DNA of 64,000 bases from Gramella sp. Hel_I_59 (GTDB lineage: Bacteria; Bacteroidota; Bacteroidia; Flavobacteriales; Flavobacteriaceae), in assembly GCF_006714895.1 (NCBI RefSeq), contig NZ_VFME01000001.1:2170001-2234000 (forward strand), given 5' to 3'. The notes under the pieces are model-generated. The model was given only the letters and a program-made list of their open reading frames with translations. It searched no databases and was not told the DNA's origin. Each line of letters begins with the position of its first letter. The stretch's first letter is position 1. Shown here piece by piece: positions 1-64,000 of this stretch. A program made the position numbers and the translations under genes.

Positions 1-145
1 GAGTAGTAATTTGTAGGCAGGAACTTCAAAGTTCTAATGGAGTACTTTAGCAAAGTCTTCTTTCCATCGTTGACCGAAATTCAAATTGAAAGAGCTTGCT
101 GAAATTTTAAATTTCAGCAAGCTTTTTCTTGTTATAGTCTAATGA
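1..145. other. Left edge without a recognisable gene
   Basis: All three plus frames hit stop codons within about 100 bases and nothing here can be assigned. It may contain the last codons of a gene lying outside the window. The stretch ends in the hairpin listed separately. Confidence 0.5.
93..123. terminator. Bidirectional hairpin terminator
   Basis: A near-perfect inverted repeat, AGCTTGCTGAAAT facing ATTTCAGCAAGCT with a short loop, followed on the plus strand by TTTTCTT. It lies 22 bases past the stop of the minus-strand gene ending at 146, and may also serve a plus-strand gene coming from outside the window. Confidence 0.65.
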
Positions 146-559
146 CTAATGCGGAAGTTTATCACGTAAAAGTCCGTAAACAAAGGTTCCAAGCATTGCT
201 GCCAGGAAAAGTACGATCACAGCTACATAACCTGCACCAATGAGCGTATAAATTGGTCCTGGGCAGGCTCCTGCTAGCGCCCAACCCAATCCAAAAATAA
301 TTCCGCCATACATATATCTACTGAAGCTTTTTTCCTTTGGCTGAAAGGTGATTGGTTCACCCTGTACATCCTTCATACCTTTTTTCTTGATAAATAAAGT
401 TCCAAGAACGCCAATGACCAAAGCAGAACCTATGATACCATACATATGGAATGACTCGAACCTGAACATCTCGTAGATCCTGAACCAGGAAGCTGCTTCA
501 GACTTAAACATTACAATACCGAACATGATTCCTATTACTAAATATCCTATTACTCTCAT
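146..559 (-). CDS. YeeE/YedE-type (DUF6691-like) sulfur transport membrane protein
   Basis: A 137-residue membrane protein with about four hydrophobic segments and a GACPGP motif holding Cys99. This matches the short half-proteins of the YeeE/YedE family, which take up reduced sulfur compounds such as thiosulfate (family knowledge; substrate here is inference). It lies 3 bp after the second half-protein at 563-1120 on the same strand, so the two are probably co-transcribed and work together. The length is normal for the short partner. Confidence 0.85.
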   Translation of the reverse strand: MRVIGYLVIGIMFGIVMFKSEAASWFRIYEMFRFESFHMYGIIGSALVIGVLGTLFIKKKGMKDVQGEPITFQPKEKSFSRYMYGGIIFGLGWALAGACPGPIYTLIGAGYVAVIVLFLAAMLGTFVYGLLRDKLPH

Positions 560-562
560 CTC

Positions 563-1120
563 TTAAAAAATTAAAGGGAACAACACATGGATCATAAATA
601 ATCCACCTATAAAAAATCCAACAACAGCGATCAACGAAGGCAACTGTAAATTACTAAGTCCTGAAATCGCGTGTCCAGAAGTACATCCACCAGCCCATCT
701 AGCACCAAAACCTATCAAAAATCCTCCAATGATCAGGATGCTAAGCGCTTTCCAGTCTGTAAGAGCATCTATGCCATATAATTCATCTGGAAGATATGCT
801 TCACCTGCACTGGAAAAACCGAGTTCATTAAGATTTGCGACCGTATCTGGATTAATTGTCACTGCAGGATCTACCGTTAAAAAGTTCATCGCAATAAAAC
901 CACCAATGGCGGCTCCAACGATCACTACAAGATTCCACTTTTGAGCTCTCCAGTTGAAATCAAAAAAGCCTGCAGATTTATCTGCTCCACACATGGTACA
1001 TAAAGTTCGAAGGTTTGAAGACATTCCAAACTGCTTCCCCATAAAAATGAGGAGGAACATAATGAGTGCGATAAGCGGTCCAGCCACATACCAGGGCCAT
1101 CCCTGAAAAATTAGATCCAT
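563..1120 (-). CDS. YeeE/YedE family sulfur transport membrane protein
   Basis: A 185-residue membrane protein with hydrophobic segments near residues 10-28, 62-80, 124-142 and 160-183, and the motif GARWAGGCTSGHAISG around Cys146, the signature of YeeE/YedE transporters. A further CTMC pair is at residues 41-44. It is the first gene of a pair with 146-559. A GTAACA-N2-type palindrome lies 50-63 bases upstream of the start, so a Crp/Fnr-type regulator may control it. Import of thiosulfate or a related sulfur species is inferred from the family. Confidence 0.87.
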   Translation of the reverse strand: MDLIFQGWPWYVAGPLIALIMFLLIFMGKQFGMSSNLRTLCTMCGADKSAGFFDFNWRAQKWNLVVIVGAAIGGFIAMNFLTVDPAVTINPDTVANLNELGFSSAGEAYLPDELYGIDALTDWKALSILIIGGFLIGFGARWAGGCTSGHAISGLSNLQLPSLIAVVGFFIGGLFMIHVLFPLIF

Positions 1121-1169
1121 AATTATTTTTTATTGATTGCAAAGATGCGAGAAGTGCTCCAATATTTAA

Positions 1170-1183
1170 GTAACAATGGTTAC
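1170..1183. promoter_or_regulatory. Candidate Crp/Fnr-type operator before the YeeE pair
   Basis: GTAACAATGGTTAC, a 14-bp near-palindrome, 50 bases upstream of the YeeE start. Similar palindromes precede 8143, 9745 and 16904 (all minus strand), and a Crp/Fnr gene lies at 16974-17606. The assignment as its operator is inference. Confidence 0.5.
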
Positions 1184-1184
1184 A

Positions 1185-2096
1185 CTATCTGTCTTCGCAA
1201 AAGTCTGCCAGGTTTTGTAGTGTTTTTTCAGAAAGCCTTACAAGAGTTTGGGACGACCAGCCTGCACTTTTATCGTGGGCGATCACATTATCTCTTTTCT
1301 TTATTTCTTCGGAAAGCTCTTTCCCTCCATCACCATCGAAGATCCCAAAATTGGAATCCTGCGCTATCCAGTTACTGAAGCTATCAATTTCAAAAGGAAG
1401 ACCCAGGCTGGTATTGATAATAATTTTAGAATTTCCAAACTTCTGAAAATATTCCGAAGTCATTACCTGAGTATTTTTTGGTAAATGGAAGCTTAGAATA
1501 TCACAGGTTTCTGCTAATTCCGGTAATTCGAGATAAGTCAAACCTTTCTCCTCATAATCCTGTTTCCTGGAATTGCTATGATAGTAAAGATCTGCTCCAA
1601 ATGGCTTTAAACAATCTGCCAGCAACTTTCCGGTAGTTCCCAAACCTATGATCCCAATTTTAAGATCGGTTAGCTCCCTGGGCATGTCTTTCCATTGTTT
1701 ACCCGAATAACCATTAAGTAACTGAATCAATTCAGAAATTATAAATTCAGCTACCCCTGGATCTCCATAATCGCGAATCCCTCGTACTTCGATCCCACGA
1801 TCCCGGGCGAACTTTACCGCCACATTCGCCGATTCATCGTCGTACAGGCTACAGGCCATTCCTATATACTTTAAGCTGGAACAGCACTCTATGATATTTT
1901 CGGTAATCTGGGTATGCCAGGATACGATAATCGCTTCTGCACCACCAATCCTTTCAATAATTGTCTGCTCATCTTCCGGGTAATCATCATATACCTTTAC
2001 TCCGTCTTCTGAATATTCCTTCAGTTTATTTATGGACTCCTCGTTCATCTTTGTATAGTCCACTAAAACGATCTTATTGAATTTCATAATCTTCAA
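1185..2096 (-). CDS. D-isomer-specific 2-hydroxyacid dehydrogenase family protein
   Basis: A 303-residue protein with a Rossmann GLGTTG motif at residues 151-156, preceded by a helix matching the GVAEFIISELI region of the D-2-hydroxyacid dehydrogenase fold. The family oxidises or reduces 2-hydroxy/2-keto acids with NAD(H). The C-terminal part (HDKSAGWSS) holds a candidate catalytic His but is more divergent than in lactate or phosphoglycerate dehydrogenases, so the substrate is unknown. A second Met at residue 4 is an equally possible start. It stands alone on the minus strand, 65 bp from the YeeE gene. Confidence 0.75.
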   Translation of the reverse strand: MKIMKFNKIVLVDYTKMNEESINKLKEYSEDGVKVYDDYPEDEQTIIERIGGAEAIIVSWHTQITENIIECCSSLKYIGMACSLYDDESANVAVKFARDRGIEVRGIRDYGDPGVAEFIISELIQLLNGYSGKQWKDMPRELTDLKIGIIGLGTTGKLLADCLKPFGADLYYHSNSRKQDYEEKGLTYLELPELAETCDILSFHLPKNTQVMTSEYFQKFGNSKIIINTSLGLPFEIDSFSNWIAQDSNFGIFDGDGGKELSEEIKKRDNVIAHDKSAGWSSQTLVRLSEKTLQNLADFCEDR

Positions 2097-2111
2097 TTTT
2101 CAGTAAAAAAT

Positions 2112-2137
2112 AAATGCTGAATTCTCATTCAGCATTT
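2112..2137 (-). terminator. Terminator of the acyl-CoA carboxylase operon
   Basis: AAATGCTGAA and TTCAGCATTT form a 10-bp stem with a 6-base loop. Read on the minus strand it is followed by TATTTTTTA. It lies 19 bases past the stop of the carboxyltransferase gene. Confidence 0.8.
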
Positions 2138-2155
2138 ACAAGTAATTTGACATTC

Positions 2156-3697
2156 CTACAATGGAATATTGCCATGTTTTCTATCCGGTCTTAGAACCGC
2201 TTTGTTTTCAAGTGCACTAAATGCTCGAATCAGCTTTCTTCTGGTATCTTTAGGCATGATCACCTCATCGATAAAGCCACGCTGTGCAGCTTCAAAAGGA
2301 GTGGCGAATTTTTCAGCATATTCAGCTTCCTTTTCTGCCAGTTTCTTTTCCGGATCCTCTGCTTGTGAGATCTCTTTTCTAAAAATAATTTCCGAAGCTC
2401 CCTTTGCGCCCATTACCGCAATTTCCGCAGTTGGCCAGGCAAAGTTGAGATCGGCTCCTATATGCTTGGAATTCATTACGTCGTAAGCGCCTCCATAAGC
2501 TTTCCTGGTGATCACCGTTACTTTTGGAACTGTCGCCTCACTCAGTGCATATAATAATTTTGCACCATGTAGGATGATCCCGTTCCATTCCTGATCTGTT
2601 CCCGGAAGGAAACCTGGTACATCAACCAGCACCAATAGCGGAATATTAAAGCAATCACAGAACCTGGTGAACCTCGCTGCTTTTTTGGAAGCGTCTACAT
2701 CCAGAACTCCCGCAAGACTCATAGGCTGGTTCGCAATGATCCCGACACTACGTCCTCCAATTCGTGAAAAACCAACAATAATATTCTCGGCGTAATCTTT
2801 ATGAATTTCGAAAAAAGAATCTGTATCTATGATACCATGAATCACTTCATGCATATCATAAGGCTTATTGGAACTATCAGGCACAATACTTTCCAGTATT
2901 TCTCTGTGTTCATCGCCTAATTTAAATTCTAGTTTTTCTGGTGCAGTCTTGTTATTCTGCGGCATATAACTTATCAATTGCTTGATATTTTCAAGACAAA
3001 TAATATCGTTTGCAGCAGTCACGTGAGTTACCCCAGATTTTGTAGAATGTGTGCTGGCTCCTCCAAGTTCTTCGGAAGTCACCTCTTCATTGGTTACCGT
3101 TTTCACAACATTTGGACCGGTAACAAACATATAAGAGGTATCCTCAACCATCAGGGTGAAGTCGGTCATCGCAGGAGAATATACAGCTCCACCGGCACAA
3201 GGTCCCATTATAGCTGAAATTTGAGGAACTACGCCCGAAGCTTTTACGTTCCTGTGAAAGATATCTGCATAACCTCCCAGAGATTTAACCCCTTCCTGGA
3301 TTCTTGCTCCTCCGGAATCGTTTAGTCCAATAAGCGGTGCTCCAACTTTTACAGCCATGTCCATGATCTTACAGATCTTCTCGGCATGGGTTTCTGAAAG
3401 TGAACCTCCAAAAACCGTGAAATCCTGTGCAAATACATACACAAGCCTGCCATGAATTGTTCCATAACCAGTTACAACCCCATCACCATAGAATTTCTGC
3501 TTTTCCATTCCGAAGTCGGTCGTACGGTGGGTTACCAAAATACCGATTTCCTCAAAGGAATTTTCATCCAGAAGATAATCTACCCGTTCTCTCGCAGTAA
3601 GCTTCTTTTTTTCGTGTTGCTTGGCTATTCTTTGCTCACCTCCACCTTTGTGGGCTTCAGCAATTTTTTCTTTTAATTTTTCTAGATTCTGACTCAT
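2156..3697 (-). CDS. Acyl-CoA carboxylase carboxyltransferase subunit (propionyl-CoA carboxylase beta type)
   Basis: A 513-residue carboxyltransferase of the usual length for PccB-type subunits. It shows the two crotonase-like halves with oxyanion motifs: [11 protein letters not shown] and [16 protein letters not shown] in the first, [24 protein letters not shown] in the second. It moves CO2 from carboxybiotin to an acyl-CoA, probably propionyl-CoA. It is the last gene of an operon with the biotin carboxylase (25 bp upstream) and the biotin carrier, so all three parts of the enzyme come from one transcript. Acyl-CoA specificity cannot be read from the sequence. Confidence 0.93.
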
Positions 3698-3722
3698 TCG
3701 TATGATTCTGAATTATATAGAA

Positions 3723-5165
3723 TTAGTTTGAAGGCAGCCTTAGCTGTTCCTTGTCATTTAAGTATTGTTTCAGCGCCAGTAATGCTGCCAGTCTGGCTTC
3801 CTGTTCTGTTTCCTCTTTCAGCGCTTCCGGAGAATAATATTTCTTAACGAAATGTGTATCAAAATCACCGCTTCTAAAGGCATCATGCTGGAAAACAAAT
3901 TTTCCGAAGGCAAGTGTCGTTGAAACACCTTCCACGATATAATTATCGATCGCTTTGATCATTACCTCGATCGCTTCTTCCCGGGTTTTACCGTAGGTGA
4001 CCAGTTTTGCGAGCATAGGATCATAATAGATCGGTACTTCCATTCCTTCTTCGAAACCATTGTCCATTCTGATTCCTTCGCCTTGCGGAATCTGATATTT
4101 TTCAAGGGTTCCCGTACTTGGCATAAAATCTTCTAAAGGATCTTCAGCATAAACGCGGAGTTCCATAGCGTGTCCTTTGATCTTTAAGTCATCCTGGCTA
4201 AAAGCAATTGCCTCACCACGAGCGATCCTGATCTGCTGTTCAACAAGATCCACACCCGTTATGTATTCGGTTACAGGATGTTCTACCTGCAATCTTGTAT
4301 TCATTTCAAGGAAATAAAAATTCCTGTTTTCATCGAACAAGAATTCTACAGTTCCAGCACCCACATAATCACAGGCCTTCGCCACTTTTACGGCTGCCTC
4401 ACCCATTTTTGTACGCAACTCATCATCAAGAACTACAGAAGGTGCTTCTTCTACAACCTTTTGGTGTCTACGCTGTACACTACATTCTCTTTCAAACAAG
4501 TGTAAATAATTACCATGAGTATCTGATAATACCTGTATCTCAATATGTCTTGGAGAAGAAACGTATTTCTCAATAAAAACCGAACCATCACCAAAAGCAG
4601 ATTCAGCTTCGCTAATCGCTCTCTTCATCTGGTCTTCCAGGTTTTCTTCTTTCTCAACAACACGCATTCCTTTTCCACCACCACCGGCAGAGGCTTTGAT
4701 AAGAATTGGAAAGCCAATGTCTCTTCCAATTGCCTTTGCTTTTTCAGTATCGGTGATCGCCTCATCGATCCCGGGAACCATAGGAATATCGTAGGCTTTT
4801 ACCGCATCTTTCGCAGCAAGCTTACTTCCCATCACCTTGATCGCCTTACTACCAGGACCAATCCAGGTAATGCCATTGTCTTCCACAGCTTCTGCAAAAC
4901 CTGCATTTTCACTAAGGAAACCATAACCAGGGTGAATCCCGTCCACACCGAGTTGTTTAGCAACTTCAATGATCTTATCTCCTTTAAGGTAAGATTCGCT
5001 GGATGCCGCAGGTCCAATGCAAACCGCTTCATCTGCAAACCGAACATGAGGTGCATTTCTATCTGCTTCAGAATAAACTGCAACCGTATCTATACCCATA
5101 CGTTTTACAGTTTTCATTACTCTAAGCGCGATCTCGCCTCTATTTGCTACTAATATTTTCTTCAT
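3723..5165 (-). CDS. accC: Acyl-CoA carboxylase biotin carboxylase subunit
   Basis: A 480-residue ATP-grasp biotin carboxylase. Seen are the glycine-rich ATP loop KASAGGGGKGMR, the ERECSVQRRHQK segment and the catalytic EMNTRLQVEHPVTE stretch. It carboxylates biotin on the carrier protein using ATP and bicarbonate. It lies between carrier (5197-5682) and carboxyltransferase (2156-3697) with gaps of about 25-30 bp, a typical three-gene arrangement in Bacteroidota. The C-terminal 30 residues (KEETEQEARLAALLALKQ) are an amphipathic extension. Whether acetyl-CoA or propionyl-CoA is the final substrate is not shown. Confidence 0.93.
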   Translation of the reverse strand: MKKILVANRGEIALRVMKTVKRMGIDTVAVYSEADRNAPHVRFADEAVCIGPAASSESYLKGDKIIEVAKQLGVDGIHPGYGFLSENAGFAEAVEDNGITWIGPGSKAIKVMGSKLAAKDAVKAYDIPMVPGIDEAITDTEKAKAIGRDIGFPILIKASAGGGGKGMRVVEKEENLEDQMKRAISEAESAFGDGSVFIEKYVSSPRHIEIQVLSDTHGNYLHLFERECSVQRRHQKVVEEAPSVVLDDELRTKMGEAAVKVAKACDYVGAGTVEFLFDENRNFYFLEMNTRLQVEHPVTEYITGVDLVEQQIRIARGEAIAFSQDDLKIKGHAMELRVYAEDPLEDFMPSTGTLEKYQIPQGEGIRMDNGFEEGMEVPIYYDPMLAKLVTYGKTREEAIEVMIKAIDNYIVEGVSTTLAFGKFVFQHDAFRSGDFDTHFVKKYYSPEALKEETEQEARLAALLALKQYLNDKEQLRLPSN

Positions 5166-5196
5166 ATTTCTAATCCTGAAATTTTGAATATTATCA

Positions 5197-5682
5197 TTAT
5201 TCCATTTCGATCAATAACTGATTCTTTTCAACAGTATCTGCTTTGCTCACGCTAACAGATTTTACCACACCATCTCTGGGTGCCGTAAGTGTATTTTCCA
5301 TTTTCATGGCCTCTAGAACCAGCAGGTAATCACCTTCTTTGACCTCGTCGCCTTCTTTTACATTAACTTCCAGAATCAGTCCCGGCATAGGTGCCTTGAT
5401 ATCATTTACTTGCTGAGAGCTACCTAATGAAAGTCCCATCTCCTCTATCAACTGGTCCAGATCGTTATTGATCCTTACCGAATAGATATTGGAGTTGATC
5501 TTAATGTCATATTTTCTGTGAAGGAAATCTGGTTTAAAGACTTCTGCGGAAAAGGAACGATTATCTTTTAAGATATGATAATGTGCTTCTGAAGTTTTCT
5601 GGGTATCCAGTGCAGCGATCTCTTCCTGGCTGAACTCGAACTCAAAATCTTCATTTACTTTAACCTTGTATTTTTTATCCAT
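5197..5682 (-). CDS. Biotin carboxyl carrier protein of the acyl-CoA carboxylase
   Basis: A 161-residue protein with a C-terminal biotinyl domain: KAPMPGLILEVNVKEGDEV then EAMKMEN with biotinylated Lys127. The first 90 residues are a beta-rich domain found in carriers of three-part acyl-CoA carboxylases. It shuttles carboxybiotin between the biotin carboxylase and the carboxyltransferase encoded downstream. It is the first gene of the operon; the promoter should lie in the 211-bp gap to 5894, where I see no strong box. Confidence 0.92.
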   Translation of the reverse strand: MDKKYKVKVNEDFEFEFSQEEIAALDTQKTSEAHYHILKDNRSFSAEVFKPDFLHRKYDIKINSNIYSVRINNDLDQLIEEMGLSLGSSQQVNDIKAPMPGLILEVNVKEGDEVKEGDYLLVLEAMKMENTLTAPRDGVVKSVSVSKADTVEKNQLLIEME

Positions 5683-5850
5683 AAATACGTTTATGTATTG
5701 ATTTTAACCGTAGGAGCGTAAATATAGAAAAATTACAAAGCAATTTCTATTGCTGAAATATCAAAAAAAGCCCAAAATTCTTAAACTTCTATCTAAAGGT
5801 TTCTCGATTTAAAGCCGATCATTAAAAATTTCACAGCTTTCCATAAAAAA

Positions 5851-5871
5851 AGCCCGGGAATTTCCCAGGCT
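5851..5871 (-). terminator. Terminator after the MBL-rhodanese gene
   Basis: A compact inverted repeat, AGCCTGGGAA facing TTCCCGGGCT on the minus strand, followed by a run of seven T. It lies 23 bases past the stop of the gene at 5894-7234. Confidence 0.8.
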
Positions 5872-5893
5872 CTAATTTTGAATTTAGCTACTA

Positions 5894-7234
5894 TTATTTA
5901 AATTCCTTGATATCATCACTAAGGTCATACACCCTGGTGGCTTCAAAGATATTTTCAAGAATGCTGCTACCTGCAGCAGATCTATAACCTCCGGCACAGT
6001 GAACTACTACTGGTTTGTGAGAAGGGATCTCTGTAACCTCATCACGAAGTTCGTTTAATGGAACTGCGATAGCGTCCTCAAAGAACTTACCTTCATTCAC
6101 TTCACTGGTATTTCTAATATCCACGATCGTGTAGTTATTCTGGTTGTTTTTAAAATCTTCGAGATCAAATTCCCTGCTTTCTACAGGAAGATCTTCTCCA
6201 AGCGTATAAACTCCTTTAATTTGTTTTTCATAACCGATCTTGGCGGCTCTTTCCAGTACTTCTTCCAGTTGGTCTACAGATTCGATCACCAGGTAAAATG
6301 CTTCTTCCGGTTTTACGATCGCACCTAACCAGGTTTCGAACTTATCTTTTTCTGAACGGCACATGATGTTAATACTATTGGAAAGATGACCGTTCTTAAA
6401 AGCTTCTTCGTCCCTGGTATCTACTACCAGCATATCTTCATCTTCTTTTTCAGTCACATAAAGACGTACTTCGTTAGCCCATTTTGTACGCTGTACATTC
6501 TCTGGTCCGGTTTTGTTTACGTCTACATCAAAACCAAAATAACTAGGAATGAATGGCTGATCCTTCAGTATTTCCTCAATAAACTCTTCTTCTGTCTGTT
6601 CTTTAAATGCCCAGTTACCCTGTCTTTCATTTCCAAGCGTACTGGAAGAATCATCGCTCATGTTCTTTCCGCAGAGAGAACCTGCACCGTGAGCAGGATA
6701 TACTAACGCATCATCTGGAAGATCTGTAAATTTATTCTTGATCGTATGATACATATCACTCGCCAGTTCCTTACGTTTAGCGGTCATATTCCCGGCCTTT
6801 TCCCGAAGGTCTGGTCTACCTACATTTCCAATGAACAAAGTATCTCCAGTAAAAAGTGCAGTGTCTTTATCTTCCTTTGCCACTACCGTAATACTGTCTG
6901 GAGAATGCCCTGGGGTATTGATCGCGCTAAAGGTGATCTTTCCCATTTCAAAACTGTCACCATCATCAAATCCCTTATGAGGATAATCTGCTCCTACCAT
7001 CTCACTGGTATATATCGTCGCTCCCGTTTCCTGGAGAATTTGCATATGTCCGCTAATAAAATCGGCATGTGGATGTGTTTCAAAAATTGCCACGATCTTG
7101 GCATTCTTGGATTCAGCATAAGAATAATACTGCATCGGGTTTCTGGATGGATCTACCAGCGCCATTTTACCTTCACTCACAATAGCGTAAGAGTAATGTG
7201 CCAGTGGTTCGTCTTTAAATTGCTTTATATCCAT
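5894..7234 (-). CDS. MBL-fold persulfide dioxygenase-like protein with two rhodanese domains
   Basis: A 446-residue protein. Residues 1-230 are a metallo-beta-lactamase fold with the THPHADFISGH metal motif (His54, His56, Asp58, His63), typical of ETHE1-like persulfide dioxygenases. Two rhodanese domains follow. The second has an active-site loop HCAGGYRSAAG with its Cys. The first has MCRSEKDKF where the active-site loop should be, so it is probably inactive or binding only. The family oxidises glutathione persulfide to sulfite. It sits in one likely operon with the sterol-desaturase-like gene (30 bp upstream), within a sulfur-linked neighbourhood. Confidence 0.88.
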   Translation of the reverse strand: MDIKQFKDEPLAHYSYAIVSEGKMALVDPSRNPMQYYSYAESKNAKIVAIFETHPHADFISGHMQILQETGATIYTSEMVGADYPHKGFDDGDSFEMGKITFSAINTPGHSPDSITVVAKEDKDTALFTGDTLFIGNVGRPDLREKAGNMTAKRKELASDMYHTIKNKFTDLPDDALVYPAHGAGSLCGKNMSDDSSSTLGNERQGNWAFKEQTEEEFIEEILKDQPFIPSYFGFDVDVNKTGPENVQRTKWANEVRLYVTEKEDEDMLVVDTRDEEAFKNGHLSNSINIMCRSEKDKFETWLGAIVKPEEAFYLVIESVDQLEEVLERAAKIGYEKQIKGVYTLGEDLPVESREFDLEDFKNNQNNYTIVDIRNTSEVNEGKFFEDAIAVPLNELRDEVTEIPSHKPVVVHCAGGYRSAAGSSILENIFEATRVYDLSDDIKEFK

Positions 7235-7264
7235 AATATGATCTTTATTTATTGTTCTTAAATT

Positions 7265-8143
7265 TTATTTTCTTCTGAAGGGATAAAGGGTCTGACTCTT
7301 AAATGTCTCCGGAAAATTCTCATCCCCATGAAATCCTAATTCTATTTGTTTTCCATTCTTCGGAATATAGGCGGTACCAAAAAGATAATCCCAGATACTA
7401 AGACTTAGCCCGAAGTTCATTCCGAAAGGTCTGTCCTTTGGTAATTCTTTACTATGATGCCAGATATGCATTTTTGGATTATTAAAAATATATCCTAGCG
7501 GCCCATAGCTCCAGCCTAAGTTCGCATGATTTAAATGACCTACGAGCACCGCGAACATATGTACCACGAAAAATTCCTGAATCCCAAAACCAATCATGGC
7601 CAGCGGAATATATTGTACAGTTTTATAGATGATGGTTTCCATAAAATGAAACCGGAACTGTGCCGCAAAACCCATTTGCTTTACACTATGATGTACCTTA
7701 TGAAACTCCCATAACCATGTTCTGCGATGTAACTGCCTGTGAACGTTCCACTGAATAAAATCGGCGATCACGAACATGATAAGTAGTTGAGTCCAGGCTG
7801 GTAGTTGATCTATTTGAAAAGCTACAATATTACTGATCCCGAAAAGTCCGAGAAAATCATTGAAGATCTCCACAGCCACATTACTTAGCGCATTATACCC
7901 AATAAGCGAAAACAGGAAAAAATTGAATACTATATAAAAAGAATCGAGCCAGAATCCTTTACGTATTGGTTTCTGCTCTTTTCTCCAGGGGATCAATACC
8001 TCTAACGTCCAAACCAAAAGAGACAAACCTATAAGCCAGTAAAAATAACTGGTCCAGGTAGGACTGGTGATCTCGTTCCAGAGGTAATTTGCGTACCCTG
8101 AAAAAGAACTCTGGATGATCTCTAGATATTTCTCCACTTTCAT
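7265..8143 (-). CDS. Sterol desaturase / fatty acid hydroxylase family protein
   Basis: A 292-residue membrane protein with the histidine clusters of the fatty acid hydroxylase superfamily: HRQLHRR, HKVHHS, NHANLGW and HIWHHS, which bind a di-iron centre. Hydrophobic segments near residues 30-50, 75-95, 112-130 and 175-195 hold it in the membrane. The lipid substrate is unknown. It is followed 30 bp later by the MBL-rhodanese gene. A GTAACA-type palindrome lies 39-52 bases upstream of the start. Confidence 0.88.
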   Translation of the reverse strand: MKVEKYLEIIQSSFSGYANYLWNEITSPTWTSYFYWLIGLSLLVWTLEVLIPWRKEQKPIRKGFWLDSFYIVFNFFLFSLIGYNALSNVAVEIFNDFLGLFGISNIVAFQIDQLPAWTQLLIMFVIADFIQWNVHRQLHRRTWLWEFHKVHHSVKQMGFAAQFRFHFMETIIYKTVQYIPLAMIGFGIQEFFVVHMFAVLVGHLNHANLGWSYGPLGYIFNNPKMHIWHHSKELPKDRPFGMNFGLSLSIWDYLFGTAYIPKNGKQIELGFHGDENFPETFKSQTLYPFRRK

Positions 8144-8181
8144 TGCCTTACAAAAATAGAAATATCTTGTGGGATAGGAAG

Positions 8182-8195
8182 TAACATTGGTTACA
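8182..8195. promoter_or_regulatory. Candidate Crp/Fnr-type operator before the desaturase / MBL-rhodanese operon
   Basis: GTAACATTGGTTAC, 39 bases upstream of the minus-strand start at 8143. It differs from the site at 1170-1183 at two of 14 positions. The role is inferred from repetition at several promoters. Confidence 0.5.
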
Positions 8196-8305
8196 GTTGT
8201 TTTTTGAGAACCTTAACTTACGAAAACCTTGTATGTTAGAGTGCGTTAAACATCCCTTTCAGGCTATAGCTTTTGCTTAATTTTATGCTGCTAAAAAAAT
8301 GAATT

Positions 8306-9304
8306 ATGAGTAGAGAAGTTTTAAAACAGAAGTTTGGACTAGGTGGTGTAGCCATTGGAAACGGTTTCAAAGTACTTAGCGATAAAGAAGCAGGACAAAC
8401 CCTTGAAGGAGCATGGAATGCAGGTGTACGATATTATGATACCTCTCCATGGTATGGATTGGGATTAAGTGAAAGAAGGTTTGGACATTTTCTGCATAAC
8501 AAAAAACGTGAAGATTATATCCTGACGACCAAAGCAGGTAGATTATTAAAGGCTAATGGAAATAAGCCGGAAACGATGTGGAATGAACCTGCTCCTTTCG
8601 ATTATGAATATGACTATTCGGCGGAAGCTGTAAGAAGATCAGTAGAAGACAGTTTACAAAGACTGGGAGTCGAAAGCATAGATTATGTATTTATCCATGA
8701 TCTTTCTCCAGATCATAACGATGAATATAAAGATGGTACGACGTGGCTGGATCATTTTGAAGTAGCAAGAACTGGTGCGATGCCAGAACTTACCAGAATG
8801 CGTGAAGAGGGAATTATCAAAGGCTGGGGTCTTGGAGTAAATACCATAGAACCTATTGTAAAGACCCTGGAAGAGACAGATGCAAATCCTGATATTTTCC
8901 TTTCTGCTATTCAGTATTCCATGATCGATCATAAAAAATCGCTGGATGAATTATTTCCGGTGATCGAAAAACACGATGTGGGACTTATTGCTGCTGCACC
9001 ATTTAGTGCTGGGCTGTTATCAGGACAGAAGCGCTATAATTATGGTGGAGAAATGCCTGATGATAAAGTAAAGCAGTTAAACGGAATGAAAGAGGTTGCA
9101 GAGAAATATGACGTGGATCTAAGTAGGGCTTCCATTCAATTCTCTTATGCTCCTAAAGTTGTAAATACGGTGCTGGCAGGTGCCAGTAAGCCGGAGCAGG
9201 TAGAAGAAAACATGAAAGCTTTTGATGCGAAGATCCCATCAGGTTTCTGGCAGGAGCTAAAAGAAAGGAATCTCATCGATAGCAGATGTGAGACTCCAGA
9301 GTAA
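8306..9304 (+). CDS. Aldo/keto reductase (L-fucose / D-threo-aldose 1-dehydrogenase type)
   Basis: A 332-residue aldo/keto reductase barrel. Catalytic positions are visible: Asp and Tyr in YYDTSPWYGLGLSE, Lys in LTTKAG, His in VFIHD. The GLGLSERRFG segment and length suit the sugar-oxidising branch that acts on L-fucose, D-arabinose or galactose; the substrate is inference. It is the only plus-strand gene in the first 17 kb, stands alone and is closed by a strong terminator. Confidence 0.87.
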   Translation: MSREVLKQKFGLGGVAIGNGFKVLSDKEAGQTLEGAWNAGVRYYDTSPWYGLGLSERRFGHFLHNKKREDYILTTKAGRLLKANGNKPETMWNEPAPFDYEYDYSAEAVRRSVEDSLQRLGVESIDYVFIHDLSPDHNDEYKDGTTWLDHFEVARTGAMPELTRMREEGIIKGWGLGVNTIEPIVKTLEETDANPDIFLSAIQYSMIDHKKSLDELFPVIEKHDVGLIAAAPFSAGLLSGQKRYNYGGEMPDDKVKQLNGMKEVAEKYDVDLSRASIQFSYAPKVVNTVLAGASKPEQVEENMKAFDAKIPSGFWQELKERNLIDSRCETPE

Positions 9305-9310
9305 AACTCA

Positions 9311-9336
9311 AACCCCGGCATCGACCGGGGTTTTTT
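9311..9336. terminator. Bidirectional terminator between convergent genes
   Basis: AACCCCGG and CCGGGGTT form an 8-bp stem with loop CATCGA, followed by TTTTTTATTTT on the plus strand. It serves the aldo/keto reductase and probably the convergent gene ending at 9335. Confidence 0.88.
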
Positions 9337-9745
9337 ATTTTAGTTCCAGTCTTAAGTAATAGTTCCTACCAAAGCTAAGGAAGAATATCAAGTAACCCAG
9401 CAATACCATTAAAATCACTCCAAGAACAAGGCTGTTATAATCATATTTTAAATACAGAAAGAAATATAATAAAGCGATAAGGATCGCAGAGGGCATAAAA
9501 TACTTTGACATCACAAATCCTGAAACCTGAACATGGATACTTTCATCCTTCCCTAGTGTGAAAGCAAGCGGCTGACTCCCACACCAGTCTATTTTTGCTT
9601 CCAGACTATAAACACCTGGCGGGACCGAATACTTCTTTGTTTCATGATCGCCTATATCACCAATCTTTGTTCCATTAAGATAAAGCTCAAAATTTCTCAT
9701 CTTATTCGCCCATTCTGAATCACGCTGTATGTATATAACTGGCAT
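9335..9745 (-). CDS. Conserved hypothetical membrane protein
   Basis: A 136-residue protein of unknown function. The first 75 residues are beta-rich and soluble-looking (KYSVPPGVYSLEAKIDWCGSQ, like small bacterial ligand-display domains). Two hydrophobic segments follow near residues 83-97 and 106-125. It is transcribed alone. A GTAACA palindrome lies 23-36 bases upstream of the start, so it may belong to the same regulon as the sulfur genes. Confidence 0.7.
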   Translation of the reverse strand: MPVIYIQRDSEWANKMRNFELYLNGTKIGDIGDHETKKYSVPPGVYSLEAKIDWCGSQPLAFTLGKDESIHVQVSGFVMSKYFMPSAILIALLYFFLYLKYDYNSLVLGVILMVLLGYLIFFLSFGRNYYLRLELK

Positions 9746-9767
9746 TTAATTGATTAGTTTAGGTTTT

Positions 9768-9781
9768 GTAACAAATGTTAC
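9768..9781. promoter_or_regulatory. Candidate Crp/Fnr-type operator
   Basis: GTAACAAATGTTAC, an almost perfect palindrome, 23 bases upstream of the minus-strand start at 9745. It is the second-best match to a symmetric GTAACA-N2-TGTTAC site in the window. Confidence 0.5.
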
Positions 9782-9843
9782 TTTCGGTTTTTGAGATTTC
9801 ATCTACATTGCAAGCGGTTAGATTTTACAGGTTTTTAAAATTG

Positions 9844-9873
9844 AACGCCGTATCACCCTACAGATGCGGCGTT
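9844..9873. terminator. Hairpin downstream of the nitroreductase gene
   Basis: AACGCCG and CGGCGTT form a 7-bp stem with a loop of about 16 bases, followed on the plus strand by a run of T. On the minus strand, where the nearest gene lies, the trailing T stretch is weaker. Confidence 0.55.
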
Positions 9874-9876
9874 TTT

Positions 9877-10578
9877 TTATTCGTAAAACTCTGTGATCTG
9901 TGATAGCTTTTTTCGCTCGATATCTGGTACCAGCGCATCTTTTGCAGCATAACCTACCGGCAATAATAAATAAGGCCTTTCATTCTTTGGCCGCTGGAGT
10001 ATGTTTGAAAGAAAGTTCATAGGACTGGGAGTGTGCGTTAAAGTCACAAGTCCGGCATTATGAATAGCAGAGATTAGCATTCCGCAGGCGATCCCAACCG
10101 ACTCATTTACGTAGTAGTTCGTAAGTTTTTTTTCTTTAGTTCCAATTTCATAGGCTTCTTTGAAAACTACAATGATCCACGGGGCGATCTCCAGAAACTC
10201 CTTATTGGTATCGGTTCCCAGTGGGGCAAGATCCTTCAGCCATTGTTCGCTCATTCTGCTGTTATAATTTGCCCGCTCTTCCTCTTCTGCAGCGATTCTA
10301 ATTTTCCGTTTGATTTCTTCGGAAGAGATCGCGCAAAATTTCCAGGGCTGTTTATGTGCTCCTGAAGGCGCCGTTCCAGCAGAAAGAATCAATTGCTCAA
10401 TAATTTCTTTCGCTACAGGTCGATTTGAAAAGTGTCTAACCGATCTTCGAGCAGAAAGTTCTGAATAATACTTTCTGGCTCTCAACAGCATTTCGGCCTC
10501 GGTAAACTCTTCAGAATAAAAGGGAATGTGCGGGAATCCGTTTACCTCAACTATTTTCTTTTCTAATTTTCCTTCCAT
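9877..10578 (-). CDS. Nitroreductase family protein (iodotyrosine-deiodinase-like)
   Basis: A 233-residue flavoprotein of the nitroreductase fold. RRSVRHFSNRPV is the FMN-binding N-terminal motif, and SAGTAPSGAHKQPWKF closely matches the iodotyrosine deiodinase branch. It would reduce nitro or halogenated aromatic compounds with FMN and NAD(P)H; the substrate is unknown. It follows the aldehyde dehydrogenase gene by 7 bp on the same strand, so the two are probably one transcript. Confidence 0.85.
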   Translation of the reverse strand: MEGKLEKKIVEVNGFPHIPFYSEEFTEAEMLLRARKYYSELSARRSVRHFSNRPVAKEIIEQLILSAGTAPSGAHKQPWKFCAISSEEIKRKIRIAAEEEERANYNSRMSEQWLKDLAPLGTDTNKEFLEIAPWIIVVFKEAYEIGTKEKKLTNYYVNESVGIACGMLISAIHNAGLVTLTHTPSPMNFLSNILQRPKNERPYLLLPVGYAAKDALVPDIERKKLSQITEFYE

Positions 10579-10585
10579 AAAAATT

Positions 10586-11992
10586 CTAAACTTTGCTAAT
10601 ATCTCCCATTACGCCAATTAGTTTCTTTTTAATATCGGTATAAGGCGGATGCAGAATATCTGTGGCAGCGAATTTCTTCTGCTGCATGACCGCTCGCTTT
10701 TTCGAAAAGGTTTTGAAACCGTCAAAACCGTGATAGTGGCCCATTCCGCTTGCTCCCACTCCGCCAAAAGGTAGTCTATGCTGCGCTAAATGGTAAATAG
10801 TATCATTAATGGTCACTCCACCTGAAAGCGTAAATTTTAAAAGATGATCTATACGATCCTGGTTATCATCAAAATAATAAAGTGCCAGAGGTTTCGCATT
10901 CGCGTTTATATGATCGATTGCCTCCTCAACGGAATCAAGGTTTAAAACGGGCAATAGCGGACCAAAGATCTCTTCCTGCATGATCTCCATATCGCTGCTA
11001 ACGTCAAAGACCAATTTTGGAGTCATCATTCCTTCAGGCAACTCATTGGTTTCGCATATTTCAATAATTTTAGCACCTTTTTGTTTAGCGTCTTCCAGTA
11101 AAGATGTCAAACGTTTAAAATGTTTATCGCTAATGATATAGGAATACTGTTTGTTATTCGAGATATCTGGATAGAACTTTTCTACTACCTGTTTGCTGTA
11201 TTCTACAAACTGATCGTTCAGATCCACCGACATTACCAGGTAATCTGGTGCAACACAGGTCTGCCCCGCATTAAAAAGTTTACCAGCCAGAATCCTCTTT
11301 GCAGCCAGTTCGAGATCGTAGGATTCATGAATGATCGCAGGAGATTTACCACCAAGTTCCAGCGTGACAGGTGTAAGATTGGGTGCAGCTGCTGCCATGA
11401 TCAATTTTCCCACGCGGGTAGAACCTGTAAAGAATAGATGATCAAATGAGAGCGATGAAAAATTCTTGGCAAGCTCTGCATCGCCAGTAACACAGTGAAT
11501 ATAAGATCTGTCGAATGTCTTGTTTATCAAATCCTTGATCACTTCTGCCGATGCCGGAGCAATTTCAGAAGGTTTGATGATTGCATGATTTCCCGCGGCT
11601 ATGGCGTCCACCAATGGACTTAGCGTTAATAAGATCTGGTAATTCCATGCGCCCATAATGCCCACAGAACCTAATGGCTGGAATTGATAGTACGCCATAG
11701 ATGGTAATAGAAACCATGAACTGCGAACCGATTTTCTTTTAATCCAGCTTTTAAGATGTCGCCGGGCATGTTTGATCTCATCATGTAAAGGAAAAAGTTC
11801 GAGGATGGTCGTTTCTTCAGAGCTATGATGTCCAAAATCCTGAGAAACGGCAGCGATCAATCGTTCCTGATTTTTCTCTACCATTTCTGAAAGACTGGCC
11901 AAAGCCTCCATTCTCTGTTCGTATTCCGGAGGGGATTTTGTAAATGCCTTTTGCTGAATTTTTAGTAGATCTGATAGTTCTTGTGAAGTCAT
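10586..11992 (-). CDS. Aldehyde dehydrogenase family protein (coniferyl / fatty aldehyde type)
   Basis: A 468-residue NAD(P)-dependent aldehyde dehydrogenase of class-3 length. Seen are the ELGGKSP motif with the catalytic Glu, GQTCVAPDY with the catalytic Cys, and EEIFGPLLPV. The N-terminal region (LSDLLKIQQKAFTKSPPEYEQRMEAL) suits the coniferyl aldehyde / fatty aldehyde branch. It shares a transcript with the nitroreductase. The exact aldehyde is not known. Confidence 0.88.
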   Translation of the reverse strand: MTSQELSDLLKIQQKAFTKSPPEYEQRMEALASLSEMVEKNQERLIAAVSQDFGHHSSEETTILELFPLHDEIKHARRHLKSWIKRKSVRSSWFLLPSMAYYQFQPLGSVGIMGAWNYQILLTLSPLVDAIAAGNHAIIKPSEIAPASAEVIKDLINKTFDRSYIHCVTGDAELAKNFSSLSFDHLFFTGSTRVGKLIMAAAAPNLTPVTLELGGKSPAIIHESYDLELAAKRILAGKLFNAGQTCVAPDYLVMSVDLNDQFVEYSKQVVEKFYPDISNNKQYSYIISDKHFKRLTSLLEDAKQKGAKIIEICETNELPEGMMTPKLVFDVSSDMEIMQEEIFGPLLPVLNLDSVEEAIDHINANAKPLALYYFDDNQDRIDHLLKFTLSGGVTINDTIYHLAQHRLPFGGVGASGMGHYHGFDGFKTFSKKRAVMQQKKFAATDILHPPYTDIKKKLIGVMGDISKV

Positions 11993-12064
11993 AGAGTAGC
12001 CTTTAAAATTGAAGGAACATTCTAAATTTAAAGTTTTCTATGAAAATGTGAATGAGTTCGCTCT

Positions 12065-12682
12065 TTATTTTCTTCTGAAGAGCCCTGTCGAGAAGTTCTG
12101 TTTCGCTCCCCAAGGAGTTGTATGATCCCTATTCTCGAGCCTCACCGTATCAAAATCTGATTCCAATAATTCCTCCAGATCTGAAGTTGTGTATTTTCTG
12201 ATGGTGATTCCACTACATTTATCGGGTCCGTTTTCAGAAAAAACGGATAGGAGACAATAAGCGCCCTTTTTTAAAGAATTTTTTAATACTGATAAGTAAT
12301 CCTCTACCTGCTTATCTTCGGTAAGAAAATGCAGGGCCGCACGATCATGCCACAGGTCAAATGATGTATCTGGTTTAAAGCTAGTTATATCAGACTCTAT
12401 CCATTTAATTTTTTCAGCATTCTCTGCTAATCTGGTCTGTGAATCCTGCAGTGATTTTGCTGAAATATCCAAAACATGAATGTTAATATATCCCAATTCC
12501 AATAAATTATCTGTCAGAAAACTATTCCCTCCGCCAATATCAATAATATTCGCTTCAGGTGAAAGACCAAGAGACCTGATGATCTCAAGGCTATATTCCG
12601 GCTTTGGCTGGTACCAGCTCGTTTCTTCAAACTGTTTGGTATTATAAATCTTTTCCCAGTGTTCTTTTAAATCCATTTTCAA
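12065..12682 (-). CDS. Class I SAM-dependent methyltransferase
   Basis: A 205-residue Rossmann-fold methyltransferase with SAM motif IIDIGGGNSFLTD near residues 46-58, acidic motif HVLDISAKSL, and a later FDLWHDRAALHFL segment. Small enzymes of this branch include thiol and tellurite methyltransferase-like proteins; the substrate is not clear. It overlaps the next upstream gene (12679-13167) by 4 bp, so the two are translationally coupled. Confidence 0.82.
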   Translation of the reverse strand: MKMDLKEHWEKIYNTKQFEETSWYQPKPEYSLEIIRSLGLSPEANIIDIGGGNSFLTDNLLELGYINIHVLDISAKSLQDSQTRLAENAEKIKWIESDITSFKPDTSFDLWHDRAALHFLTEDKQVEDYLSVLKNSLKKGAYCLLSVFSENGPDKCSGITIRKYTTSDLEELLESDFDTVRLENRDHTTPWGAKQNFSTGLFRRK

Positions 12683-13167
12683 TTAAATTCTGCACAATTT
12701 TCAGAAGGAATATTCACCCCTGCGGCTTGCTGATAAACCAGGCTTGCACCCAGATGACCTACATAGGCCAGGCAAACAGAACCCGCGACTAAAAGCAGGA
12801 CAACCACAAGATTGATCAGTTTATTCCTGAAGCTTTTGAAGTAATAAAATACTATCTCCAGTAAAAGCCCAATACTAAATAACCAGGCAGTGGTATAGGC
12901 AAAGTTCTCGTGATCTTTTAAAATAGTTGGATCACATAATTTACGGGAAACGATCCCATCTGCCAGATCACCGGTATAAATAGAAATCCAGATCCCAATA
13001 ACCCCGAGGATTAGTAAAAGTCGGCCACCAAAATGCCAGGTTTCCCTTCCAGACCATAGACTCATGATCTTAAAAAGAGTGGCCAGTAACAATAAAACTA
13101 TTGGAAAATGAACGGACAGAGGATGAAAAACCTCTGTCCGCCAAAATTCTGGAATTTGAGTTTCCAT
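12679..13167 (-). CDS. DUF2231-like membrane protein
   Basis: A 162-residue protein with four hydrophobic segments. The HPLSVHFPIVLLLLATLF start is typical of the DUF2231 family of small membrane proteins, often near redox proteins. It overlaps the methyltransferase at its end and touches the lipoprotein gene (13167-13481) at its start, giving a tight three-gene operon. The function is unknown. Confidence 0.75.
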   Translation of the reverse strand: METQIPEFWRTEVFHPLSVHFPIVLLLLATLFKIMSLWSGRETWHFGGRLLLILGVIGIWISIYTGDLADGIVSRKLCDPTILKDHENFAYTTAWLFSIGLLLEIVFYYFKSFRNKLINLVVVLLLVAGSVCLAYVGHLGASLVYQQAAGVNIPSENCAEFN

Positions 13168-13481
13168 TATTCCATGATTTTTACTGAAATAGGATCCAGT
13201 CTTTTTCCATTCTTTTCCACTTCCACTTCTACTTTCTGTCCTTCTTCAAGTTCAAAAAATTCTACGTCACTTCCGTTTCTGGTAAGGCTGGTAGTTTCAG
13301 TAAAATATAGCTCCAAAGTCTTGTCATCATCTGTAGTAACGTAGATCTCTGTCTTATCTGCTTCTACTTCCTTTACTGTTCCCTGGTAAGTTCCAGATTC
13401 CACAGCATCTGTACTTTCACCACAAGCGACGAACAAAAGGATCGCACTCATAAACATACCTTTTAAAATTGTTGATTTCAT
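13167..13481 (-). CDS. Small lipoprotein of unknown function
   Basis: A 104-residue protein with a lipoprotein signal (AILLFVACGES, lipid-bearing Cys near residue 20) and a small beta-rich domain (YQGTVKEVEADKTEIYVTTDDDKTLELYF, then EEGQKVEVEVEKNGKR), like OB or S1-like domains of periplasmic proteins. It is the first gene of the operon with the DUF2231 and methyltransferase genes. Confidence 0.75.
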   Translation of the reverse strand: MKSTILKGMFMSAILLFVACGESTDAVESGTYQGTVKEVEADKTEIYVTTDDDKTLELYFTETTSLTRNGSDVEFFELEEGQKVEVEVEKNGKRLDPISVKIME

Positions 13482-13558
13482 AGTCTTAAATTTAAATTAG
13501 ATTGTAAAGGATGAAATTAATGAAAATCTATTAGCTCATAAATAGAGTTCCGTATTAT

Positions 13559-14602
13559 TTAGTCTTCAGCTGTATGTTTTCCTGATCTGGTCGGAATCCT
13601 GATCATATTAAACGATTTCATCAAATGAAATAATCCCGGCAATATGATCCCGCCTCCAATGATCAAAGAAATACCCAGAACATACATTACAGATTCCGGA
13701 GCAGTGTTTTCGAGCATATTTACTTCCGAAGTACTGGTAATGATAAGGCGAGGAAAATGAGTGTGTACTGCAGCAAAAATGACTAATAGAATCTGTAAGC
13801 CTGCATAGATCCTGGTTTGTATTCTATTTTGCTTACCAATGGCAAACCATAGAGGAATAAGGAATAAGGCTGATAATGCGATCGCTATAAGAGATATTTT
13901 ATTCTGAAGAAATTCTTTAATAAAAACCAAATCATACCAGTACCCATAGAACAGCACTGCACCACCCACCAATACCAGCACTACTGTAAAGATTGCCGAT
14001 TTCCGACTATACATTTTCCTGATATCACCTTCAGTTTCTCCAATTAATAAAGTTGAAGCAAGGAATGCACAAAGTGCGGCGTAGAATAATCCAGTTAGAA
14101 CCGTAAAGGTATTGAACCACGGGTACATAAAAATTTCAGCGAAGGTAGTATTAGAGTAATCATCTGTAACTACGATCTTACCGCTCACTAATGCTCCAAA
14201 GGACATTCCGAGGAAAATTGGCGTAATAAGACTGGAGATCCTGAACATTCGATTATACCATACCTGTGTCCCATCAATTACCGCATCATAATGCCTAAAG
14301 ATAAAAGCAACACCACGCATGGTAATTCCCAGTAAAACCAGCGTAAGCGGAATATGGAGATAGATAATAAAGATATTGAAATATGCCGGAAAAGCGATCC
14401 ACAGAATAACGATCAGGATAATAAGCCAGATATGATTTGCTTCCCAGACAGGTCCCATGACCTTATAGACCGTGAGTTTATTTAATTCCTTGTTCTCGCG
14501 GGATGAAAAAAGCTCTACGATGCCAGCCCCAAAGTCGGCACCACCCAACAGAACATATAGAAATAGAGAGAAAAACGTAAAAAACAGTACCACGTATAAC
14601 AT
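13559..14602 (-). CDS. cydB: Cytochrome bd ubiquinol oxidase subunit II
   Basis: A 347-residue CydB with about eight membrane segments. The GGADFGAGIVELF motif near residue 20, KVMGPVWEANHIWLII and MRGVAFIFRH are characteristic. It pairs with CydA to reduce oxygen to water with high affinity, using quinol. It follows cydA by 2 bp on the same strand. Confidence 0.95.
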   Translation of the reverse strand: MLYVVLFFTFFSLFLYVLLGGADFGAGIVELFSSRENKELNKLTVYKVMGPVWEANHIWLIILIVILWIAFPAYFNIFIIYLHIPLTLVLLGITMRGVAFIFRHYDAVIDGTQVWYNRMFRISSLITPIFLGMSFGALVSGKIVVTDDYSNTTFAEIFMYPWFNTFTVLTGLFYAALCAFLASTLLIGETEGDIRKMYSRKSAIFTVVLVLVGGAVLFYGYWYDLVFIKEFLQNKISLIAIALSALFLIPLWFAIGKQNRIQTRIYAGLQILLVIFAAVHTHFPRLIITSTSEVNMLENTAPESVMYVLGISLIIGGGIILPGLFHLMKSFNMIRIPTRSGKHTAED

Positions 14603-14604
14603 AC

Positions 14605-15906
14605 CTACCCGATTGAGTTATTAAGAACTTTGATCTGCCTGTGCATTAGCCAGGTTACCATCGCCGCAAGGATGGCGTAAACTGTTACGTACAGGTAAAA
14701 GCTGAATTTCAATCCGGGCATTGGTGTAACCGCATCAGAAGTACGCATGATATTGTACACGATCCAGGGTTGTCTTCCCACTTCGGTAACTACCCAACCT
14801 GCTTCTACGGCTACAAATCCTAAAGGAGTTAGTATCGAGAACAGCCACCAGTATTTCTTATTATTCAGCCAGCTTTTCTTCTTTAAACTAATAAAATAGA
14901 TCAAAGCAGCCAGCATTAGCAAACTACCAATTCCCACCATGGTCTGGAAGGCATAATGTACAACAGGAACCGGTGGAAGATCTTCTTCAGGAAAATCATT
15001 CAGTCCTTTTACCTCAGCATCAAAATCTCCAAAGGCCAGAAAGGATAATGCTTTTGGAATTTCTAACTTATTGCTCACAGTTTTATTTTCCGCATCCACG
15101 ATTCCGCCGATATAGAGCGGAGCGCCTTTCTGGGTTTCATAGTGCGCTTCCATCGCCGCCAATTTTACCGGTTGTCTTTGTGCGACATCCTTAGCCGAAA
15201 TATCACCACTTATAGGTTGCAAAAGCGCTGCGACCGCTCCAAAAACTATGGCTATCTTAAAGGCAGCCTTGTGAAGATCTGGGCGTTTGTTACGTAATAT
15301 TTGTATGGCATGCAGACCGGCAACGGCAAAGCCAGTAGCGGCGAAAGCGGCCAGGGTCATATGCAGAGCCTGGGTAAACCATGCGTCGTTGAGAAAAGCC
15401 TTGACCGGATCTATATTAACATACGCGCCATTGACCACATCAAAACCAGTTGGGGAATTCATCCAGGCATTTGCAGATACTACGAGAATTCCTGAAATCA
15501 CTCCCGAAATTCCTACAATAATACCGGTGATCCAGTGAAAAGTTTCCGGAAGTTTTTTCCAACCATACAGGTAAAAGCCAAGTGCGATCGCTTCTACAAA
15601 GAAGGCCGCACCTTCCAGGGAAAACGGCATTCCTATTACAGGACCGGCATGTTTCATAAATTCTGGCCAGAGCATTCCCAGTTCAAAGGACAGTGCGGTT
15701 CCCGAAACTGCACCGGTGACAAAAAAAATGGCAACTCCGCGTTGCCAGGCTTTGGTAAGTTTTAAATAGATAGGCTTTCGGGTATTCAGCCACTTTTTAT
15801 GGGAAACGACCATAAAAAAGGGCATTACCATACCAATACATGCAAAAATAATATGAAATCCGAGGGTAAAAGCCATTTGAAGTCTGGCGTAATCGAGGTT
15901 TTCCAT
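14605..15906 (-). CDS. cydA: Cytochrome bd ubiquinol oxidase subunit I
   Basis: CydA binds the three haems and quinol. Seen are MENLDYARLQMAFTLGFHI at the start (haem ligand His), GTALSFELGMLWPEFM, a short Q-loop region and GWVVTEVGRQPWIVY. I chose the Met at 15906 because CydA proteins start this way; an upstream in-frame Met at 15939 would add 11 residues. The protein is about 433 residues, the short-Q-loop form. Low-oxygen or nitrosative control by the nearby Crp/Fnr gene is plausible: a GAACA-N2-TGTTC palindrome lies at 15951-15962. Confidence 0.95.
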   Translation of the reverse strand: MENLDYARLQMAFTLGFHIIFACIGMVMPFFMVVSHKKWLNTRKPIYLKLTKAWQRGVAIFFVTGAVSGTALSFELGMLWPEFMKHAGPVIGMPFSLEGAAFFVEAIALGFYLYGWKKLPETFHWITGIIVGISGVISGILVVSANAWMNSPTGFDVVNGAYVNIDPVKAFLNDAWFTQALHMTLAAFAATGFAVAGLHAIQILRNKRPDLHKAAFKIAIVFGAVAALLQPISGDISAKDVAQRQPVKLAAMEAHYETQKGAPLYIGGIVDAENKTVSNKLEIPKALSFLAFGDFDAEVKGLNDFPEEDLPPVPVVHYAFQTMVGIGSLLMLAALIYFISLKKKSWLNNKKYWWLFSILTPLGFVAVEAGWVVTEVGRQPWIVYNIMRTSDAVTPMPGLKFSFYLYVTVYAILAAMVTWLMHRQIKVLNNSIG

Positions 15907-15950
15907 AACGGAATGATTTGGATGATATTCCGACCTCAAAAAGAAGGTTG

Positions 15951-15962
15951 GAACACCTGTTC
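15951..15962. promoter_or_regulatory. Weak palindrome before cydAB
   Basis: GAACACCTGTTC lies 45 bases upstream of the chosen cydA start. It resembles the GTAACA-type palindromes but with GAACA arms, so membership in the same regulon is doubtful. Confidence 0.3.
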
Positions 15963-16103
15963 TTTCGGCTTGTAAATTTACTGAATTTTATAGGCTTGAT
16001 CCCTTCAGAAACACTTTAATTTCTGAATTTAACGCATGTTCCATGAAGTCTTCAGAAGGATCAAAAAACTTTAGAATTTTCCGAAGAAAAACTTCAGAAG
16101 AGA

Positions 16104-16904
16104 TTATAACAGTTCACTTAGAATAATGTAGATACCCATCACTAGAACGAACCAACCGAAGCCTTTTTTCAACTTCTTCCCATCTATAAATTTATTCAGA
16201 TACACTCCCAGCCAGATTCCGCCAATGGAGATCGCAGTAAATATGAGTAGAAACGGCCAGTCGATCTCAAGATTTTGAACATCTCCAATAAAACCGATCA
16301 AACTTTTAAATGCGATTATGAGTAAGGAAGTCGCCACCGCTTTTTTCATAGGAAGTTTGGCGAGTAAGACTAATGCCGGAATGATAAGGAAACCACCACC
16401 AGCTCCAACGATCCCGGTGAGTAGTCCAACCACGATACCTTCTAAAATAATCAAAGGATAATTGTACTGAACTTCCTGTTCTTCACCCGTATCCACAGTA
16501 CGTTTTTGAGTGATCATCGAAATTGAAGCAATCACCATAATGATGGCAAAAAACAACATGATCCCGATATTCTTTGTAATCATGAGTCCGCCAATACTAA
16601 AGATCTCTTCAGGAATTGCCGGGACAAGGTACATCCTGGTAAGGTATACAGCGATAAATGCGGGAATCGCAAAAACGATCGCGGTTCTGAAATCTATTAA
16701 TTTCTTCGGAAGGTTTCTAAGCGCGCCTACTAAAGCTGAAGTTCCCACTACAAAAAGTGAATAAGCAGTCGCGGTCACAGGGTTGATCGCCATTAGGTAA
16801 ACCAGCACCGGCACCGTAAGTATGGAACCTCCACCACCTATGAGTCCAAGCACTACTCCTATAAGTAAAGCTCCAAAATAACCGAGAATTTCAAGAATAT
16901 CCAT
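16104..16904 (-). CDS. TauE/SafE (TSUP) family sulfite/organosulfur exporter
   Basis: A 266-residue membrane protein with two related halves, each with a glycine motif: GVVLGLIGGGGSILTVPVL near residue 20 and GLLTGIVGAGGGFLIIPAL near residue 165. This is the TSUP family, which moves sulfite, sulfonates or related anions. It fits the sulfur theme of the persulfide dioxygenase and YeeE genes: sulfite from persulfide oxidation could leave here (inference). A GTAACA palindrome lies 49-62 bases upstream. Confidence 0.88.
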   Translation of the reverse strand: MDILEILGYFGALLIGVVLGLIGGGGSILTVPVLVYLMAINPVTATAYSLFVVGTSALVGALRNLPKKLIDFRTAIVFAIPAFIAVYLTRMYLVPAIPEEIFSIGGLMITKNIGIMLFFAIIMVIASISMITQKRTVDTGEEQEVQYNYPLIILEGIVVGLLTGIVGAGGGFLIIPALVLLAKLPMKKAVATSLLIIAFKSLIGFIGDVQNLEIDWPFLLIFTAISIGGIWLGVYLNKFIDGKKLKKGFGWFVLVMGIYIILSELL

Positions 16905-16952
16905 AGTAATTTAATTTCGGAACAAATGTATCGGGTTCATAGAGTACGTGCA

Positions 16953-16966
16953 GTAACAAGTGTTAC
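16953..16966. promoter_or_regulatory. Candidate Crp/Fnr-type operator before the TSUP exporter
   Basis: GTAACAAGTGTTAC, the most symmetric of the group (GTAACA facing TGTTAC), 49 bases upstream of the exporter start and 8 bases from the end of the Crp/Fnr gene. Confidence 0.55.
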
Positions 16967-16973
16967 AGAAGCA

Positions 16974-17606
16974 TTAAAGGTCGATGACCTTGATCTGGTT
17001 TCTTTGTAATTTGATCTTTCCATCCAGTTCGAGTTTCTTTAATAACCTGGAAACTACCACCCTGGACGTATGAAGATCGTATGCGATTTGCTGATGGGTA
17101 CTTTGAACATTCTCATCACCATTGATCTTAGCCTTGTCCCGCAGGTATTTCATAATACGCTGATCCATATTAAGGAACGCGATGGTGTCTATGGTATCCA
17201 GCATTTCAGAGAGACGGGAGTGATAACTTTCAAAAACAAAATTTCTCCAGCTTTTAAATCTCGCGGTCCATTCTTCCATTTTAGCGATTGGAACCATGAT
17301 CATGGTAGTATCGGTTTCGGCTACAGCACGAATTTCACTTTTGGTCTGGCCCATGCAGCAATTAAGAGTCATGGCACAGGTATCCCCTCTTTCTATAAAG
17401 TAAAGCAGCAATTCATCGCCATCACCGTCTTCACGTAAAATTTTAATAGCGCCATTGAGCAACAGCGGCATCCCGGTAACATAATCGCCAAACTCAATAA
17501 TTCGCTCCCCTGCATCGATCTTACGAATAGATCCACATTCGGCGATCTCTTCGAGCAATTCTTTTTCAAATAGAAAGCCATAGGCCTCCTGTAATTCGGT
17601 CATCAT
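16974..17606 (-). CDS. Crp/Fnr family transcriptional regulator
   Basis: A 210-residue regulator. Residues about 20-120 are a cyclic-nucleotide-binding-like sensor barrel (AGERIIEFGDYVTGMPLLLNGAIKI) with Cys residues in RGDTCAMTLNCCMGQ that could sense redox state, metals or sulfane sulfur (inference). The C-terminal winged helix holds STHQQIAYDLHTSRVVVSRLLKKLE. It is transcribed toward the TSUP gene, 69 bp apart. The GTAACA palindromes seen in this window are its most likely targets. Confidence 0.9.
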   Translation of the reverse strand: MMTELQEAYGFLFEKELLEEIAECGSIRKIDAGERIIEFGDYVTGMPLLLNGAIKILREDGDGDELLLYFIERGDTCAMTLNCCMGQTKSEIRAVAETDTTMIMVPIAKMEEWTARFKSWRNFVFESYHSRLSEMLDTIDTIAFLNMDQRIMKYLRDKAKINGDENVQSTHQQIAYDLHTSRVVVSRLLKKLELDGKIKLQRNQIKVIDL

Positions 17607-17852
17607 GGGTTAGGATTTTTACCCTTTAAAATTAGCAAGATTATCGAGAACAATTCCCAGCGATTTGGTAGGATACTTCGGAAGCTTCGCTGAAATCGGA
17701 AAATATTGGTACTTCAGATGAAAGTTTTATAAAAATTTTAAAGTTATGGGGCCTTCCGAAGAATTCATTTAACGAAGTCTTATTAAGCTTCGGCTCTCTT
17801 AAGGCGTAACTTAGTGTTCAAGAAAAATTGCTAAACAAAAAGAAAGAAAATT

Positions 17853-19235
17853 ATGTCTAAGGATTCAAAAATGACCACTATTAACCCAGCAACCGGGAAG
17901 GAAATCCAATCTTATGATACGATGACCAATGACGAAATGAACAAGGCGATCGAGTCCTGTCATGAAGCGTTCCTGGAATGGAAAATGAAGCCTGCTGAAG
18001 AGCGCGCAAAAATTATTGTTAATATTGGAAAAGAGCTTGACAAGAATAAAGACAAACTTGCCAAATTAATGACAGAGGAAATGGGGAAACTGGAAAAGCA
18101 GGGACACCAGGAAATCGAACTCTGTTCAGCTATATGTGACTATACTGCCGAAAACGGACCAAAAAGTCTGCAGGATGAAGAAAGAGAATTGCCAGAAGGT
18201 GGAAAAGGTTTTATCACCTACTCTCCAATGGGCGTAATCTACGGAATCCAACCATGGAACTTCCCGACTTACCAGGTAGTACGTTATTCTATCGCCAATC
18301 TTATGGCTGGAAATGGAGTATTGCTGAAGCATGCTGAAAACGTAACCGGAACAGGAATTTTACTGGAGCAAATTTATAAGGACGCTGGTTTACCAGAAAA
18401 TTTATTCAAAACACTGGTGATTTCTCATGACCAGAGTGATGAGGTGATCGAGAACAAGCGAGTGCGCGGAGTTACTCTTACAGGTAGCCCAAGCGCCGGA
18501 AGAATTATTGGTGAAAAAGCAGGAAAAGCGCTTAAGAAAACGGTATTGGAACTGGGAAGTAACGATGCTTATATCGTACTTGATGATGCAGATCTTGATC
18601 TTGCTGTAAAAACCTGTGTACAGGGACGTCTTTATAACAATGGAGAAACCTGTGTTGCTGCGAAAAGATTTATTGTAGTAGATGCGGTCTATGACAAATT
18701 TAGAGATGCCTTTGTAGAGCAAATGAAGAATATGAAGGCTGGAGATCCTACAAGTGAAGATAGCGATCTTGGACCAATGGCCAGAAAGGATTTACGTGAA
18801 GAACTTCATGAGCAGGTTGAAGAGAGCGTGAAAAAAGGTGCTAAGATCCTATGTGGAGGAAAACTGCCAGAAGGCGATGGTTTCTATTATCCAGCGACTG
18901 TGCTAGAAAATCTTGAGCCAGGTCAACCTGCTTATGATGATGAGCTTTTTGGACCGGTAGCTTCTCTAATCAAAGCTAAAGATACTGATGATGCAATGAG
19001 AATTGCGAATGACAGTAGATTTGGTCTTGGTGGAGGAATCTTCTCTAAAGACGAAGCTAAGGCTAAGGAATTAGCACAGAAACATTTTGATACCGGAATG
19101 GTATTTATCAACTCCTTTGGACTTGCCAAGCCTAACATGCCATTTGGTGGTGTGAAAGATTCAGGTTATGGTAGAGAACATGGTGGATTTGGATTGCATG
19201 AATTCGTAAATGCGAAGTCTGTAATGATGGCATAA
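17853..19235 (+). CDS. NAD-dependent succinate-semialdehyde dehydrogenase-like aldehyde dehydrogenase
   Basis: A 460-residue aldehyde dehydrogenase with MGVIYGIQPWNFPTYQ, the catalytic Glu in LELGSNDAYIVL and the catalytic Cys in NNGETCVAAKRF. The N-terminus SKDSKMTTINPATGKEIQSYD and short length fit the succinate-semialdehyde dehydrogenase group common in Bacteroidota. A second Met at residue 7 is an alternative start. It is the last ordinary chromosomal gene before the cassette region and ends in a strong terminator. Confidence 0.9.
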   Translation: MSKDSKMTTINPATGKEIQSYDTMTNDEMNKAIESCHEAFLEWKMKPAEERAKIIVNIGKELDKNKDKLAKLMTEEMGKLEKQGHQEIELCSAICDYTAENGPKSLQDEERELPEGGKGFITYSPMGVIYGIQPWNFPTYQVVRYSIANLMAGNGVLLKHAENVTGTGILLEQIYKDAGLPENLFKTLVISHDQSDEVIENKRVRGVTLTGSPSAGRIIGEKAGKALKKTVLELGSNDAYIVLDDADLDLAVKTCVQGRLYNNGETCVAAKRFIVVDAVYDKFRDAFVEQMKNMKAGDPTSEDSDLGPMARKDLREELHEQVEESVKKGAKILCGGKLPEGDGFYYPATVLENLEPGQPAYDDELFGPVASLIKAKDTDDAMRIANDSRFGLGGGIFSKDEAKAKELAQKHFDTGMVFINSFGLAKPNMPFGGVKDSGYGREHGGFGLHEFVNAKSVMMA

Positions 19236-19261
19236 GTCATTGTTCAATAATCATATTTATT

Positions 19262-19287
19262 AAGGGAGCTTCGGCTCCCTTTTTTTG
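19262..19287 (+). terminator. Terminator with TTCG loop
   Basis: AAGGGAGC, loop TTCG, GCTCCCTT, then seven T. It closes the aldehyde dehydrogenase gene and insulates the recombinase gene that follows. Confidence 0.9.
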
Positions 19288-19377
19288 TACCCATTTTAAA
19301 TATAAACCTCTTAACCAGCACTTTCTGTTTTTAAACGTTTTCACAAGTAATACGGTTTTACGAATCGGATTTTAATT

Positions 19378-19385
19378 TATGTTTG
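19378..19385 (+). promoter_or_regulatory. Candidate -7 promoter box of the recombinase gene
   Basis: TATGTTTG fits the Bacteroidota -7 consensus TAnnTTTG and lies 18 bases before the recombinase start codon. A TTTT stretch at 19356-19359, about 18 bases upstream, is a poor -33 box. The site is plausible but unproven. Confidence 0.4.
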
Positions 19386-19403
19386 AAGGTTAATTAAATT
19401 CTT

Positions 19404-20561
19404 ATGAAGCAATTAAATTTGTTTCTATTCAGACATAAAAATGCTGAACAGATTGGTATAGACTTTAGGTTCGACATGGAACTAAAAGCACATTTAAAAA
19501 TGCTGAAGGAAGTGAGATGGAGTCGAACCCATTCCTGTTTCTATATACCATCGGGCAGACAATATCTGGAAAAACTTAGCTCCCACTTCAAAACTATTGA
19601 AGTAGAGATGAATACTGCTTTACTGGATTTCTCCAGAATTCCGGATATCGCCATTGTGGAAACTGTTGAAGTAAGACAGGCCATGCGAAAGTTCGTACAG
19701 TATTTAAAGGGACTCAGACACAGCCCAAGTACGATCAAAACCTATTCTTCTTTTGTTTACTCATTTCTGAAATTTCATCATGAGAAAGAGAATTACACAC
19801 ATAAGGATGTCGCCAGGTTTATAGAATCTGAAGTTGCTTTGAAACGCTATTCTATAAGTACACACAGGCAATGTATTAGCGCATTAAAACAATATTTTGA
19901 ATTTAACGAGAACGCGTTATTTGATCTGAATGCCTTGAAGCGTCCCAAGAAAAGCAGTTATTTACCTACGGTTCTAAGCAAGGAAGAGCTAATCGATCTA
20001 TTGAGACTTACCCGAAATTTAAAGCATCGTAGTATCCTGGCGCTTATATATTCTTCAGGCTTACGAATTGGTGAGCTGATCAATCTTGAGTTGCGGGACT
20101 TAGATATTGACAGAAGGCAAATTCTGGTTAGACAGGCAAAAGGTAGGAAAGACCGTTATGTGATGATGGCCGAAAGTTTTCTTCCATTATTGCTAAATTA
20201 TTTACAAACTTATGAGCCTAAGCGTTACTTCGCTGAAGGTAACGGCGGAAAATACTCCAGTTCCGCAATTCGCAGATTTCTTAAGGATTCCTGCGAAAGA
20301 GCAAAGATCAGAAAAAGGGTTACTCCGCATACGTTGCGACATAGTTTTGCTACTCATATGCTGGAGAACGGAACAGATCTTAGATATATTCAGGAACTGC
20401 TTGGCCACGCTAAACCGGAAACTACGATGATCTATACTCATGTCACCAAAAAAGATCTGTTGAAAATTGAGAGTCCGCTTGATTCCACCATCAAAAAGCT
20501 ACTGGAGAAGGGAGATAAAGAACAGTCGGATCTGCGTTTATCCCGAAACATACTCGGATAA
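19404..20561 (+). CDS. XerC/D-like tyrosine recombinase, presumed integrase of the cassette array
   Basis: A 385-residue tyrosine recombinase. Residues 1-90 are an N-terminal extension, 90-175 a SAM-like core-binding domain (RHSPSTIKTYSSFVYSFLKF), and 185-365 the catalytic domain. Catalytic residues are Arg221 (GLRIGE), Lys246 (AKGRKDR), His309 and Arg312 (HTLRHSF), His335 (LLGHA) and Tyr344 (TMIYTHV). IESPLDS after the Tyr recalls the end of IntI proteins. However, only about 50 residues separate KGRKDR from HTLRH, so the extra IntI domain is absent. It reads toward the array, and its last codons lie next to the first crossover point. Acting on the cassette sites is inferred from position. 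Confidence 0.88.
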   Translation: MKQLNLFLFRHKNAEQIGIDFRFDMELKAHLKMLKEVRWSRTHSCFYIPSGRQYLEKLSSHFKTIEVEMNTALLDFSRIPDIAIVETVEVRQAMRKFVQYLKGLRHSPSTIKTYSSFVYSFLKFHHEKENYTHKDVARFIESEVALKRYSISTHRQCISALKQYFEFNENALFDLNALKRPKKSSYLPTVLSKEELIDLLRLTRNLKHRSILALIYSSGLRIGELINLELRDLDIDRRQILVRQAKGRKDRYVMMAESFLPLLLNYLQTYEPKRYFAEGNGGKYSSSAIRRFLKDSCERAKIRKRVTPHTLRHSFATHMLENGTDLRYIQELLGHAKPETTMIYTHVTKKDLLKIESPLDSTIKKLLEKGDKEQSDLRLSRNILG

Positions 20562-20597
20562 AAATGTATATTTGGGTGGATATAACGAGTTGGCAAC
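20551..20597 (+). other. Presumed attI site (array entry point)
   Basis: The first cassette begins at G20589 with GTTGGCAACAA. This is inferred because those bases are the inverted complement of GTTGCCAAC just before the first attC-like site at 21111. Upstream, ACTCGGATA (20552-20560) and GATATAACGAGT (20579-20590) form inverted arms around about 20 bases, and GATATAACGAG resembles the right arm of the sites. The site overlaps the last codons of the recombinase gene. Confidence 0.65.
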
Positions 20598-20691
20598 AAA
20601 CCAAAAGAAATTTGAACTTAAAGAAAAAATTAAAAATTGCTTCTTAACAAATCAGATCAGTCCAAAAAAGACAAATAACCCGATATACAAA

Positions 20692-21099
20692 ATGAATAAA
20701 AAATCACAACTAACTGAGCATTTAGAAAAATACTGCGAATCTTACTCTGAGATTGAGAATAATATTATAATAACAACTACAAAACCTCTCATATTTCAAG
20801 TAGATTTTTCAAATAATAAAACTGATATTTCTGCTAAACTGAAAGGCTGGAATTTTCTGACAGGTTTCTTAGAAATGAGATTTGAGAAAGTTGCAAGCTA
20901 TATATCGATAATGTTGATTCTAATGATTTTGATTACTATGTTTTCATTAGGAATGGTTGAAAATGAAATTGAAAACACCACTGTTCTAATTTCAATTACT
21001 TGTATAGTAGTGGCTGCAGTATGGACTTGCCTATTCTATATAAATTATCGAATTAAATATGAAAACATGAAAAATAGGATTGTAGATTGGACCAACTAA
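20692..21099 (+). CDS. Cassette 1: small membrane protein of unknown function
   Basis: A 135-residue protein starting at MNKKSQLTEH. The open frame extends upstream into the recombinase gene, but that part crosses the attI point and is not conserved coding, so I chose the Met inside the cassette. A soluble N-terminal half is followed by two hydrophobic segments (SYISIMLILMILITMFSLGM and TVLISITCIVVAAVWTCLFYI). Being first in the array, it is the cassette most likely to be read by transcription from the recombinase gene. The function is unknown. Confidence 0.65.
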   Translation: MNKKSQLTEHLEKYCESYSEIENNIIITTTKPLIFQVDFSNNKTDISAKLKGWNFLTGFLEMRFEKVASYISIMLILMILITMFSLGMVENEIENTTVLISITCIVVAAVWTCLFYINYRIKYENMKNRIVDWTN

Positions 21100-21110
21100 G
21101 GTCAGTTGCC

Positions 21111-21235
21111 AACATCGGTTCATCGCAAATAACGGGTATTTTCGAAAAAGTGTAATTTTAGAAACCAGGTGAGAAAACAATTAATCCGACAAGTCCGCGT
21201 TCCTACTCCCGCAACTTGCGATAACCGTAACCGTT
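21111..21235 (+). repeat. attC-like site 1 (type A)
   Basis: Closes cassette 1. The end GTTGCCAAC pairs with the cassette start GTTGGCAAC; position 11 is A facing C. Confidence 0.9.
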
Positions 21236-21244
21236 GTAGCAAAT

Positions 21245-21943
21245 ATGTTAAAGAAGATTTTCGTATTTATAACAGTACTAACATTGCAATTAAGTTGCAT
21301 TGATAAATTCGATCATCCAACGTTCGAAAAACAAGTATCGCACGAAATTTTTCCTCAATTGATGGATTCTTTGCATTTTGATCAACGGTTAAAGTTTCCA
21401 ATACCTCCTCCTCCACCTCCTAGTGAACCAAACGAACAAGATAAAAATTTCGAGAAATATAAAATTGATTCAGCAGATTTAGAGAAACGAATTAAGAGTT
21501 ACGAAAAACAAAAAATTGAATTGTATAATGACTCAGTAAAATTAATGACTGCAATTAGGGATTCAACATTATTACTCGATGAAGAAGATAAAAGAGATTT
21601 CTTAAACTTTTATAGTCTTAATATTAAAGATATAGACACTGTTAGCATAAATAAGAAATATAAAATTGACATCCGTAGACTAAACGCTGATCCAAAGATT
21701 AATTTTATCTATCGATCAAAATTACCTGGAGGAAGAGAAATATGGAACACTGATCATGGATTTTATTTGAACTCCATTGTATCAATAAGCAGAATACAAT
21801 TTGATAGAAATAGAAAATTTGGTGTGATGACTGCGGGTTATTCGATGGGATTTATGAATGGTGTTGCATTTAGAATTTTTATAAGAAAAAATAATGAAGG
21901 TAAATGGGTAATTGATAAAATTCAAACAACATATATTTCGTAA
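21245..21943 (+). CDS. Cassette 2: lipoprotein of unknown function, paralogue of cassette 25
   Basis: A 232-residue lipoprotein (MLKKIFVFITVLTLQLSC, lipidated Cys18). A run of six prolines follows at about residues 53-58, then a charged helical stretch, then a beta-rich C-terminal domain ending in IFIRKNNEGKWVIDKIQTTYI. The protein of cassette 25 (47935-48609) has the same layout and obvious similarity, and both cassettes share their first and last bases. The function is unknown; it probably sits in the outer or inner membrane facing the periplasm. The ATG is 10 bases from the cassette crossover. Confidence 0.8.
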   Translation: MLKKIFVFITVLTLQLSCIDKFDHPTFEKQVSHEIFPQLMDSLHFDQRLKFPIPPPPPPSEPNEQDKNFEKYKIDSADLEKRIKSYEKQKIELYNDSVKLMTAIRDSTLLLDEEDKRDFLNFYSLNIKDIDTVSINKKYKIDIRRLNADPKINFIYRSKLPGGREIWNTDHGFYLNSIVSISRIQFDRNRKFGVMTAGYSMGFMNGVAFRIFIRKNNEGKWVIDKIQTTYIS

Positions 21944-21958
21944 TAACATACTTGCAAC

Positions 21959-22083
21959 AACAACGGTTAATCGCCAATAAGCGGCACCGTTAGAAAGAAA
22001 ATAATTATCTTGACTAACAAACCAATACTAAGCCGACAAATCCGCGTCCCTTACTCCGCCAACTGGCGATAACCGGGACCGTT
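21959..22083 (+). repeat. attC-like site 2 (type B)
   Basis: Closes cassette 2. The end TTGCAACAAC pairs with the start GTTGTAGCAA (one mismatch); position 11 A faces C, and pairing resumes with TATGTTA. Confidence 0.9.
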
Positions 22084-22198
22084 GTGGCAAATTAAATAGT
22101 AAGTTTTTAATATTTAAAGAATAGACGTAACCGTTTATTATCTTCATATTTTTATATTCGTATTACTAACACTATTTCAATCGAAGAATTAAATTTTA

Positions 22199-25100
22199 AT
22201 GGATCACATATTAGACCTCATTGACCAGAAAAAAGAATTACATAAATTATTTGAAAAAATTGCTGAAGGAAATTCAATTGCCTTCTTAGGTGCCGGTGCA
22301 TCAGTAGGTGAAAGGCGATATTTGAGTAAGGAAGTCATAGAGTATTATGAAGATTACCTTGGTGAATCTTTAGGTATATCCGATATAACAAAATTTGTTG
22401 ATATGTTATCAGCAGATCCTAAATTTGATAGAGCTCATTTCGATGCGGAAGTAGCAAAAATGATTGAAAAATATGAGGTTACTAACGGCCATAAAATTTT
22501 CGCATCAATACCGTGGAGAGAAATTATTACAACTAATTATGACCTCCTTGTAGAAAGAGCATATGATGAAGTAAAGTCAACCTCAAATCAGGTTTTTGAT
22601 TTATACCCTGTAAGAAGACCAAACGATTTTCACTACGGAAAAAGTAATTCAGAAGTAAGATTAATAAAATTAAATGGATGTGTTTCAGATAAAAGAAAGT
22701 TTCCATTAGCTTTCTCCAGTGAGGACTTTAAAAAATTAAATAAGTTCTATAAAAAAGTTCTTAATAGTCTGAAAGATTTATCGGATAATGTTTCATTGTT
22801 TTCTTTTGGATATTCATTTCAAGATGAATTTGGTAAGGAACTCCTAGAAAAATTTGACTCCTATAATTATCGAGATAGGAAATGGATATTTAATATAGAT
22901 CCTTATCCGAATGAAAAAATTCTACCCTATTACTCCAAAAATAGAATTTGTATTGTAAAATGTACCTTCCAAGAGTTTTTTGAAAAATATAAAGAATGGC
23001 AGGAAGGTGAATATGGAAATGTTGTCAAAAGAAAGAAAATAGCATTCCATAACAGTAGAAATCAACACATAAACCTTCCCAACAAATTAGCTGTAAATCT
23101 TGATAACGTTCTGAAGCAATTGAATGAAGATAGCAGGGAAACTTATATAAAAGAAGAAGAATTTTATAAAGGAGAAGAACCAAATTATGGCATAATTAAA
23201 CGAAATGTAGATGTTGTAAAAAAAGACATTTACGATAAAGTAAACAGTTTTATAATCAAAGAATTGAAAGAAAATCATGATCCATTTTTACCGATTTTCT
23301 TTCTAAAAGGTGATTTCGGAATAGGGAAAACAACTTTTACTTTAAGGTTAATCAATGAATTTTCAAAAGACAGAAATTTTGATGTTGTTTCATTTGAAAT
23401 TTTGGACTTCATCAAACTTAAGAAAGAATACTTAGTTGAATTATTTCAGTATTGCAGTGCTAAAAATATAATACTTTTTTGTGATGAAATTGAAATTGAA
23501 TCATCCTTTAAATCCTTAATCGAATTAAGGAGAGAACTTAGCATTGAGCAATTTAATGACTTCAACCTTTTTTTTCTCGTCCCAATAAGAGAGAATATAT
23601 ACGAAAAGTACAAGCAACAGAGGCAACTTCAGAAAAGTTATGAAGTTAATATAAATGGAAGCTTCAATAATTTAGAGGTCTCAGAGTTATTAGATAAACT
23701 TAAGTCTTGTGGATTAGTAGATTTTAAAGATGAGGCAAGTAAGAGAAGATTACAAGACAAAATAAAGACTCAATACGGTAATGATTCATTCATTTCATTA
23801 TTGGAAATAGTTACAAACGGTAATCATGTAAGAAATTTACTGTCAGCTTATGAAGAGCTTTCTAAGGAAATGCAATCCGCATTTCTCTATACGGCATTGT
23901 TGCATCAATTTAAATTAAAAATGCCTGCTGGATGGTTAAAACAAATTGTTTCAATGGATTGGGAGCAATTTGTAGATAAAGTAGTAAAAGGAGAAGGAAA
24001 AGGTATATTAATTCAAGAACATATAAATTCTTATGGTACTGAACCAGATTTATTCTTTAAGACTAAACATCCTGTTATAGCAAAAAATCTAATTAACAAA
24101 ATTGTTCCTAATAAGGATAAGCAATTCCGGTTATTTGAAACAATGATTAACAAGATATCATATAGTGAAAATAACTCTTATCTCATTAATAATCTGCTTA
24201 AGACTATTGAAAGATTAGATAATTATTCCAAATCAAAAATAGAAAGACTTTTTGATCTTGCTTATAATAATTTCTCAGATGATCCTTACTTTTTACTGAG
24301 GTACTCCATGAATCTACAATATAGAGGAGGAATTAATAACTTAAAAAAGGCTATTGACCATCTTGTATATGCCGAATCATTTTTAGATCGTAGAAATCAC
24401 CGCTTTATTCATAGAAGAGCTGTTTTAAATTATAGTATCGCAAGAGCTACTTGGAAAGAAAATAAGCAGAAACTAACTGTAATTAATTTATTCCTTACAG
24501 AAGCGAAAGAGTTATTTCAAGTAAAACAATTAATGGATCCCTTTTCTGCCTATGGCTATGTAGATTACATAAAATTGCTAATGTGGGAATTAAAAAAACT
24601 AGATTTTGAGAAAGAAGAAAAGATAGCTCACAGTATCAAAATTGAGGAATTATTCGATTTAGCACAAAAAACTGTAACAGATGATATAAATCGAATTTTC
24701 AATCTAAAAGCCGAATACACTGAATTTTTACAAAATGAAACATCAGATAAGGAATATTTAAATTATTTAGATGAATTATACGAGGATGCAAATCTTAGGC
24801 CCTACGCCTGTATTCTCAAATACAATTATTTAGAAAGCCTAAACGATAATGAAAACTCCGAATTATTAGATGAGTTAATAGTTGAAATGGAACATTATTT
24901 AGAAAACAATGAAATAGTGAAATTTCTCTTTAAATACTATGGTAGAAGATTATTTAATCCCAATTATCGCGTTAAACTCTTCAATCTAACAAGAAAACAT
25001 TCATTTCTTGAGGATGAAATTCCACTTAGGTTTTACTACTTCAACTTTATAGCAGAGTCTTATAACAAACACTTTTCTGAGGGTAGAAAAATGCTAAAAA

Positions 25101-25366
25101 GTATCAAATTAAAATTTCATGGTTTAAACCCGGCATTTCACTATATATGGTCAGATAATAATGGAGAAGAAGTTTTATTCGATGGACAAATTAGAATGTG
25201 GTTTAAAACAAAGTATAAATGTGTGAAAATAACCCAGTTCCAACAATTCATTCCACTTGTGAAGGGTGATTATAGCGATTTAAAAATTAATGAGCCTGTA
25301 TTAGTAAAACTTCATTTTTACTTAAATGGTATTAAGGCTGAAATTGTATCAAACAAGGAAAAGTAA
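22199..25366 (+). CDS. Cassette 3: SIR2-like domain plus P-loop NTPase, probable anti-phage protein
   Basis: A 1055-residue protein, the largest in the array. Residues 20-260 are a SIR2-like NADase fold (GAGAS 31-35, TTNYD 111-115, FGYSFQDEFG 203-212). Residues 365-560 are a STAND/AAA-like NTPase with Walker A GDFGIGKTT (371-379) and Walker B IILFCDE (424-430). The rest is a long helical repeat region, probably a sensor. SIR2-STAND proteins (Avs5-like) sense phage proteins and deplete NAD+. Oddly, the segment that usually reads KLHG is KLNG here (Asn159 for the catalytic His). The function is inferred from architecture. Confidence 0.8.
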   Translation: MDHILDLIDQKKELHKLFEKIAEGNSIAFLGAGASVGERRYLSKEVIEYYEDYLGESLGISDITKFVDMLSADPKFDRAHFDAEVAKMIEKYEVTNGHKIFASIPWREIITTNYDLLVERAYDEVKSTSNQVFDLYPVRRPNDFHYGKSNSEVRLIKLNGCVSDKRKFPLAFSSEDFKKLNKFYKKVLNSLKDLSDNVSLFSFGYSFQDEFGKELLEKFDSYNYRDRKWIFNIDPYPNEKILPYYSKNRICIVKCTFQEFFEKYKEWQEGEYGNVVKRKKIAFHNSRNQHINLPNKLAVNLDNVLKQLNEDSRETYIKEEEFYKGEEPNYGIIKRNVDVVKKDIYDKVNSFIIKELKENHDPFLPIFFLKGDFGIGKTTFTLRLINEFSKDRNFDVVSFEILDFIKLKKEYLVELFQYCSAKNIILFCDEIEIESSFKSLIELRRELSIEQFNDFNLFFLVPIRENIYEKYKQQRQLQKSYEVNINGSFNNLEVSELLDKLKSCGLVDFKDEASKRRLQDKIKTQYGNDSFISLLEIVTNGNHVRNLLSAYEELSKEMQSAFLYTALLHQFKLKMPAGWLKQIVSMDWEQFVDKVVKGEGKGILIQEHINSYGTEPDLFFKTKHPVIAKNLINKIVPNKDKQFRLFETMINKISYSENNSYLINNLLKTIERLDNYSKSKIERLFDLAYNNFSDDPYFLLRYSMNLQYRGGINNLKKAIDHLVYAESFLDRRNHRFIHRRAVLNYSIARATWKENKQKLTVINLFLTEAKELFQVKQLMDPFSAYGYVDYIKLLMWELKKLDFEKEEKIAHSIKIEELFDLAQKTVTDDINRIFNLKAEYTEFLQNETSDKEYLNYLDELYEDANLRPYACILKYNYLESLNDNENSELLDELIVEMEHYLENNEIVKFLFKYYGRRLFNPNYRVKLFNLTRKHSFLEDEIPLRFYYFNFIAESYNKHFSEGRKMLKSIKLKFHGLNPAFHYIWSDNNGEEVLFDGQIRMWFKTKYKCVKITQFQQFIPLVKGDYSDLKINEPVLVKLHFYLNGIKAEIVSNKEK

Positions 25367-25380
25367 ATTTAACTTGCCAC

Positions 25381-25505
25381 AACATCGGTTCATCGCAAAT
25401 AACGGGTTTAGCGGAAAATGTATAATTTTAGAAACCAGGAAAGAAAATAGTTAATCCGACAAGTCCGCGTCCCTACTCCCGCAACTTGCGATAACCGTAA
25501 CCGTT
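25381..25505 (+). repeat. attC-like site 3 (type A)
   Basis: Closes cassette 3. The end TTGCCACAAC is the exact complement of the start GTTGTGGCAA; A11 faces C, then TTAAAT also pairs. Confidence 0.92.
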
Positions 25506-25541
25506 AGCTGCAAGCATCAGAAAAATTCAAATGAAAGAAAA

Positions 25542-25769
25542 ATGACTGAAATATTTATAATTATACTATTTACACTAACAATAATTCTTTGGATATGGGC
25601 ATTAATCGATATTTATAGGTCACATTTCAAAAATGGAATCTTCAAAATTATATGGTTTATTGCAGTGATAATTTTTCCGATTTTAGGTTCTATAATATAT
25701 TTCCAGTTTAAAAATAAAATGACTAGCAGACAAAGAAGAAAATTTCAACCAAATTTCAGAAACCAATAA
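25542..25769 (+). CDS. Cassette 4a: PLDc_N-like two-helix membrane protein
   Basis: A 75-residue protein with two membrane helices: IFIIILFTLTIILWIWALIDIYRS and FKIIWFIAVIIFPILGSIIYFQF. The W-W-ALIDI and PILGSIIYF pattern matches the small PLDc_N family (the membrane anchor seen in front of cardiolipin synthases, also common as stand-alone proteins). The role is unknown. It shares its cassette with a second small membrane protein 22 bp downstream. Confidence 0.75.
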   Translation: MTEIFIIILFTLTIILWIWALIDIYRSHFKNGIFKIIWFIAVIIFPILGSIIYFQFKNKMTSRQRRKFQPNFRNQ

Positions 25770-25791
25770 AATAAAAGCTAAGTATTCAAAA

Positions 25792-26043
25792 ATGAGTGAA
25801 TTCATAGGATTTGTTTTAATAGAAATTATATTCAATTTTATAGGTGCAGTAATAAGATGGTTATTTGGAAATATTTGGAGAACAATTAAAAATAAACGAA
25901 AATTTAAATTTTCAGAGTATTTAAACGCACCGAAAAATCCAGATCATTTTGACAATCAAGCCCACGAAACAAATAATGTTATTATTGGAGTAGTTTCAAC
26001 AATAGTCATCATATTAGTAGTGGTTTTAGTAGAAAGATTATAG
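25792..26043 (+). CDS. Cassette 4b: small membrane protein of unknown function
   Basis: An 83-residue protein with hydrophobic segments at about residues 3-25 and 62-81 and a basic, polar middle. I do not recognise it. It is the second gene of a two-gene cassette and ends 16 bases before the site. Confidence 0.6.
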   Translation: MSEFIGFVLIEIIFNFIGAVIRWLFGNIWRTIKNKRKFKFSEYLNAPKNPDHFDNQAHETNNVIIGVVSTIVIILVVVLVERL

Positions 26044-26059
26044 TTAAATGCCAGCAGCT

Positions 26060-26184
26060 AACAACGGTTAATCGCCAATAAGCGGCAGGCTTAGAAAGAA
26101 ATTAATTAACTTGACCAACAAACCAATACTAAGCCGACAAATACGCGTCCCTTACTCCGCCAACTGGCGATAACCGAAACCGTT
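26060..26184 (+). repeat. attC-like site 4 (type B)
   Basis: Closes cassette 4. The end GCAGCTAAC is the complement of the start GTTAGCTGC; A11 faces C, then GCAT pairs. Confidence 0.92.
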
Positions 26185-26193
26185 GCCCACAAT

Positions 26194-26538
26194 ATGCTCA
26201 AAAATCTACTATACATATTCGCTACTATCGGATTTTTAAGTATTTGTATTCAAATAGTTCAATTTTTCATAGAAGAAAATCGGACTCAGTCTTATTGGAA
26301 TAAATGTGAAAAGGTTGAAATTGGAATGAAACTAAATGAAGCAAGAGAAATTATTGGGGATCTAAAATATCAATATTGGACCCAAGATTCTAAGTCTGGA
26401 GAAATTATTATCTATGAAAGAAATGGCGAATTAGAATACTCTTTAGAATATGATTTGATATTTGCAGGTTCTGATAATATGCGATTAATTTTCGACCCTA
26501 AAACATTAAAAATAACAGACAAATTCTGTGGAGAGTGA
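26194..26538 (+). CDS. Cassette 5a: membrane-anchored protein of unknown function
   Basis: A 114-residue protein with one N-terminal hydrophobic anchor (residues 4-24) and a small soluble domain. The KVEIGMKLNEAREIIGD segment looks like the start of SmpA/BamE-type folds, but the similarity is only suggestive. Its stop codon overlaps the GTG start of the next gene. Confidence 0.6.
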   Translation: MLKNLLYIFATIGFLSICIQIVQFFIEENRTQSYWNKCEKVEIGMKLNEAREIIGDLKYQYWTQDSKSGEIIIYERNGELEYSLEYDLIFAGSDNMRLIFDPKTLKITDKFCGE

Positions 26539-26813
26539 AAAATTGGACTATTCTCAACATATATTTTTCCATCTATTTAATCTGCTGCTCAATCTTTACT
26601 ATTTTCAATTGGCAGACACTGTCTTATGAAGAAGGTTGGGGTGTAGTTTATATGATCGGACTAATGTTATTTGGAGTATTAGGATTAATAATCGATTATC
26701 TACTAAGAAAATTAGTGAATGATAAAAAACTTTTAACCTTAATTGATGTTGTAATAATAATTAGCTTTTCAATAGTTTTATTAATAGAACTTCAATTGAA
26801 TGCATGGAACTAA
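26535..26813 (+). CDS. Cassette 5b: small membrane protein with GTG start
   Basis: A 92-residue protein with three hydrophobic segments (near residues 7-24, 34-57 and 69-87). It starts at a GTG inside the GTGA overlap with the upstream gene, which indicates translational coupling. The function is unknown. Confidence 0.6.
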   Translation: MKNWTILNIYFSIYLICCSIFTIFNWQTLSYEEGWGVVYMIGLMLFGVLGLIIDYLLRKLVNDKKLLTLIDVVIIISFSIVLLIELQLNAWN

Positions 26814-26827
26814 CGCATACAGTGGGC

Positions 26828-26952
26828 AACAACGGTTAATCGCCAATAAGCGGTACCGTTAGTAAGAAAATAATTATCTTGACCAACAAACTAATACTAA
26901 GCCGACAAATCCGCGTCCGTTACTCCGCCAACTTGCGATAACCGGGACCGTT
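26828..26952 (+). repeat. attC-like site 5 (type B)
   Basis: Closes cassette 5. The end GTGGGCAAC is the complement of the start GTTGCCCAC; A11 faces C, then TATGC pairs. Confidence 0.92.
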
Positions 26953-26973
26953 GTACACAATAAAAACATCAAT

Positions 26974-27639
26974 ATGATGAAAATTAAATTTCTATTATTT
27001 GTAATGTTTACACTATCTATTGGTGCACATGCTCAAGATAATTTCAAGGGAAAGATTATTTACAAATTAGAATTTGAAATATACAATACTGATATTTCTA
27101 AAGAAATGTTGACTAAAACATTCGGAACAGGATCAACCTTTTTGTACAAGGACGGTAGATATTTCCAATCATATAATAATGGATCAACTGATTTTGATTT
27201 CATGGATTCCAAATCTGGAAAATACTATCGAAAACTTTCTGATAATGATACGTTATTTATATCCGATCCAACGAAAAAGGGCAATTATTCACTAATTAAC
27301 ACAGAAGAAGGTGAAAGCGACGAGAAAGTATTGGGTTACGATTGCAGCTATTTTAAACTCAACGCCCAAATTGATCCTATTAATAAAAAACGTTTTTTAA
27401 AGATGTATTACACTAATAAAATTTTAATAGACGGTTCTCTATTTGAGAAAATTGAAAAAAGCTTTGCCAATATTATTTATGGGAGAATGAATTCAATTCC
27501 AATCAAGTTTGAAATTGGAGATAGTTCTTTTAAAGTTATCGGTACTGCAACAAAAATTGAGAAAAATTATGAATTTGATCTTGATAATATTATTCAAGAA
27601 AAGATAGAATCGTACCCAATAAAAGTAGAACAGTTTTAA
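26974..27639 (+). CDS. Cassette 6: secreted protein of unknown function
   Basis: A 221-residue protein with a signal peptide (MMKIKFLLFVMFTLSIGAHA, cut before QDNF). The mature part is beta-rich (FKGKIIYKLEFEIYN, DGRYFQSYNNG, EKVLGYDCSYFKLNAQ) and resembles the DUF4412/GLPGLI-type secreted proteins of flavobacteria, a guess from the pattern. It is probably periplasmic or outer-membrane associated. Confidence 0.7.
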   Translation: MMKIKFLLFVMFTLSIGAHAQDNFKGKIIYKLEFEIYNTDISKEMLTKTFGTGSTFLYKDGRYFQSYNNGSTDFDFMDSKSGKYYRKLSDNDTLFISDPTKKGNYSLINTEEGESDEKVLGYDCSYFKLNAQIDPINKKRFLKMYYTNKILIDGSLFEKIEKSFANIIYGRMNSIPIKFEIGDSSFKVIGTATKIEKNYEFDLDNIIQEKIESYPIKVEQF

Positions 27640-27647
27640 CTGTGTAC

Positions 27648-27772
27648 AACATCGGTTAATCGCAAATAACGGGTATTGCGGAAAAAGTGTAATTTTAGAA
27701 ACCAGGAAAGAAAATGTTTAAGCCGACAAGACCGCGTCCCTACTCCCGCAACTTGCGATAACCGTAACCGTT
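27648..27772 (+). repeat. attC-like site 6 (type A)
   Basis: Closes cassette 6. The end TGTGTACAAC is the complement of the start GTTGTACACA; A11 faces C. Confidence 0.92.
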
Positions 27773-27820
27773 GTGCGTAAGCCGCAAGAAATTCTTCAAT
27801 CAAATAACAAAATCCATAAA

Positions 27821-28762
27821 ATGAAATTTACCAAAGTATCTATTTACTTGATAATATTTATTCTATTAAATAGCTGTTCTCTAAACAAAGCCGCTAAATA
27901 TTTAAAGGAAGGTAAAACAGAACAAGAAAACTTCACAAATACTCTTCCTTTTGATTTAAAAAAAGGATGGATAATTGTTCCTGTAGAAATAGAAAATAAG
28001 ACTTATAGATTTATCCTAGACACTGGAACACCAACCCTTGTATCAAAAGAACTTGCTCAAAGTCTAAATATGAAAGCTATCGATTCAGTAGATGCTTATG
28101 ATGTTTATAATAAAGGTCAAAAAAATAAATACACAAGAATTGAAAATATTAAAATTGGAAAGACAGATTTTGTTGGAACAGCAGCATTAATTAATGATTT
28201 CAACGCTACTGCAATTTGGGCTTCTTTAAATGTTGACGGATTTATAGGTTCAAATTTAATGCAACACGCTATTTGGGATATTGATTTTAAACAAAAACAA
28301 ATCACCATTACTGATAATGAATCAAACTTAGACCTACCAGATGATTTAATTGAGAATAAAATGTTTATTGGAGTTGCAGGTTTACCTTCCATTGCTTGTA
28401 AAATAAATGGAGAAAGAATTTGGAACTTCCCTGTAGATTTAGGTTATAATGGAGGAATAGTTATGCCATTTTCTGATTTTGAAAAGCAAATAGAAAATGG
28501 TCAAATTTCAGATTTTAAAAAATCAGATACTCAAGGCATTATTGGTGTTTATGGAAAACAAAATTCTTCCAGAGAATCTTATACTGGAATAATTGATGAA
28601 ATAGAATTTGGAAATTTTACTATAAAAAATGAAAAGGTATATTCAGAGCAATATTTAAGTAAGATATTTGGCTTGGATTTCTTTAAAAATTATCGTGTAA
28701 TCCTAAATTGGAACAGTAAAAAAATAAAGTTGATAGAAAATAAAGAAACTACAAATTCTTAG
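27821..28762 (+). CDS. Cassette 7: retropepsin-like aspartyl protease lipoprotein
   Basis: A 313-residue lipoprotein (IFILLNSCSLNK) with two halves, each bearing an aspartyl-protease-like active-site motif: FILDTGTPTLVS near residue 65 and FPVDLGYNGGIV near residue 205. Bacterial proteins of this type are periplasmic retropepsin-like proteases or clan AA relatives. The second motif is DLG rather than DTG, so activity is uncertain. I chose ATG 27821 rather than the GTG at 27773, which lies in the crossover itself. Confidence 0.78.
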   Translation: MKFTKVSIYLIIFILLNSCSLNKAAKYLKEGKTEQENFTNTLPFDLKKGWIIVPVEIENKTYRFILDTGTPTLVSKELAQSLNMKAIDSVDAYDVYNKGQKNKYTRIENIKIGKTDFVGTAALINDFNATAIWASLNVDGFIGSNLMQHAIWDIDFKQKQITITDNESNLDLPDDLIENKMFIGVAGLPSIACKINGERIWNFPVDLGYNGGIVMPFSDFEKQIENGQISDFKKSDTQGIIGVYGKQNSSRESYTGIIDEIEFGNFTIKNEKVYSEQYLSKIFGLDFFKNYRVILNWNSKKIKLIENKETTNS

Positions 28763-28778
28763 TAACCGGCCAACGCAC

Positions 28779-28903
28779 AACATCGGTTCATCGCAAATAA
28801 CGGGTTTTGTCGAAAAAGTGTAATTTTAGAAACCAAGAAATAAAATTGTAAATCCGACAAGTCCGCGTCCCTACTCCCGCAACTTGCGATAACCGTAACC
28901 GTT
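28779..28903 (+). repeat. attC-like site 7 (type A)
   Basis: Closes cassette 7. The end ACGCACAAC is the complement of the start GTTGTGCGT; A11 faces C, then GCCG pairs. Confidence 0.92.
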
Positions 28904-29281
28904 ATACACAAGTGCTCCGCAACGATTTTAGCTACTAAAAACAATAAGAATCCAAACTGAAAAATTCGAATTTTAAAAGCTTCAATTGATAATTTTCAAC
29001 TAAGAAGCTTTTGTGAATCGTAAACCTATAAAATCCTGGTTCTATCGAAAATTCTAAAAGATCGTTCAGGAAAGATTTAATAAGTAAAGAAGCTTTTGGT
29101 AGCTGCTCAAAAACAAATTAGCTACTAAGAACTTCAATAAAAAGAAACCTAGTACCAAGAAACGGACGCTTACTCGGTCGCAATAATTATTACAAAACGA
29201 GCAAGATTTTTCATAAAAGTCAGAGTATTCCCGACAGTGGCATATCTGCCGTTCTCACTCGGCTCTGTCGCACCAGTGTAT
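28901..29281 (+). other. Cassette 8: non-coding cassette, near-copy of cassette 37
   Basis: This unit has intact cassette ends (GTTATACAC start, GTGTATAAC end) and a normal site, but no open frame of useful size on either strand. The same 384-base unit (ends included) recurs at 59098-59481 without a length change and with about 30 substitutions by eye count. Inside are two related blocks, TTTAGCTACTAAAAACAA and ATTAGCTACTAAGAAC, and a TAGCTGCTC copy between them. Conservation without coding suggests an RNA or a DNA signal; the function is unknown. Confidence 0.75.
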
Positions 29282-29406
29282 AACAACGAATATTCGCAAT
29301 TGTGGCCATTTGAAATAAAATAGTATTTTTAGAAACCAAGAAACAAAAACCTAAGCCGACAAATCCGAATACGTACAACCACAACTGACGATTATTCGAA
29401 ACCGTT
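29282..29406 (+). repeat. attC-like site 8 (type C)
   Basis: Closes non-coding cassette 8. Type C arms read CGAATATTCGCAATTGTGG and CCACAACTGACGATTATTCG. The end GTGTATAAC pairs with the start GTTATACAC; A11 faces C, then GTGC pairs. Confidence 0.92.
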
Positions 29407-29428
29407 ATGCTTTATTAATAACAATGAC

Positions 29429-30328
29429 ATGAATAAGATAATTTCAATTTTTTCAGTCCTTATATTTCTATCTTGTAAAGAACAAAAGAAAGAAATCATA
29501 GTAGATACTAAAGAACCTGTAAGAGACAATGTAGAGCTTATTGAGATTTATCGAAATGATCAAGCAGACAGATCTGTAGATAATATTGACTGGAGTTTAG
29601 TTTCAAAACGAGATAGCATAAGAGAAGAACGACTTTATGAACTGTTAGATTCTAATAAAGTTCAAACTTCGAAAGATTACCGTCACGCCGCGATGATATT
29701 TCAACATGGTGGTGATTCAATTGCTTATGGAATGGCAGTTAAATTAATGCGTAAATCTATTGAATTAGATTCTACGGCTGACAAATGGCTTCTAGCTGCC
29801 GCCATTGACCGATACTTGCTAAGCAAGAATGAACCTCAAATTTATGGAACTCAGTATCAGAAATTTGGACATGACTCACCATGGGTGATCGGAAAAATGG
29901 ATACTACAAAAATTTCTGATGAAGAAAGAATTGAATATGGTGTAGAAACTTTAGCCGAACAGAAAGAGAAAGTAAAGCGATTGAACCAAAAAAAGTTGTC
30001 AAATCTAAAGCTAGACGGTAAATCTATTGGTGAAATTATTAAAATCGTTAAGTCCCAAGATAAAAGTGATCCTGAGTATGACATTTCCGAAAATGAAATT
30101 AATAGTTTTGGATATCGATTAATGGGAGAAGGTAAAAGCGAAGATGCTCTAAAAATCTTTAAACTTAATACACAATTATACCCAAATGGTTTTAATACTT
30201 GGGATAGTCTTGGTGAATGCTTTTTAGCTGTTGGAAAAAAAGATGAAGCATTAGAAGCATATCGAAAATCATTAGAGTTAAACCCTGAAAATGAAAATGC
30301 AAGAGCAATTATCATTGCGAACAATTAA
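29429..30328 (+). CDS. Cassette 9: lipoprotein with DUF6624-like domain and TPR tail
   Basis: A 299-residue lipoprotein (ISIFSVLIFLSCKEQ). The middle part has the pattern DQADRS-W-RDSIR-YRHAAMIFQHGGD-Y-A-LLAAAIDRYL-QIYGTQ, characteristic of the DUF6624 family. The C-terminal 75 residues hold two TPR-like repeats (NSFGYRLMGEGKSEDALKIFKLNTQLYP, then NTWDSLGECFLAVGKKDEALEAYRKSLELNP). It is probably a periplasmic protein with a binding role; the function is unknown. Confidence 0.78.
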   Translation: MNKIISIFSVLIFLSCKEQKKEIIVDTKEPVRDNVELIEIYRNDQADRSVDNIDWSLVSKRDSIREERLYELLDSNKVQTSKDYRHAAMIFQHGGDSIAYGMAVKLMRKSIELDSTADKWLLAAAIDRYLLSKNEPQIYGTQYQKFGHDSPWVIGKMDTTKISDEERIEYGVETLAEQKEKVKRLNQKKLSNLKLDGKSIGEIIKIVKSQDKSDPEYDISENEINSFGYRLMGEGKSEDALKIFKLNTQLYPNGFNTWDSLGECFLAVGKKDEALEAYRKSLELNPENENARAIIIANN

Positions 30329-30336
30329 CAAAGCAT

Positions 30337-30461
30337 AACAACGGTTAATCGCCAATAAGCGGTAGCGTTAGAAAGAATATAATTAACTTGACCAACAAAC
30401 CAATACTAAGCCGACAAATCCGCGTCCCCTACTCCGCCAACTGGCGATAACCGAGACCGTT
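30337..30461 (+). repeat. attC-like site 9 (type B)
   Basis: Closes cassette 9. The end AAAGCATAAC is the complement of the start GTTATGCTTT; A11 faces C, then TTAAT pairs. Confidence 0.92.
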
Positions 30462-30482
30462 ACCTGCAAGCTGAAGAAACCT

Positions 30483-31169
30483 ATGAACATAAAATATACA
30501 TTAATAGTAATTCTAACTTTTTTGACTGTTAGTTGTCAATCTCAAACGAATGAAATTGAAGACAAAACAATTGACTATTATTTCGGACAAATAGCGGAAT
30601 TAGAAATAGACGAACTGATAAATCAAAAAATATTAATTGATAGTTTGACTATTACACCAAAATACAAGGATTCAGCCTCAAACGGATTGAATCAAGATGG
30701 ATTTTTGAAATATGCTGACATAAAAGCAAACATTTATATGTCCTTCTTTAAAGATTATTTATACCAACAAAAAGTTGAATATAACAACGAGTATTATGTT
30801 CTCTACTTTACAATGGCAGGATTTGACGATATGCAATGGGATATTATCAAAATGCCAAAAGATAGTTGGAATGGAAAGGAAAGATTAAGCAGAGAAATAG
30901 TAGAAAAAGATAAATCAATAGAAAAAGTCCTTTTTAACTATGACGAAGGAGCTAAAAACACAGAAAATATCCAAATTTTCATTAAAGACGACTATTTGAT
31001 AATGGAACGTGGAAATCTTTATCATTCATTATATGATTTGAAAAACCAAAAGGTTCTGATTAATGAAGAAAGTCCTTGGCATCAAGCAGAAGGAGATGGA
31101 AAGGAAGGATTGAACAAATGGATTAAAGAAAATTTACACGACAAAATTGAACAAACTATTAACGAATAA
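30483..31169 (+). CDS. Cassette 10: lipoprotein of unknown function
   Basis: A 228-residue lipoprotein (VILTFLTVSCQSQ). The mature region is mixed alpha/beta with an acidic tail and a recognisable YYVLYFTMAGFDDMQWDI segment, but I can assign no family. It starts at an ATG 22 bases after the crossover, the usual distance in this array. Confidence 0.68.
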   Translation: MNIKYTLIVILTFLTVSCQSQTNEIEDKTIDYYFGQIAELEIDELINQKILIDSLTITPKYKDSASNGLNQDGFLKYADIKANIYMSFFKDYLYQQKVEYNNEYYVLYFTMAGFDDMQWDIIKMPKDSWNGKERLSREIVEKDKSIEKVLFNYDEGAKNTENIQIFIKDDYLIMERGNLYHSLYDLKNQKVLINEESPWHQAEGDGKEGLNKWIKENLHDKIEQTINE

Positions 31170-31181
31170 CAGCCAGCAGGT

Positions 31182-31306
31182 AACAACGGTTAATCGCCAA
31201 TAGACGGCAGCGTTAGAAAGAAAATAATTAACTTGACCAACAAACTAATACTAAGCCGACAAATCCGCGTCCCCTATTCCGCCAACTGGCGATAACCGAG
31301 ACCGTT
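31182..31306 (+). repeat. attC-like site 10 (type B)
   Basis: Closes cassette 10. The end GCAGGTAAC is the complement of the start GTTACCTGC; A11 faces C, then GCTG pairs. Confidence 0.92.
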
Positions 31307-31333
31307 AGCGGTAATTTCTATCAAAAAAATAGT

Positions 31334-33505
31334 ATGAAAAAACTTAATATTCAATTTGAGAATTGCTTTGGAATTGGAAAATTACATCATCAATTCGATT
31401 TTGAGAAGAGCAATACACATTTAGTTTATGCTCCCAATGGAACAATGAAAACTTCTTTTGCAAAAACTTTTGAACTCATTTCAAAAGATGATCCTAGGAA
31501 CAAACCATGTGATAGAATATATAAATCGAGAGTTTCTAAATATGAACTTCTAAATGAAGATTCAACCGTTAATCCAAGTGATATATTAGTTATAAATGCT
31601 GAGGACGATAGCTTTGATGCATCAAATAAGATTAGTAGTTTTCTTGCAAGCAAAGAACTTAAAGATGAATATGATAATATATATCAAGAATTAAATGACT
31701 TAAAAGTTGAGTTTATCAAAAAATTAAAAATTATTTCGCAAAGTACTGATTGCGAAACTGAATTTATAAATACATTTTCAGAAGATGAAAATTCTGAATT
31801 TTTTGAGGTTCTTATTGATCAAGTTGATAATCTAAAAACTGAATATGAAAAATATGATTTTCGGTATAACGATATTTTTGATAAAAAAGGTAATGTCAAG
31901 AAATTTCTTGATAAGAATGAAGCTATTTTAGATCAATACGTTAGTGATTACAAAAACATTATATCGAAGTCCAGATTTTTTAAAGAATCTACAACTAACA
32001 CTTTCGGCACATATCAAGCAAATACTATTATAAAGTCAATTGAAGACAATAGTTTTTTTGAAGCAGGTCATAAATTCGTCTTAGAAGACGGAACAGAAGT
32101 TGACAACGCTGAAAATTTAAAAACAATAGTTGAAGAAGAAATCCAGAATATTTTAAGCGATGAAAAGCTAAAAAAATCATTTGAGAAAGTTGACAAGGCG
32201 ATTGGTTCTAATGCAGAACTAAGGTCTTTTAAAAATGTTATCGAAAAAAATAATTTGATTCTGGTCAAATTGAAAGACTACGACAAATTTAAAAGAGAGG
32301 TTTGGATTAATTACTTTTCCGAAATTAAAGAAGAAGCTGAAAAATTAGCAAATTATTACAAAGGCAAAAAAACCAGATTAGAAGAAATTATTGGTGAATC
32401 AAAAAAAGAGTTTGAACTGTGGACCAAAATCATAAGAACATTCAATTCTAGATTCCACGTTCCTTTTAAAGTCAATATAGTAAACCAAGAAGATATAATA
32501 TTAAAGGAAGAAACAGCCAATCTGACTTTCGATTATGCCGACAGAGGTGCAGAAGCTGTCAAACAAAATCGAGAAAATTTACTAAATATTTTAAGTAAAG
32601 GTGAGCAAAGAGCTTATTTTATACTTCATTTTTTATTCGAGATTGAAGCAAGAAAATTAAAGCCTGATAAGAATCTATTAATTTTTGATGATGTTGCAGA
32701 CTCATTTGATTATAAAAATAAGTTCGCAATAATCGAGTACATAAAAGAAATTCACGAACAAGATCATTTCAAAACAATTGTACTCACTCATAATTTTGAT
32801 TTTTATAGAACTGTTGCTTCAAGATTACATCTAGACAGGGATGTGATTTATATGACCACCAAAGACGTTCAAAATGAAATAACTTTTCATAAAGGTCAAT
32901 ATATAAATGACGTCTTTAGTTATCTCATAAGAAATTACCAAAATCCAAAGTTCTTTATTAGTCTAATAGCCTTTGTTAGGAATCTAATTGAATACAGCGA
33001 ATCTAAGAGTAACGCCGACTATTTAACTCTTACAAGTTGCCTACATAGAAAGGAAGAATCGGACAATTTGAAAGTGGATCAAATCTTTAATATTTTTAAA
33101 AATAAATTAGTTAAACTAGAAGATAAGACTATAGATTTTGGAGATAGTAAGTTGATTGATTTTATTATTGAAACAGCAGATTCAATAGCAGAGGAAAATA
33201 CGGATGAAATAGCTCTGGAAAATAAAATTTGTCTTGCAATAGCAATTAGACTGCAAGCTGAGAAATATTTAATTGGCAAACTTCCTGATATCGACTTATC
33301 CACAATCACGAAAAATCAAACTCAAATTCTTTATAAAGAGTATTGTACAAATCACCCTAATAGTGAAGCTAAAATCACCTTAGATAAAGTGAATTTGATG
33401 ACTCCAGAAAACATTCACATAAATGCTTTTATGTTTGAACCATTAATAGATATGTCAATAAACCATTTAACTCTACTATATAGAGCAGTAAATAATTTGA
33501 ACTAA
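31334..33505 (+). CDS. Cassette 11: ABC-type (AAA_13/Rad50-like) ATPase, possible defence protein
   Basis: A 723-residue ATPase. Walker A region YAPNGTMKTSFAKTF (residues 32-46) is degenerate: Met replaces the Gly before the Lys. The signature LSKGEQRAYFILHFL is near residue 425, Walker B LLIFDDVADSFD near 455 and H-loop IVLTHNFDFYR near 485. The middle (about 100-400) is charged and coiled-coil-like, as in Rad50/RecF-type proteins. Stand-alone ATPases of this kind are frequent in phage-defence islands, often with an effector; here it is the only gene in its cassette. Defence is inference. Confidence 0.7.
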   Translation: MKKLNIQFENCFGIGKLHHQFDFEKSNTHLVYAPNGTMKTSFAKTFELISKDDPRNKPCDRIYKSRVSKYELLNEDSTVNPSDILVINAEDDSFDASNKISSFLASKELKDEYDNIYQELNDLKVEFIKKLKIISQSTDCETEFINTFSEDENSEFFEVLIDQVDNLKTEYEKYDFRYNDIFDKKGNVKKFLDKNEAILDQYVSDYKNIISKSRFFKESTTNTFGTYQANTIIKSIEDNSFFEAGHKFVLEDGTEVDNAENLKTIVEEEIQNILSDEKLKKSFEKVDKAIGSNAELRSFKNVIEKNNLILVKLKDYDKFKREVWINYFSEIKEEAEKLANYYKGKKTRLEEIIGESKKEFELWTKIIRTFNSRFHVPFKVNIVNQEDIILKEETANLTFDYADRGAEAVKQNRENLLNILSKGEQRAYFILHFLFEIEARKLKPDKNLLIFDDVADSFDYKNKFAIIEYIKEIHEQDHFKTIVLTHNFDFYRTVASRLHLDRDVIYMTTKDVQNEITFHKGQYINDVFSYLIRNYQNPKFFISLIAFVRNLIEYSESKSNADYLTLTSCLHRKEESDNLKVDQIFNIFKNKLVKLEDKTIDFGDSKLIDFIIETADSIAEENTDEIALENKICLAIAIRLQAEKYLIGKLPDIDLSTITKNQTQILYKEYCTNHPNSEAKITLDKVNLMTPENIHINAFMFEPLIDMSINHLTLLYRAVNNLN

Positions 33506-33517
33506 GAAACTACCGCT

Positions 33518-33642
33518 AACATCGGTTCATCGCAAATAACGGGTTTTGTCGAAAAAGTGTAATTTTAGAAACCAGGAAAGAAAATAGTTAATCCGACAAG
33601 TCCGCGTCCCTACTCCCGCAACTTGCGATAACCGTAACCGTT
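33518..33642 (+). repeat. attC-like site 11 (type A)
   Basis: Closes cassette 11. The end TACCGCTAAC is the complement of the start GTTAGCGGTA; A11 faces C, then TTTCT pairs. Confidence 0.92.
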
Positions 33643-33660
33643 GGCAACAAATTTTAAAGA

Positions 33661-34416
33661 ATGGCAGGAAAACATGACGCTTATTTAGTATGTGAAAATG
33701 GACATGGAATTAATAGTTCATTTTATTCAAATCCAGAATTCAATAAAAAGTTCTGTACTACCTGTGGAGCTAAAACAAGGAAAGATTGTCCTAATTGTGG
33801 TAATGATATAGAAGGCGAAATTCACTTTGAAAATTTTATTGATTTATCCGGAGGAATAACTCCAGTTCCAGACATTTGCAAATACTGTGGAGAAGATTTT
33901 CCATGGAAATCTAAAAAGAAAGAGATTACAAAAAACATTGAAAAGGTTAATAGAGATGATGTACTTCTTTTAGAAACCGTATTTGATAGATTTCATTTAG
34001 TTGCTAAGCAAATAAGACAACGCTATAATGACCGAGAAACCCTTGATGTAAAAGATGAATATGATACACAAGATTTACTCCATTCATTACTTAGAATTTA
34101 TTTTGAAGATATAAGGACAGAAGAATGGAATCCAAGTTATGCAGGAAGCTCAACACGTTCAGATTTTCTATTAAAAAAAGAAGAGATTGTCATTGAGATA
34201 AAAAAGACAAGATCTAATTTAAAAGCAAAGCAAATTGGAGAACAACTGATAATCGATATAGCAAAATATAAAACACATCCTAATTGCAAAATTTTATATT
34301 GTTTCGTCTATGATCCTGAAGGTTACATCAGTAATCCTAAAGGAATAGAAAACGATTTGAATGACGAGATTTCGGAAATGAAAGTAAAGGTAAAAATTGT
34401 GCCTAAGGGACATTAA
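33661..34416 (+). CDS. Cassette 12: zinc-ribbon protein with PD-(D/E)XK nuclease domain
   Basis: A 251-residue protein. Residues 8-80 hold seven Cys (11, 32, 35, 43, 46, 73, 76) in CxxC zinc-ribbon pairs, similar to DUF2321. Residues 130-245 match the PD-(D/E)XK family with QDLLHSLLRIYFEDIRTEEWNPSYAGSS, Asp168, and Glu179-Ile-Lys181 as the metal site, then GEQLIIDIAKYKTHPNCK. Such domains occur in restriction-like and abortive-infection proteins. A DNA- or RNA-cutting defence role is inferred. Confidence 0.8.
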   Translation: MAGKHDAYLVCENGHGINSSFYSNPEFNKKFCTTCGAKTRKDCPNCGNDIEGEIHFENFIDLSGGITPVPDICKYCGEDFPWKSKKKEITKNIEKVNRDDVLLLETVFDRFHLVAKQIRQRYNDRETLDVKDEYDTQDLLHSLLRIYFEDIRTEEWNPSYAGSSTRSDFLLKKEEIVIEIKKTRSNLKAKQIGEQLIIDIAKYKTHPNCKILYCFVYDPEGYISNPKGIENDLNDEISEMKVKVKIVPKGH

Positions 34417-34427
34417 AATCAGTTGCC

Positions 34428-34552
34428 AACAACGGTTAATCGCCAATAAGCGGCAGCGCTAGTAAGAAAATAATTATCTTGATCAACAAACCAATACTAA
34501 GCCGACAAATCCGCGTCCCTTAATCCGCCAACTGGCGATAACCGAGACCGTT
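34428..34552 (+). repeat. attC-like site 12 (type B)
   Basis: Closes cassette 12. The end GTTGCCAAC is the complement of the start GTTGGCAAC; A11 faces C, then ATTTTAA pairs. Confidence 0.92.
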
Positions 34553-34642
34553 ACCCATAATTTTCAACATGAAAATATTACTACTACTATATTTACGATT
34601 TTCAATATAAATGATACTGATCATCAACCAATAATACAAGAA

Positions 34643-35206
34643 ATGGGAATATTTGATAAATTTTTCGGCAACAAAGAGCCAGTACAAAATTCAGTAAGAT
34701 TGATGGATGAAAATCAATTCTGGAAAATAATAGAAAAAACCAAATTTGACGGAAACGGAAATTACGAAAAGCAACAAACGGAATTAAATAAAAATCTTTC
34801 AAAATTAACCGCAATCAAAATTCTTGAATTTGATAATAAATTTAGAACATTGCGCGGACAGGCCTACAAATGCGAACTGTGGGCTGGAGCATATATTATG
34901 AATGGCGGATGCTCAGACGATTGTTTCTCTGATTTTAGAGATTGGTTAATCGGACAAGGAAAGGAAGTTTACGGAGATGCAATTAGAGACGTCGAAACAC
35001 TGGTCGAACTTGAATACGATATGGACAGTGACGATTGGGAAGGTTTGAGTTATGTACCAAGAGCCGTTTACGAAAAAAAGACTCGAAATGAGATGCCTGA
35101 GGGAATTCAAGAAAATTTTGAAATAACGGGCGAAGAATGGGAAGAAGACGATGCGGAATTGAGTTCTAAATTTCCAAAACTTTACGCAAAATGGGGAATA
35201 GAATAA
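34643..35206 (+). CDS. Cassette 13: DUF4240 domain protein
   Basis: A 187-residue protein. From residue 20 it matches DUF4240: MDENQFWKIIEKT, LELF-like spacing, ELWAGAYIMNGGCSDDCFSDFRDWLIGQGKEVYGDAIRDVETL. DUF4240 proteins are often found as possible immunity proteins near polymorphic toxins (family knowledge; role uncertain). The N-terminal MGIFDKFFGNK is a start motif also seen in cassette 14 (MGIFDFIFGK). About 90 bases of the cassette precede the start, with only two very short frames. Confidence 0.82.
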   Translation: MGIFDKFFGNKEPVQNSVRLMDENQFWKIIEKTKFDGNGNYEKQQTELNKNLSKLTAIKILEFDNKFRTLRGQAYKCELWAGAYIMNGGCSDDCFSDFRDWLIGQGKEVYGDAIRDVETLVELEYDMDSDDWEGLSYVPRAVYEKKTRNEMPEGIQENFEITGEEWEEDDAELSSKFPKLYAKWGIE

Positions 35207-35237
35207 TTAAGAAAAATTGTGCATAAAAACTATGGGT

Positions 35238-35362
35238 AACAACGGTTAATCGCCAATAAGCGGCAGCGTTAGAAAGAAAATAATTAATTTGACCAACAAA
35301 CCAATACTAAGCCGACAAATCCGCGTCCCCTACTCCGCCAACTGGCGATAACCGAGACCGTT
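35238..35362 (+). repeat. attC-like site 13 (type B)
   Basis: Closes cassette 13. The end TATGGGTAAC is the complement of the start GTTACCCATA; A11 faces C, then TTTT pairs. Confidence 0.92.
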
Positions 35363-35383
35363 AGCACCAATACGAAAAACAGA

Positions 35384-35845
35384 ATGGGAATATTTGATTT
35401 TATATTTGGAAAAACCATTAAAATAGAAGATGAATTCTTTGGAAAAATGGTATTCTCTGAATTCAAGAAAAATCCTGAAAAGAATTATTTTGAATGCAGA
35501 AGACATTTCAAACCGACTAACGAAATAATAGAAATCGGAATTGAGGGAAATGTAACTGGACCGACTGAAGTCCAAAAGAACTTTTTTCGAAAAATAGAAT
35601 CTGAATATGATAAAATCACTTCTTCAATAAAACCAATGATTGAAAATGAATTTCGGAATTGGAAAGAAGATTTTGAAATAGTTGACTTTAATAAGGAATT
35701 TAAAGCTGTCTACTTGTATTTACCTCGCTGTGTAAAAGAACCAAAAGTTTGGGAAATAGCATTTGAAAGTGAACACGACTTAAACCACACGTTTACGCTA
35801 ACAATGAATGACTTGAATGCCACTGAAATATTAATAGATGGATAA
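35384..35845 (+). CDS. Cassette 14: small soluble protein, immunity-like
   Basis: A 153-residue soluble protein with FFGKMVFSEFKKNPEKNYFECRRHF, EIGIEGNVTGPTEVQKNFFRKIE and a C-terminal beta-rich part. The layout resembles DUF2262/DUF2004-type small proteins found among immunity proteins, but this is weak. It shares the MGIF(D)-FG start with cassette 13 next door. The function is unknown. Confidence 0.65.
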   Translation: MGIFDFIFGKTIKIEDEFFGKMVFSEFKKNPEKNYFECRRHFKPTNEIIEIGIEGNVTGPTEVQKNFFRKIESEYDKITSSIKPMIENEFRNWKEDFEIVDFNKEFKAVYLYLPRCVKEPKVWEIAFESEHDLNHTFTLTMNDLNATEILIDG

Positions 35846-35860
35846 AAAAGTACTGGTGCT

Positions 35861-35985
35861 AACATCGGTTCATCGCAAATAACGGGTATTGCCGAAAAAG
35901 TGTAATTTTATAAACCAGAAAAGAAAAGAACTAATCCGACAAGTCCGCGTCCCTACTCCCGCAACTTGCGATAACCGTAAACGTT
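35861..35985 (+). repeat. attC-like site 14 (type A)
   Basis: Closes cassette 14. The end TGGTGCTAAC is the complement of the start GTTAGCACCA; A11 faces C. The right arm ends AACGTT instead of ACCGTT. Confidence 0.9.
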
Positions 35986-36008
35986 GGGCACAAGCTTAAA
36001 TAATAATT

Positions 36009-37919
36009 ATGAGTCAAAAACAAATAGCATTATTTGATGATAGATTTCTAGAATCATTTGCAGGGAAAGGAATTATCTCAGATTCAAAAATTGCAATTAT
36101 TGAATTAATTGCAAATGCTTGGGATGCCGGGGCAACAAAAGTTGATATAACGTGGCCAATAGAAGATGGTGATAATTTTTCTATACAAGATAATGGGCAT
36201 GGAATGACTGAAAACGAGTTTAGTTCTCGCTTTCGAACATTAGCATATAATAGAAACAGAGAACAAGGTTCTTATGCTCAAATTCCAGTTGACCATAAAG
36301 AGTTAATTAGTAAGCGGCCAACCTTTGGGAGAAACGGTAAAGGTAGATTATCAGGATTTGCGTTTGGTGAATTTTTTCAAGTAAGAACCTGGAAAGATGG
36401 AGAAGAAATTTTGTACAAAGTCTTTTCTGACAATTCAAATTTTCTAGCATTTAGAAAATTGGATAATAGACCTAAGAATGGTCATGGTACAGAAGTTTTC
36501 GTGAAAAATGCATTAAGACCAAATTTAAGTTTTGAAAATGTAAAAATGGAAATTGGAATGAGGTTCATGACAGATCCACATTTTGAAGTAATTATAAATG
36601 GAGAAAAAATTACATTTCTTGATATACCAGAGGAAAATATAGAAAAACTAGAAGTTACAGTAGAAGGAATAGGTACAATTGAAATAACAGTAATCGACGT
36701 AAAAGATACCGATAGATCAACTCAGCAACACGGAATTGCTTGGCATGTAAAAAATAGATTAGTAGGAGAATGTACGTGGAAAGGAAGCAGCAACGAACAT
36801 TTAATTGATGGAAGAAGAATTGCTGCTAAAAGGTATATTTTCATCGTTGAAGCAGATTGCTTAGAAGATGCAGTTACTCCAGATTGGACTAGTTTTTTCC
36901 AAACTGATGATAAGTACAAACAAGTATTTCCAGCAGTTCAAGAAAAGATAAGAGATTATCTATTAGAACTTAATAAAGAAAACAGGCAGGAAACCTTTAG
37001 AGAAATAGAGGAATCAACTCGACCTCTATTAAAAAGAATTGGTTTAGTAAGTCGTGAAAAATGGGAAACATTCATGACAAATGTTCAAGAAGAATGTCCT
37101 TCAATTTCTCAAAACGATTTGGAAAAAGTTGGAAAGTTATTAGCAACATTGGAAAGAACAGAATCTAAATATGATCTTATTTCGATTCTTTCTTCATCTT
37201 CAGTAGAAGAATTAGAAGGGCTTAATAAGGTTCTTAAAAAATGGGATATAAATTTCGCAAAGCTAGTTTTAGATGAAGTTGAATATAGAATGACATTAAT
37301 CGAAAAACTTCAAAGTAGAGTTCTAACTCCGAATTCAGACGAAGTTCAAGATTTACAGCCATTATTTCATCGTGGTTTATGGATTTTTGGACCAGAGTAT
37401 GAAACCATACAATTCACATCGAATCAAGGAATGACAAAAGTAATTCAAACTATTTTTGGAGTTGAAATGAAAGGTAGCACTAAAAGACCTGATTTTGCAA
37501 TTCTGGAAGAGAGTACAGTAGGTCTATACAGTTATCCTAAATATGATGAACAAGGTGGTGAGGTTGGAATAGACAGATTAACAATAGTTGAATTAAAGAG
37601 ACCTGGTGTTCCATTGGGAAATGAGGAAGTTAATCAATCATGGAAATATGTAAAAGAACTTTTAGATAAAGGACTTTTAAAATCATATTCAAAAGTTACG
37701 TGTTTCGTTCTGGGTTCAGAACTTGTACCATATGAAGCTGAGAGAACAACAAAGATGGACGGTTCTGTTATTATACAGCCAATGGACTACGATATTGTAA
37801 TGAAAAGAGCAAAGAGCCGTTTATTGAATCTTTTTGATAAAGTTAAAAATGCACCTTACCTAGAAAATACTCGAATCAAGGAATATTTAAGGGAAAAGGA
37901 ACAAATAGAGTTATTCTAG
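36009..37919 (+). CDS. Cassette 15: GHKL (Hsp90-like) ATPase fused to a PD-(D/E)XK-like domain
   Basis: A 636-residue protein. The N-terminal GHKL ATPase has the N box IELIANAWDAGA (Glu32, Asn36), G1 DNGHGM (61-66) and G2 FGRNGKGR (107-114). A middle transducer-like region follows. The C-terminal part has KRPDFAILEES, then DRLTIVELKRPGVPLGNEEVNQSWKYVKELL, where Asp...Glu-Leu-Lys fits a PD-(D/E)XK nuclease. ATPase-plus-nuclease fusions of this sort are typical of defence systems; the role is inferred. It is the only cassette closed by a type D site. Confidence 0.8.
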   Translation: MSQKQIALFDDRFLESFAGKGIISDSKIAIIELIANAWDAGATKVDITWPIEDGDNFSIQDNGHGMTENEFSSRFRTLAYNRNREQGSYAQIPVDHKELISKRPTFGRNGKGRLSGFAFGEFFQVRTWKDGEEILYKVFSDNSNFLAFRKLDNRPKNGHGTEVFVKNALRPNLSFENVKMEIGMRFMTDPHFEVIINGEKITFLDIPEENIEKLEVTVEGIGTIEITVIDVKDTDRSTQQHGIAWHVKNRLVGECTWKGSSNEHLIDGRRIAAKRYIFIVEADCLEDAVTPDWTSFFQTDDKYKQVFPAVQEKIRDYLLELNKENRQETFREIEESTRPLLKRIGLVSREKWETFMTNVQEECPSISQNDLEKVGKLLATLERTESKYDLISILSSSSVEELEGLNKVLKKWDINFAKLVLDEVEYRMTLIEKLQSRVLTPNSDEVQDLQPLFHRGLWIFGPEYETIQFTSNQGMTKVIQTIFGVEMKGSTKRPDFAILEESTVGLYSYPKYDEQGGEVGIDRLTIVELKRPGVPLGNEEVNQSWKYVKELLDKGLLKSYSKVTCFVLGSELVPYEAERTTKMDGSVIIQPMDYDIVMKRAKSRLLNLFDKVKNAPYLENTRIKEYLREKEQIELF

Positions 37920-37934
37920 AATAAGCCAGTGCCC

Positions 37935-38062
37935 AACAACGTATATCGCAAATGGCGGGTTTATTTGAAAAGAACTAAATTAGATTCCATAATAAACAAA
38001 ACCGTAAAGCCGACAAATCCGCATTCATTATTCCGCGCCACTTGTCGATATACGAGACCGTT
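37935..38062 (+). repeat. attC-like site 15 (type D, unique)
   Basis: Closes cassette 15. It is 128 bp with arms CGTATATCGCAAATGGCGGG and TCCGCGCCACTTGTCGATA. The end GTGCCCAAC is the complement of the start GTTGGGCAC; A11 faces C, then GCTTA pairs. Confidence 0.88.
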
Positions 38063-38085
38063 AGGATGCAATGCAACAGAGTTAG

Positions 38086-38523
38086 ATGAAAGAACTTAAG
38101 CAATTAAAACTTCTATTAATCATTTCTCATTCATTGATACCAATTGCCGCTGGACACGGATTTGGAATTTTACTTCTTTTTGAAATTATAAGTCCAATCA
38201 GAATATTCCAGGACGGAATTTTATTTGATTTCAACGCGGACTTTCAAGATAGATTAATGTTTGTAGGATTGGTATCACTCCTGAGTAAAATAATCCTTAT
38301 ATCAAGTCTGATACTAAAGAACTCAAAACTTAAAAATTTATTTACTATTACTGGAGTTTTAATTCTATGGTTAGCAACATTCATTCTGACTAAAAACCCG
38401 GATAAAGATTCTTTATCTAATTTACCGATGATGACAAGTTCAATATCATTAATCTTATCGGTAATAGTCCTATTTAAAGTAATGAACAAAGAACTAAAAC
38501 TAAAGAAGAAAATTATAGCTTAG
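38086..38523 (+). CDS. Cassette 16: membrane protein of unknown function
   Basis: A 145-residue protein with four hydrophobic segments, starting MKELKQLKLLLIISHSLIPIAAGHGFGIL. The N-terminal HGFGILLLFE helix and even spacing suggest a small four-helix membrane protein. I do not recognise the family. Confidence 0.65.
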   Translation: MKELKQLKLLLIISHSLIPIAAGHGFGILLLFEIISPIRIFQDGILFDFNADFQDRLMFVGLVSLLSKIILISSLILKNSKLKNLFTITGVLILWLATFILTKNPDKDSLSNLPMMTSSISLILSVIVLFKVMNKELKLKKKIIA

Positions 38524-38533
38524 CACTGCACCT

Positions 38534-38658
38534 AACATCGGTTCATCGCAAATAACGGGTATTGTCAAAAAAGTGTAATTTTAGAAACCAGAAAAGAAAA
38601 TAGTTAATCCGACAAGTGCGCGTCCCTACTCCCGCAACTTGCGATAACCGTAACCGTT
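38534..38658 (+). repeat. attC-like site 16 (type A)
   Basis: Closes cassette 16. The end TGCACCTAAC pairs with the start GTTAGGATGCA with one base bulged; A11 faces C, then TGC pairs. Confidence 0.88.
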
Positions 38659-38698
38659 GTAGCCAATGCACAAAAATTCAGTAAAGAAGATATAATTA

Positions 38699-39199
38699 AT
38701 GAAAGTGAGCTTGGTAAAAGGAATGGAATTCATAAAAACAGATAAAATACTGGATATTACATCTTGGTTATTTCTATTAATAATTTGGTTAATAACTGTG
38801 ATTTTCTATCAAAATCTTCCCAACGAGATTCCTACTCATTTTAACTACCAAGGAATGGCTGACAATTTCGGAAATAGAAAAGAAATTTTTATCCTTCCTA
38901 TTCTTGCTACTGTACTCAATATTGCTTTGACATTCTTAAGTAAATTTTTGAACTCATCTAACTTTTTAAACAAAAGAAAAGATTTTCAAGATTCAAAAGT
39001 TATAAATAAAATTATAAGGTTTTTTAAAGTCGCAATTCCTTTAATCTTTGGGTTAATAATATATCATACTATTGAAATTGCGAAAAACAAATCAAACGGT
39101 TTAGGTTATTGGTTATTAATTTTGACTATCATAATTATTAATATTCCGAATTTATACTACATAATTATTTCGATAATTAAAAAAAATAAAATTAAGTAG
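38699..39199 (+). CDS. Cassette 17: DUF1648-like membrane protein
   Basis: A 166-residue protein with four hydrophobic segments. The first loop reads LPNEIPTHFNYQGMADNFGNRKE, matching the DUF1648 signature (P-hxxxxGxxdxxG) found in SdpI-like immunity proteins and related membrane proteins. A role in resistance to a toxin peptide is possible but not shown. A second Met at residue 9 is an alternative start. Confidence 0.8.
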   Translation: MKVSLVKGMEFIKTDKILDITSWLFLLIIWLITVIFYQNLPNEIPTHFNYQGMADNFGNRKEIFILPILATVLNIALTFLSKFLNSSNFLNKRKDFQDSKVINKIIRFFKVAIPLIFGLIIYHTIEIAKNKSNGLGYWLLILTIIIINIPNLYYIIISIIKKNKIK

Positions 39200-39213
39200 A
39201 AAGCACTGGCAAC

Positions 39214-39338
39214 AACATCGGTTAATCGCAAATAACGGGTATTGCCGAAAAAGTGTAATTTTAGAAACCAGGAAATATAAGAGTTAATCCGACAAGTCCG
39301 CGTCCCTACTCCCGCAACTTGCGATAACCGTAACCGTT
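39214..39338 (+). repeat. attC-like site 17 (type A)
   Basis: Closes cassette 17. The end GCACTGGCAACAAC pairs with the start GTTGTAGCCAATGC, with the A11-C mismatch and one other. Confidence 0.9.
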
Positions 39339-39378
39339 GGCTTTAATGCTTTAATCAGGTTTAGTACTTTAAATTTAT

Positions 39379-40542
39379 ATGAGATTAAAAATAATTTGTC
39401 TTTCAATACTAATCATATTGAGTAGCTGTAAACAGAAAGAGAGTATTGATTCCGAACTATTCATTGGAAGGTATAGAATAATAGATCAATTAGTTCCTTA
39501 TCCATATTTAATTAAAGAGAAAAAAGATTCCATTTATCTTTTAAATCATAATGGCGATACCATTGATAAGATTAAGGAAAAAGGAATAGATTCTAATAAA
39601 GAAATCCAGTTCAAAAACAAAAAACTAAAAGTTCTAAAAAAACAAGATGATAATTTTTTTGCTTTTGATTTAATAGATACTACAAACTTCCGATTATATA
39701 AAAATGGTCAACCGATTGCAAAATATGGCGCTAGATTTGAGAAAATTAAAGCTAGTAAAAAGCTAAATATTCAAAAAATCAAAGAAGAGATTAAAGATAT
39801 TATTTGGAAATATGAGGTTATAGAAGATGAAAATAGTAACCCAAATAAGGATTTAAAAATTCGACAAGTATTAAGCTTTGAAAATGATAGCTTGACTATA
39901 GTCACAAATTATTATTATAAAAACTCAAAAACCTATTCAGAGTTTGAAAAAAAAGCATATCAAATTTTTCAAATTGATAACGCTAGTTTCCTTTCACTCC
40001 AAAAAGAAGATGACAATCCCCAACCTATATTTCAAATAAAATCATTCGATCCAGAAACTATAGAGTTAATAGATTTTTCTTCCAGAGATATCAAGGATAT
40101 TTCTTTTGTAAAGGATCAAATTAGCCAAGAGGACTTCAAAGAATTAGTTATGAATACTTCTCAATATTCAAATTGTTTTGATGGCTACCAGGGGGAGTAC
40201 TATTTTGGTAATAATGTAACCTTCAAAAAGGGTAATGAATTCATTCTAGATCATGTAAACGATAATATACCAGAGATCCAACTTAAATCTGGATATATCA
40301 TAGTTCACTTTAATATTAATTGCAGTGGAGATATTGGTCGATTTGGTCTAATTCAAATGAACAGAGAATTCAAAGAAGCCTCTTATTCAAGAGAAATTAT
40401 AAAACATCTAATAAATAAAGTGAGTGAATTAAAGGATTTTCCTTCCTCCTACTCCCGGAAGAATTGGCTAAATTATAAAGACGTACATGCGTTCTTAATG
40501 TTCAAAATAGATGAAGGTAAAATAGTTGATATATGCCCATAA
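39379..40542 (+). CDS. Cassette 18a: lipoprotein of unknown function
   Basis: A 387-residue lipoprotein (IILSSCKQK, Cys17). The last 130 residues (SQYSNCFDGYQGEYYFGNNVTF, GYIIVHFNINCSGDIGRFGLIQMN, KDVHAFLMFKIDEGKIVDICP) resemble the energy-transducer/TonB C-terminal-like fold of flavobacterial lipoproteins. The function is unknown. The end overlaps the start of the next gene by 10 bases. Confidence 0.7.
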   Translation: MRLKIICLSILIILSSCKQKESIDSELFIGRYRIIDQLVPYPYLIKEKKDSIYLLNHNGDTIDKIKEKGIDSNKEIQFKNKKLKVLKKQDDNFFAFDLIDTTNFRLYKNGQPIAKYGARFEKIKASKKLNIQKIKEEIKDIIWKYEVIEDENSNPNKDLKIRQVLSFENDSLTIVTNYYYKNSKTYSEFEKKAYQIFQIDNASFLSLQKEDDNPQPIFQIKSFDPETIELIDFSSRDIKDISFVKDQISQEDFKELVMNTSQYSNCFDGYQGEYYFGNNVTFKKGNEFILDHVNDNIPEIQLKSGYIIVHFNINCSGDIGRFGLIQMNREFKEASYSREIIKHLINKVSELKDFPSSYSRKNWLNYKDVHAFLMFKIDEGKIVDICP

Positions 40543-41372
40543 AACGAAAAATCCTTGGTTTGACAATAGCAGTTTTCCTCTTTAGCTGCAATGAAGAAAA
40601 GGCTAAAGATTATTCAACTCTTAGCGAAAACGAAAAGAAAGAATTAGCTGATTGGTATCACAAATCATCAGACTACTTTTTACAACCATCAGAATTATAT
40701 AGAACGTATAAAGATTCAGCTTTAAAGGTACAACCTAACAATGTTGACTTATTACAAAGACTTTCGTATTCCTACAAGAAAGTAGGAGAACATATCAAAG
40801 CCATGGAAATTCTTAACAGAGCTGTCGAAATAGACATTGCAAATGGAAATTCAGGAGCTTTAGAATATAGAGCCTGGACTCTGTTGTACTATTACAAGGA
40901 TTATGAAGGCACTATTAGAGATGTTGACCAAATAGAAAAGATAACAGGAAGCGCATATAATTCGTGTTGGGGTGAACCTTGTGGTTTTCATAAAGGGCAA
41001 GCTTTGTATAAGCTTGAAAATTTTGAACAGGCAATCGAAACGTTTGAAAAGGTTAATGCTGAAGAAGAAAAACTTGGTTTTGACACGAATGACAACCATT
41101 TGATATTCTTTTACATAGGTAGATCTTATACAGAGTTGAAAAATTATGAGATGGCAATAAAGTATTACAGAAAATCCCTCGCTTCCGTAGAGAAATTTCC
41201 AGAGGCCTATTATCAGTTAGGTTTAGTTTATAAGAAATTAAATCAAAAAGCTAAGGCGGACAAAAATTTCAAACTTGCAAAAACCAATATTAAGTACAGC
41301 ATGGGTGAACCGTACGTAGAACGAATTGATGAAGTTTTTCCATTTATGATAGATAAGGAGATTGGGAAATAA
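40533..41372 (+). CDS. Cassette 18b: TPR lipoprotein
   Basis: A 279-residue lipoprotein (TIAVFLFSCNEEK) made mostly of TPR-like repeats (VDLLQRLSYSYKKVGEHIKAMEILNRAVEID, AIETFEKVN, LIFFYIGRSYTELKNYEMAIKYYRKSLAS, PEAYYQLGLVYKKLNQKAKADKNFKLAK). It is a probable protein-binding periplasmic factor. It overlaps the upstream lipoprotein gene, so the pair probably acts together. The layout is related to the cassette 26 protein. Confidence 0.78.
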   Translation: MPIKRKILGLTIAVFLFSCNEEKAKDYSTLSENEKKELADWYHKSSDYFLQPSELYRTYKDSALKVQPNNVDLLQRLSYSYKKVGEHIKAMEILNRAVEIDIANGNSGALEYRAWTLLYYYKDYEGTIRDVDQIEKITGSAYNSCWGEPCGFHKGQALYKLENFEQAIETFEKVNAEEEKLGFDTNDNHLIFFYIGRSYTELKNYEMAIKYYRKSLASVEKFPEAYYQLGLVYKKLNQKAKADKNFKLAKTNIKYSMGEPYVERIDEVFPFMIDKEIGK

Positions 41373-41385
41373 AGCACTAAAAGCC

Positions 41386-41509
41386 AACAACGGTTAATCG
41401 CCAATAGGTGGCACGATTAGTAAGAAAATAATTAACTTGACCACAAACCAATACTAAGCCGACAAATCAGCGTCCTTTACTCCGCCAACTGGCGATAACC
41501 GAGACCGTT
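41386..41509 (+). repeat. attC-like site 18 (type B)
   Basis: Closes cassette 18. The end GCACTAAAAGCCAAC pairs with the start GTTGGCTTTAATGC with one inserted base. It is one base shorter than the norm. Confidence 0.88.
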
Positions 41510-41522
41510 GCCAACAATATTT

Positions 41523-42434
41523 ATGAAAGATTTCGCTACAATATTATTCCTGCTATTATATTCTACTATTGCTTTTGCAAATAAAATAGACCGATTGAAA
41601 ACAACTGAAGACGTCGAAGAATTTGTAAAAAAAATTGAGCCAATTTTTACAAAATATAAATATTTGAATTACGAATTACTATCGACTGATAAACTCACTC
41701 AAAAACTAAATTGTCATGGAATATTTCGTAAATGGGGAATTAGAAACTGGGAAAAAGTTGACATAAATAATGACGGTAATACAGATTTAATATACATCAT
41801 TGAATCTGACAACAGCTTTGATTCCTATTTAATTTTGGATAATGGTTTCTACAAATATAAAAATGTACGTCTTTCGAGAAACGTATTCGAAAATTGTGAG
41901 CTTTTCAAGCCAGTTAAAATTGACAATAAAAATTACCTACAATCATATATTATAAAACATAAGGCAATTACTTCATTTGAATACGAAGAAGTTATACGTA
42001 TTGATACTTTAGAATATAAATATGATAATTTCGTGGAAATACAAGATGAGCCTGCAAATTACCAAATAGATACTATTAAGTATAGTACGAGTAGCTGCTT
42101 GGGTAGTTGCCCAATTTTCAATATAACAATCACGGCAAAAGGAGAGATTTTTTACAAAGGTGAATGGTATGTAGAAGAGGAAGGTAAAAGAACTGTAGCA
42201 AATGGGAAACGGGAATTTCAACTAATAAAAGACATACTAAACTCTATCAAAGTTAAGGAATTAGAAAACAACTACTCAGTTTCGTGGACTGATGACCAAA
42301 CTTCACTTTTAGAAATTCACTTTAAAGATGGTCAAATAAAAAAAATTAGAGATTATGGATTACAGGGTACATTTGGATTAGCCACATTGTACGATAGATT
42401 AAAAAATATTGCTTTAACTACTAATTGGGATTAA
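41523..42434 (+). CDS. Cassette 19: secreted protein with DUF6438-like domain
   Basis: A 303-residue protein with a signal peptide (MKDFATILFLLLYSTIAFA). The first half includes a calcium-loop-like VDINNDGNTDLIYI. The second half has IKYSTSSCLGSCPIFNITITAKGEIFYKGEWYVEEEG, the mark of DUF6438. I chose ATG 41523; a longer frame starts at a TTG in the crossover and is rejected. The function is unknown; it is probably periplasmic. Confidence 0.75.
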   Translation: MKDFATILFLLLYSTIAFANKIDRLKTTEDVEEFVKKIEPIFTKYKYLNYELLSTDKLTQKLNCHGIFRKWGIRNWEKVDINNDGNTDLIYIIESDNSFDSYLILDNGFYKYKNVRLSRNVFENCELFKPVKIDNKNYLQSYIIKHKAITSFEYEEVIRIDTLEYKYDNFVEIQDEPANYQIDTIKYSTSSCLGSCPIFNITITAKGEIFYKGEWYVEEEGKRTVANGKREFQLIKDILNSIKVKELENNYSVSWTDDQTSLLEIHFKDGQIKKIRDYGLQGTFGLATLYDRLKNIALTTNWD

Positions 42435-42445
42435 ATACTGTTGGC

Positions 42446-42570
42446 AACAACGGTTAATCGCCAATAAGCGGCAGCATAAGATAGAAAATAATTAACTTGA
42501 CCAACGAACCAACACTAAGCCGACAAACCCGCGTCCCTTAATCCACCAACTGGCGATAACCGAGACAGTT
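42446..42570 (+). repeat. attC-like site 19 (type B)
   Basis: Closes cassette 19. The end CTGTTGGCAAC is the complement of the start GTTGCCAACA plus the A11-C mismatch, and TATTTA continues the match. The right arm ends ACAGTT instead of ACCGTT. Confidence 0.9.
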
Positions 42571-42606
42571 GCCTGCAATTCACCAATAGTATTACAAAGA
42601 AGAAAA

Positions 42607-43140
42607 ATGAAATGTTATATAATAGTGGAGAATATCCAAACTGACATCATTGAAAAAGTGTTGATGAATTTAGCAAATCTGTATGCTAGTACAGAGTTTG
42701 TCAGAGGAATTGAGCTATTCAGAAAAAAAGGTTCTACTGATTCATTCTTAATCTTATTCACCAATACTCCTGACATTGAAAGATTCAATTACTTCGTAAA
42801 TTATATTGAATATCCAATAGGGCTTGAAAATCACTCACCATTTACTCGGGGTTTTTATAGAACTGATCAGATTGATGAAGATTACGACTTTAAAAACGGC
42901 GATTGGATAATGGTTTTCATTTCTAAGACTGATAAAGAATATGACAATGTTCATATTACGAATAGCTCTAATCGAAACTACGTCTTTGATTTTGGAGGCT
43001 CAGTAAAAGCCCTTGATTCAATTGAGGAAAAATTTGAATTGATCGCTACAGATATTGAAAATTATAATCATATAATTGATATTTATCCAAGTGAGGACTT
43101 TGAACAGAAAAATCACAAAACCTGGTGGAAGTTTTGGTAA
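42607..43140 (+). CDS. Cassette 20: soluble protein of unknown function
   Basis: A 177-residue cytoplasmic-looking protein. The first 95 residues (MKCYIIVENIQTDIIEKVLMNLANLY, STDSFLILFTN, ERFNYFVNYIEYPIG) look like a small ferredoxin-like fold. The C-terminus is KTWWKFW. I do not recognise a family. Confidence 0.62.
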   Translation: MKCYIIVENIQTDIIEKVLMNLANLYASTEFVRGIELFRKKGSTDSFLILFTNTPDIERFNYFVNYIEYPIGLENHSPFTRGFYRTDQIDEDYDFKNGDWIMVFISKTDKEYDNVHITNSSNRNYVFDFGGSVKALDSIEEKFELIATDIENYNHIIDIYPSEDFEQKNHKTWWKFW

Positions 43141-43204
43141 AAAGTAAAGGCTAGTTAACTATTAAGTTTTTTAATAATATTTAGTATCCTAAAGAACTGC
43201 AGGC

Positions 43205-43329
43205 AACATCGGTTGATCGCAAATAACGGGTTTTGTCGAAAAAGTGTAATTTTAGAAACCAGGAGAGAAAACATCTAATCCGACAAGTCCGCGTCCTTAC
43301 TCCCGCAACTTGCGATAACCGAGACCGTT
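43205..43329 (+). repeat. attC-like site 20 (type A)
   Basis: Closes cassette 20. The end TGCAGGCAAC is the complement of the start GTTGCCTGCA; A11 faces C. The right arm carries GAGACCGTT, a type B tail on a type A body. Confidence 0.9.
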
Positions 43330-43384
43330 ATATAAAATTGCACATTTGAGTTTTAGTTTAATAATTTTTTGATTTTGAATAAGA

Positions 43385-43723
43385 ATGAATAACAACATTT
43401 CTAAGAAAACTGACTATAAAGAGCTTTCTGTTTGGATCTTCTCAATTTTCTGTATCTCGCTTTTACTAATATTCTGTATAACGGAATTTCTGAGAGGAGT
43501 TTTGAATGAATGGCTATTTAAAAATAGCAGATTATTTCTCGTGCTACTCACTGTAGGAGTTGTAGTTATGTCATTTGTAAACTCTCTGAAACTCCTGAGA
43601 AGAAAAGATGCGTCAAAAAATGTGAAATGGATTGTATTAAGCTCTATACCATTTGTACTATTTACGATGGCTTTCCTATTAGCATTTAACTGGAAGAATA
43701 TAATAGAATCATATTTCAATTAA
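43385..43723 (+). CDS. Cassette 21: small membrane protein of unknown function
   Basis: A 112-residue protein with three hydrophobic segments (about residues 15-36, 48-66 and 81-103) separated by short basic loops. No family is recognised. Its cassette ends are nearly the same as those of cassette 36, although the gene inside differs. Confidence 0.62.
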   Translation: MNNNISKKTDYKELSVWIFSIFCISLLLIFCITEFLRGVLNEWLFKNSRLFLVLLTVGVVVMSFVNSLKLLRRKDASKNVKWIVLSSIPFVLFTMAFLLAFNWKNIIESYFN

Positions 43724-43764
43724 TATGAACTCTAAACATGTTTTTAGTTTGTGCAACTTTAAAT

Positions 43765-43889
43765 AACAGCGGTTGATCGCAAATAACGGGTTTAACCAAA
43801 AAAGTGTAATTTTAGTAACCAGGAAAGAAATTGGTTAATCCGACAAGTCCGCGTCCCTACTCCCGCAACTTGCGATAACCGCAACCGTT
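43765..43889 (+). repeat. attC-like site 21 (type A)
   Basis: Closes cassette 21. The end TGTGCAACTTTAAATAAC pairs with the start GTTATATAAAATTGCACA, with A11 facing C and one other mismatch. Confidence 0.9.
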
Positions 43890-43930
43890 GGCAAAAATTT
43901 TAAATTAAGATTCAATAAATAACAAATATT

Positions 43931-44866
43931 ATGGGTGAATGGTCAAAAAAAATAGGAGAAAAGGGAGAAGAAATTGTCGACTATTTTTTTAAAGAAATAT
44001 TAGGATACAATTCAGTACTAGCCGGAGAAAGTATTAAGTGTATTAAAGGAGAAAAACATAAGGTTAGCAAAAGCGATAAAACTACTCACGGAATTGATGG
44101 TTTAATAAGTGCTAAAAGTCCTTTGGAAGATAATATATTAGATATAGGAGTTATATCATCAAAATTCACATCTAAGGAATATCCAAATTCTCCGAAGTCG
44201 AAATTTAAAGAACATATAGTGGATTTAGCGCACACTTTAGAGTGCTTTAAATTTTCAAAACTATATGCAGAAACTAATAAAAAATACACACAAATTGATA
44301 GAACGAATATTACAGGAATTTTGGTTTGGACTTCAAATGGTAGTCCAGAAACAGAATCAATAATTCCAAAGGTTTCAAATTCTTTATTAGATAATGACTT
44401 AATTTTTGAAAAAATAATTGTTATAGACAATGATAGAATAAATTTTTATGTTGAAACAGTTTTAAATGCAAAGGAAAAATTTGGAGAAAATAATGTTCAG
44501 TTTATCTATCACAATACTAATTTGAATAATTCCAGTCTGCCAACAAATAGTTACGGTAAATTTTTGCCGATAAATTACATATTTTCAAATCTAATTCCAT
44601 TGAGAATAGAAAATGGCAATAACATAGATCTTGTTTTATTTTCTAAAGATAATTTTGATATAGAAAATTTTTCACAGCTTCTTGCCTTTGCCAAAAATTT
44701 TGATCATTTAGATTCTACACAAAGAGTAATAATATCCTACCCCGAATTCAACGAACTAATAGACACCCCAGGAATCAGTTCAGTACTTTCTGATTTTAAT
44801 CATTATAAATTAAATAAGAATCTATTTGTAAGAACGCATTTATCCAATTTTAAAAATCTCTCCTAA
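43931..44866 (+). CDS. Cassette 22a: GAPS4a-like protein of a two-gene defence pair
   Basis: A 311-residue protein. MGEWSKKIGEKGEEIVDYFFKEILGY with a following HGIDGLI segment and ILDIGVISSKFTS looks like the N-terminal part of a PD-(D/E)XK-type nuclease and recalls GapS4a of the two-gene GAPS4 phage-defence system (recalled similarity, not searched). Its stop codon overlaps the ATG of 44866-45969 by one base, so the pair is translated together. The Asp...E/D-x-K triad cannot be fixed with confidence. Confidence 0.55.
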   Translation: MGEWSKKIGEKGEEIVDYFFKEILGYNSVLAGESIKCIKGEKHKVSKSDKTTHGIDGLISAKSPLEDNILDIGVISSKFTSKEYPNSPKSKFKEHIVDLAHTLECFKFSKLYAETNKKYTQIDRTNITGILVWTSNGSPETESIIPKVSNSLLDNDLIFEKIIVIDNDRINFYVETVLNAKEKFGENNVQFIYHNTNLNNSSLPTNSYGKFLPINYIFSNLIPLRIENGNNIDLVLFSKDNFDIENFSQLLAFAKNFDHLDSTQRVIISYPEFNELIDTPGISSVLSDFNHYKLNKNLFVRTHLSNFKNLS

Positions 44867-45969
44867 TGAATATTAAGATTTTACCTCAAGGTGATAGAAT
44901 AAGGCAATTATTAACTAAATCAAATATTACCAACACTAACATCAATACATTATTGAGGGAAAAAGGTGTTTTTCTAGGTAATAATGAAAAGAATGATTCT
45001 ATTCCAAATTTAATGAAGACCATTGTGAGTCCTAATGAATTTAGAGAGCTATACGACACTCAAAAAAATAAAGAGGACTCTATAAAACTTCGTACTGCAA
45101 CTATAAAATGCAAAAAAGGGATTGACTTAACCAGTGTTTTTGCAGAGGACATTAACATAAAACAGAAAATTGAAGAAATTTATGAATATCAGCCAAACTT
45201 TAAACTGGATATAAATCCACACCCATATTTTGAGGATGACAAAGTTTTTTATGAATATAAAATTGAACGAGATAATTTACTTCAAGATTGGACAAACAAT
45301 AAGTCATACCATAAAGGTGCTGTTATAGTGAGCAAATCTGATAGTGGCAATTTGGAATTAACAGTTGAGCAAAACTCAACTTCAAAGGAAACTCACATTA
45401 TAAATGAACTTTTGACTAAGGAAATAAGAAATATTCTTGAAAGTAAAAAATTAATTGCAGAAGATGATGATTTTATAAGAATAAAATTTAATGATTTCGA
45501 CAATAGTTCAAGAATTCAATTTTTATATTCCTTCGCACGAGATTTTTGTATCTATTTAGACTTTAAATCCATTACTGATATTAACGTAATGTTGGATGAA
45601 AACGAAGAGTCCCACAAAGATGTAAAGTTATTTTTAGACGAAATAGATTCTTTAAAATTGAATGGGAAAGTGCTACAAAATCATATTCTTCTCAAGAATA
45701 ATTCTTACCACCCCAAATTAATATTTGCAGCAATTTTATTAAGATATAAATTTAATATCGATGGCGTGAAAGGAGTTTGTACAATTGATATATCATTTCC
45801 AGAATACATAAGTAGAAGAGATGAAAATTCAGAACTTCAAATTTCTATAAATTTCAACATTGATCGGGAACACAGAAAAATTGCTACTGAAACACAATTA
45901 CGTAAGAAACTCTACAAATTTGTCGAAAGAAATAAATTCGACAGTTACAATAAGCAAAAATCACAATAA
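44866..45969 (+). CDS. Cassette 22b: GAPS4b-like partner protein
   Basis: A 367-residue soluble protein. The start ILPQGDRIRQLLTKSNITNTNINTLLREKGVFLGNNEKNDSIPNLMKTIVSPNEF resembles what I recall of GapS4b proteins. The rest is mixed alpha/beta without a motif I know. The one-base overlap and shared cassette with the upstream gene make a two-part defence or toxin system the best guess. Confidence 0.52.
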   Translation: MNIKILPQGDRIRQLLTKSNITNTNINTLLREKGVFLGNNEKNDSIPNLMKTIVSPNEFRELYDTQKNKEDSIKLRTATIKCKKGIDLTSVFAEDINIKQKIEEIYEYQPNFKLDINPHPYFEDDKVFYEYKIERDNLLQDWTNNKSYHKGAVIVSKSDSGNLELTVEQNSTSKETHIINELLTKEIRNILESKKLIAEDDDFIRIKFNDFDNSSRIQFLYSFARDFCIYLDFKSITDINVMLDENEESHKDVKLFLDEIDSLKLNGKVLQNHILLKNNSYHPKLIFAAILLRYKFNIDGVKGVCTIDISFPEYISRRDENSELQISINFNIDREHRKIATETQLRKKLYKFVERNKFDSYNKQKSQ

Positions 45970-45979
45970 AACTTTAGCC

Positions 45980-46104
45980 AACATCGGTTAATCGCAAATA
46001 ACGGGTATAACCGAAAAAGTGTAATTTTAGAAACCAAGAAAGAAAATGGATAAGCCGACAAATCCGCAGGCCTACTCCCGCGACTTGCGATAACCGTAAC
46101 CGTT
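45980..46104 (+). repeat. attC-like site 22 (type A)
   Basis: Closes cassette 22. The end ACTTTAGCCAAC pairs with the start GTTGGCAAAAATT (two mismatches including A11-C), then TTTTA continues the match. Confidence 0.88.
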
Positions 46105-46304
46105 AGCCACAATTACAATATTGCGATTCGTTGATCCAATTTCCTCTTTTGATCTGTGAAATGCTTCATTATGGAAGCTTATATCATATTGTAAATTTTA
46201 ATTCTCAATTACTTTTACAATTCATCTATTAAATTCTACAGTACAGTAGAAGAAAAATTAATCAATCTGAATTTATATTCATCTTTGATAAAAACCTATC
46301 TAAG
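46105..46304 (+). other. Leader stretch of cassette 23
   Basis: About 200 bases between the crossover and the gene, unusually long for this array. No frame, hairpin or convincing TAnnTTTG box is seen. It may hold the cassette's own promoter. Confidence 0.4.
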
Positions 46305-46808
46305 ATGCCACACGATTCAATTGGATGGATACATACTATTTTCGCCATCATCGCATTAATAACTGGAAGTTTAATTTTGATCAACCGAAAGGGAACTGAA
46401 TTTCATGTAAGAACAGGAAGAATTTATGGTGTTTCGATGCTTATAGTTTGCGCATCAGCGTTCTCAATATATCGTGTGCACAATGCATTCGGAGTGCTAC
46501 ATTTTTTCGCAATTATTAGCACAGTTACACTCATTCTGGGAATGATTCCATTATACAAAAAGGGTTTTAAACAACCAATTGTATCACATTTATCTTGGAT
46601 GTATTGGTCGATTATTGGACTATATTGTGCTTTTGCAGCAGAAATTTTTACGCGCTTGCCACTTATTCTCAATCTCAAAAACAGCTATGGAATTTTTTAT
46701 CTCTTAATCGGTCTATCTACTGGAATTGTCGGGATGACTGGAAGCTGGTATTTTAAAAAGAAAAAAAACACTTGGGAAATAAAGTATAGTAAACCTAGAA
46801 ATAACTAG
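46305..46808 (+). CDS. Cassette 23: DUF2306-like membrane protein
   Basis: A 167-residue protein with four to five membrane helices. HTIFAIIALITGSLILINRKGTEFHVRTGRIYGVSML matches the DUF2306 pattern (G-rK-G-H-G-Y). The function of the family is unknown. The downstream site is of the rare type C. Confidence 0.78.
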   Translation: MPHDSIGWIHTIFAIIALITGSLILINRKGTEFHVRTGRIYGVSMLIVCASAFSIYRVHNAFGVLHFFAIISTVTLILGMIPLYKKGFKQPIVSHLSWMYWSIIGLYCAFAAEIFTRLPLILNLKNSYGIFYLLIGLSTGIVGMTGSWYFKKKKNTWEIKYSKPRNN

Positions 46809-46824
46809 AAATGTAACTGTGGCT

Positions 46825-46949
46825 AACAACGAATATTCGCAATTGTGGCCATTTCAAATAAAATAGTATTTTTAGTAACCAAGAATTTAAATCCTAAGCC
46901 GACTAATCCGAATACCTTCAACCACAACTGACGATTATTCGAGACCGTT
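46825..46949 (+). repeat. attC-like site 23 (type C)
   Basis: Closes cassette 23. The end CTGTGGCTAAC pairs with the start GTTAGCCACAA, including the A11-C mismatch; TTACA continues the match. Confidence 0.92.
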
Positions 46950-46982
46950 AGGCACAATTAACCAACAAAAAATAGAATTTTT

Positions 46983-47792
46983 ATGAGTGATGAGTCAAAT
47001 GTAAACGCTTTAATTAATTTAGGGCAAGGTAAAGTAGTTCAGAAAGTATATGAAGACCTACTAAGTGAGCCGAGTAAAAAAGCTGGTCAAGCTCTTAGTA
47101 CAATTGTAAATATTGGAAATACAGCATTGTGGCCTGTAAAATGGTTTAATGAAAGAACTCGATTATACTTTGAAAATAATTTAGAAAAATACGAAAAGAA
47201 ACTAGAAGAAATTCCTGAAGAAGAGATTTCTGAAGTACCAACTGAAATTTCAAATCCTATTTTAGACAGGTTTTCATATGTTTCTAATGAAGAACTAAGT
47301 GACGCATTCGTCAAGCTATTAGCAAGTGCATCATCTACAAAAAATGCAAAAGATGCTCATCCTGGTTTTATTCAAATCATTGATCGTATTTCCCCAGATG
47401 AAGCTAAAATTTTAAAATATTTGTCTAATAATAGTGCGATTCCGATTGTTGATATTAAACATCATAATGTTCCGGAAAAACCTAGTCAATATCAACTTGC
47501 TATTAAAGAGGAAACAGGCCTGAATCAAAAATTGGATTTAAATTTCCCTGAGAATATAGTCACATATTTAAATAATCTAGAATCTTTAGGTTTAATAGCT
47601 AAAAGATCTTATTATTTGACTTATTTAGAATCTGAATTTGATGAAATAATGAAAAACATTGAACCAATTATAAAATCTGTTTTTGAAAAATATGACGATA
47701 ATGAATTGAAGAAAGCAAAAAAAGAAGATAAAGGAATGTATGAAAAAACTAATTTCGGTAATATGTTCATAAGAGCTTGTATCCAAGGTTAA
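46983..47792 (+). CDS. Cassette 24: DUF4393 / Abi-alpha-like protein
   Basis: A 269-residue soluble protein with VYEDLLSEPSKKAGQALSTIVNIGNTALWPVKWFNERTRLYFENNLEKYEKKL, then LDRFSYVSNEELSDAFVKLLASASS and HPGFIQIIDRISPDEAKILKYL. This is the pattern of the DUF4393 (abortive infection alpha) family. A phage-defence role follows from family naming; the mechanism is unknown. Confidence 0.82.
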   Translation: MSDESNVNALINLGQGKVVQKVYEDLLSEPSKKAGQALSTIVNIGNTALWPVKWFNERTRLYFENNLEKYEKKLEEIPEEEISEVPTEISNPILDRFSYVSNEELSDAFVKLLASASSTKNAKDAHPGFIQIIDRISPDEAKILKYLSNNSAIPIVDIKHHNVPEKPSQYQLAIKEETGLNQKLDLNFPENIVTYLNNLESLGLIAKRSYYLTYLESEFDEIMKNIEPIIKSVFEKYDDNELKKAKKEDKGMYEKTNFGNMFIRACIQG

Positions 47793-47800
47793 CTGTGCCT

Positions 47801-47925
47801 AACATCGGTTCATCGCAAATAACGGGTTTTGTCGAAAAAGTGTAATTTTAGAAACCAAGAAAGAAAATTGTAAATCCGACAAGTCCGCGTCCCTACTCCC
47901 GCAACTTGCGATAACCGTAACCGTT
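47801..47925 (+). repeat. attC-like site 24 (type A)
   Basis: Closes cassette 24. The end GGTTAACTGTGCCTAAC is the complement of the start GTTAGGCACAATTAACC with the A11-C mismatch only. Confidence 0.93.
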
Positions 47926-47934
47926 GTAGCAAAT

Positions 47935-48609
47935 ATGTTAAAGAAAATTTTCGTTTTCATAACCGTCCTAACATTGCTTTCTAGTTGCAATGAAAAATTC
48001 GATCATTTAAAGTTCGAAAAGGAAGTAGCATATGAAATTTTCCCACAATTAATGGATTCAATTCATTCAGATTCAAGAATAAAATTACCGACTCCACCTC
48101 CTCCACCAATAGATGATAACGAAAGTCCAATAATTGATACTATCTCCTGGGAACAATTTCAAAAAGATATAGAACGACAAGAAAGAGAACTATATCAAGA
48201 TTCTGTAAAATTAGTTATTGCAATTTCTGATTCTACATTAATACTTGAGCAAAATGACAAAAATTATCTTTTAAAACATTTTGATTTAGATGAGAATTCG
48301 TTGGACACCACCAATATTGATAGCAGATATAAAATAAAGTTAGAAAAGCTTAAGGCCGACGATAAAATCAGATTTAAATATTCTTCAGAATTTCCAGAAG
48401 GATCCAAAACTTGGAAATCTGATTATCAATTCTTTTTAAATGCTGTAGTCAGTTATGGTAGAATCCAATTTGACAAAACACTTTCTTTTGGTGTTCTAAC
48501 AACTAGATATACCAGTGGCCCTTTAAGTGGAGGTAGATATAGAATTTTTATAAAGAAAGAAAATAATCGTTGGATAATAGATAAAATCGTACTAACAGCG
48601 GTAGCGTAG
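47935..48609 (+). CDS. Cassette 25: lipoprotein, paralogue of cassette 2
   Basis: A 224-residue lipoprotein (MLKKIFVFITVLTLLSSC) with five prolines near residue 55 and a C-terminal domain ending in RIFIKKENNRWIIDKIVL. It aligns with the cassette 2 protein along its whole length (FEKEVAYEIFPQLMDS against FEKQVSHEIFPQLMDS; DSVKLVIAISDSTL against DSVKLMTAIRDSTL). The two have diverged widely in the middle. The function is unknown. Confidence 0.8.
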   Translation: MLKKIFVFITVLTLLSSCNEKFDHLKFEKEVAYEIFPQLMDSIHSDSRIKLPTPPPPPIDDNESPIIDTISWEQFQKDIERQERELYQDSVKLVIAISDSTLILEQNDKNYLLKHFDLDENSLDTTNIDSRYKIKLEKLKADDKIRFKYSSEFPEGSKTWKSDYQFFLNAVVSYGRIQFDKTLSFGVLTTRYTSGPLSGGRYRIFIKKENNRWIIDKIVLTAVA

Positions 48610-48624
48610 CAACATACTTGCAAC

Positions 48625-48749
48625 AACAACGGTTCATCGCCAATAAGCGGCACCGTTAGAAAGAAAATAATTATCTTGACCAACAAACTAATACTAAGCC
48701 GACAAATCCGCGTCCCTTACTCCGCCAACTGGCGATAACCGGGACCGTT
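48625..48749 (+). repeat. attC-like site 25 (type B)
   Basis: Closes cassette 25. The end CATACTTGCAACAAC pairs with the start GTTGTAGCAAATATG; the same cassette ends occur at cassette 2. Confidence 0.92.
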
Positions 48750-48772
48750 GTGCATAATTTTATATTTGAGAT

Positions 48773-49609
48773 TTGAAGTACTACAAAAGAATTTTCCTAT
48801 TAACTTTTACAATAATAACATTGTTCAGTTGTAAAAAAGCAGATAATAAAAAGAATACAAAAGATGAAGTTCCTATATCAAATTTCAGTGCTAAACAACA
48901 AGATTCTTTAAAAGATCTTTACGTTAAAAATAAAGCTAAAAACTTTCCTTTGTATTCCCAAGAAAGACAAGCTGCAATAGATGAAGGACTAAAGGTAGAT
49001 TCCACTATAGCCTATTTTTGGCAACAGAAAGCCATGCCACTTTTCAAGCAAAGAAAATATGAAATAGGAATGGACTTTATTGATGAAGCTGTAAAATATG
49101 ATAGAAAAAGATATCAAGATTATAGAGCATTTATAAAGTGTATTTTCAGTAAACAATACAGAGAAGCAATTGCCGACTTTAAAGATTATCAAGAAGAATT
49201 TGGATATGGTTTTGTAATGGATCATTCCTATGATTTTTATATAGCATTAAGTTACCTGCAACTCAATGAATTTGAAAAAGCAGAAAAATTATTTGAAAAA
49301 GATTATAAGAGAACTATAGAAAAAGATGGAAGAGGTTGGTTACATCACTTAGATCTTTTCTACTATGGAATCAGCAAATATGAACAAAAAAAGAATAAAC
49401 AAGCTTTAGATTTATTCAATCAGGCTCTAGATATTTATCCTCAGTTTTCAGATGTTCAATATTACAAGGCGGTAACACTTTTAAAATTAGGTGAAAAAGA
49501 AGAGGCTACTAAAGTTTACCAAGAAGCCATCAAAAATGCAGATAAAGGATATACAATTAATGAAGATAATGCCATTTATGAAATATATCCATATCAAATG
49601 AGGTGGTAA
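48773..49609 (+). CDS. Cassette 26: TPR lipoprotein with TTG start
   Basis: A 278-residue lipoprotein (LTFTIITLFSCKKAD) built of TPR-like repeats (AIAYFWQQKAMPLFKQRKYEIGMDFIDEAVKYD, FYIALSYLQLNEFEKAEKLFEKDYK, FYYGISKYEQKKNKQALDLFNQALDIYP, VQYYKAVTLLKLGEKEEATKVYQEAIK). No ATG exists between the crossover and the signal peptide, so TTG at 48773 is the likely start. It is related in layout to 40533-41372. A TATATTTG box at 48762-48769 lies close by. Confidence 0.75.
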   Translation: MKYYKRIFLLTFTIITLFSCKKADNKKNTKDEVPISNFSAKQQDSLKDLYVKNKAKNFPLYSQERQAAIDEGLKVDSTIAYFWQQKAMPLFKQRKYEIGMDFIDEAVKYDRKRYQDYRAFIKCIFSKQYREAIADFKDYQEEFGYGFVMDHSYDFYIALSYLQLNEFEKAEKLFEKDYKRTIEKDGRGWLHHLDLFYYGISKYEQKKNKQALDLFNQALDIYPQFSDVQYYKAVTLLKLGEKEEATKVYQEAIKNADKGYTINEDNAIYEIYPYQMRW

Positions 49610-49622
49610 TAAAACTAAGCAC

Positions 49623-49747
49623 AACAACGGTTAATCGCCAATAAGCGGCAACGTTAGTAAGAAAATAATTAACTTGATCAACGAAGCAATACTAATCCGA
49701 CAAATCCGCGTCCCCTACTCCGCCAACTGGCGATAACCGGGACCGTT
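49623..49747 (+). repeat. attC-like site 26 (type B)
   Basis: Closes cassette 26. The end TAAAACTAAGCACAAC pairs with the start GTTGTGCATAATTTTA with two mismatches including A11-C. Confidence 0.92.
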
Positions 49748-49771
49748 GCAAACAATTTTAAACCAAAATTC

Positions 49772-50515
49772 ATGTCAAAAAACAATTCTCTTTTATTACT
49801 TCTATTCACATTTTTAATCCTTTCGTGCTCTGAATCTGATAATGAAATAAAAGAAGAAAGTAACCAAGAAGAAAAAGTATACTTAAAATCAATTGATCTG
49901 GGTAGTTCTGCATTTTACAATTTTTATTATAACAATGAAAACAGTGTTGATTACGTAGAATTAGAGGGTACTCAAAATGATTTCACTAAAAAATTCTATT
50001 ACGAAAATGGTAAAATAAAACGTGCTGAATACTTTGACGAAAATGGAAATCCAACTGGAAGTAAAGAAGTTTATGTATACGAAAACAATCAGATAATAGA
50101 AAGACAAGATTATTTATCCAGTGGTGAAGTTGATGAAATATACCAATATACTTACAATGAAAATCTACTTGAAACAATAAATTATAAAGGTTTCAACCAA
50201 ACTGAATTATCACCATTAGAAAAAATTGAATATGATTCAGAAGGAAGAATTATTTCTAGAGAAAATTTACAATCTAATATCATTACCAATTACTCATACG
50301 ATCATCAGAAAAGTCCATTCTTAAACTTTGAACCCAACATCGTTTTGATAGATGATTTCACAGGCTTTGTAAACAATCCTATTTCTATAGAAAAGATTAA
50401 TGGAGAAAGTACCGAAATAATTAACCAAATAAATTTAAGCTATGAATACAACATTTTAAATTTTCCAATAAAGAGAACTGGAAATGATCAAAATTGGGAA
50501 TATACTTATTATTAA
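49772..50515 (+). CDS. Cassette 27: lipoprotein with YD/MORN-like repeats
   Basis: A 247-residue lipoprotein (FTFLILSCSES). It has short repeats of the type KKFYYENGKIKRAEYFDENGNPTGS, VYENNQIIERQDYLSSGEVDEIYQYTYNEN, EYDSEGRIISRENL, as in YD or toxin-antitoxin-wrap repeats of flavobacterial surface proteins. It is probably exposed at the cell envelope. The function is unknown. Confidence 0.73.
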   Translation: MSKNNSLLLLLFTFLILSCSESDNEIKEESNQEEKVYLKSIDLGSSAFYNFYYNNENSVDYVELEGTQNDFTKKFYYENGKIKRAEYFDENGNPTGSKEVYVYENNQIIERQDYLSSGEVDEIYQYTYNENLLETINYKGFNQTELSPLEKIEYDSEGRIISRENLQSNIITNYSYDHQKSPFLNFEPNIVLIDDFTGFVNNPISIEKINGESTEIINQINLSYEYNILNFPIKRTGNDQNWEYTYY

Positions 50516-50539
50516 TGATTGATATCTAAAACTGTTTGC

Positions 50540-50664
50540 AACATCGGTTCATCGCCAATAACGGGTTTTACCGAAAAAGAGTAATTTTAGAAACCAAGAA
50601 TTAAAAGAGTTAATCCGACAAGTCCGCGTCCCTACTCCCGTAACTTGCGATAACCGTAACAGTT
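50540..50664 (+). repeat. attC-like site 27 (type A with type B bases)
   Basis: Closes cassette 27. The left arm reads CATCGCCAATAACGGG, where most type A sites read CATCGCAAATAACGGG. The right arm ends ACAGTT. The end AAAACTGTTTGCAAC is the complement of the start GTTGCAAACAATTTT with only the A11-C mismatch. Confidence 0.9.
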
Positions 50665-50695
50665 GTACCAAATTATTTTAAAGAAAAATCCAACT

Positions 50696-51787
50696 ATGCA
50701 AGCTCCAAAAATCTTAATTATTCTTATCATAATATTTTCAACTTCAATTAATTATTCTCAAAGTAATTCCAACGTAGAAGAAAAGATAGATTCATTTTTG
50801 AATGATTTATCAGGAGAAGACTTTTCAGGAACAATATTAGTTGCTAAGAATGATAGTGTTATACAGAAGAGAGCTTATGGCCTATCCAGTAAAGAATTAA
50901 AAGTTAAAAACGAAATTGATACGAAATTCAATATAGCATCGATTACTAAAACTTTTACTGCAGTTGCAATACTACAATTATACGAGGAAGGAAAGATTGA
51001 TTTAAACACACCAATAGGAAAGTATTTAAAAGATTATCCTAACGAGAAAATCAGAAAGTCTGCAACAATTTCTCAATTATTGACTCATACTGCAGGACTC
51101 CCGAACTTTTATGTAACTAACTTCTTAGATAAATGTAAGTTTGATTTTAAAGAAGTTAAAGACTTTTTACCTCTATTTGAAAATGAACCATTACTAGCAG
51201 AACCAGGAGAAGAATATAATTATGATGCTGCAGGTTATGTTTTACTTGGTTTAATTATAGAAGAAGTTACTGGTTCAAGTTATTATGACTATGTGAAAGA
51301 AAATATCTTCCAAGAAGCTAAAATGTCAAACACTGCAGCCTTTAATGTAGATGCCACAATTGAAAATAAAGCGAATGGTTACACTTTTGCCGGAGATACC
51401 ACCAAACCTTTAAAGAACAATATATTCTACTTATCAAAAGCCTCGCCCGGAGGATTCCATTATTCAACAGTTGAAGATCTTTTCAACTTCAATAAAGCGT
51501 TATTTAATAACAAGTTGATTAACCAGAAGACGTTGGATTTGATGATCGAACCCAGAGTTAAAGGTTACAATACTCATTTAGGATATGGTATTGATGTAGA
51601 TAAGCGATATAATGAAATTATCTTAGGTCACAGCGGGGGCTGGTATGGAATTAGTGGAGAAATAATCTATCTTCCAAAATCGGATTATACAATAACAATT
51701 TTATCAAATGTAGATTCAAATATGGATTCTGGAAAAGCGATGGTTTCGGACTTTTTCAAATCTCTATTAGCAGGAAAGATTGAGTAG
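50696..51787 (+). CDS. Cassette 28: secreted serine hydrolase of the beta-lactamase (class C-like) family
   Basis: A 363-residue protein with a signal peptide (LIIIFSTSINYSQS). The beta-lactamase/esterase fold shows the SxxK motif SITK (Ser82, Lys85), YNYDAAGYVLLG in the place of the Tyr motif and HSGGWYG as the third motif. It resembles flavobacterial serine hydrolases of the PF00144 family (esterase or D-Ala peptidase-like), so antibiotic hydrolysis should not be assumed. ATG 50696 is chosen over a TTG in the crossover. Confidence 0.88.
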   Translation: MQAPKILIILIIIFSTSINYSQSNSNVEEKIDSFLNDLSGEDFSGTILVAKNDSVIQKRAYGLSSKELKVKNEIDTKFNIASITKTFTAVAILQLYEEGKIDLNTPIGKYLKDYPNEKIRKSATISQLLTHTAGLPNFYVTNFLDKCKFDFKEVKDFLPLFENEPLLAEPGEEYNYDAAGYVLLGLIIEEVTGSSYYDYVKENIFQEAKMSNTAAFNVDATIENKANGYTFAGDTTKPLKNNIFYLSKASPGGFHYSTVEDLFNFNKALFNNKLINQKTLDLMIEPRVKGYNTHLGYGIDVDKRYNEIILGHSGGWYGISGEIIYLPKSDYTITILSNVDSNMDSGKAMVSDFFKSLLAGKIE

Positions 51788-51801
51788 AAATAACTTGGTA
51801 C

Positions 51802-51927
51802 AACATCGGTTCATCGCAAATAACGGGTAGTTAGCTGAAAATTGTTATTTTAGAGACCAATTATTAAAACAACTAATCCGACAAATCCGCGTCCTTATTC
51901 CCGCAACTTGCGATAACCGTAACCGTT
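51802..51927 (+). repeat. attC-like site 28 (type A, divergent)
   Basis: Closes cassette 28. Its loop half (TTAGCTGAAAATTGTTATTTT) differs from other type A sites. The end AATAACTTGGTACAAC pairs with the start GTTGTACCAAATTATT with the A11-C mismatch only. Confidence 0.9.
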
Positions 51928-51957
51928 GTGAGCAATTTTGCAAGAAAATTTTCGTGA

Positions 51958-52656
51958 ATGAAATTTCATATAACTAAACTTGATAATAATTGGTATTCAA
52001 TTAAAATTGAAGATGAAAGTTTTGTATTCGAATTTTATGCTTCAGGTATTCCTGAAAACCCAATAAATAATCTCTGTCAAAACTTGATCCTTACTATCAA
52101 TGGATTTGATACAACAAGCAGATTTAACTTGGAACCACAGGTATATATATTAAAATTGAAAATAAATCAAAATCAATATTATTTAGAAATTTTTAATCCA
52201 AAAAAGGATAATTCAATATTTTCGAAATCTGGAAACTTTGAGAAGATTATTTTGCCAATTTATCGAGGAATCAAAAAACTAACAAGTATCAATAATTCTT
52301 CGGAAGAAATAAACTTTGAAAAAGTTAAAAAACTAGAGAATTTAGTTCGCGAAAAGAAATCAGAAAATAAATTCCAAGTTGACGCAAATAATATTGTGGA
52401 TTGGAAATCATTCCATAAGGAGTTTAGAAATGAGCTAAAATTTCCAGATTATTATGGGGAAAATATGGATGCGTGGATTGACTGCATAGATGACATATCC
52501 GAAAAATCAGATGTCGTAATTAGAATAAAAAACAGCCGAAATCTGAAAAATAAAAATCCTGAAATTTTAAAAAGCTTGATAGAATGTTCTCAATTTGTAA
52601 ATACAAGAAAAATTGATCAAGGAGAAAAGAACAGGGTGATTTTGAATTTAGAATAA
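51958..52656 (+). CDS. Cassette 29: barstar-like immunity protein
   Basis: A 232-residue soluble protein. The C-terminal 95 residues match the barstar family: VDWKSFHKEFRNELKFPDYYGENMDAWIDCIDDI, then an RVIL strand. Barstar proteins inhibit RNases such as barnase. The N-terminal 120 residues are a separate beta-rich domain of unknown origin. No toxin gene is in the cassette, so it could be a stand-alone immunity gene against competitors. ATG 51958 is 32 bases after the crossover. Confidence 0.82.
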   Translation: MKFHITKLDNNWYSIKIEDESFVFEFYASGIPENPINNLCQNLILTINGFDTTSRFNLEPQVYILKLKINQNQYYLEIFNPKKDNSIFSKSGNFEKIILPIYRGIKKLTSINNSSEEINFEKVKKLENLVREKKSENKFQVDANNIVDWKSFHKEFRNELKFPDYYGENMDAWIDCIDDISEKSDVVIRIKNSRNLKNKNPEILKSLIECSQFVNTRKIDQGEKNRVILNLE

Positions 52657-52685
52657 TAATAAAATTGAATAGCAAAACGGCTCAC

Positions 52686-52810
52686 AACAACGGTTCATCG
52701 CCAATAAGCGGTAGCATTAGAACGAAAATAATTAACTTGACCAACTGACCAATACTAAGCCGACAAATCCGCGTTCCTTACTCCGCCAACTGGCGATAAC
52801 CGAGACCGTT
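52686..52810 (+). repeat. attC-like site 29 (type B)
   Basis: Closes cassette 29. The end GCAAAACGGCTCACAAC pairs with the start GTTGTGAGCAATTTTGC with two mismatches including A11-C. Confidence 0.92.
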
Positions 52811-52831
52811 GTAAAGCATTAAAATGAAAAT

Positions 52832-53875
52832 ATGAACAAAACAATAAATCTTCAGAAAAACCTAATCATATTTGGAATACCATTTCTGATTATTGGATTG
52901 ATGATTTTCATTGCGAAATCACAACTATTTATAAATAACTCAAATAATCTAGCCACAGGAATAACGTTTGACTTATTATTGACAGTGCCGTTTATATATT
53001 TTTTGCTAATTAGAAAAACAAATATTCCTAAAACAACGGTAATTCCATTTTTAATACTCGGAATCGTAATAAGTTCAATTATTCTCCCATCAGAAAATCA
53101 GTATTATTTAAATCTTTTTAAAACTTGGGTACTCCCTATCGTTGAAATATCAATTCTATCATTTGTAATATACAATGTCAGAAAAGGAATAAAACACTAC
53201 AACTTAAACAAAACCGAATCGTTTGATTTTTTTACCACATTAAAGAACACTTGTTATGAAATACTTCCCAAAGGATTTGTAATCCCTTTTGTTACAGAAA
53301 TTGCGGTTTTTTATTATGGGTTTATTTATTGGAAAAAAAGAGATTTAAAAGAAAATGAGTTTTCTTACCACAAAGAAAGCGGCACAATCGCATTAATGAT
53401 TGTAATCATATTTTTAGTAGCAATTGAAACGGCTGTAATACACATTTTATTAGCAAAATGGAGCAATACTGCTGCTTGGATTTTGACATTTTTAAGTATT
53501 TACACTGGAATTCAAATTTTCGGATTCTTAAAATCAATGTTTAAAAGACCAATATCAATAGAAAATAACAAACTATTTCTTAGATATGGAATTATGAAGG
53601 AGGCCACCATTAATATAGAAGATATCGAAAGTATAGAAGTATCATCAAAAGATGTAGAGCTAAATAAGGAAACTCGGAATCTATCTTTTTTAGGAGAATT
53701 AGAAAGTCATAACTTAATTATTAGGTTAAAAAAAGAAAATACATTAATTGGATTATACGGAATGAAAAGAAAATTTAAGAATCTAACATTTCACGTGGAC
53801 GATAAAATTAAATTTAAAGATCTAGTAATTAACGCTTTACAACAACGGTTCATCGCCAATAAGCGGCAGCGTTAG
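52832..53875 (+). CDS. Cassette 30: multi-pass membrane protein whose C-terminus is encoded by the attC-like site
   Basis: A 347-residue protein with about seven hydrophobic segments in the first 240 residues and a C-terminal PH-like domain (NKLFLRYGIMKEATINIEDIESIEVSSKD...ENTLIGLYG). No stop occurs before the site: the last 11 codons (QQRFIANKRQR) come from the left arm of site 30. The family is not recognised. Confidence 0.7.
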   Translation: MNKTINLQKNLIIFGIPFLIIGLMIFIAKSQLFINNSNNLATGITFDLLLTVPFIYFLLIRKTNIPKTTVIPFLILGIVISSIILPSENQYYLNLFKTWVLPIVEISILSFVIYNVRKGIKHYNLNKTESFDFFTTLKNTCYEILPKGFVIPFVTEIAVFYYGFIYWKKRDLKENEFSYHKESGTIALMIVIIFLVAIETAVIHILLAKWSNTAAWILTFLSIYTGIQIFGFLKSMFKRPISIENNKLFLRYGIMKEATINIEDIESIEVSSKDVELNKETRNLSFLGELESHNLIIRLKKENTLIGLYGMKRKFKNLTFHVDDKIKFKDLVINALQQRFIANKRQR

Positions 53876-53965
53876 TAAGAAAATAATTAACTTGCCCAAC
53901 GAACCAATACTAAGCCGACAAATCCGCGTTCCTTACTCCGCCAACTGGCGATAACCGGGACCGTT
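53841..53965 (+). repeat. attC-like site 30 (type B)
   Basis: Closes cassette 30 and overlaps the end of its gene by 35 bases. The end TTAACGCTTTACAAC pairs with the start GTTGTAAAGCATTAA with the A11-C mismatch only. Confidence 0.92.
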
Positions 53966-53978
53966 GCCCACAATTTAT

Positions 53979-54782
53979 ATGGAAGAATCAGAAATCATTT
54001 ATAAATACAAAGATTTTAAGGAAGAATACAGTAAAAAAATATTACTTGAAAATGAGCTATTCCTATCAAGTTTAATAAGTTTTAATGATCCATTTGACTG
54101 CAAGATTCCACCTTGTCTAGAACTTTTAGAAACAAAAGAAAGAGCATTTGAATATGCAGAAAGAATATTATCTAATCAAAAACTAAAAATTTTATTGGAT
54201 GGACAAGATTTCGAAAAAGTTTCGGAAAACTACAAAAACTCTATGTGGAAAAATCCTGAAATTATTCAAAAAAATATAAGTGAAGTTAGTATTGATACAC
54301 AAAGTAAAATTTTAGGAATACTCTGTTTGACTAAAAAATGGAATGATATATTAATGTGGAGTCATTATGGACAAAATCATCAAGGAATTTGTTATGGTTT
54401 TGATTTTAAATCCATAACTAATTCAAAAAACTTTCACTACGGTGGTTCTGTTAAATACACAAATACATATCCTTTGATAGATCCGATAGATGCAATTCTA
54501 CCAGAAACATATAAACTTCAAACCCATTATAAAGCTAAAAAATGGAAATATGAAAAAGAGTATAGATTAGTAAAAATATATGATCAGGATATAGAACCTT
54601 TTTCGGAACAGAGAAAATTCAAAATTCCTGATTCCTTTTTTAAGGAGATAATAATTGGTGCAGAATTCCCTAATAATGAAATCCAAAAAATAATTGATAT
54701 TGCTAAAGCAAAAAAAATTGCGCTCTTTAAGGCTAAAAAAGCAGATTGGAAATTTGAATTGAAAAGAGAAAGAATCATTTAA
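53979..54782 (+). CDS. Cassette 31: DUF2971 family protein
   Basis: A 267-residue soluble protein. FLSSLISFNDPFDCKI and ILCLTKKWNDILMWSHYGQNHQGICYGFDF are the characteristic DUF2971 motifs. DUF2971 proteins are often found in defence islands and mobile elements; their chemistry is unknown. A second member is in cassette 34. ATG 53979 is chosen over a TTG in the crossover at 53964. Confidence 0.85.
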   Translation: MEESEIIYKYKDFKEEYSKKILLENELFLSSLISFNDPFDCKIPPCLELLETKERAFEYAERILSNQKLKILLDGQDFEKVSENYKNSMWKNPEIIQKNISEVSIDTQSKILGILCLTKKWNDILMWSHYGQNHQGICYGFDFKSITNSKNFHYGGSVKYTNTYPLIDPIDAILPETYKLQTHYKAKKWKYEKEYRLVKIYDQDIEPFSEQRKFKIPDSFFKEIIIGAEFPNNEIQKIIDIAKAKKIALFKAKKADWKFELKRERII

Positions 54783-54794
54783 TAAACTGTGGGC

Positions 54795-54919
54795 AACAAC
54801 GGTTAATCGCCAATAAGCGGCACCGATAGTAAGAAGATAATTGACTTGACCAAAATACCAAAACTAAGCCGACTAATCCGCGTCCCTTACTCCGCCAACT
54901 GGCGATAACCGGGACCGTT
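54795..54919 (+). repeat. attC-like site 31 (type B)
   Basis: Closes cassette 31. The end ATAAACTGTGGGCAAC pairs with the start GTTGCCCACAATTTAT with the A11-C mismatch only. The right arm ends GGGACCGTT. Confidence 0.92.
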
Positions 54920-54947
54920 AGCAATAATTATTTAACCGAGAAACTGC

Positions 54948-55661
54948 TTGAGAATATTTATAATCTTAATTCTAATTTGTGTTCAAAGTCTAACAGCTCA
55001 GGAAATCAGAGGTATCGTTTACGAATCAGATGAAAGAGTATCGGATTTTGAAATTGTAAATATGAATAGCGGAATTTCTTCTACTACGAATCAAGAAGGA
55101 TATTTTTCTATATCAAGTGACTTAGGAGACACTTTAGTATTTAAATCGATTCAATTTGAACAACAAATACTGATAGTTGATGAAAATCATTTACAAACAA
55201 CTTTAGTAATTGAACTTAAGAAGATAGTTAACTTATTAGATGAAGTAAATATTAGTTCGTCTTCAGAGGAATTTAATGTGAAAACGGCAAATAGAGAATT
55301 AAAAAAAACAATTCAAACGGATCTAGAAAAGAATTGGTTTATATACTATCCACCAAATCCTAAAGGAAATCTATTAGCTAGTATTATACCAGGTAACAAG
55401 AAGTCAGTTCCTAAAAAATCTGAGATACGAATTATTCGCTTAAATGATTATGTAGAATTATTTGCGTCGGACGATACTTTAAATTGTGAGTATTTAAAAA
55501 ATTCTTTTGGGATTCCCGAAAACGGATGTAATATATTTTTGGATTATTTAGAATCTAAATCATTAAATTATGAGTTATTAGGCCCAACAAGGCGTCTAGA
55601 TTTGATACAAAAGATTTATGAAGCAAGCCAAGAATATATAGTTATACTAGAAAGTAAGTAA
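54948..55661 (+). CDS. Cassette 32: secreted CarboxypepD_reg-like protein with TTG start
   Basis: A 237-residue protein with a signal peptide (FIILILICVQSLTAQ). Residues 19-100 are a carboxypeptidase-regulatory-like beta sandwich: IRGIVYESDERVSDFEIVNMNSGISSTTNQEGYFSI, the domain used at the N-terminus of SusC/TonB receptors. No ATG precedes the signal sequence, so TTG 54948 is the start. The rest is unknown. Confidence 0.78.
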   Translation: MRIFIILILICVQSLTAQEIRGIVYESDERVSDFEIVNMNSGISSTTNQEGYFSISSDLGDTLVFKSIQFEQQILIVDENHLQTTLVIELKKIVNLLDEVNISSSSEEFNVKTANRELKKTIQTDLEKNWFIYYPPNPKGNLLASIIPGNKKSVPKKSEIRIIRLNDYVELFASDDTLNCEYLKNSFGIPENGCNIFLDYLESKSLNYELLGPTRRLDLIQKIYEASQEYIVILESK

Positions 55662-55678
55662 CGCAAATAACTATTGCT

Positions 55679-55803
55679 AACATCGGTTCATCGCCAATAA
55701 GCGGCACCGTTAGAAAGAAAATAATTATCTTGACCAACAAACCAACACTAAGCCGACAAATCCGCGTGCCTTACTCCGCCAACTGGCGATAACCGAGACC
55801 GTT
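55679..55803 (+). repeat. attC-like site 32 (A/B hybrid)
   Basis: Closes cassette 32. It opens like type A (AACATCGGTTCATCG), but the rest is type B (CCAATAAGCGGC and GACCAACAAACC). The end AAATAACTATTGCTAAC pairs with the start GTTAGCAATAATTATTT with the A11-C mismatch only. Confidence 0.92.
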
Positions 55804-55816
55804 GCCAAGCATTTTG

Positions 55817-56488
55817 ATGAGAAAAATCCTATACATATTAATGCCTATTCTGACTTTTAGTAGTTGTGAATCATACCTAGAGCAAAAAGAACCTGAAATT
55901 CAAAAAGTTTATTCTGACCATTTTACAGAATTAAGAAATGAAGAAAATTTCAAAATTATAAATATCGATTCTTTTCAGAATTTTAAGGAATTGACTTCAA
56001 AAATGGGGGAATGCACATGTCAAGATTTAATGTCCGGACTAAGTTTTACAGTTAATGATAAAAAGTTCTTTTTGACCGGATTCTCGGAGTGCCCAACATT
56101 TAATGGAGTTGCGTGTTATTTTAGAAGAAACACCATAATGATAAAAAATGATTCAATTGTTACAGATCTATTTAATAAAAAGAAAGTCCCAATTGAAGAA
56201 TTAGGAACCGAATTGAATGATATCATTTCTAAACCACATAATTTTAAATATAATAAACAGGTTTTAAAACCTGCATTAATTCATCTGTATATTGATGAAA
56301 ATCAAAATATAAATCAGACCAAAAAAGTTTTAAAAGAAATTATAGAAAATTTTCAAAAAATAAATTCGAATCAAAAGTCTAACTTTTTCGAATACAATAT
56401 ACTATTTGAAGATTTTGATAGAACGAATTTTCCGCCTCCACCACCACCTCCTCCTTTACCAGTAGAAAGTTCAATAAAAAATCAGTAA
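55817..56488 (+). CDS. Cassette 33: lipoprotein with polyproline tail
   Basis: A 223-residue lipoprotein (LMPILTFSSCESY). A Cys-containing domain (MGECTCQDLMSG, FSECPTFNGVACYF) is followed by a helical region and a C-terminal run of eight prolines near residues 205-212. The function is unknown. Runs of proline also occur in cassettes 2 and 25. Confidence 0.7.
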   Translation: MRKILYILMPILTFSSCESYLEQKEPEIQKVYSDHFTELRNEENFKIINIDSFQNFKELTSKMGECTCQDLMSGLSFTVNDKKFFLTGFSECPTFNGVACYFRRNTIMIKNDSIVTDLFNKKKVPIEELGTELNDIISKPHNFKYNKQVLKPALIHLYIDENQNINQTKKVLKEIIENFQKINSNQKSNFFEYNILFEDFDRTNFPPPPPPPPLPVESSIKNQ

Positions 56489-56502
56489 ACAAAACGCTAG
56501 GC

Positions 56503-56627
56503 AACAACGGTTAATCGCCAATAAGCGGCAGCGTTAGTATGAAAATAATTAACTTGACCAACGAACCAATACTAAGCCGACAAATCCGCGTACCTTACTC
56601 CGCCAACTGGCGATAACCGGGACCGTT
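56503..56627 (+). repeat. attC-like site 33 (type B)
   Basis: Closes cassette 33. The end CAAAACGCTAGGCAAC pairs with the start GTTGCCAAGCATTTTG with two mismatches including A11-C. Confidence 0.92.
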
Positions 56628-56651
56628 AGCTTTAATTTTTAAGATTGAAAT

Positions 56652-57338
56652 ATGGATGAAAATCTAATAATTTGGAGATATATAAGCTTAGATAAATTCA
56701 TTGATTTATTATTAAATAAAAAAATAGTTTTCACTCCACTTTCTTCAATGTCGGACCAAAATGAGGTTAGATGGATATTAGATACAATAGAGGATGAAAA
56801 TGAGCAACATCGAGCCGGTGCAGAAAAATTCGTAGAGTTACATCTTAAAAATAATTTCATTAGTTCTTGGACAAAAAATCCAAATGAGAAAATTTCGTTA
56901 TGGCGACATTATCTAGGTAAAGATGGCATCGGAGTCGCAATAAAATCAAAGATTGGTAATCTTTATCAATATATAGATTGGAATGAATCTACTTTTTCAA
57001 TTCAAGAAGTTATATATAAGAAACAGATTGGATTTAATGATATTGAAACTGGTAGACTTTTGCACACTAAGAGTATAGCTTACGAAGATGAAGAAGAATT
57101 AAGAGTTTTTTCAAATTTTGTAGCGATGACATTTGATGATGATTTGAAAAAACCAGTCTTTCATAATCCCCCTGAAATCATATCAAAAAAAGTTGATCTA
57201 AAGAATTTCGTAGAAGGAATAATGATATCACCGTTTTGTCAAAATTGGCAAATAGAAATGATTAAACAACTCATTTCGAAATTGGAACCAGATTTATTAG
57301 CGGTTATACAAAAATCAATGATTAGGGAAAAAAACTAA
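56652..57338 (+). CDS. Cassette 34: DUF2971-like protein
   Basis: A 228-residue soluble protein: IIWRYISLDKFIDLLLNKKIVFTPLSSMSDQNEVRW, then FISSWTKNPNEKISLWRHYLGKDGIGVAIKS. This is the DUF2971 arrangement (Y-l-F-s-f-DpfE, W-nE-lWr-Y--G-Gvai). It is more distant than the cassette 31 member. The function is unknown; defence-linked by family. Confidence 0.75.
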   Translation: MDENLIIWRYISLDKFIDLLLNKKIVFTPLSSMSDQNEVRWILDTIEDENEQHRAGAEKFVELHLKNNFISSWTKNPNEKISLWRHYLGKDGIGVAIKSKIGNLYQYIDWNESTFSIQEVIYKKQIGFNDIETGRLLHTKSIAYEDEEELRVFSNFVAMTFDDDLKKPVFHNPPEIISKKVDLKNFVEGIMISPFCQNWQIEMIKQLISKLEPDLLAVIQKSMIREKN

Positions 57339-57342
57339 AGCT

Positions 57343-57467
57343 AACAACGGTTAATCGCCAATAAGCGGCAGCATTAATAGGAGAATAATTATCTTGACCA
57401 ACAAACCAATACTAAGCCGACAAATCCGCGTCCCCTAATCCGCCAACTGGCGATAACCGGGACCGTT
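57343..57467 (+). repeat. attC-like site 34 (type B)
   Basis: Closes cassette 34. The end AAAAACTAAAGCTAAC is the complement of the start GTTAGCTTTAATTTTT with the A11-C mismatch only. The gene's stop codon is 2 bases before the site's paired end. Confidence 0.92.
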
Positions 57468-57494
57468 ATATGGCATTTTTTATATGATGATTCG

Positions 57495-57935
57495 ATGAAA
57501 AAAGTAATTATAATTCTGACTTTAATATTTTCTAATTCTTCATTTGCTCAAGAAAATGGACAAGAAGAAATTGTTTTTTCAAGAATTGGAAATTTAACTG
57601 ACGAACAAATTAATTCGAGCGGTCCAGCAAAATTATTATTTGCTAAAAAGTCAGAAATAAGAAACTTAGCAAAACAGGATTTAGAAAATGGAAATCCATT
57701 TTTGCTTCTACAAGGAGGAATTGCACCAGTAATAATAGCTACTGATCCACAATTTGAGGATAAGTATAAAATATATTTTTACGAATATGGTTGTACAGGT
57801 CCTGATCAAAGTTTAATAGAAGATTACAACAAAATAATATTCAGTTATTTGACAGACCAGTATGGCAAAAAATGGATTAAAGAAGTTAGAGATGATGTTG
57901 TAGGATTAAATGAGTGGAAAAAATTAAAGAGATAA
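57495..57935 (+). CDS. Cassette 35a: secreted protein of unknown function
   Basis: A 146-residue protein with a signal peptide (MKKVIIILTLIFSNSSFA, cut before QENGQ). The mature part has LLLQGGIAPVIIATDPQFEDKYKIYFYEYGCTGPD. No family is assigned with confidence. A small membrane protein gene follows 6 bp downstream in the same cassette. Confidence 0.7.
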   Translation: MKKVIIILTLIFSNSSFAQENGQEEIVFSRIGNLTDEQINSSGPAKLLFAKKSEIRNLAKQDLENGNPFLLLQGGIAPVIIATDPQFEDKYKIYFYEYGCTGPDQSLIEDYNKIIFSYLTDQYGKKWIKEVRDDVVGLNEWKKLKR

Positions 57936-57941
57936 ATTGTA

Positions 57942-58178
57942 ATGAAGAGGTTTAAAATTATTGGATTATACTTACTAAGCTTAATCTGTATTTTCACATT
58001 TTTCATCCTTCATAATTCAAAATATTTATCTTCTTTAATTGAAAAAGCTAAAGATTTCAGAACGAACGGATTTTTTATCTTTTTAGTTTCAGGTTTAATA
58101 GAATATGGATTACTCCTGACAGGAATATTTATAATTATAGTTTTGACATATTTTCTCGTTAAAAAAAACGCCACATAA
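57942..58178 (+). CDS. Cassette 35b: small membrane protein
   Basis: A 78-residue protein with two membrane helices (LYLLSLICIFTFFILH and FLVSGLIEYGLLLTGIFIIIVLTYFLV). Its stop codon TAA overlaps the AAC that opens site 35. The function is unknown. Confidence 0.6.
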   Translation: MKRFKIIGLYLLSLICIFTFFILHNSKYLSSLIEKAKDFRTNGFFIFLVSGLIEYGLLLTGIFIIIVLTYFLVKKNAT

Positions 58179-58301
58179 CAACGGTTAATCGCCAATAGAC
58201 GGCAGCTTTAGTAAGAAAATAATTATCTTGACCAACAAACCAAAACTAAGCCGACAAATCCGCGTCTCTTACTCCGCCAACTGGCGATAACCGGGACCGT
58301 T
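58177..58301 (+). repeat. attC-like site 35 (type B)
   Basis: Closes cassette 35. The end AAAAAACGCCACATAAC pairs with the start GTTATATGGCATTTTTT with two mismatches including A11-C. Confidence 0.9.
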
Positions 58302-58316
58302 ATATAAAATTGCACA

Positions 58317-58348
58317 TTGAAGATTTTATCTTTTAATCTTTATATTTG
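58317..58348 (+). promoter_or_regulatory. Candidate promoter inside cassette 36
   Basis: TTG at 58317-58319 and TATATTTG at 58341-58348 are 21 bases apart, which fits the Bacteroidota pattern TTTG / TAnnTTTG. It lies before the gene at 58371, suggesting that this cassette carries its own promoter. Confidence 0.42.
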
Positions 58349-58370
58349 AAAAATTCTGATAATTTAAAAT

Positions 58371-58898
58371 ATGAAACTAAACACATTGTATATAAAGTAT
58401 TTCATTGTAGTTGCTTTAACTTATTCAGTTCTTATGATTGGATTAGACTTAGTAACTGGTCGAGAAATAATTTTCTACGATATAGTTATAAGAATATTAA
58501 TATTTGGAGTTGGTATGACATTACCTTTAGTTTCCTTTCATAAATATCAAGTCAATAATACTGCTAAAGAATTTGGATTGAAAAATCCAGATTATGAAGT
58601 AAGCCAAAAAAAAGTATTCTTTTCAGATAAAACTCCAGAACAGATTTATAATACTATAGAAAGAAGATCTCAATTCCGTAAAGTCAATTTTCATGAATCG
58701 AATCAAATTATTAAAATAAAAACTGGTTTTACAGGAAAATCCTGGGGAGATGTCATTACCATTAAGTCCCAAAAAGAAAAAGAGAATTACAAATATCAAG
58801 TCGAAAGCAAACCGATCTTTCCACTGACTGTAATTGATTTTGGACAAAATCTTGAAAACGTACTTAAGATAGAACGTTACTCGAAGATTGCTATATGA
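58371..58898 (+). CDS. Cassette 36: membrane protein of unknown function
   Basis: A 175-residue protein with two N-terminal helices (IKYFIVVALTYSVLMIGLDLV and FYDIVIRILIFGVGMTLPLVSF) and a soluble C-terminal domain of mixed beta structure (NYKYQVESKPIFPLTVIDFGQNLENVLKIERY). The family is unknown. The cassette ends match those of cassette 21, but the genes do not. Confidence 0.65.
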   Translation: MKLNTLYIKYFIVVALTYSVLMIGLDLVTGREIIFYDIVIRILIFGVGMTLPLVSFHKYQVNNTAKEFGLKNPDYEVSQKKVFFSDKTPEQIYNTIERRSQFRKVNFHESNQIIKIKTGFTGKSWGDVITIKSQKEKENYKYQVESKPIFPLTVIDFGQNLENVLKIERYSKIAI

Positions 58899-58975
58899 AG
58901 ATAATTTGAATATAGATCAGGGTCTAATTGTCAAAATTATTTCAAATCAGGATTTCGTAATGTGCAACTTTAAAT

Positions 58976-59100
58976 AACAACGGTTCATCGCCAATAAGCG
59001 GCACCGTTAGTAAGAAAATAATTAGCTTGACCAACAAACCATTACTAAGCCGACAAATCCGCGTTCCTTACTCCGCCAACTGGCGATAACCGAGACCGTT
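58976..59100 (+). repeat. attC-like site 36 (type B)
   Basis: Closes cassette 36. The end AATGTGCAACTTTAAATAAC pairs with the start GTTATATAAAATTGCACATT over 20 bases with two mismatches including A11-C. Confidence 0.93.
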
Positions 59101-59478
59101 ATACACAAGTGCTCCGCAACGATTTTAGCTACTAAAAACAATAAGAATCCAATCTGAAAAATTCGAATTTTAAAAGCTTCAATTGATAATTGTCAACTAA
59201 GAATCTTTCGTTTATCGTAAACTTAGAAAATCCTTGTTCAACCGAAAATTCTAAAAAATCGTTCAGGAAAGATTTAATAAGTAAAAAAGCTTTTGGTAGC
59301 TGCTCAAAAACAAATTAGCTACTAAGAACTTCCTCAAAAAGAAGCTTAGCACCAAGAAACGGACGCTTACTCGGACGCAATAATTGTAACCAAATGAGCA
59401 AGATTTTTTATAAAAGTCAGAGTATTCCCGACAGTGGTCTATCTGAGGTTCTCACTCTGCTCTGTCGCACCAGTGTAT
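59098..59478 (+). other. Cassette 37: non-coding cassette, near-copy of cassette 8
   Basis: It has the same length and ends as 28901-29284 and about 30 substitutions, no gaps by eye. Changes are spread out and do not follow a codon pattern. The first 55 bases differ at one position only, and so does the block from TTTGGTAGCTGC to ACTAAGAAC. No usable frame on either strand. It is closed by a type C site, like its twin. Confidence 0.75.
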
Positions 59479-59603
59479 AACAACGAATATTCGCAATTGT
59501 GGCCATTTGAAATAAAATAGTATTTTTAGAATCCAACAAACAAAAACCTAAGCCGACAAATCCGTAGACGTACAACCACAACTGACGATTATTCGAAACC
59601 GTT
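59479..59603 (+). repeat. attC-like site 37 (type C)
   Basis: Closes non-coding cassette 37. The end GTGTATAAC pairs with the start GTTATACAC; A11 faces C. Confidence 0.92.
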
Positions 59604-59635
59604 GTGCAAAATTTTAATGAAAAGCCGAACTAATA

Positions 59636-60931
59636 ATGAGATATTTATTAATTGTATTTTTACTTCTAACAATTACAAGAAGTTATTCTCAAAACAAAAA
59701 AACAGTTAATTGGATAAACAACAATTTGATAAAAATTGAAGATTCAAATCCGGATTCTTCTCCAGAAAATTTCATTGATAATATTCCTAACAAATTTGAA
59801 AACGCGAAAATATTCGGATTTGGAGAAGCAACTCATCACGGTAAGGAATTTTTTAATATAAAGGCAAAATTCTTTAAATACTTAGTCGTCAATAAAAATG
59901 TAAGGGCTTTTTTGATGGAAGAATCTTATCCAGCAGAGTCGGGAATTAATGAGTGGATAAGTGGAGGAAAAGGAGATATAAATTCTATCGCAGAAAATTT
60001 CAGCATTCTCCCATGGCGGACACAAGAAGTTGCGAATCTTCTAAAATGGATGAGAAGTTATAATTTGAATAAACCTAGAGAAGAACAAATTCGTTTTTAT
60101 GGTATTGATATTCAAAATGTTCAAGGCATTAATATTAAAATCCGTGAGTTTGCAAAAGCGCAAAATATTTTAATTGATGAAAATTTACTTTCGGTATTAG
60201 ATAAATGTGTAAATAAAAAAGTTAACTACAACGCTACATCCGATTGGGCGGATAAACATAACCCAGAACTTCAAAAAATTAAAAATATAATTCTAGATTC
60301 TCAGATAAAATCTTCAAGTAATTCACATCAAGAAACTAGGGATGTTCTTAGATCTTTAGACTATTTAATGGACTACACCTATTATGTTCAAAATAATGGT
60401 AGTAATGTTCGAGATTTGAAAATGTTTGAAAATGCTGAACATATTATTGATAGCCTTACTAAAAACGGGAAAGCTTTCATTTGGGCACATAATGAACATA
60501 TAAACAATCTTGAAAGAATTTCATACGGAAGCGGTTGGACTAGTCTAGGAGCACATTTAAATGAACGGTATCAAAATGATTACTACAGCGTAGGATTCGA
60601 TTTCGGAGTAGGCAATTTGTTAGGATATGTAGCAGAAAAAAACAAACCACATCATTGGGAAATTTTTACCGTCGATAAACCTTTCAAAAGAACATATTCA
60701 AAAACGCTATTTGAAGCGAATGCGAATATCTTTTTTCTAGATATAAATAAACTTTCGCAAGACGATGAAATTGATTTCTTTAATAAAAAAGAGAAACAAT
60801 TAATTTTAGGAGGGCCAGGATATAATCCTAAAGATTTTCATTTAATACCGAAAAAGATTTCAGAAATGTATGATGGATTAATTTTTGTAAAAAAGATTTC
60901 TGTGCCAGATTATAATCTAGAGAATCTATAA
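59636..60931 (+). CDS. Cassette 38: erythromycin esterase family protein
   Basis: A 431-residue protein with a signal peptide (LLLTITRSYSQ). It carries the erythromycin esterase-like signature: GFGEATHHGKEFFNIKAKFFKYL (Glu64, His67, His68), FLMEESYPAESGINEWI, RFYGIDIQNVQG and FIWAHNEHINN. Family members EreA/EreB hydrolyse the macrolide lactone, but most members have other, unknown substrates. Its cassette location recalls ere genes in clinical integrons. Substrate inferred only. Confidence 0.87.
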   Translation: MRYLLIVFLLLTITRSYSQNKKTVNWINNNLIKIEDSNPDSSPENFIDNIPNKFENAKIFGFGEATHHGKEFFNIKAKFFKYLVVNKNVRAFLMEESYPAESGINEWISGGKGDINSIAENFSILPWRTQEVANLLKWMRSYNLNKPREEQIRFYGIDIQNVQGINIKIREFAKAQNILIDENLLSVLDKCVNKKVNYNATSDWADKHNPELQKIKNIILDSQIKSSSNSHQETRDVLRSLDYLMDYTYYVQNNGSNVRDLKMFENAEHIIDSLTKNGKAFIWAHNEHINNLERISYGSGWTSLGAHLNERYQNDYYSVGFDFGVGNLLGYVAEKNKPHHWEIFTVDKPFKRTYSKTLFEANANIFFLDINKLSQDDEIDFFNKKEKQLILGGPGYNPKDFHLIPKKISEMYDGLIFVKKISVPDYNLENL

Positions 60932-60941
60932 AACTTTGCAC

Positions 60942-61066
60942 AACATCGGTTAATCGCAAATAACGGGTATTACCGAAAAAGTATAATTTTAGAAACCAAG
61001 AAAGAATAAAACTAAGCCGACAAGTCCGCGTCCCTACTCCCGCAACTTGCGATAACCGTAACAGTT
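60942..61066 (+). repeat. attC-like site 38 (type A)
   Basis: Closes cassette 38. The end TAAAACTTTGCACAAC pairs with the start GTTGTGCAAAATTTTA with the A11-C mismatch only. The right arm ends ACAGTT. Confidence 0.92.
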
Positions 61067-61083
61067 GGCTGTAATTATTTAGA

Positions 61084-61911
61084 GTGAGTGTAACTAAAGC
61101 ATTTTTTCTGACTTTGCTATTAATGATAGCATATTTACTGGTTCAACTGGGAGTAATTGCATTATTCGAATTATATGATCAACCAATAACTTTATCTAAT
61201 TTACATCTCAAAGGACTGAGTAAAACTGTAGCTCCAATTCTAAGCTACCTAGTTCTATTTAAAATTTTTTGGAAAGTGAAGATTTCGAATAAAGATGAGT
61301 TAAGAAGTGATTTTAGTTTTAAAATTCTGACTTTTATTATAATTATTTCGATAGGATTAGAATTAATAAATCAACCCTTATACGATATCAGTAAAATGGT
61401 TGAATTTTATAAAACGGGTATACCAGCTATTCAAAATTTTCATTACTCACAAAATTCAATTGACTTAGTTTACCAATTCGCAGCAATCTTAATAGTATCT
61501 CCAATTTTAGAAGAATTGTTCTTTAGAAAGTTTTTGTTATCAAAACTCTTAATCAAATACAACATCTCTATATCTGTTATAATATCAAGTTTGTGTTTTT
61601 CATTAATCCACATTGAAACTCCTAATAATTTGATTCCCTCTTTAATTTTTGGAATTCTGAGTAGCATAATATTTCTAAATACTGGTAAAATCATCTATTC
61701 AATAGTTTTCCATGCTTTAAGGAATAGCTTTTACTTTATAATTCTATTGAATGCAGAGATTTATGATAGTTGGATCTACGGTTTTAATTTTAATTATGTC
61801 TACTGGAGTTTAGTGCTAATTGGTTTAGTATTAGTATTTGTGGGTATGAAGAAAATAACTTCAGCCAACATCGGTTCATCGCAAATAACGGGTATTGAAG
61901 AAAAAGTGTAA
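61084..61911 (+). CDS. Cassette 39: CPBP-family intramembrane protease with GTG start
   Basis: A 275-residue membrane protein with about seven hydrophobic segments. CPBP (CAAX protease / bacteriocin-processing) motifs are present: PILEELFFRKFLL (Glu143, Glu144, Arg148), CFSLIHIETP (His176) and FHALRNSF. The family cleaves or processes membrane peptides and includes bacteriocin immunity proteins. GTG 61084 is the only sensible start. The last 15 codons or so are encoded by the left half of site 39. Confidence 0.85.
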   Translation: MSVTKAFFLTLLLMIAYLLVQLGVIALFELYDQPITLSNLHLKGLSKTVAPILSYLVLFKIFWKVKISNKDELRSDFSFKILTFIIIISIGLELINQPLYDISKMVEFYKTGIPAIQNFHYSQNSIDLVYQFAAILIVSPILEELFFRKFLLSKLLIKYNISISVIISSLCFSLIHIETPNNLIPSLIFGILSSIIFLNTGKIIYSIVFHALRNSFYFIILLNAEIYDSWIYGFNFNYVYWSLVLIGLVLVFVGMKKITSANIGSSQITGIEEKV

Positions 61912-61991
61912 TTTTAGAAACCAGGAAAGAAAAAGGTTAATCCGACAAGTCCGCGTCCCTATTCCCGCAACTTGCGATAACCGTAACCGTT
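61867..61991 (+). repeat. attC-like site 39 (type A)
   Basis: Closes cassette 39 and overlaps the end of its gene by 45 bases. The end AAATAACTTCAGCCAAC pairs with the start GTTGGCTGTAATTATTT with two mismatches including A11-C. Confidence 0.9.
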
Positions 61992-62008
61992 GGCAATCAT
62001 TTGTAGAG

Positions 62009-62836
62009 ATGAGAAATTACACAATATTTCTATTATTGATCATATTTTTTTCCTCTTGTAAGGATGCAAAAGAAGGAAAGGGTACCATTGAATTAAAAGA
62101 AAGTGCTTCTTCGAATTTAGAGGTTGATCATTTAAATATTTGGGTTAAAAACCCAAACATTGCTAAAGAGCGATTAATTAATATTGGATTTACTTCGGTT
62201 CCAGATTCACTCTCAGCAGTACATGAAGGTCAAGGAACAGCAGGAAAGTACTTCAATTTTTTGAATGGCTACCTAGAACTGATTTTTGTTTATGATAAAA
62301 ACGAGCTGGATGAAAACATTCAGAAAAATAAAAATCTAGATTTTATAAAAAGAGCCGACTTTGGGAAAAATGGTGCTTTACCGTTTAGCATTGCGCTTAA
62401 AATGAAAAATTACAATCCAGAAAAAATTCCATTTGAAAAAGTAAGATATCATCAAGATTGGATGGACGATAATGCAAATATATACGCAGCTAGGAATTCA
62501 AAAAAACTTCTTCAAGAACCTTCAATTTTCATAGTCTATCCAGAAATTGAGTCGGACAGCTTTGAAAATATGTCAGAGCTAAGTATTATTCCAGACGATT
62601 ATGCATTTGCAAGAGATTTTTATAAGCATCCGAATGGAGCGGAAAAGATTACAAATATTATAATCACATCAACTGATTTAGATTTAAAAACAAAGACAAT
62701 AAAAGCGGTTAATGCAATAACAAATTTAACTGTGAAAAATGGTCAAGAACATTTAATGGAACTTTATTTCGATAATCATATTCAGGGAAAAACATTTGAT
62801 TTAAGACCTGAAATACCTCTGATTATAAACTTATGA
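62009..62836 (+). CDS. Cassette 40: lipoprotein with glyoxalase/VOC-like domain
   Basis: A 275-residue lipoprotein (LLLIIFFSSCKDA). The mature part begins with VDHLNIWVKNPNIAKERLINIGF, then HEGQGTAGKYFNFLNGYLELIFVYD, the pattern of VOC-fold glyoxalase-like proteins (Glyoxalase_3 type). A lipid-anchored VOC protein is unusual but known in flavobacteria. The substrate is unknown. ATG 62009 is chosen; the longer frame from 61895 runs through the site and is rejected. Confidence 0.77.
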   Translation: MRNYTIFLLLIIFFSSCKDAKEGKGTIELKESASSNLEVDHLNIWVKNPNIAKERLINIGFTSVPDSLSAVHEGQGTAGKYFNFLNGYLELIFVYDKNELDENIQKNKNLDFIKRADFGKNGALPFSIALKMKNYNPEKIPFEKVRYHQDWMDDNANIYAARNSKKLLQEPSIFIVYPEIESDSFENMSELSIIPDDYAFARDFYKHPNGAEKITNIIITSTDLDLKTKTIKAVNAITNLTVKNGQEHLMELYFDNHIQGKTFDLRPEIPLIINL

Positions 62837-62855
62837 CGTACAACAAACGTTTGCC

Positions 62856-62980
62856 AACATCGGTTGATCGCAAATAACGGGTATTGCAAAAAAAGTGTAA
62901 TTTTAGAAACCAGGAAACAAAAGAGTTAATCCGACAAGTCCGCGTCCCTACTCCCGCAACTTGCGATAACCGTAACCGTT
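62856..62980 (+). repeat. attC-like site 40 (type A), last site in the window
   Basis: Closes cassette 40. The end ACAAACGTTTGCCAAC pairs with the start GTTGGCAATCATTTGT with two mismatches including A11-C. The DNA after it starts GTTAGCCAAAA, which has the A at position 11 found at all cassette starts. Confidence 0.92.
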
Positions 62981-63014
62981 AGCCAAAATTATTTATTATG
63001 AGAATCGTTATTAC

Positions 63015-64000
63015 ATGAATTGGATTCTAGGAACTATTATAGTTTTCATTCTAATCTATCTATTCAGTAATAGATTGAGAAAAGCGCGGAATAAATCTAT
63101 TAGTAAATCGTTGATTGAGAAATGGGGAAAACCCAAAACAGAGAAATACTTCGATTTCAAGTTAATTGAATTATTTTTTAAAAACCATAAATTAAAGAAA
63201 ACAGCATATCAGGTAATTTCTGATCATACTTGGTTAGACTTAGACATGAACGAAGTGTTCAAATTCTTAGATAGAACTAGCTCTAAGATTGGACAACAAT
63301 ATTTGTACTTTAAAATCAGAACAATCACACATAGTTCTGACTTGAAAAGGTTTGGAAGGTTGACGGAGGTCTTCAGGTTAAATGAGCAATTGCGAAATGC
63401 ATGTCAATTACAATTAACGTCTCTATCAAATAATAAAGCATACTTCTTCGAAGAAATATTTCGTGATAAGGAAGTACAGAAATCTCAAAAAATTTGGTTA
63501 TTCCGATTTTTATCGATTTCAGCAATTGCAATCATTATCCTCAGCTTCTTGAACTCCACCTGGTTTCTTGCCCTTATTCCATTATTCTTTATCAATCTAA
63601 TCTTTCATTACAAAAACAAATCATCGATACAGATGTATTTGAGTGGCGTAGGCCAATTAGCTACGAGTTATCGGGTTGCTAGTGAACTTAAGTCTTCCGA
63701 AGAGATCAAATCTTTTTACAATGATTTCAAATACCTAAAGAACGTAAAGTCTATTTTATCTAATATAAGATTCATTGAGTGGGAAAAAAAGTTAGATAAC
63801 GAATACGCTTTATTATTCTGGTTTATATCAGAAATTATAAAGATCACATTTATTTTAGAACCCATTCTTTTTTATAGTTTTCAAAAATCATTGGAGAATA
63901 AAAAAGAAGACCTTAAGGAACTATTTATATTCATTGGAGAAATAGATTCAGCTATTTCTTGTGCATCAGTACAGACCGGTTTTGATAAATATTGCGAACC
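63015..64000 (+). CDS. MutS-like DNA mismatch repair family protein, 5' part
   Basis: A frame of at least 328 codons without a stop, running off the window, from an ATG at 63015. It begins with a membrane helix (WILGTIIVFILIYLF), then HTWLDLDMNEVFKFLDRTSSKIGQQYLYFKIR, which matches the MutS core-domain start of Bacteroidota membrane-linked MutS-like ATPases, and a second hydrophobic pair (FRFLSISAIAIIILSFLNSTWFLALIPLFFINLIF). The ATPase domain would lie beyond the window. It may be a forty-first cassette or chromosomal flank; no site is seen after it. Confidence 0.78.
   Translation, partial: MNWILGTIIVFILIYLFSNRLRKARNKSISKSLIEKWGKPKTEKYFDFKLIELFFKNHKLKKTAYQVISDHTWLDLDMNEVFKFLDRTSSKIGQQYLYFKIRTITHSSDLKRFGRLTEVFRLNEQLRNACQLQLTSLSNNKAYFFEEIFRDKEVQKSQKIWLFRFLSISAIAIIILSFLNSTWFLALIPLFFINLIFHYKNKSSIQMYLSGVGQLATSYRVASELKSSEEIKSFYNDFKYLKNVKSILSNIRFIEWEKKLDNEYALLFWFISEIIKITFILEPILFYSFQKSLENKKEDLKELFIFIGEIDSAISCASVQTGFDKYCE

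Follow-up and report, generated by a model that had tools for sequence, protein, structure and literature searches.

Integrons are described as IntI systems, and the reverse-oriented ones known from Treponema and Chlorobi, whose recombinase gene is co-oriented with the cassettes, use IntI as well. Xer proteins resolve chromosome dimers at a single dif site. For the phylum considered here, an excerpt of the IntegronFinder 2.0 paper gives a single complete integron in Bacteroidetes proper, in Salinibacter (PMC9024848). In our sample of 296 genomes of this phylum, IntI genes above cut-off were present in 84, and none of these matches came from the family or order of the genome under study.

The window analysed, 64,000 nucleotides of the marine bacterium Gramella sp. 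Hel_I_59, covers one part of a cassette array with a full length of ~187 kb (152 sites paired by script), which makes up 5.5% of the genome. A non-IntI recombinase stands at this array, and relatives from across the phylum follow the same single-base rule at the cassette ends. The main elements are as follows.

19404..20561, + strand: tyrosine recombinase of 385 aa, Xer/XerA-like (Pfam Phage_integrase), without the IntI-specific insertion
20567..20591, + strand: attI-like element TATATT-N-GATATAAC-NN-GTT, 3' of the recombinase gene and co-oriented with it, ending in the GTT of the first cassette
20589..62980, + strand: 40 cassettes in a single orientation; the array continues beyond the window to genome position ~2378080

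The array resembles IntI integrons (Vibrio superintegron, class 1) in having cassettes in one orientation with a GTT/AAC crossover motif, an own start that pairs with the own end, sites composed of an R stem, an asymmetric unpaired spacer, an L stem and a variable top, a favoured bottom strand, and an attI beside the recombinase. It differs from them in a recombinase that lacks the IntI insertion, scores below the TIGR02249 cut-off and carries an extra N-terminal domain, in a fixed A/C at arm position 11 followed by a second paired block at positions 12-16, and in an extrahelical base that is not general in other genera. The recombinase gene is co-oriented with the array, a further difference that is shared with the reverse-oriented integrons, which nevertheless use IntI. 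Among archaeal XerA and bacterial XerC/XerD systems, XerA and an archaeal Xer (4a8e) supply the top PDB matches, and the window protein exceeds the cut-off of NF040815; unlike in those systems, there are at least 152 sites of the folded type here, the N-terminal domain lies outside the sequence matches, and IntI4 gives the higher TM-score.

Against NF040815 (XerA_Arch), the window recombinase scored 228.7 bits (cut-off 220); among its relatives, L104 was also above the cut-off (223.8), and L080 (214.6) and L132 (217.3) were below it. Against TIGR02249 (cut-off 265) it reached 195.3 bits, three relatives reached 184.8-212.2 and Vibrio IntI reached 522.8. The best PDB match by sequence was XerA, with IntI4 third; XerA and the archaeal Xer (4a8e) led both by sequence and by Foldseek E-value, although the TM-score of the model was higher with IntI4 (0.50-0.57) than with XerA (0.37-0.39). 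The spacing from the Box I R to HxLRH was 90-92 in 80/80 GTDB proteins and, where it was measurable, 91 in 6/16 divergent and 88-96 in 7/20 phylum proteins; in the 9 of 17 IntI in which both motifs were found, it was 133-134. The alignment with 2a3v has a gap at the IntI-specific additional domain near patch III, and in a quick tree of 72 rows, where one IntI row and the two Xer rows sit on very long branches, a single branch had the 17 IntI rows all on the same side (SH-aLRT 100). An ordinary IntI integron was rejected on the TIGR02249 score, the absent insertion and the separate branch. The N-terminal domain (~85 aa) matched no Pfam family above cut-off, and DUF5710 gave weak matches below cut-off in 2/6 pieces (E 0.002 and 0.039); in the predicted model, residues 1-75 adopt a beta-beta-alpha-beta-beta-alpha-beta topology, which may resemble that of HARP-type DNA-binding domains.

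A loose form of the attI-like element, ATAANNNGTT, lay no more than 200 nt from the stop codon at 68/80 related loci, and 64 of these 68 matches carry A at position 11. A few of the 68 have clearly missed their target (e.g. L111, L114, L129), and a contig end truncates two rows. The first cassettes differ between the window and its close relatives L070 and L071. Judged on sequence, the element appears to be an attI beside the recombinase gene with cassettes inserted there.

The sites between cassettes fall into several sequence types, and no curated Rfam family matched them at gathering score between 20000 and 64000. Representative sites and the arms discussed below are the following.

21111..21235, + strand: 125-nt site, ATCGG left-half family
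21959..22083, + strand: 125-nt site, AACGG left-half family
29282..29406, + strand: site of a third family, with more copies at 46825 and 59479
37935..38062, + strand: the one site of a fourth sequence type, 128 nt long
21233..21249, + strand: cassette 2 start arm, A11 at 21243
21945..21961, + strand: cassette 2 end arm, C11 at 21951
58299..58318, + strand: cassette 36 start arm, with the longest match (reaching position 20), A11 at 58309
58959..58978, + strand: cassette 36 end arm, C11 at 58968
38060..38076, + strand: cassette 16 start arm, one base more than its own end arm
39336..39352, + strand: cassette 18 start arm, one base less than its own end arm

The preliminary description of this DNA proposed that each cassette start matches the complement of its own end for about 10 bases and then breaks at position 11, where the start has A and the end has C. 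Scripted alignment of all 40 pairs confirmed this: positions 1-10 and 12-16 match, and position 11 is A/C in 39/40 ungapped pairs and in 40/40 when one-base gaps are placed in cassettes 16 and 18, the two that had been said to need one. Position 10 was mismatched in 12/40 ungapped pairs and in 10/40 once gapped. After the near-copies 25, 36 and 37 were dropped, and with the remaining related cassettes counted as independent, 37 cassettes gave 241/259 matching cells at positions 4-10 against 103.0 +/- 8.3 with ends shuffled among cassettes, and 169/185 at positions 12-16 against 81.0 +/- 5.9; none of 5000 shuffles reached the observed match in either block. Pairing had also been claimed to extend up to 20 bases. 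The second block is real, but position 20 was reached in cassette 36 only and 16-17 is typical; in the same 37 cassettes, positions 17-20 jointly matched at chance (40/148 against 41.1), with a slight excess at position 17 alone (16/37 against 10.7 expected). As for the proposed extension past the 7-base R box, the arm is longer than the classical one and exceeds the shuffles, but Vibrio arms also pass 7 bases (to about 10-12), so that the distinctive features are the fixed A/C and the second block at positions 12-16.

The complementarity belongs to the single cassette: the arm matches the cassette's own start and not the next start in the array, and the mean matching run past position 11 is 5.0 bases with the own end against 1.3 with other cassettes. 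The two arms of one window cassette lie 0.4-3.3 kb apart, and in a neighbour control the arms on either side of an array site matched only at chance level past GTT. Such long cassette-specific complementarity might arise at once if the end arm were copied from the start when a cassette forms and were under no present selection. We find this birth scar barely credible, since copying would leave no invariant A/C and the arms are far more conserved between paralogues than the bodies: in diverged paralogous cassettes, arm positions 4-16 changed once against ~23.6 expected at body divergence (summed over 19 comparisons, not all independent).

Over the whole array, with a pairing score blind to position 11, A/C was present in 140/140 well-paired cassettes; 12/152 cassettes failed the score, which we ascribe to sites that the script missed. 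Scans equally blind to position 11 gave A/C in 118/125 unique pairs from 46 of the 116 loci examined, and the rule extends to many genera. Downstream of 80 GTDB recombinase loci, 77/80 pairs were A/C, against 0/14 upstream; the corresponding values were 40/42 at 16 divergent loci (34-39% identity) and 25/28 at 20 phylum loci, 19 of which are from other families and 15 of these from other classes of the phylum. The constancy on which the preliminary description had staked its claim therefore held far outside the window. An A/C pair was present at only 30/80 GTDB loci, partly since contigs end there; in another set of 18 stretches, five had no pair and three more had non-A/C pairs only, and L152 (Pseudoalteromonas) has no array in its annotation. 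Vibrio IntI cassettes carried A/C at position 11 in 0/47, and 14 IntI-bearing control loci gave A/C in 1/6 pairs, it being uncertain whether an array was within reach at the six loci without a 12-mer repeated four times.

By prediction and by mismatch polarity, the sites would fold in an attC-like manner as bottom-strand hairpins with an R stem, an unpaired central spacer and an L stem. Computed energies agreed with the earlier claim that position 11 is G-T in the bottom strand and that this strand folds better, by a mean of 3.87 kcal/mol in 40/40 window sites; the bottom strand was the stabler in 139/140 sites of Gramella sp. Hel_I_59 and in 162/163 of other genomes. Folds across the own junction were better than those across the array junction by 9.3 kcal/mol, in 40/40 window sites. 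Mismatches at other arm positions produced 22 G-T pairs in the bottom strand and none in the top strand, against 56:44 expected from composition (p 3e-6); the ratio was 108:126 at control positions 20-29, and other genomes gave 53:14, an excess that is not absolute and comes from a set with a laxer score and required A/C, in which chance pairs are possible. The 22:0 polarity points to the bottom strand as the folded one. It also bears on a reading in which the arms are an ordinary inverted repeat in duplex DNA, to which dimers of the recombinase bind without any folding. Tyrosine recombinases commonly bind inverted arms, but the polarity is strand-specific, as duplex DNA would not be, and with own arms so far apart and site-flanking arms at chance, we judge such a repeat very improbable.

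Position 11 had further been proposed as a built-in strand choice, in which the top-strand A-C blocks folding and the bottom-strand G-T permits it. The direction is right, the bottom strand being stabler in 40/40; however, in the 38 ungapped cassettes the computed bias was 3.95 kcal/mol with the native A.C and persisted with A.T (3.13) or G.C (3.26), so that position 11 contributes ~0.7-0.8 of ~3.9 kcal/mol, and a purely thermodynamic choice is unlikely. In the same cassettes, the bottom strand is 2.2 kcal/mol less stable with the native A.C than with A.T. Strand choice could also be determined by an extrahelical base, independently of position 11. This base lies on the classical side in 127/140 sites of Gramella sp. 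Hel_I_59 (on that side only in 120), but 100/163 sites of other genomes have no bulge within the first 13 L-stem pairs, and it was rejected as a universal polarity mark.

Since the wobble costs stability and adds little bias, energy alone leaves the A/C invariance unexplained, and we infer that a recognition role fits it better. The mechanism we consider probable is a folded bottom-strand attC-like site acted on by the Xer/XerA-like recombinase, for which the position-11 T-G wobble is a recognition mark; recombination, cut site, circular substrate and wobble recognition are all part of what we infer. The cassette ends would be the two outer arms of the site, whose bottom strand would recombine in its folded state. 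When the cassette is a free circle, or a single-stranded copy of one, own end and own start would flank the ~125-nt site, and the own arms would form a stem of 16 bp, with an asymmetric bulge and then a second stem beyond it. The recombinase, which is no IntI, would cleave the folded bottom strand next to GTT and attach the cut strand to double-stranded attI, 27 nt downstream of the recombinase gene. The scissile strand would keep the start-arm T at position 11, facing G instead of A; this T-G wobble would be peculiar to the folded form, with T-A in duplex starts and attI and G-C in duplex ends, and the recombinase may read it as a tag of the arm or of the fold.

Alternatively, A11 may serve only the binding of duplex starts and attI, with C11 keeping ends from passing as starts and the folded T-G merely tolerated. 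We give this duplex arm identity a real though minor chance. A11 also occurs at attI junctions (64/68 pattern matches), where the DNA is duplex, the wobble makes the fold less stable, and bottom-strand G-T is tolerated at other arm positions. Yet end bases other than C would spoil a start arm too, only C giving the bottom-strand wobble, and the invariance of C (140/140) favours the folded state without proving it.

If recognition of the folded wobble is true, there is a second way of choosing the strand and of recognising folded sites, and a single base pair allows clean testing of the manner in which a tyrosine recombinase discriminates folded from duplex DNA. More tentatively, Bacteroidota may possess a second kind of integron that evolved independently, with a Xer-type recombinase lacking the IntI insertion, folded single-stranded sites, and a 16-bp arm whose obligatory T-G wobble at position 11 marks the folded form and replaces recognition through extrahelical bases and the IntI insertion; the N-terminal domain may read the wobble region. 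As a search rule, A at position 11 of the start and C at position 11 of the end can be used to find arrays missed by the IntI model or Rfam.

For each of the 40 cassettes in the window (20589..62980, forward strand), a script aligned the start, read from its GTT, with that cassette's own end in reverse complement, the end being the bases preceding the site. At position 11, an A in the start faced a C in the end (the A/C rule) in 39 of 40 cassettes without gaps and in all 40 once one-base gaps were allowed in cassettes 16 and 18, which bears out the invariant mismatch and the two gapped cassettes of the preliminary description. After removal of cassettes 25, 36, and 37, near-copies of cassettes 2, 21, and 8, the 37 non-redundant cassettes matched at 241 of 259 positions within 4-10 (103.0 ± 8.3 in shuffles) and at 169 of 185 within 12-16 (81.0 ± 5.9), values reached by none of 5000 shuffles, while positions 17-20 pooled matched at chance level. 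Pairing past the R-box length was thus confirmed, typically through position 16 or 17; of the proposed maximum of 20 bases there is one case, cassette 36. When each end was compared with the start of the following cassette, positions 4 to 9 gave 23, 17, 14, 13, 12, and 9 matches of 39, about the level of shuffled pairs; the pairing partner is therefore the cassette's own start.

From its first base at 20589, which lies 27 nt 3' of the recombinase stop codon, the array covers ~187 kb of the 3,436,904 nt of this Flavobacteriaceae genome. Examination of genome positions 2234001-2394000 placed ~144 kb of it beyond the window, up to a truncated last site at ~2378080, where other sequence begins. 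A pattern scan allowing one mismatch found 144 forward sites and 1 reverse site (control matches, 3 and 4). Both halves were paired by script in 152 sites, 130 of them 125 nt long. Among the 152 cassettes so defined, 140 had well-paired arms, all with A/C at position 11, and the rule held in 150 when low-scoring cassettes were included; the 12 low scores probably arose because an intervening site was missed. At position 10, adjoining the fixed wobble, A lay opposite A in 32 of 114 cassettes of the whole array, the most of any position from 4 to 15. Cassettes 8 and 37 (28901-29404 and 59098-59601) are ~91% identical copies with unchanged arms, and farther along the array lie three more copies, two of them close and the third more diverged. 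Three cassettes carried the following genes:

22199-25366, cassette 3: 1055-aa SIR2-like/STAND-like protein, weak ThsA match
31334-33502, cassette 11: 723-aa protein, full-length match to the candidate phage-defence model PDC-S46 (E 3.6e-253)
59636-60931, cassette 38: erythromycin-esterase-family protein (Pfam PF05139), function predicted

The 385-aa tyrosine recombinase (19404..20561, forward strand) contains a Phage_integrase domain and scored 195 against the integron integrase (IntI) model TIGR02249, whose cut-off is 265. Its closest GTDB relative (97%) came from a Christiangramia MAG. The best PDB matches, by sequence and by Foldseek E-value, were XerA and archaeal Xer (4a8e), whereas by TM-score the model was closer to IntI4 (0.50-0.57) than to the Xer matches (0.37-0.41, with large rmsd). 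Box I and HxLRH stand ~42 residues closer together than in IntI, and a quick tree with long branches set 17 IntI rows apart from all others (SH-aLRT 100). Among 296 sampled genomes of the phylum, 84 carried IntI genes over the cut-off; the 86 with an IntI match included none from the family or order to which the window belongs.

Comparison with an array from Vibrio sp. HDW18 (47 cassettes with 38 distinct starts), the one classical array tested in depth, gave A/C at position 11 in 0 of 47 and an own start/end match of 0.87-0.98 at positions 5-9, of 0.66, 0.57, and 0.45 at positions 10-12, and at chance from 13. Therefore, own-end pairing past 7 bases is common to both systems, but the A/C rule and the 12-16 block are absent from the classical cassettes of this array, so only part of the proposed extension is distinctive. 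In other classes of the phylum, 14 loci that carry IntI yielded 6 distinct pairs, one with A/C, at a locus with a partial IntI; repeated 12-mers were found in only 8 of them, so the presence of an array is uncertain at the other 6.

Related loci were scanned for GTT...AAC pairs with at least 11 of 12 matching positions (4-10 and 12-16), position 11 never being scored. In 332 kb lying 3' of the recombinase at 80 GTDB loci, A/C was present in 77 of 80 pairs, in 30 loci; the 5' side (721 kb) gave 14 pairs, none with A/C. The rule held in 40 of 42 pairs at 16 loci with recombinases of 34-39% identity and in 25 of 28 at 20 phylum-survey loci (19 from other families, 15 of those from other classes), for which reversed sequence gave 5 pairs and no A/C. 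When the three sets were combined and each start-end combination was counted once, 125 pairs remained, 118 of them with A/C, in 46 of the 116 loci. Among testable loci, this sequence rule is both firm and general. A loose pattern located an attI-like element in 68 of the 80 loci, with A11 in 64 (a few matches off target, two truncated). Where the main clade has the GATATAAC element, inspection by eye of several divergent-clade loci showed a palindrome, a short way 5' of the first cassette or following the recombinase gene.

Selection on bottom-strand pairing should leave decayed pairs that favor G-T on the bottom strand (A.C or C.A on top) over G-T on top. Across positions 4-10 and 12-16 of 114 unique-start cassettes, the bottom:top ratio was 22:0 (56:44 expected from composition, p 3e-6), and 11:0 without position 16 (p 0.0013); at positions 20-29, outside the arms, there was no bottom excess (108:126, p 0.79). 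Bottom T-T (A.A on top) outnumbered A-A 70:3, where composition expects 64:36, and 264 unique pairs from other genomes, selected by a laxer score with A/C required, gave 53:14 for G-T (p 6e-5). Of the evidence that selection acts on the folded bottom strand, this mismatch polarity, in which position 11 was not used, is the strongest. Arm conservation agrees: paralogous cassettes differed by 0-16% in their bodies, and positions 4-16 of both arms showed 1 change in 19 comparisons against ~23.6 expected at the body rate (a hand sum, with one common reference for the comparisons inside each cluster and with the composites c75/c127 and c91/c118 excluded).

With DNA parameters, the site at a cassette's own junction was predicted to fold at -27.5 kcal/mol on the bottom strand and -23.6 on the top, the bottom being better in 40 of 40 as had been proposed; replacing the own start with the next cassette's weakened the bottom fold to -18.2 kcal/mol. 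The accompanying proposal that position 11 sets strand choice energetically is unlikely as the main cause. In 38 ungapped cassettes, the computed bottom-top bias was 3.95 with native A.C, 3.13 with A.T, 3.26 with G.C, and 2.30 with G.T; since A.T or G.C left it similar, position 11 adds little. The native A.C costs 2.2 kcal/mol relative to A.T, and an unfavorable wobble kept without exception points to a role in recognition.

Predicted folds of the window genome contained R and L stems in 140 of 140 sites and a longer spacer on the scissile side in 133; the extrahelical base was confined to the classical side in 120 and to the other side in 13, and occurred on both in 7. In other genomes, 163 of 169 sites (arms chosen by the laxer score with A/C) folded with both stems; of these, 151 had the spacer asymmetry and 162 a stabler bottom strand, but the first 13 L-stem pairs were free of bulges in 100 and bulged solely on the classical side in 35. 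The polarity features shared between genomes are therefore the spacer asymmetry and position 11, and the extrahelical base is not among them. For classical sites, strand choice is described as set by the extrahelical G in L'' and not by the spacer (PMC2727003), and an insertion in IntI reportedly makes room for extrahelical bases (PMC4792948).

The best fit to these data is recombination of a folded bottom strand by a non-IntI recombinase, in which the T-G wobble would mark the fold. No title on this platform or the A/C rule was among the matches listed in a full-text literature search largely confined to open-access journal articles. A plausible candidate reader of the extended arm is the modeled N-terminal domain (pLDDT 92.6 alone; 86.1 on average for the AlphaFold model), in which W39 is invariant in 28 sequences. 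This conserved domain (residues 1-75, 19404-19628) bears a WS-x-T-x(3)-FY-like motif, lies outside the PDB sequence matches, and matched no Pfam family over the cut-off. Some relatives are named 'site-specific tyrosine recombinase/integron integrase' by NCBI, which is the family name of NF040815 (XerA_Arch).
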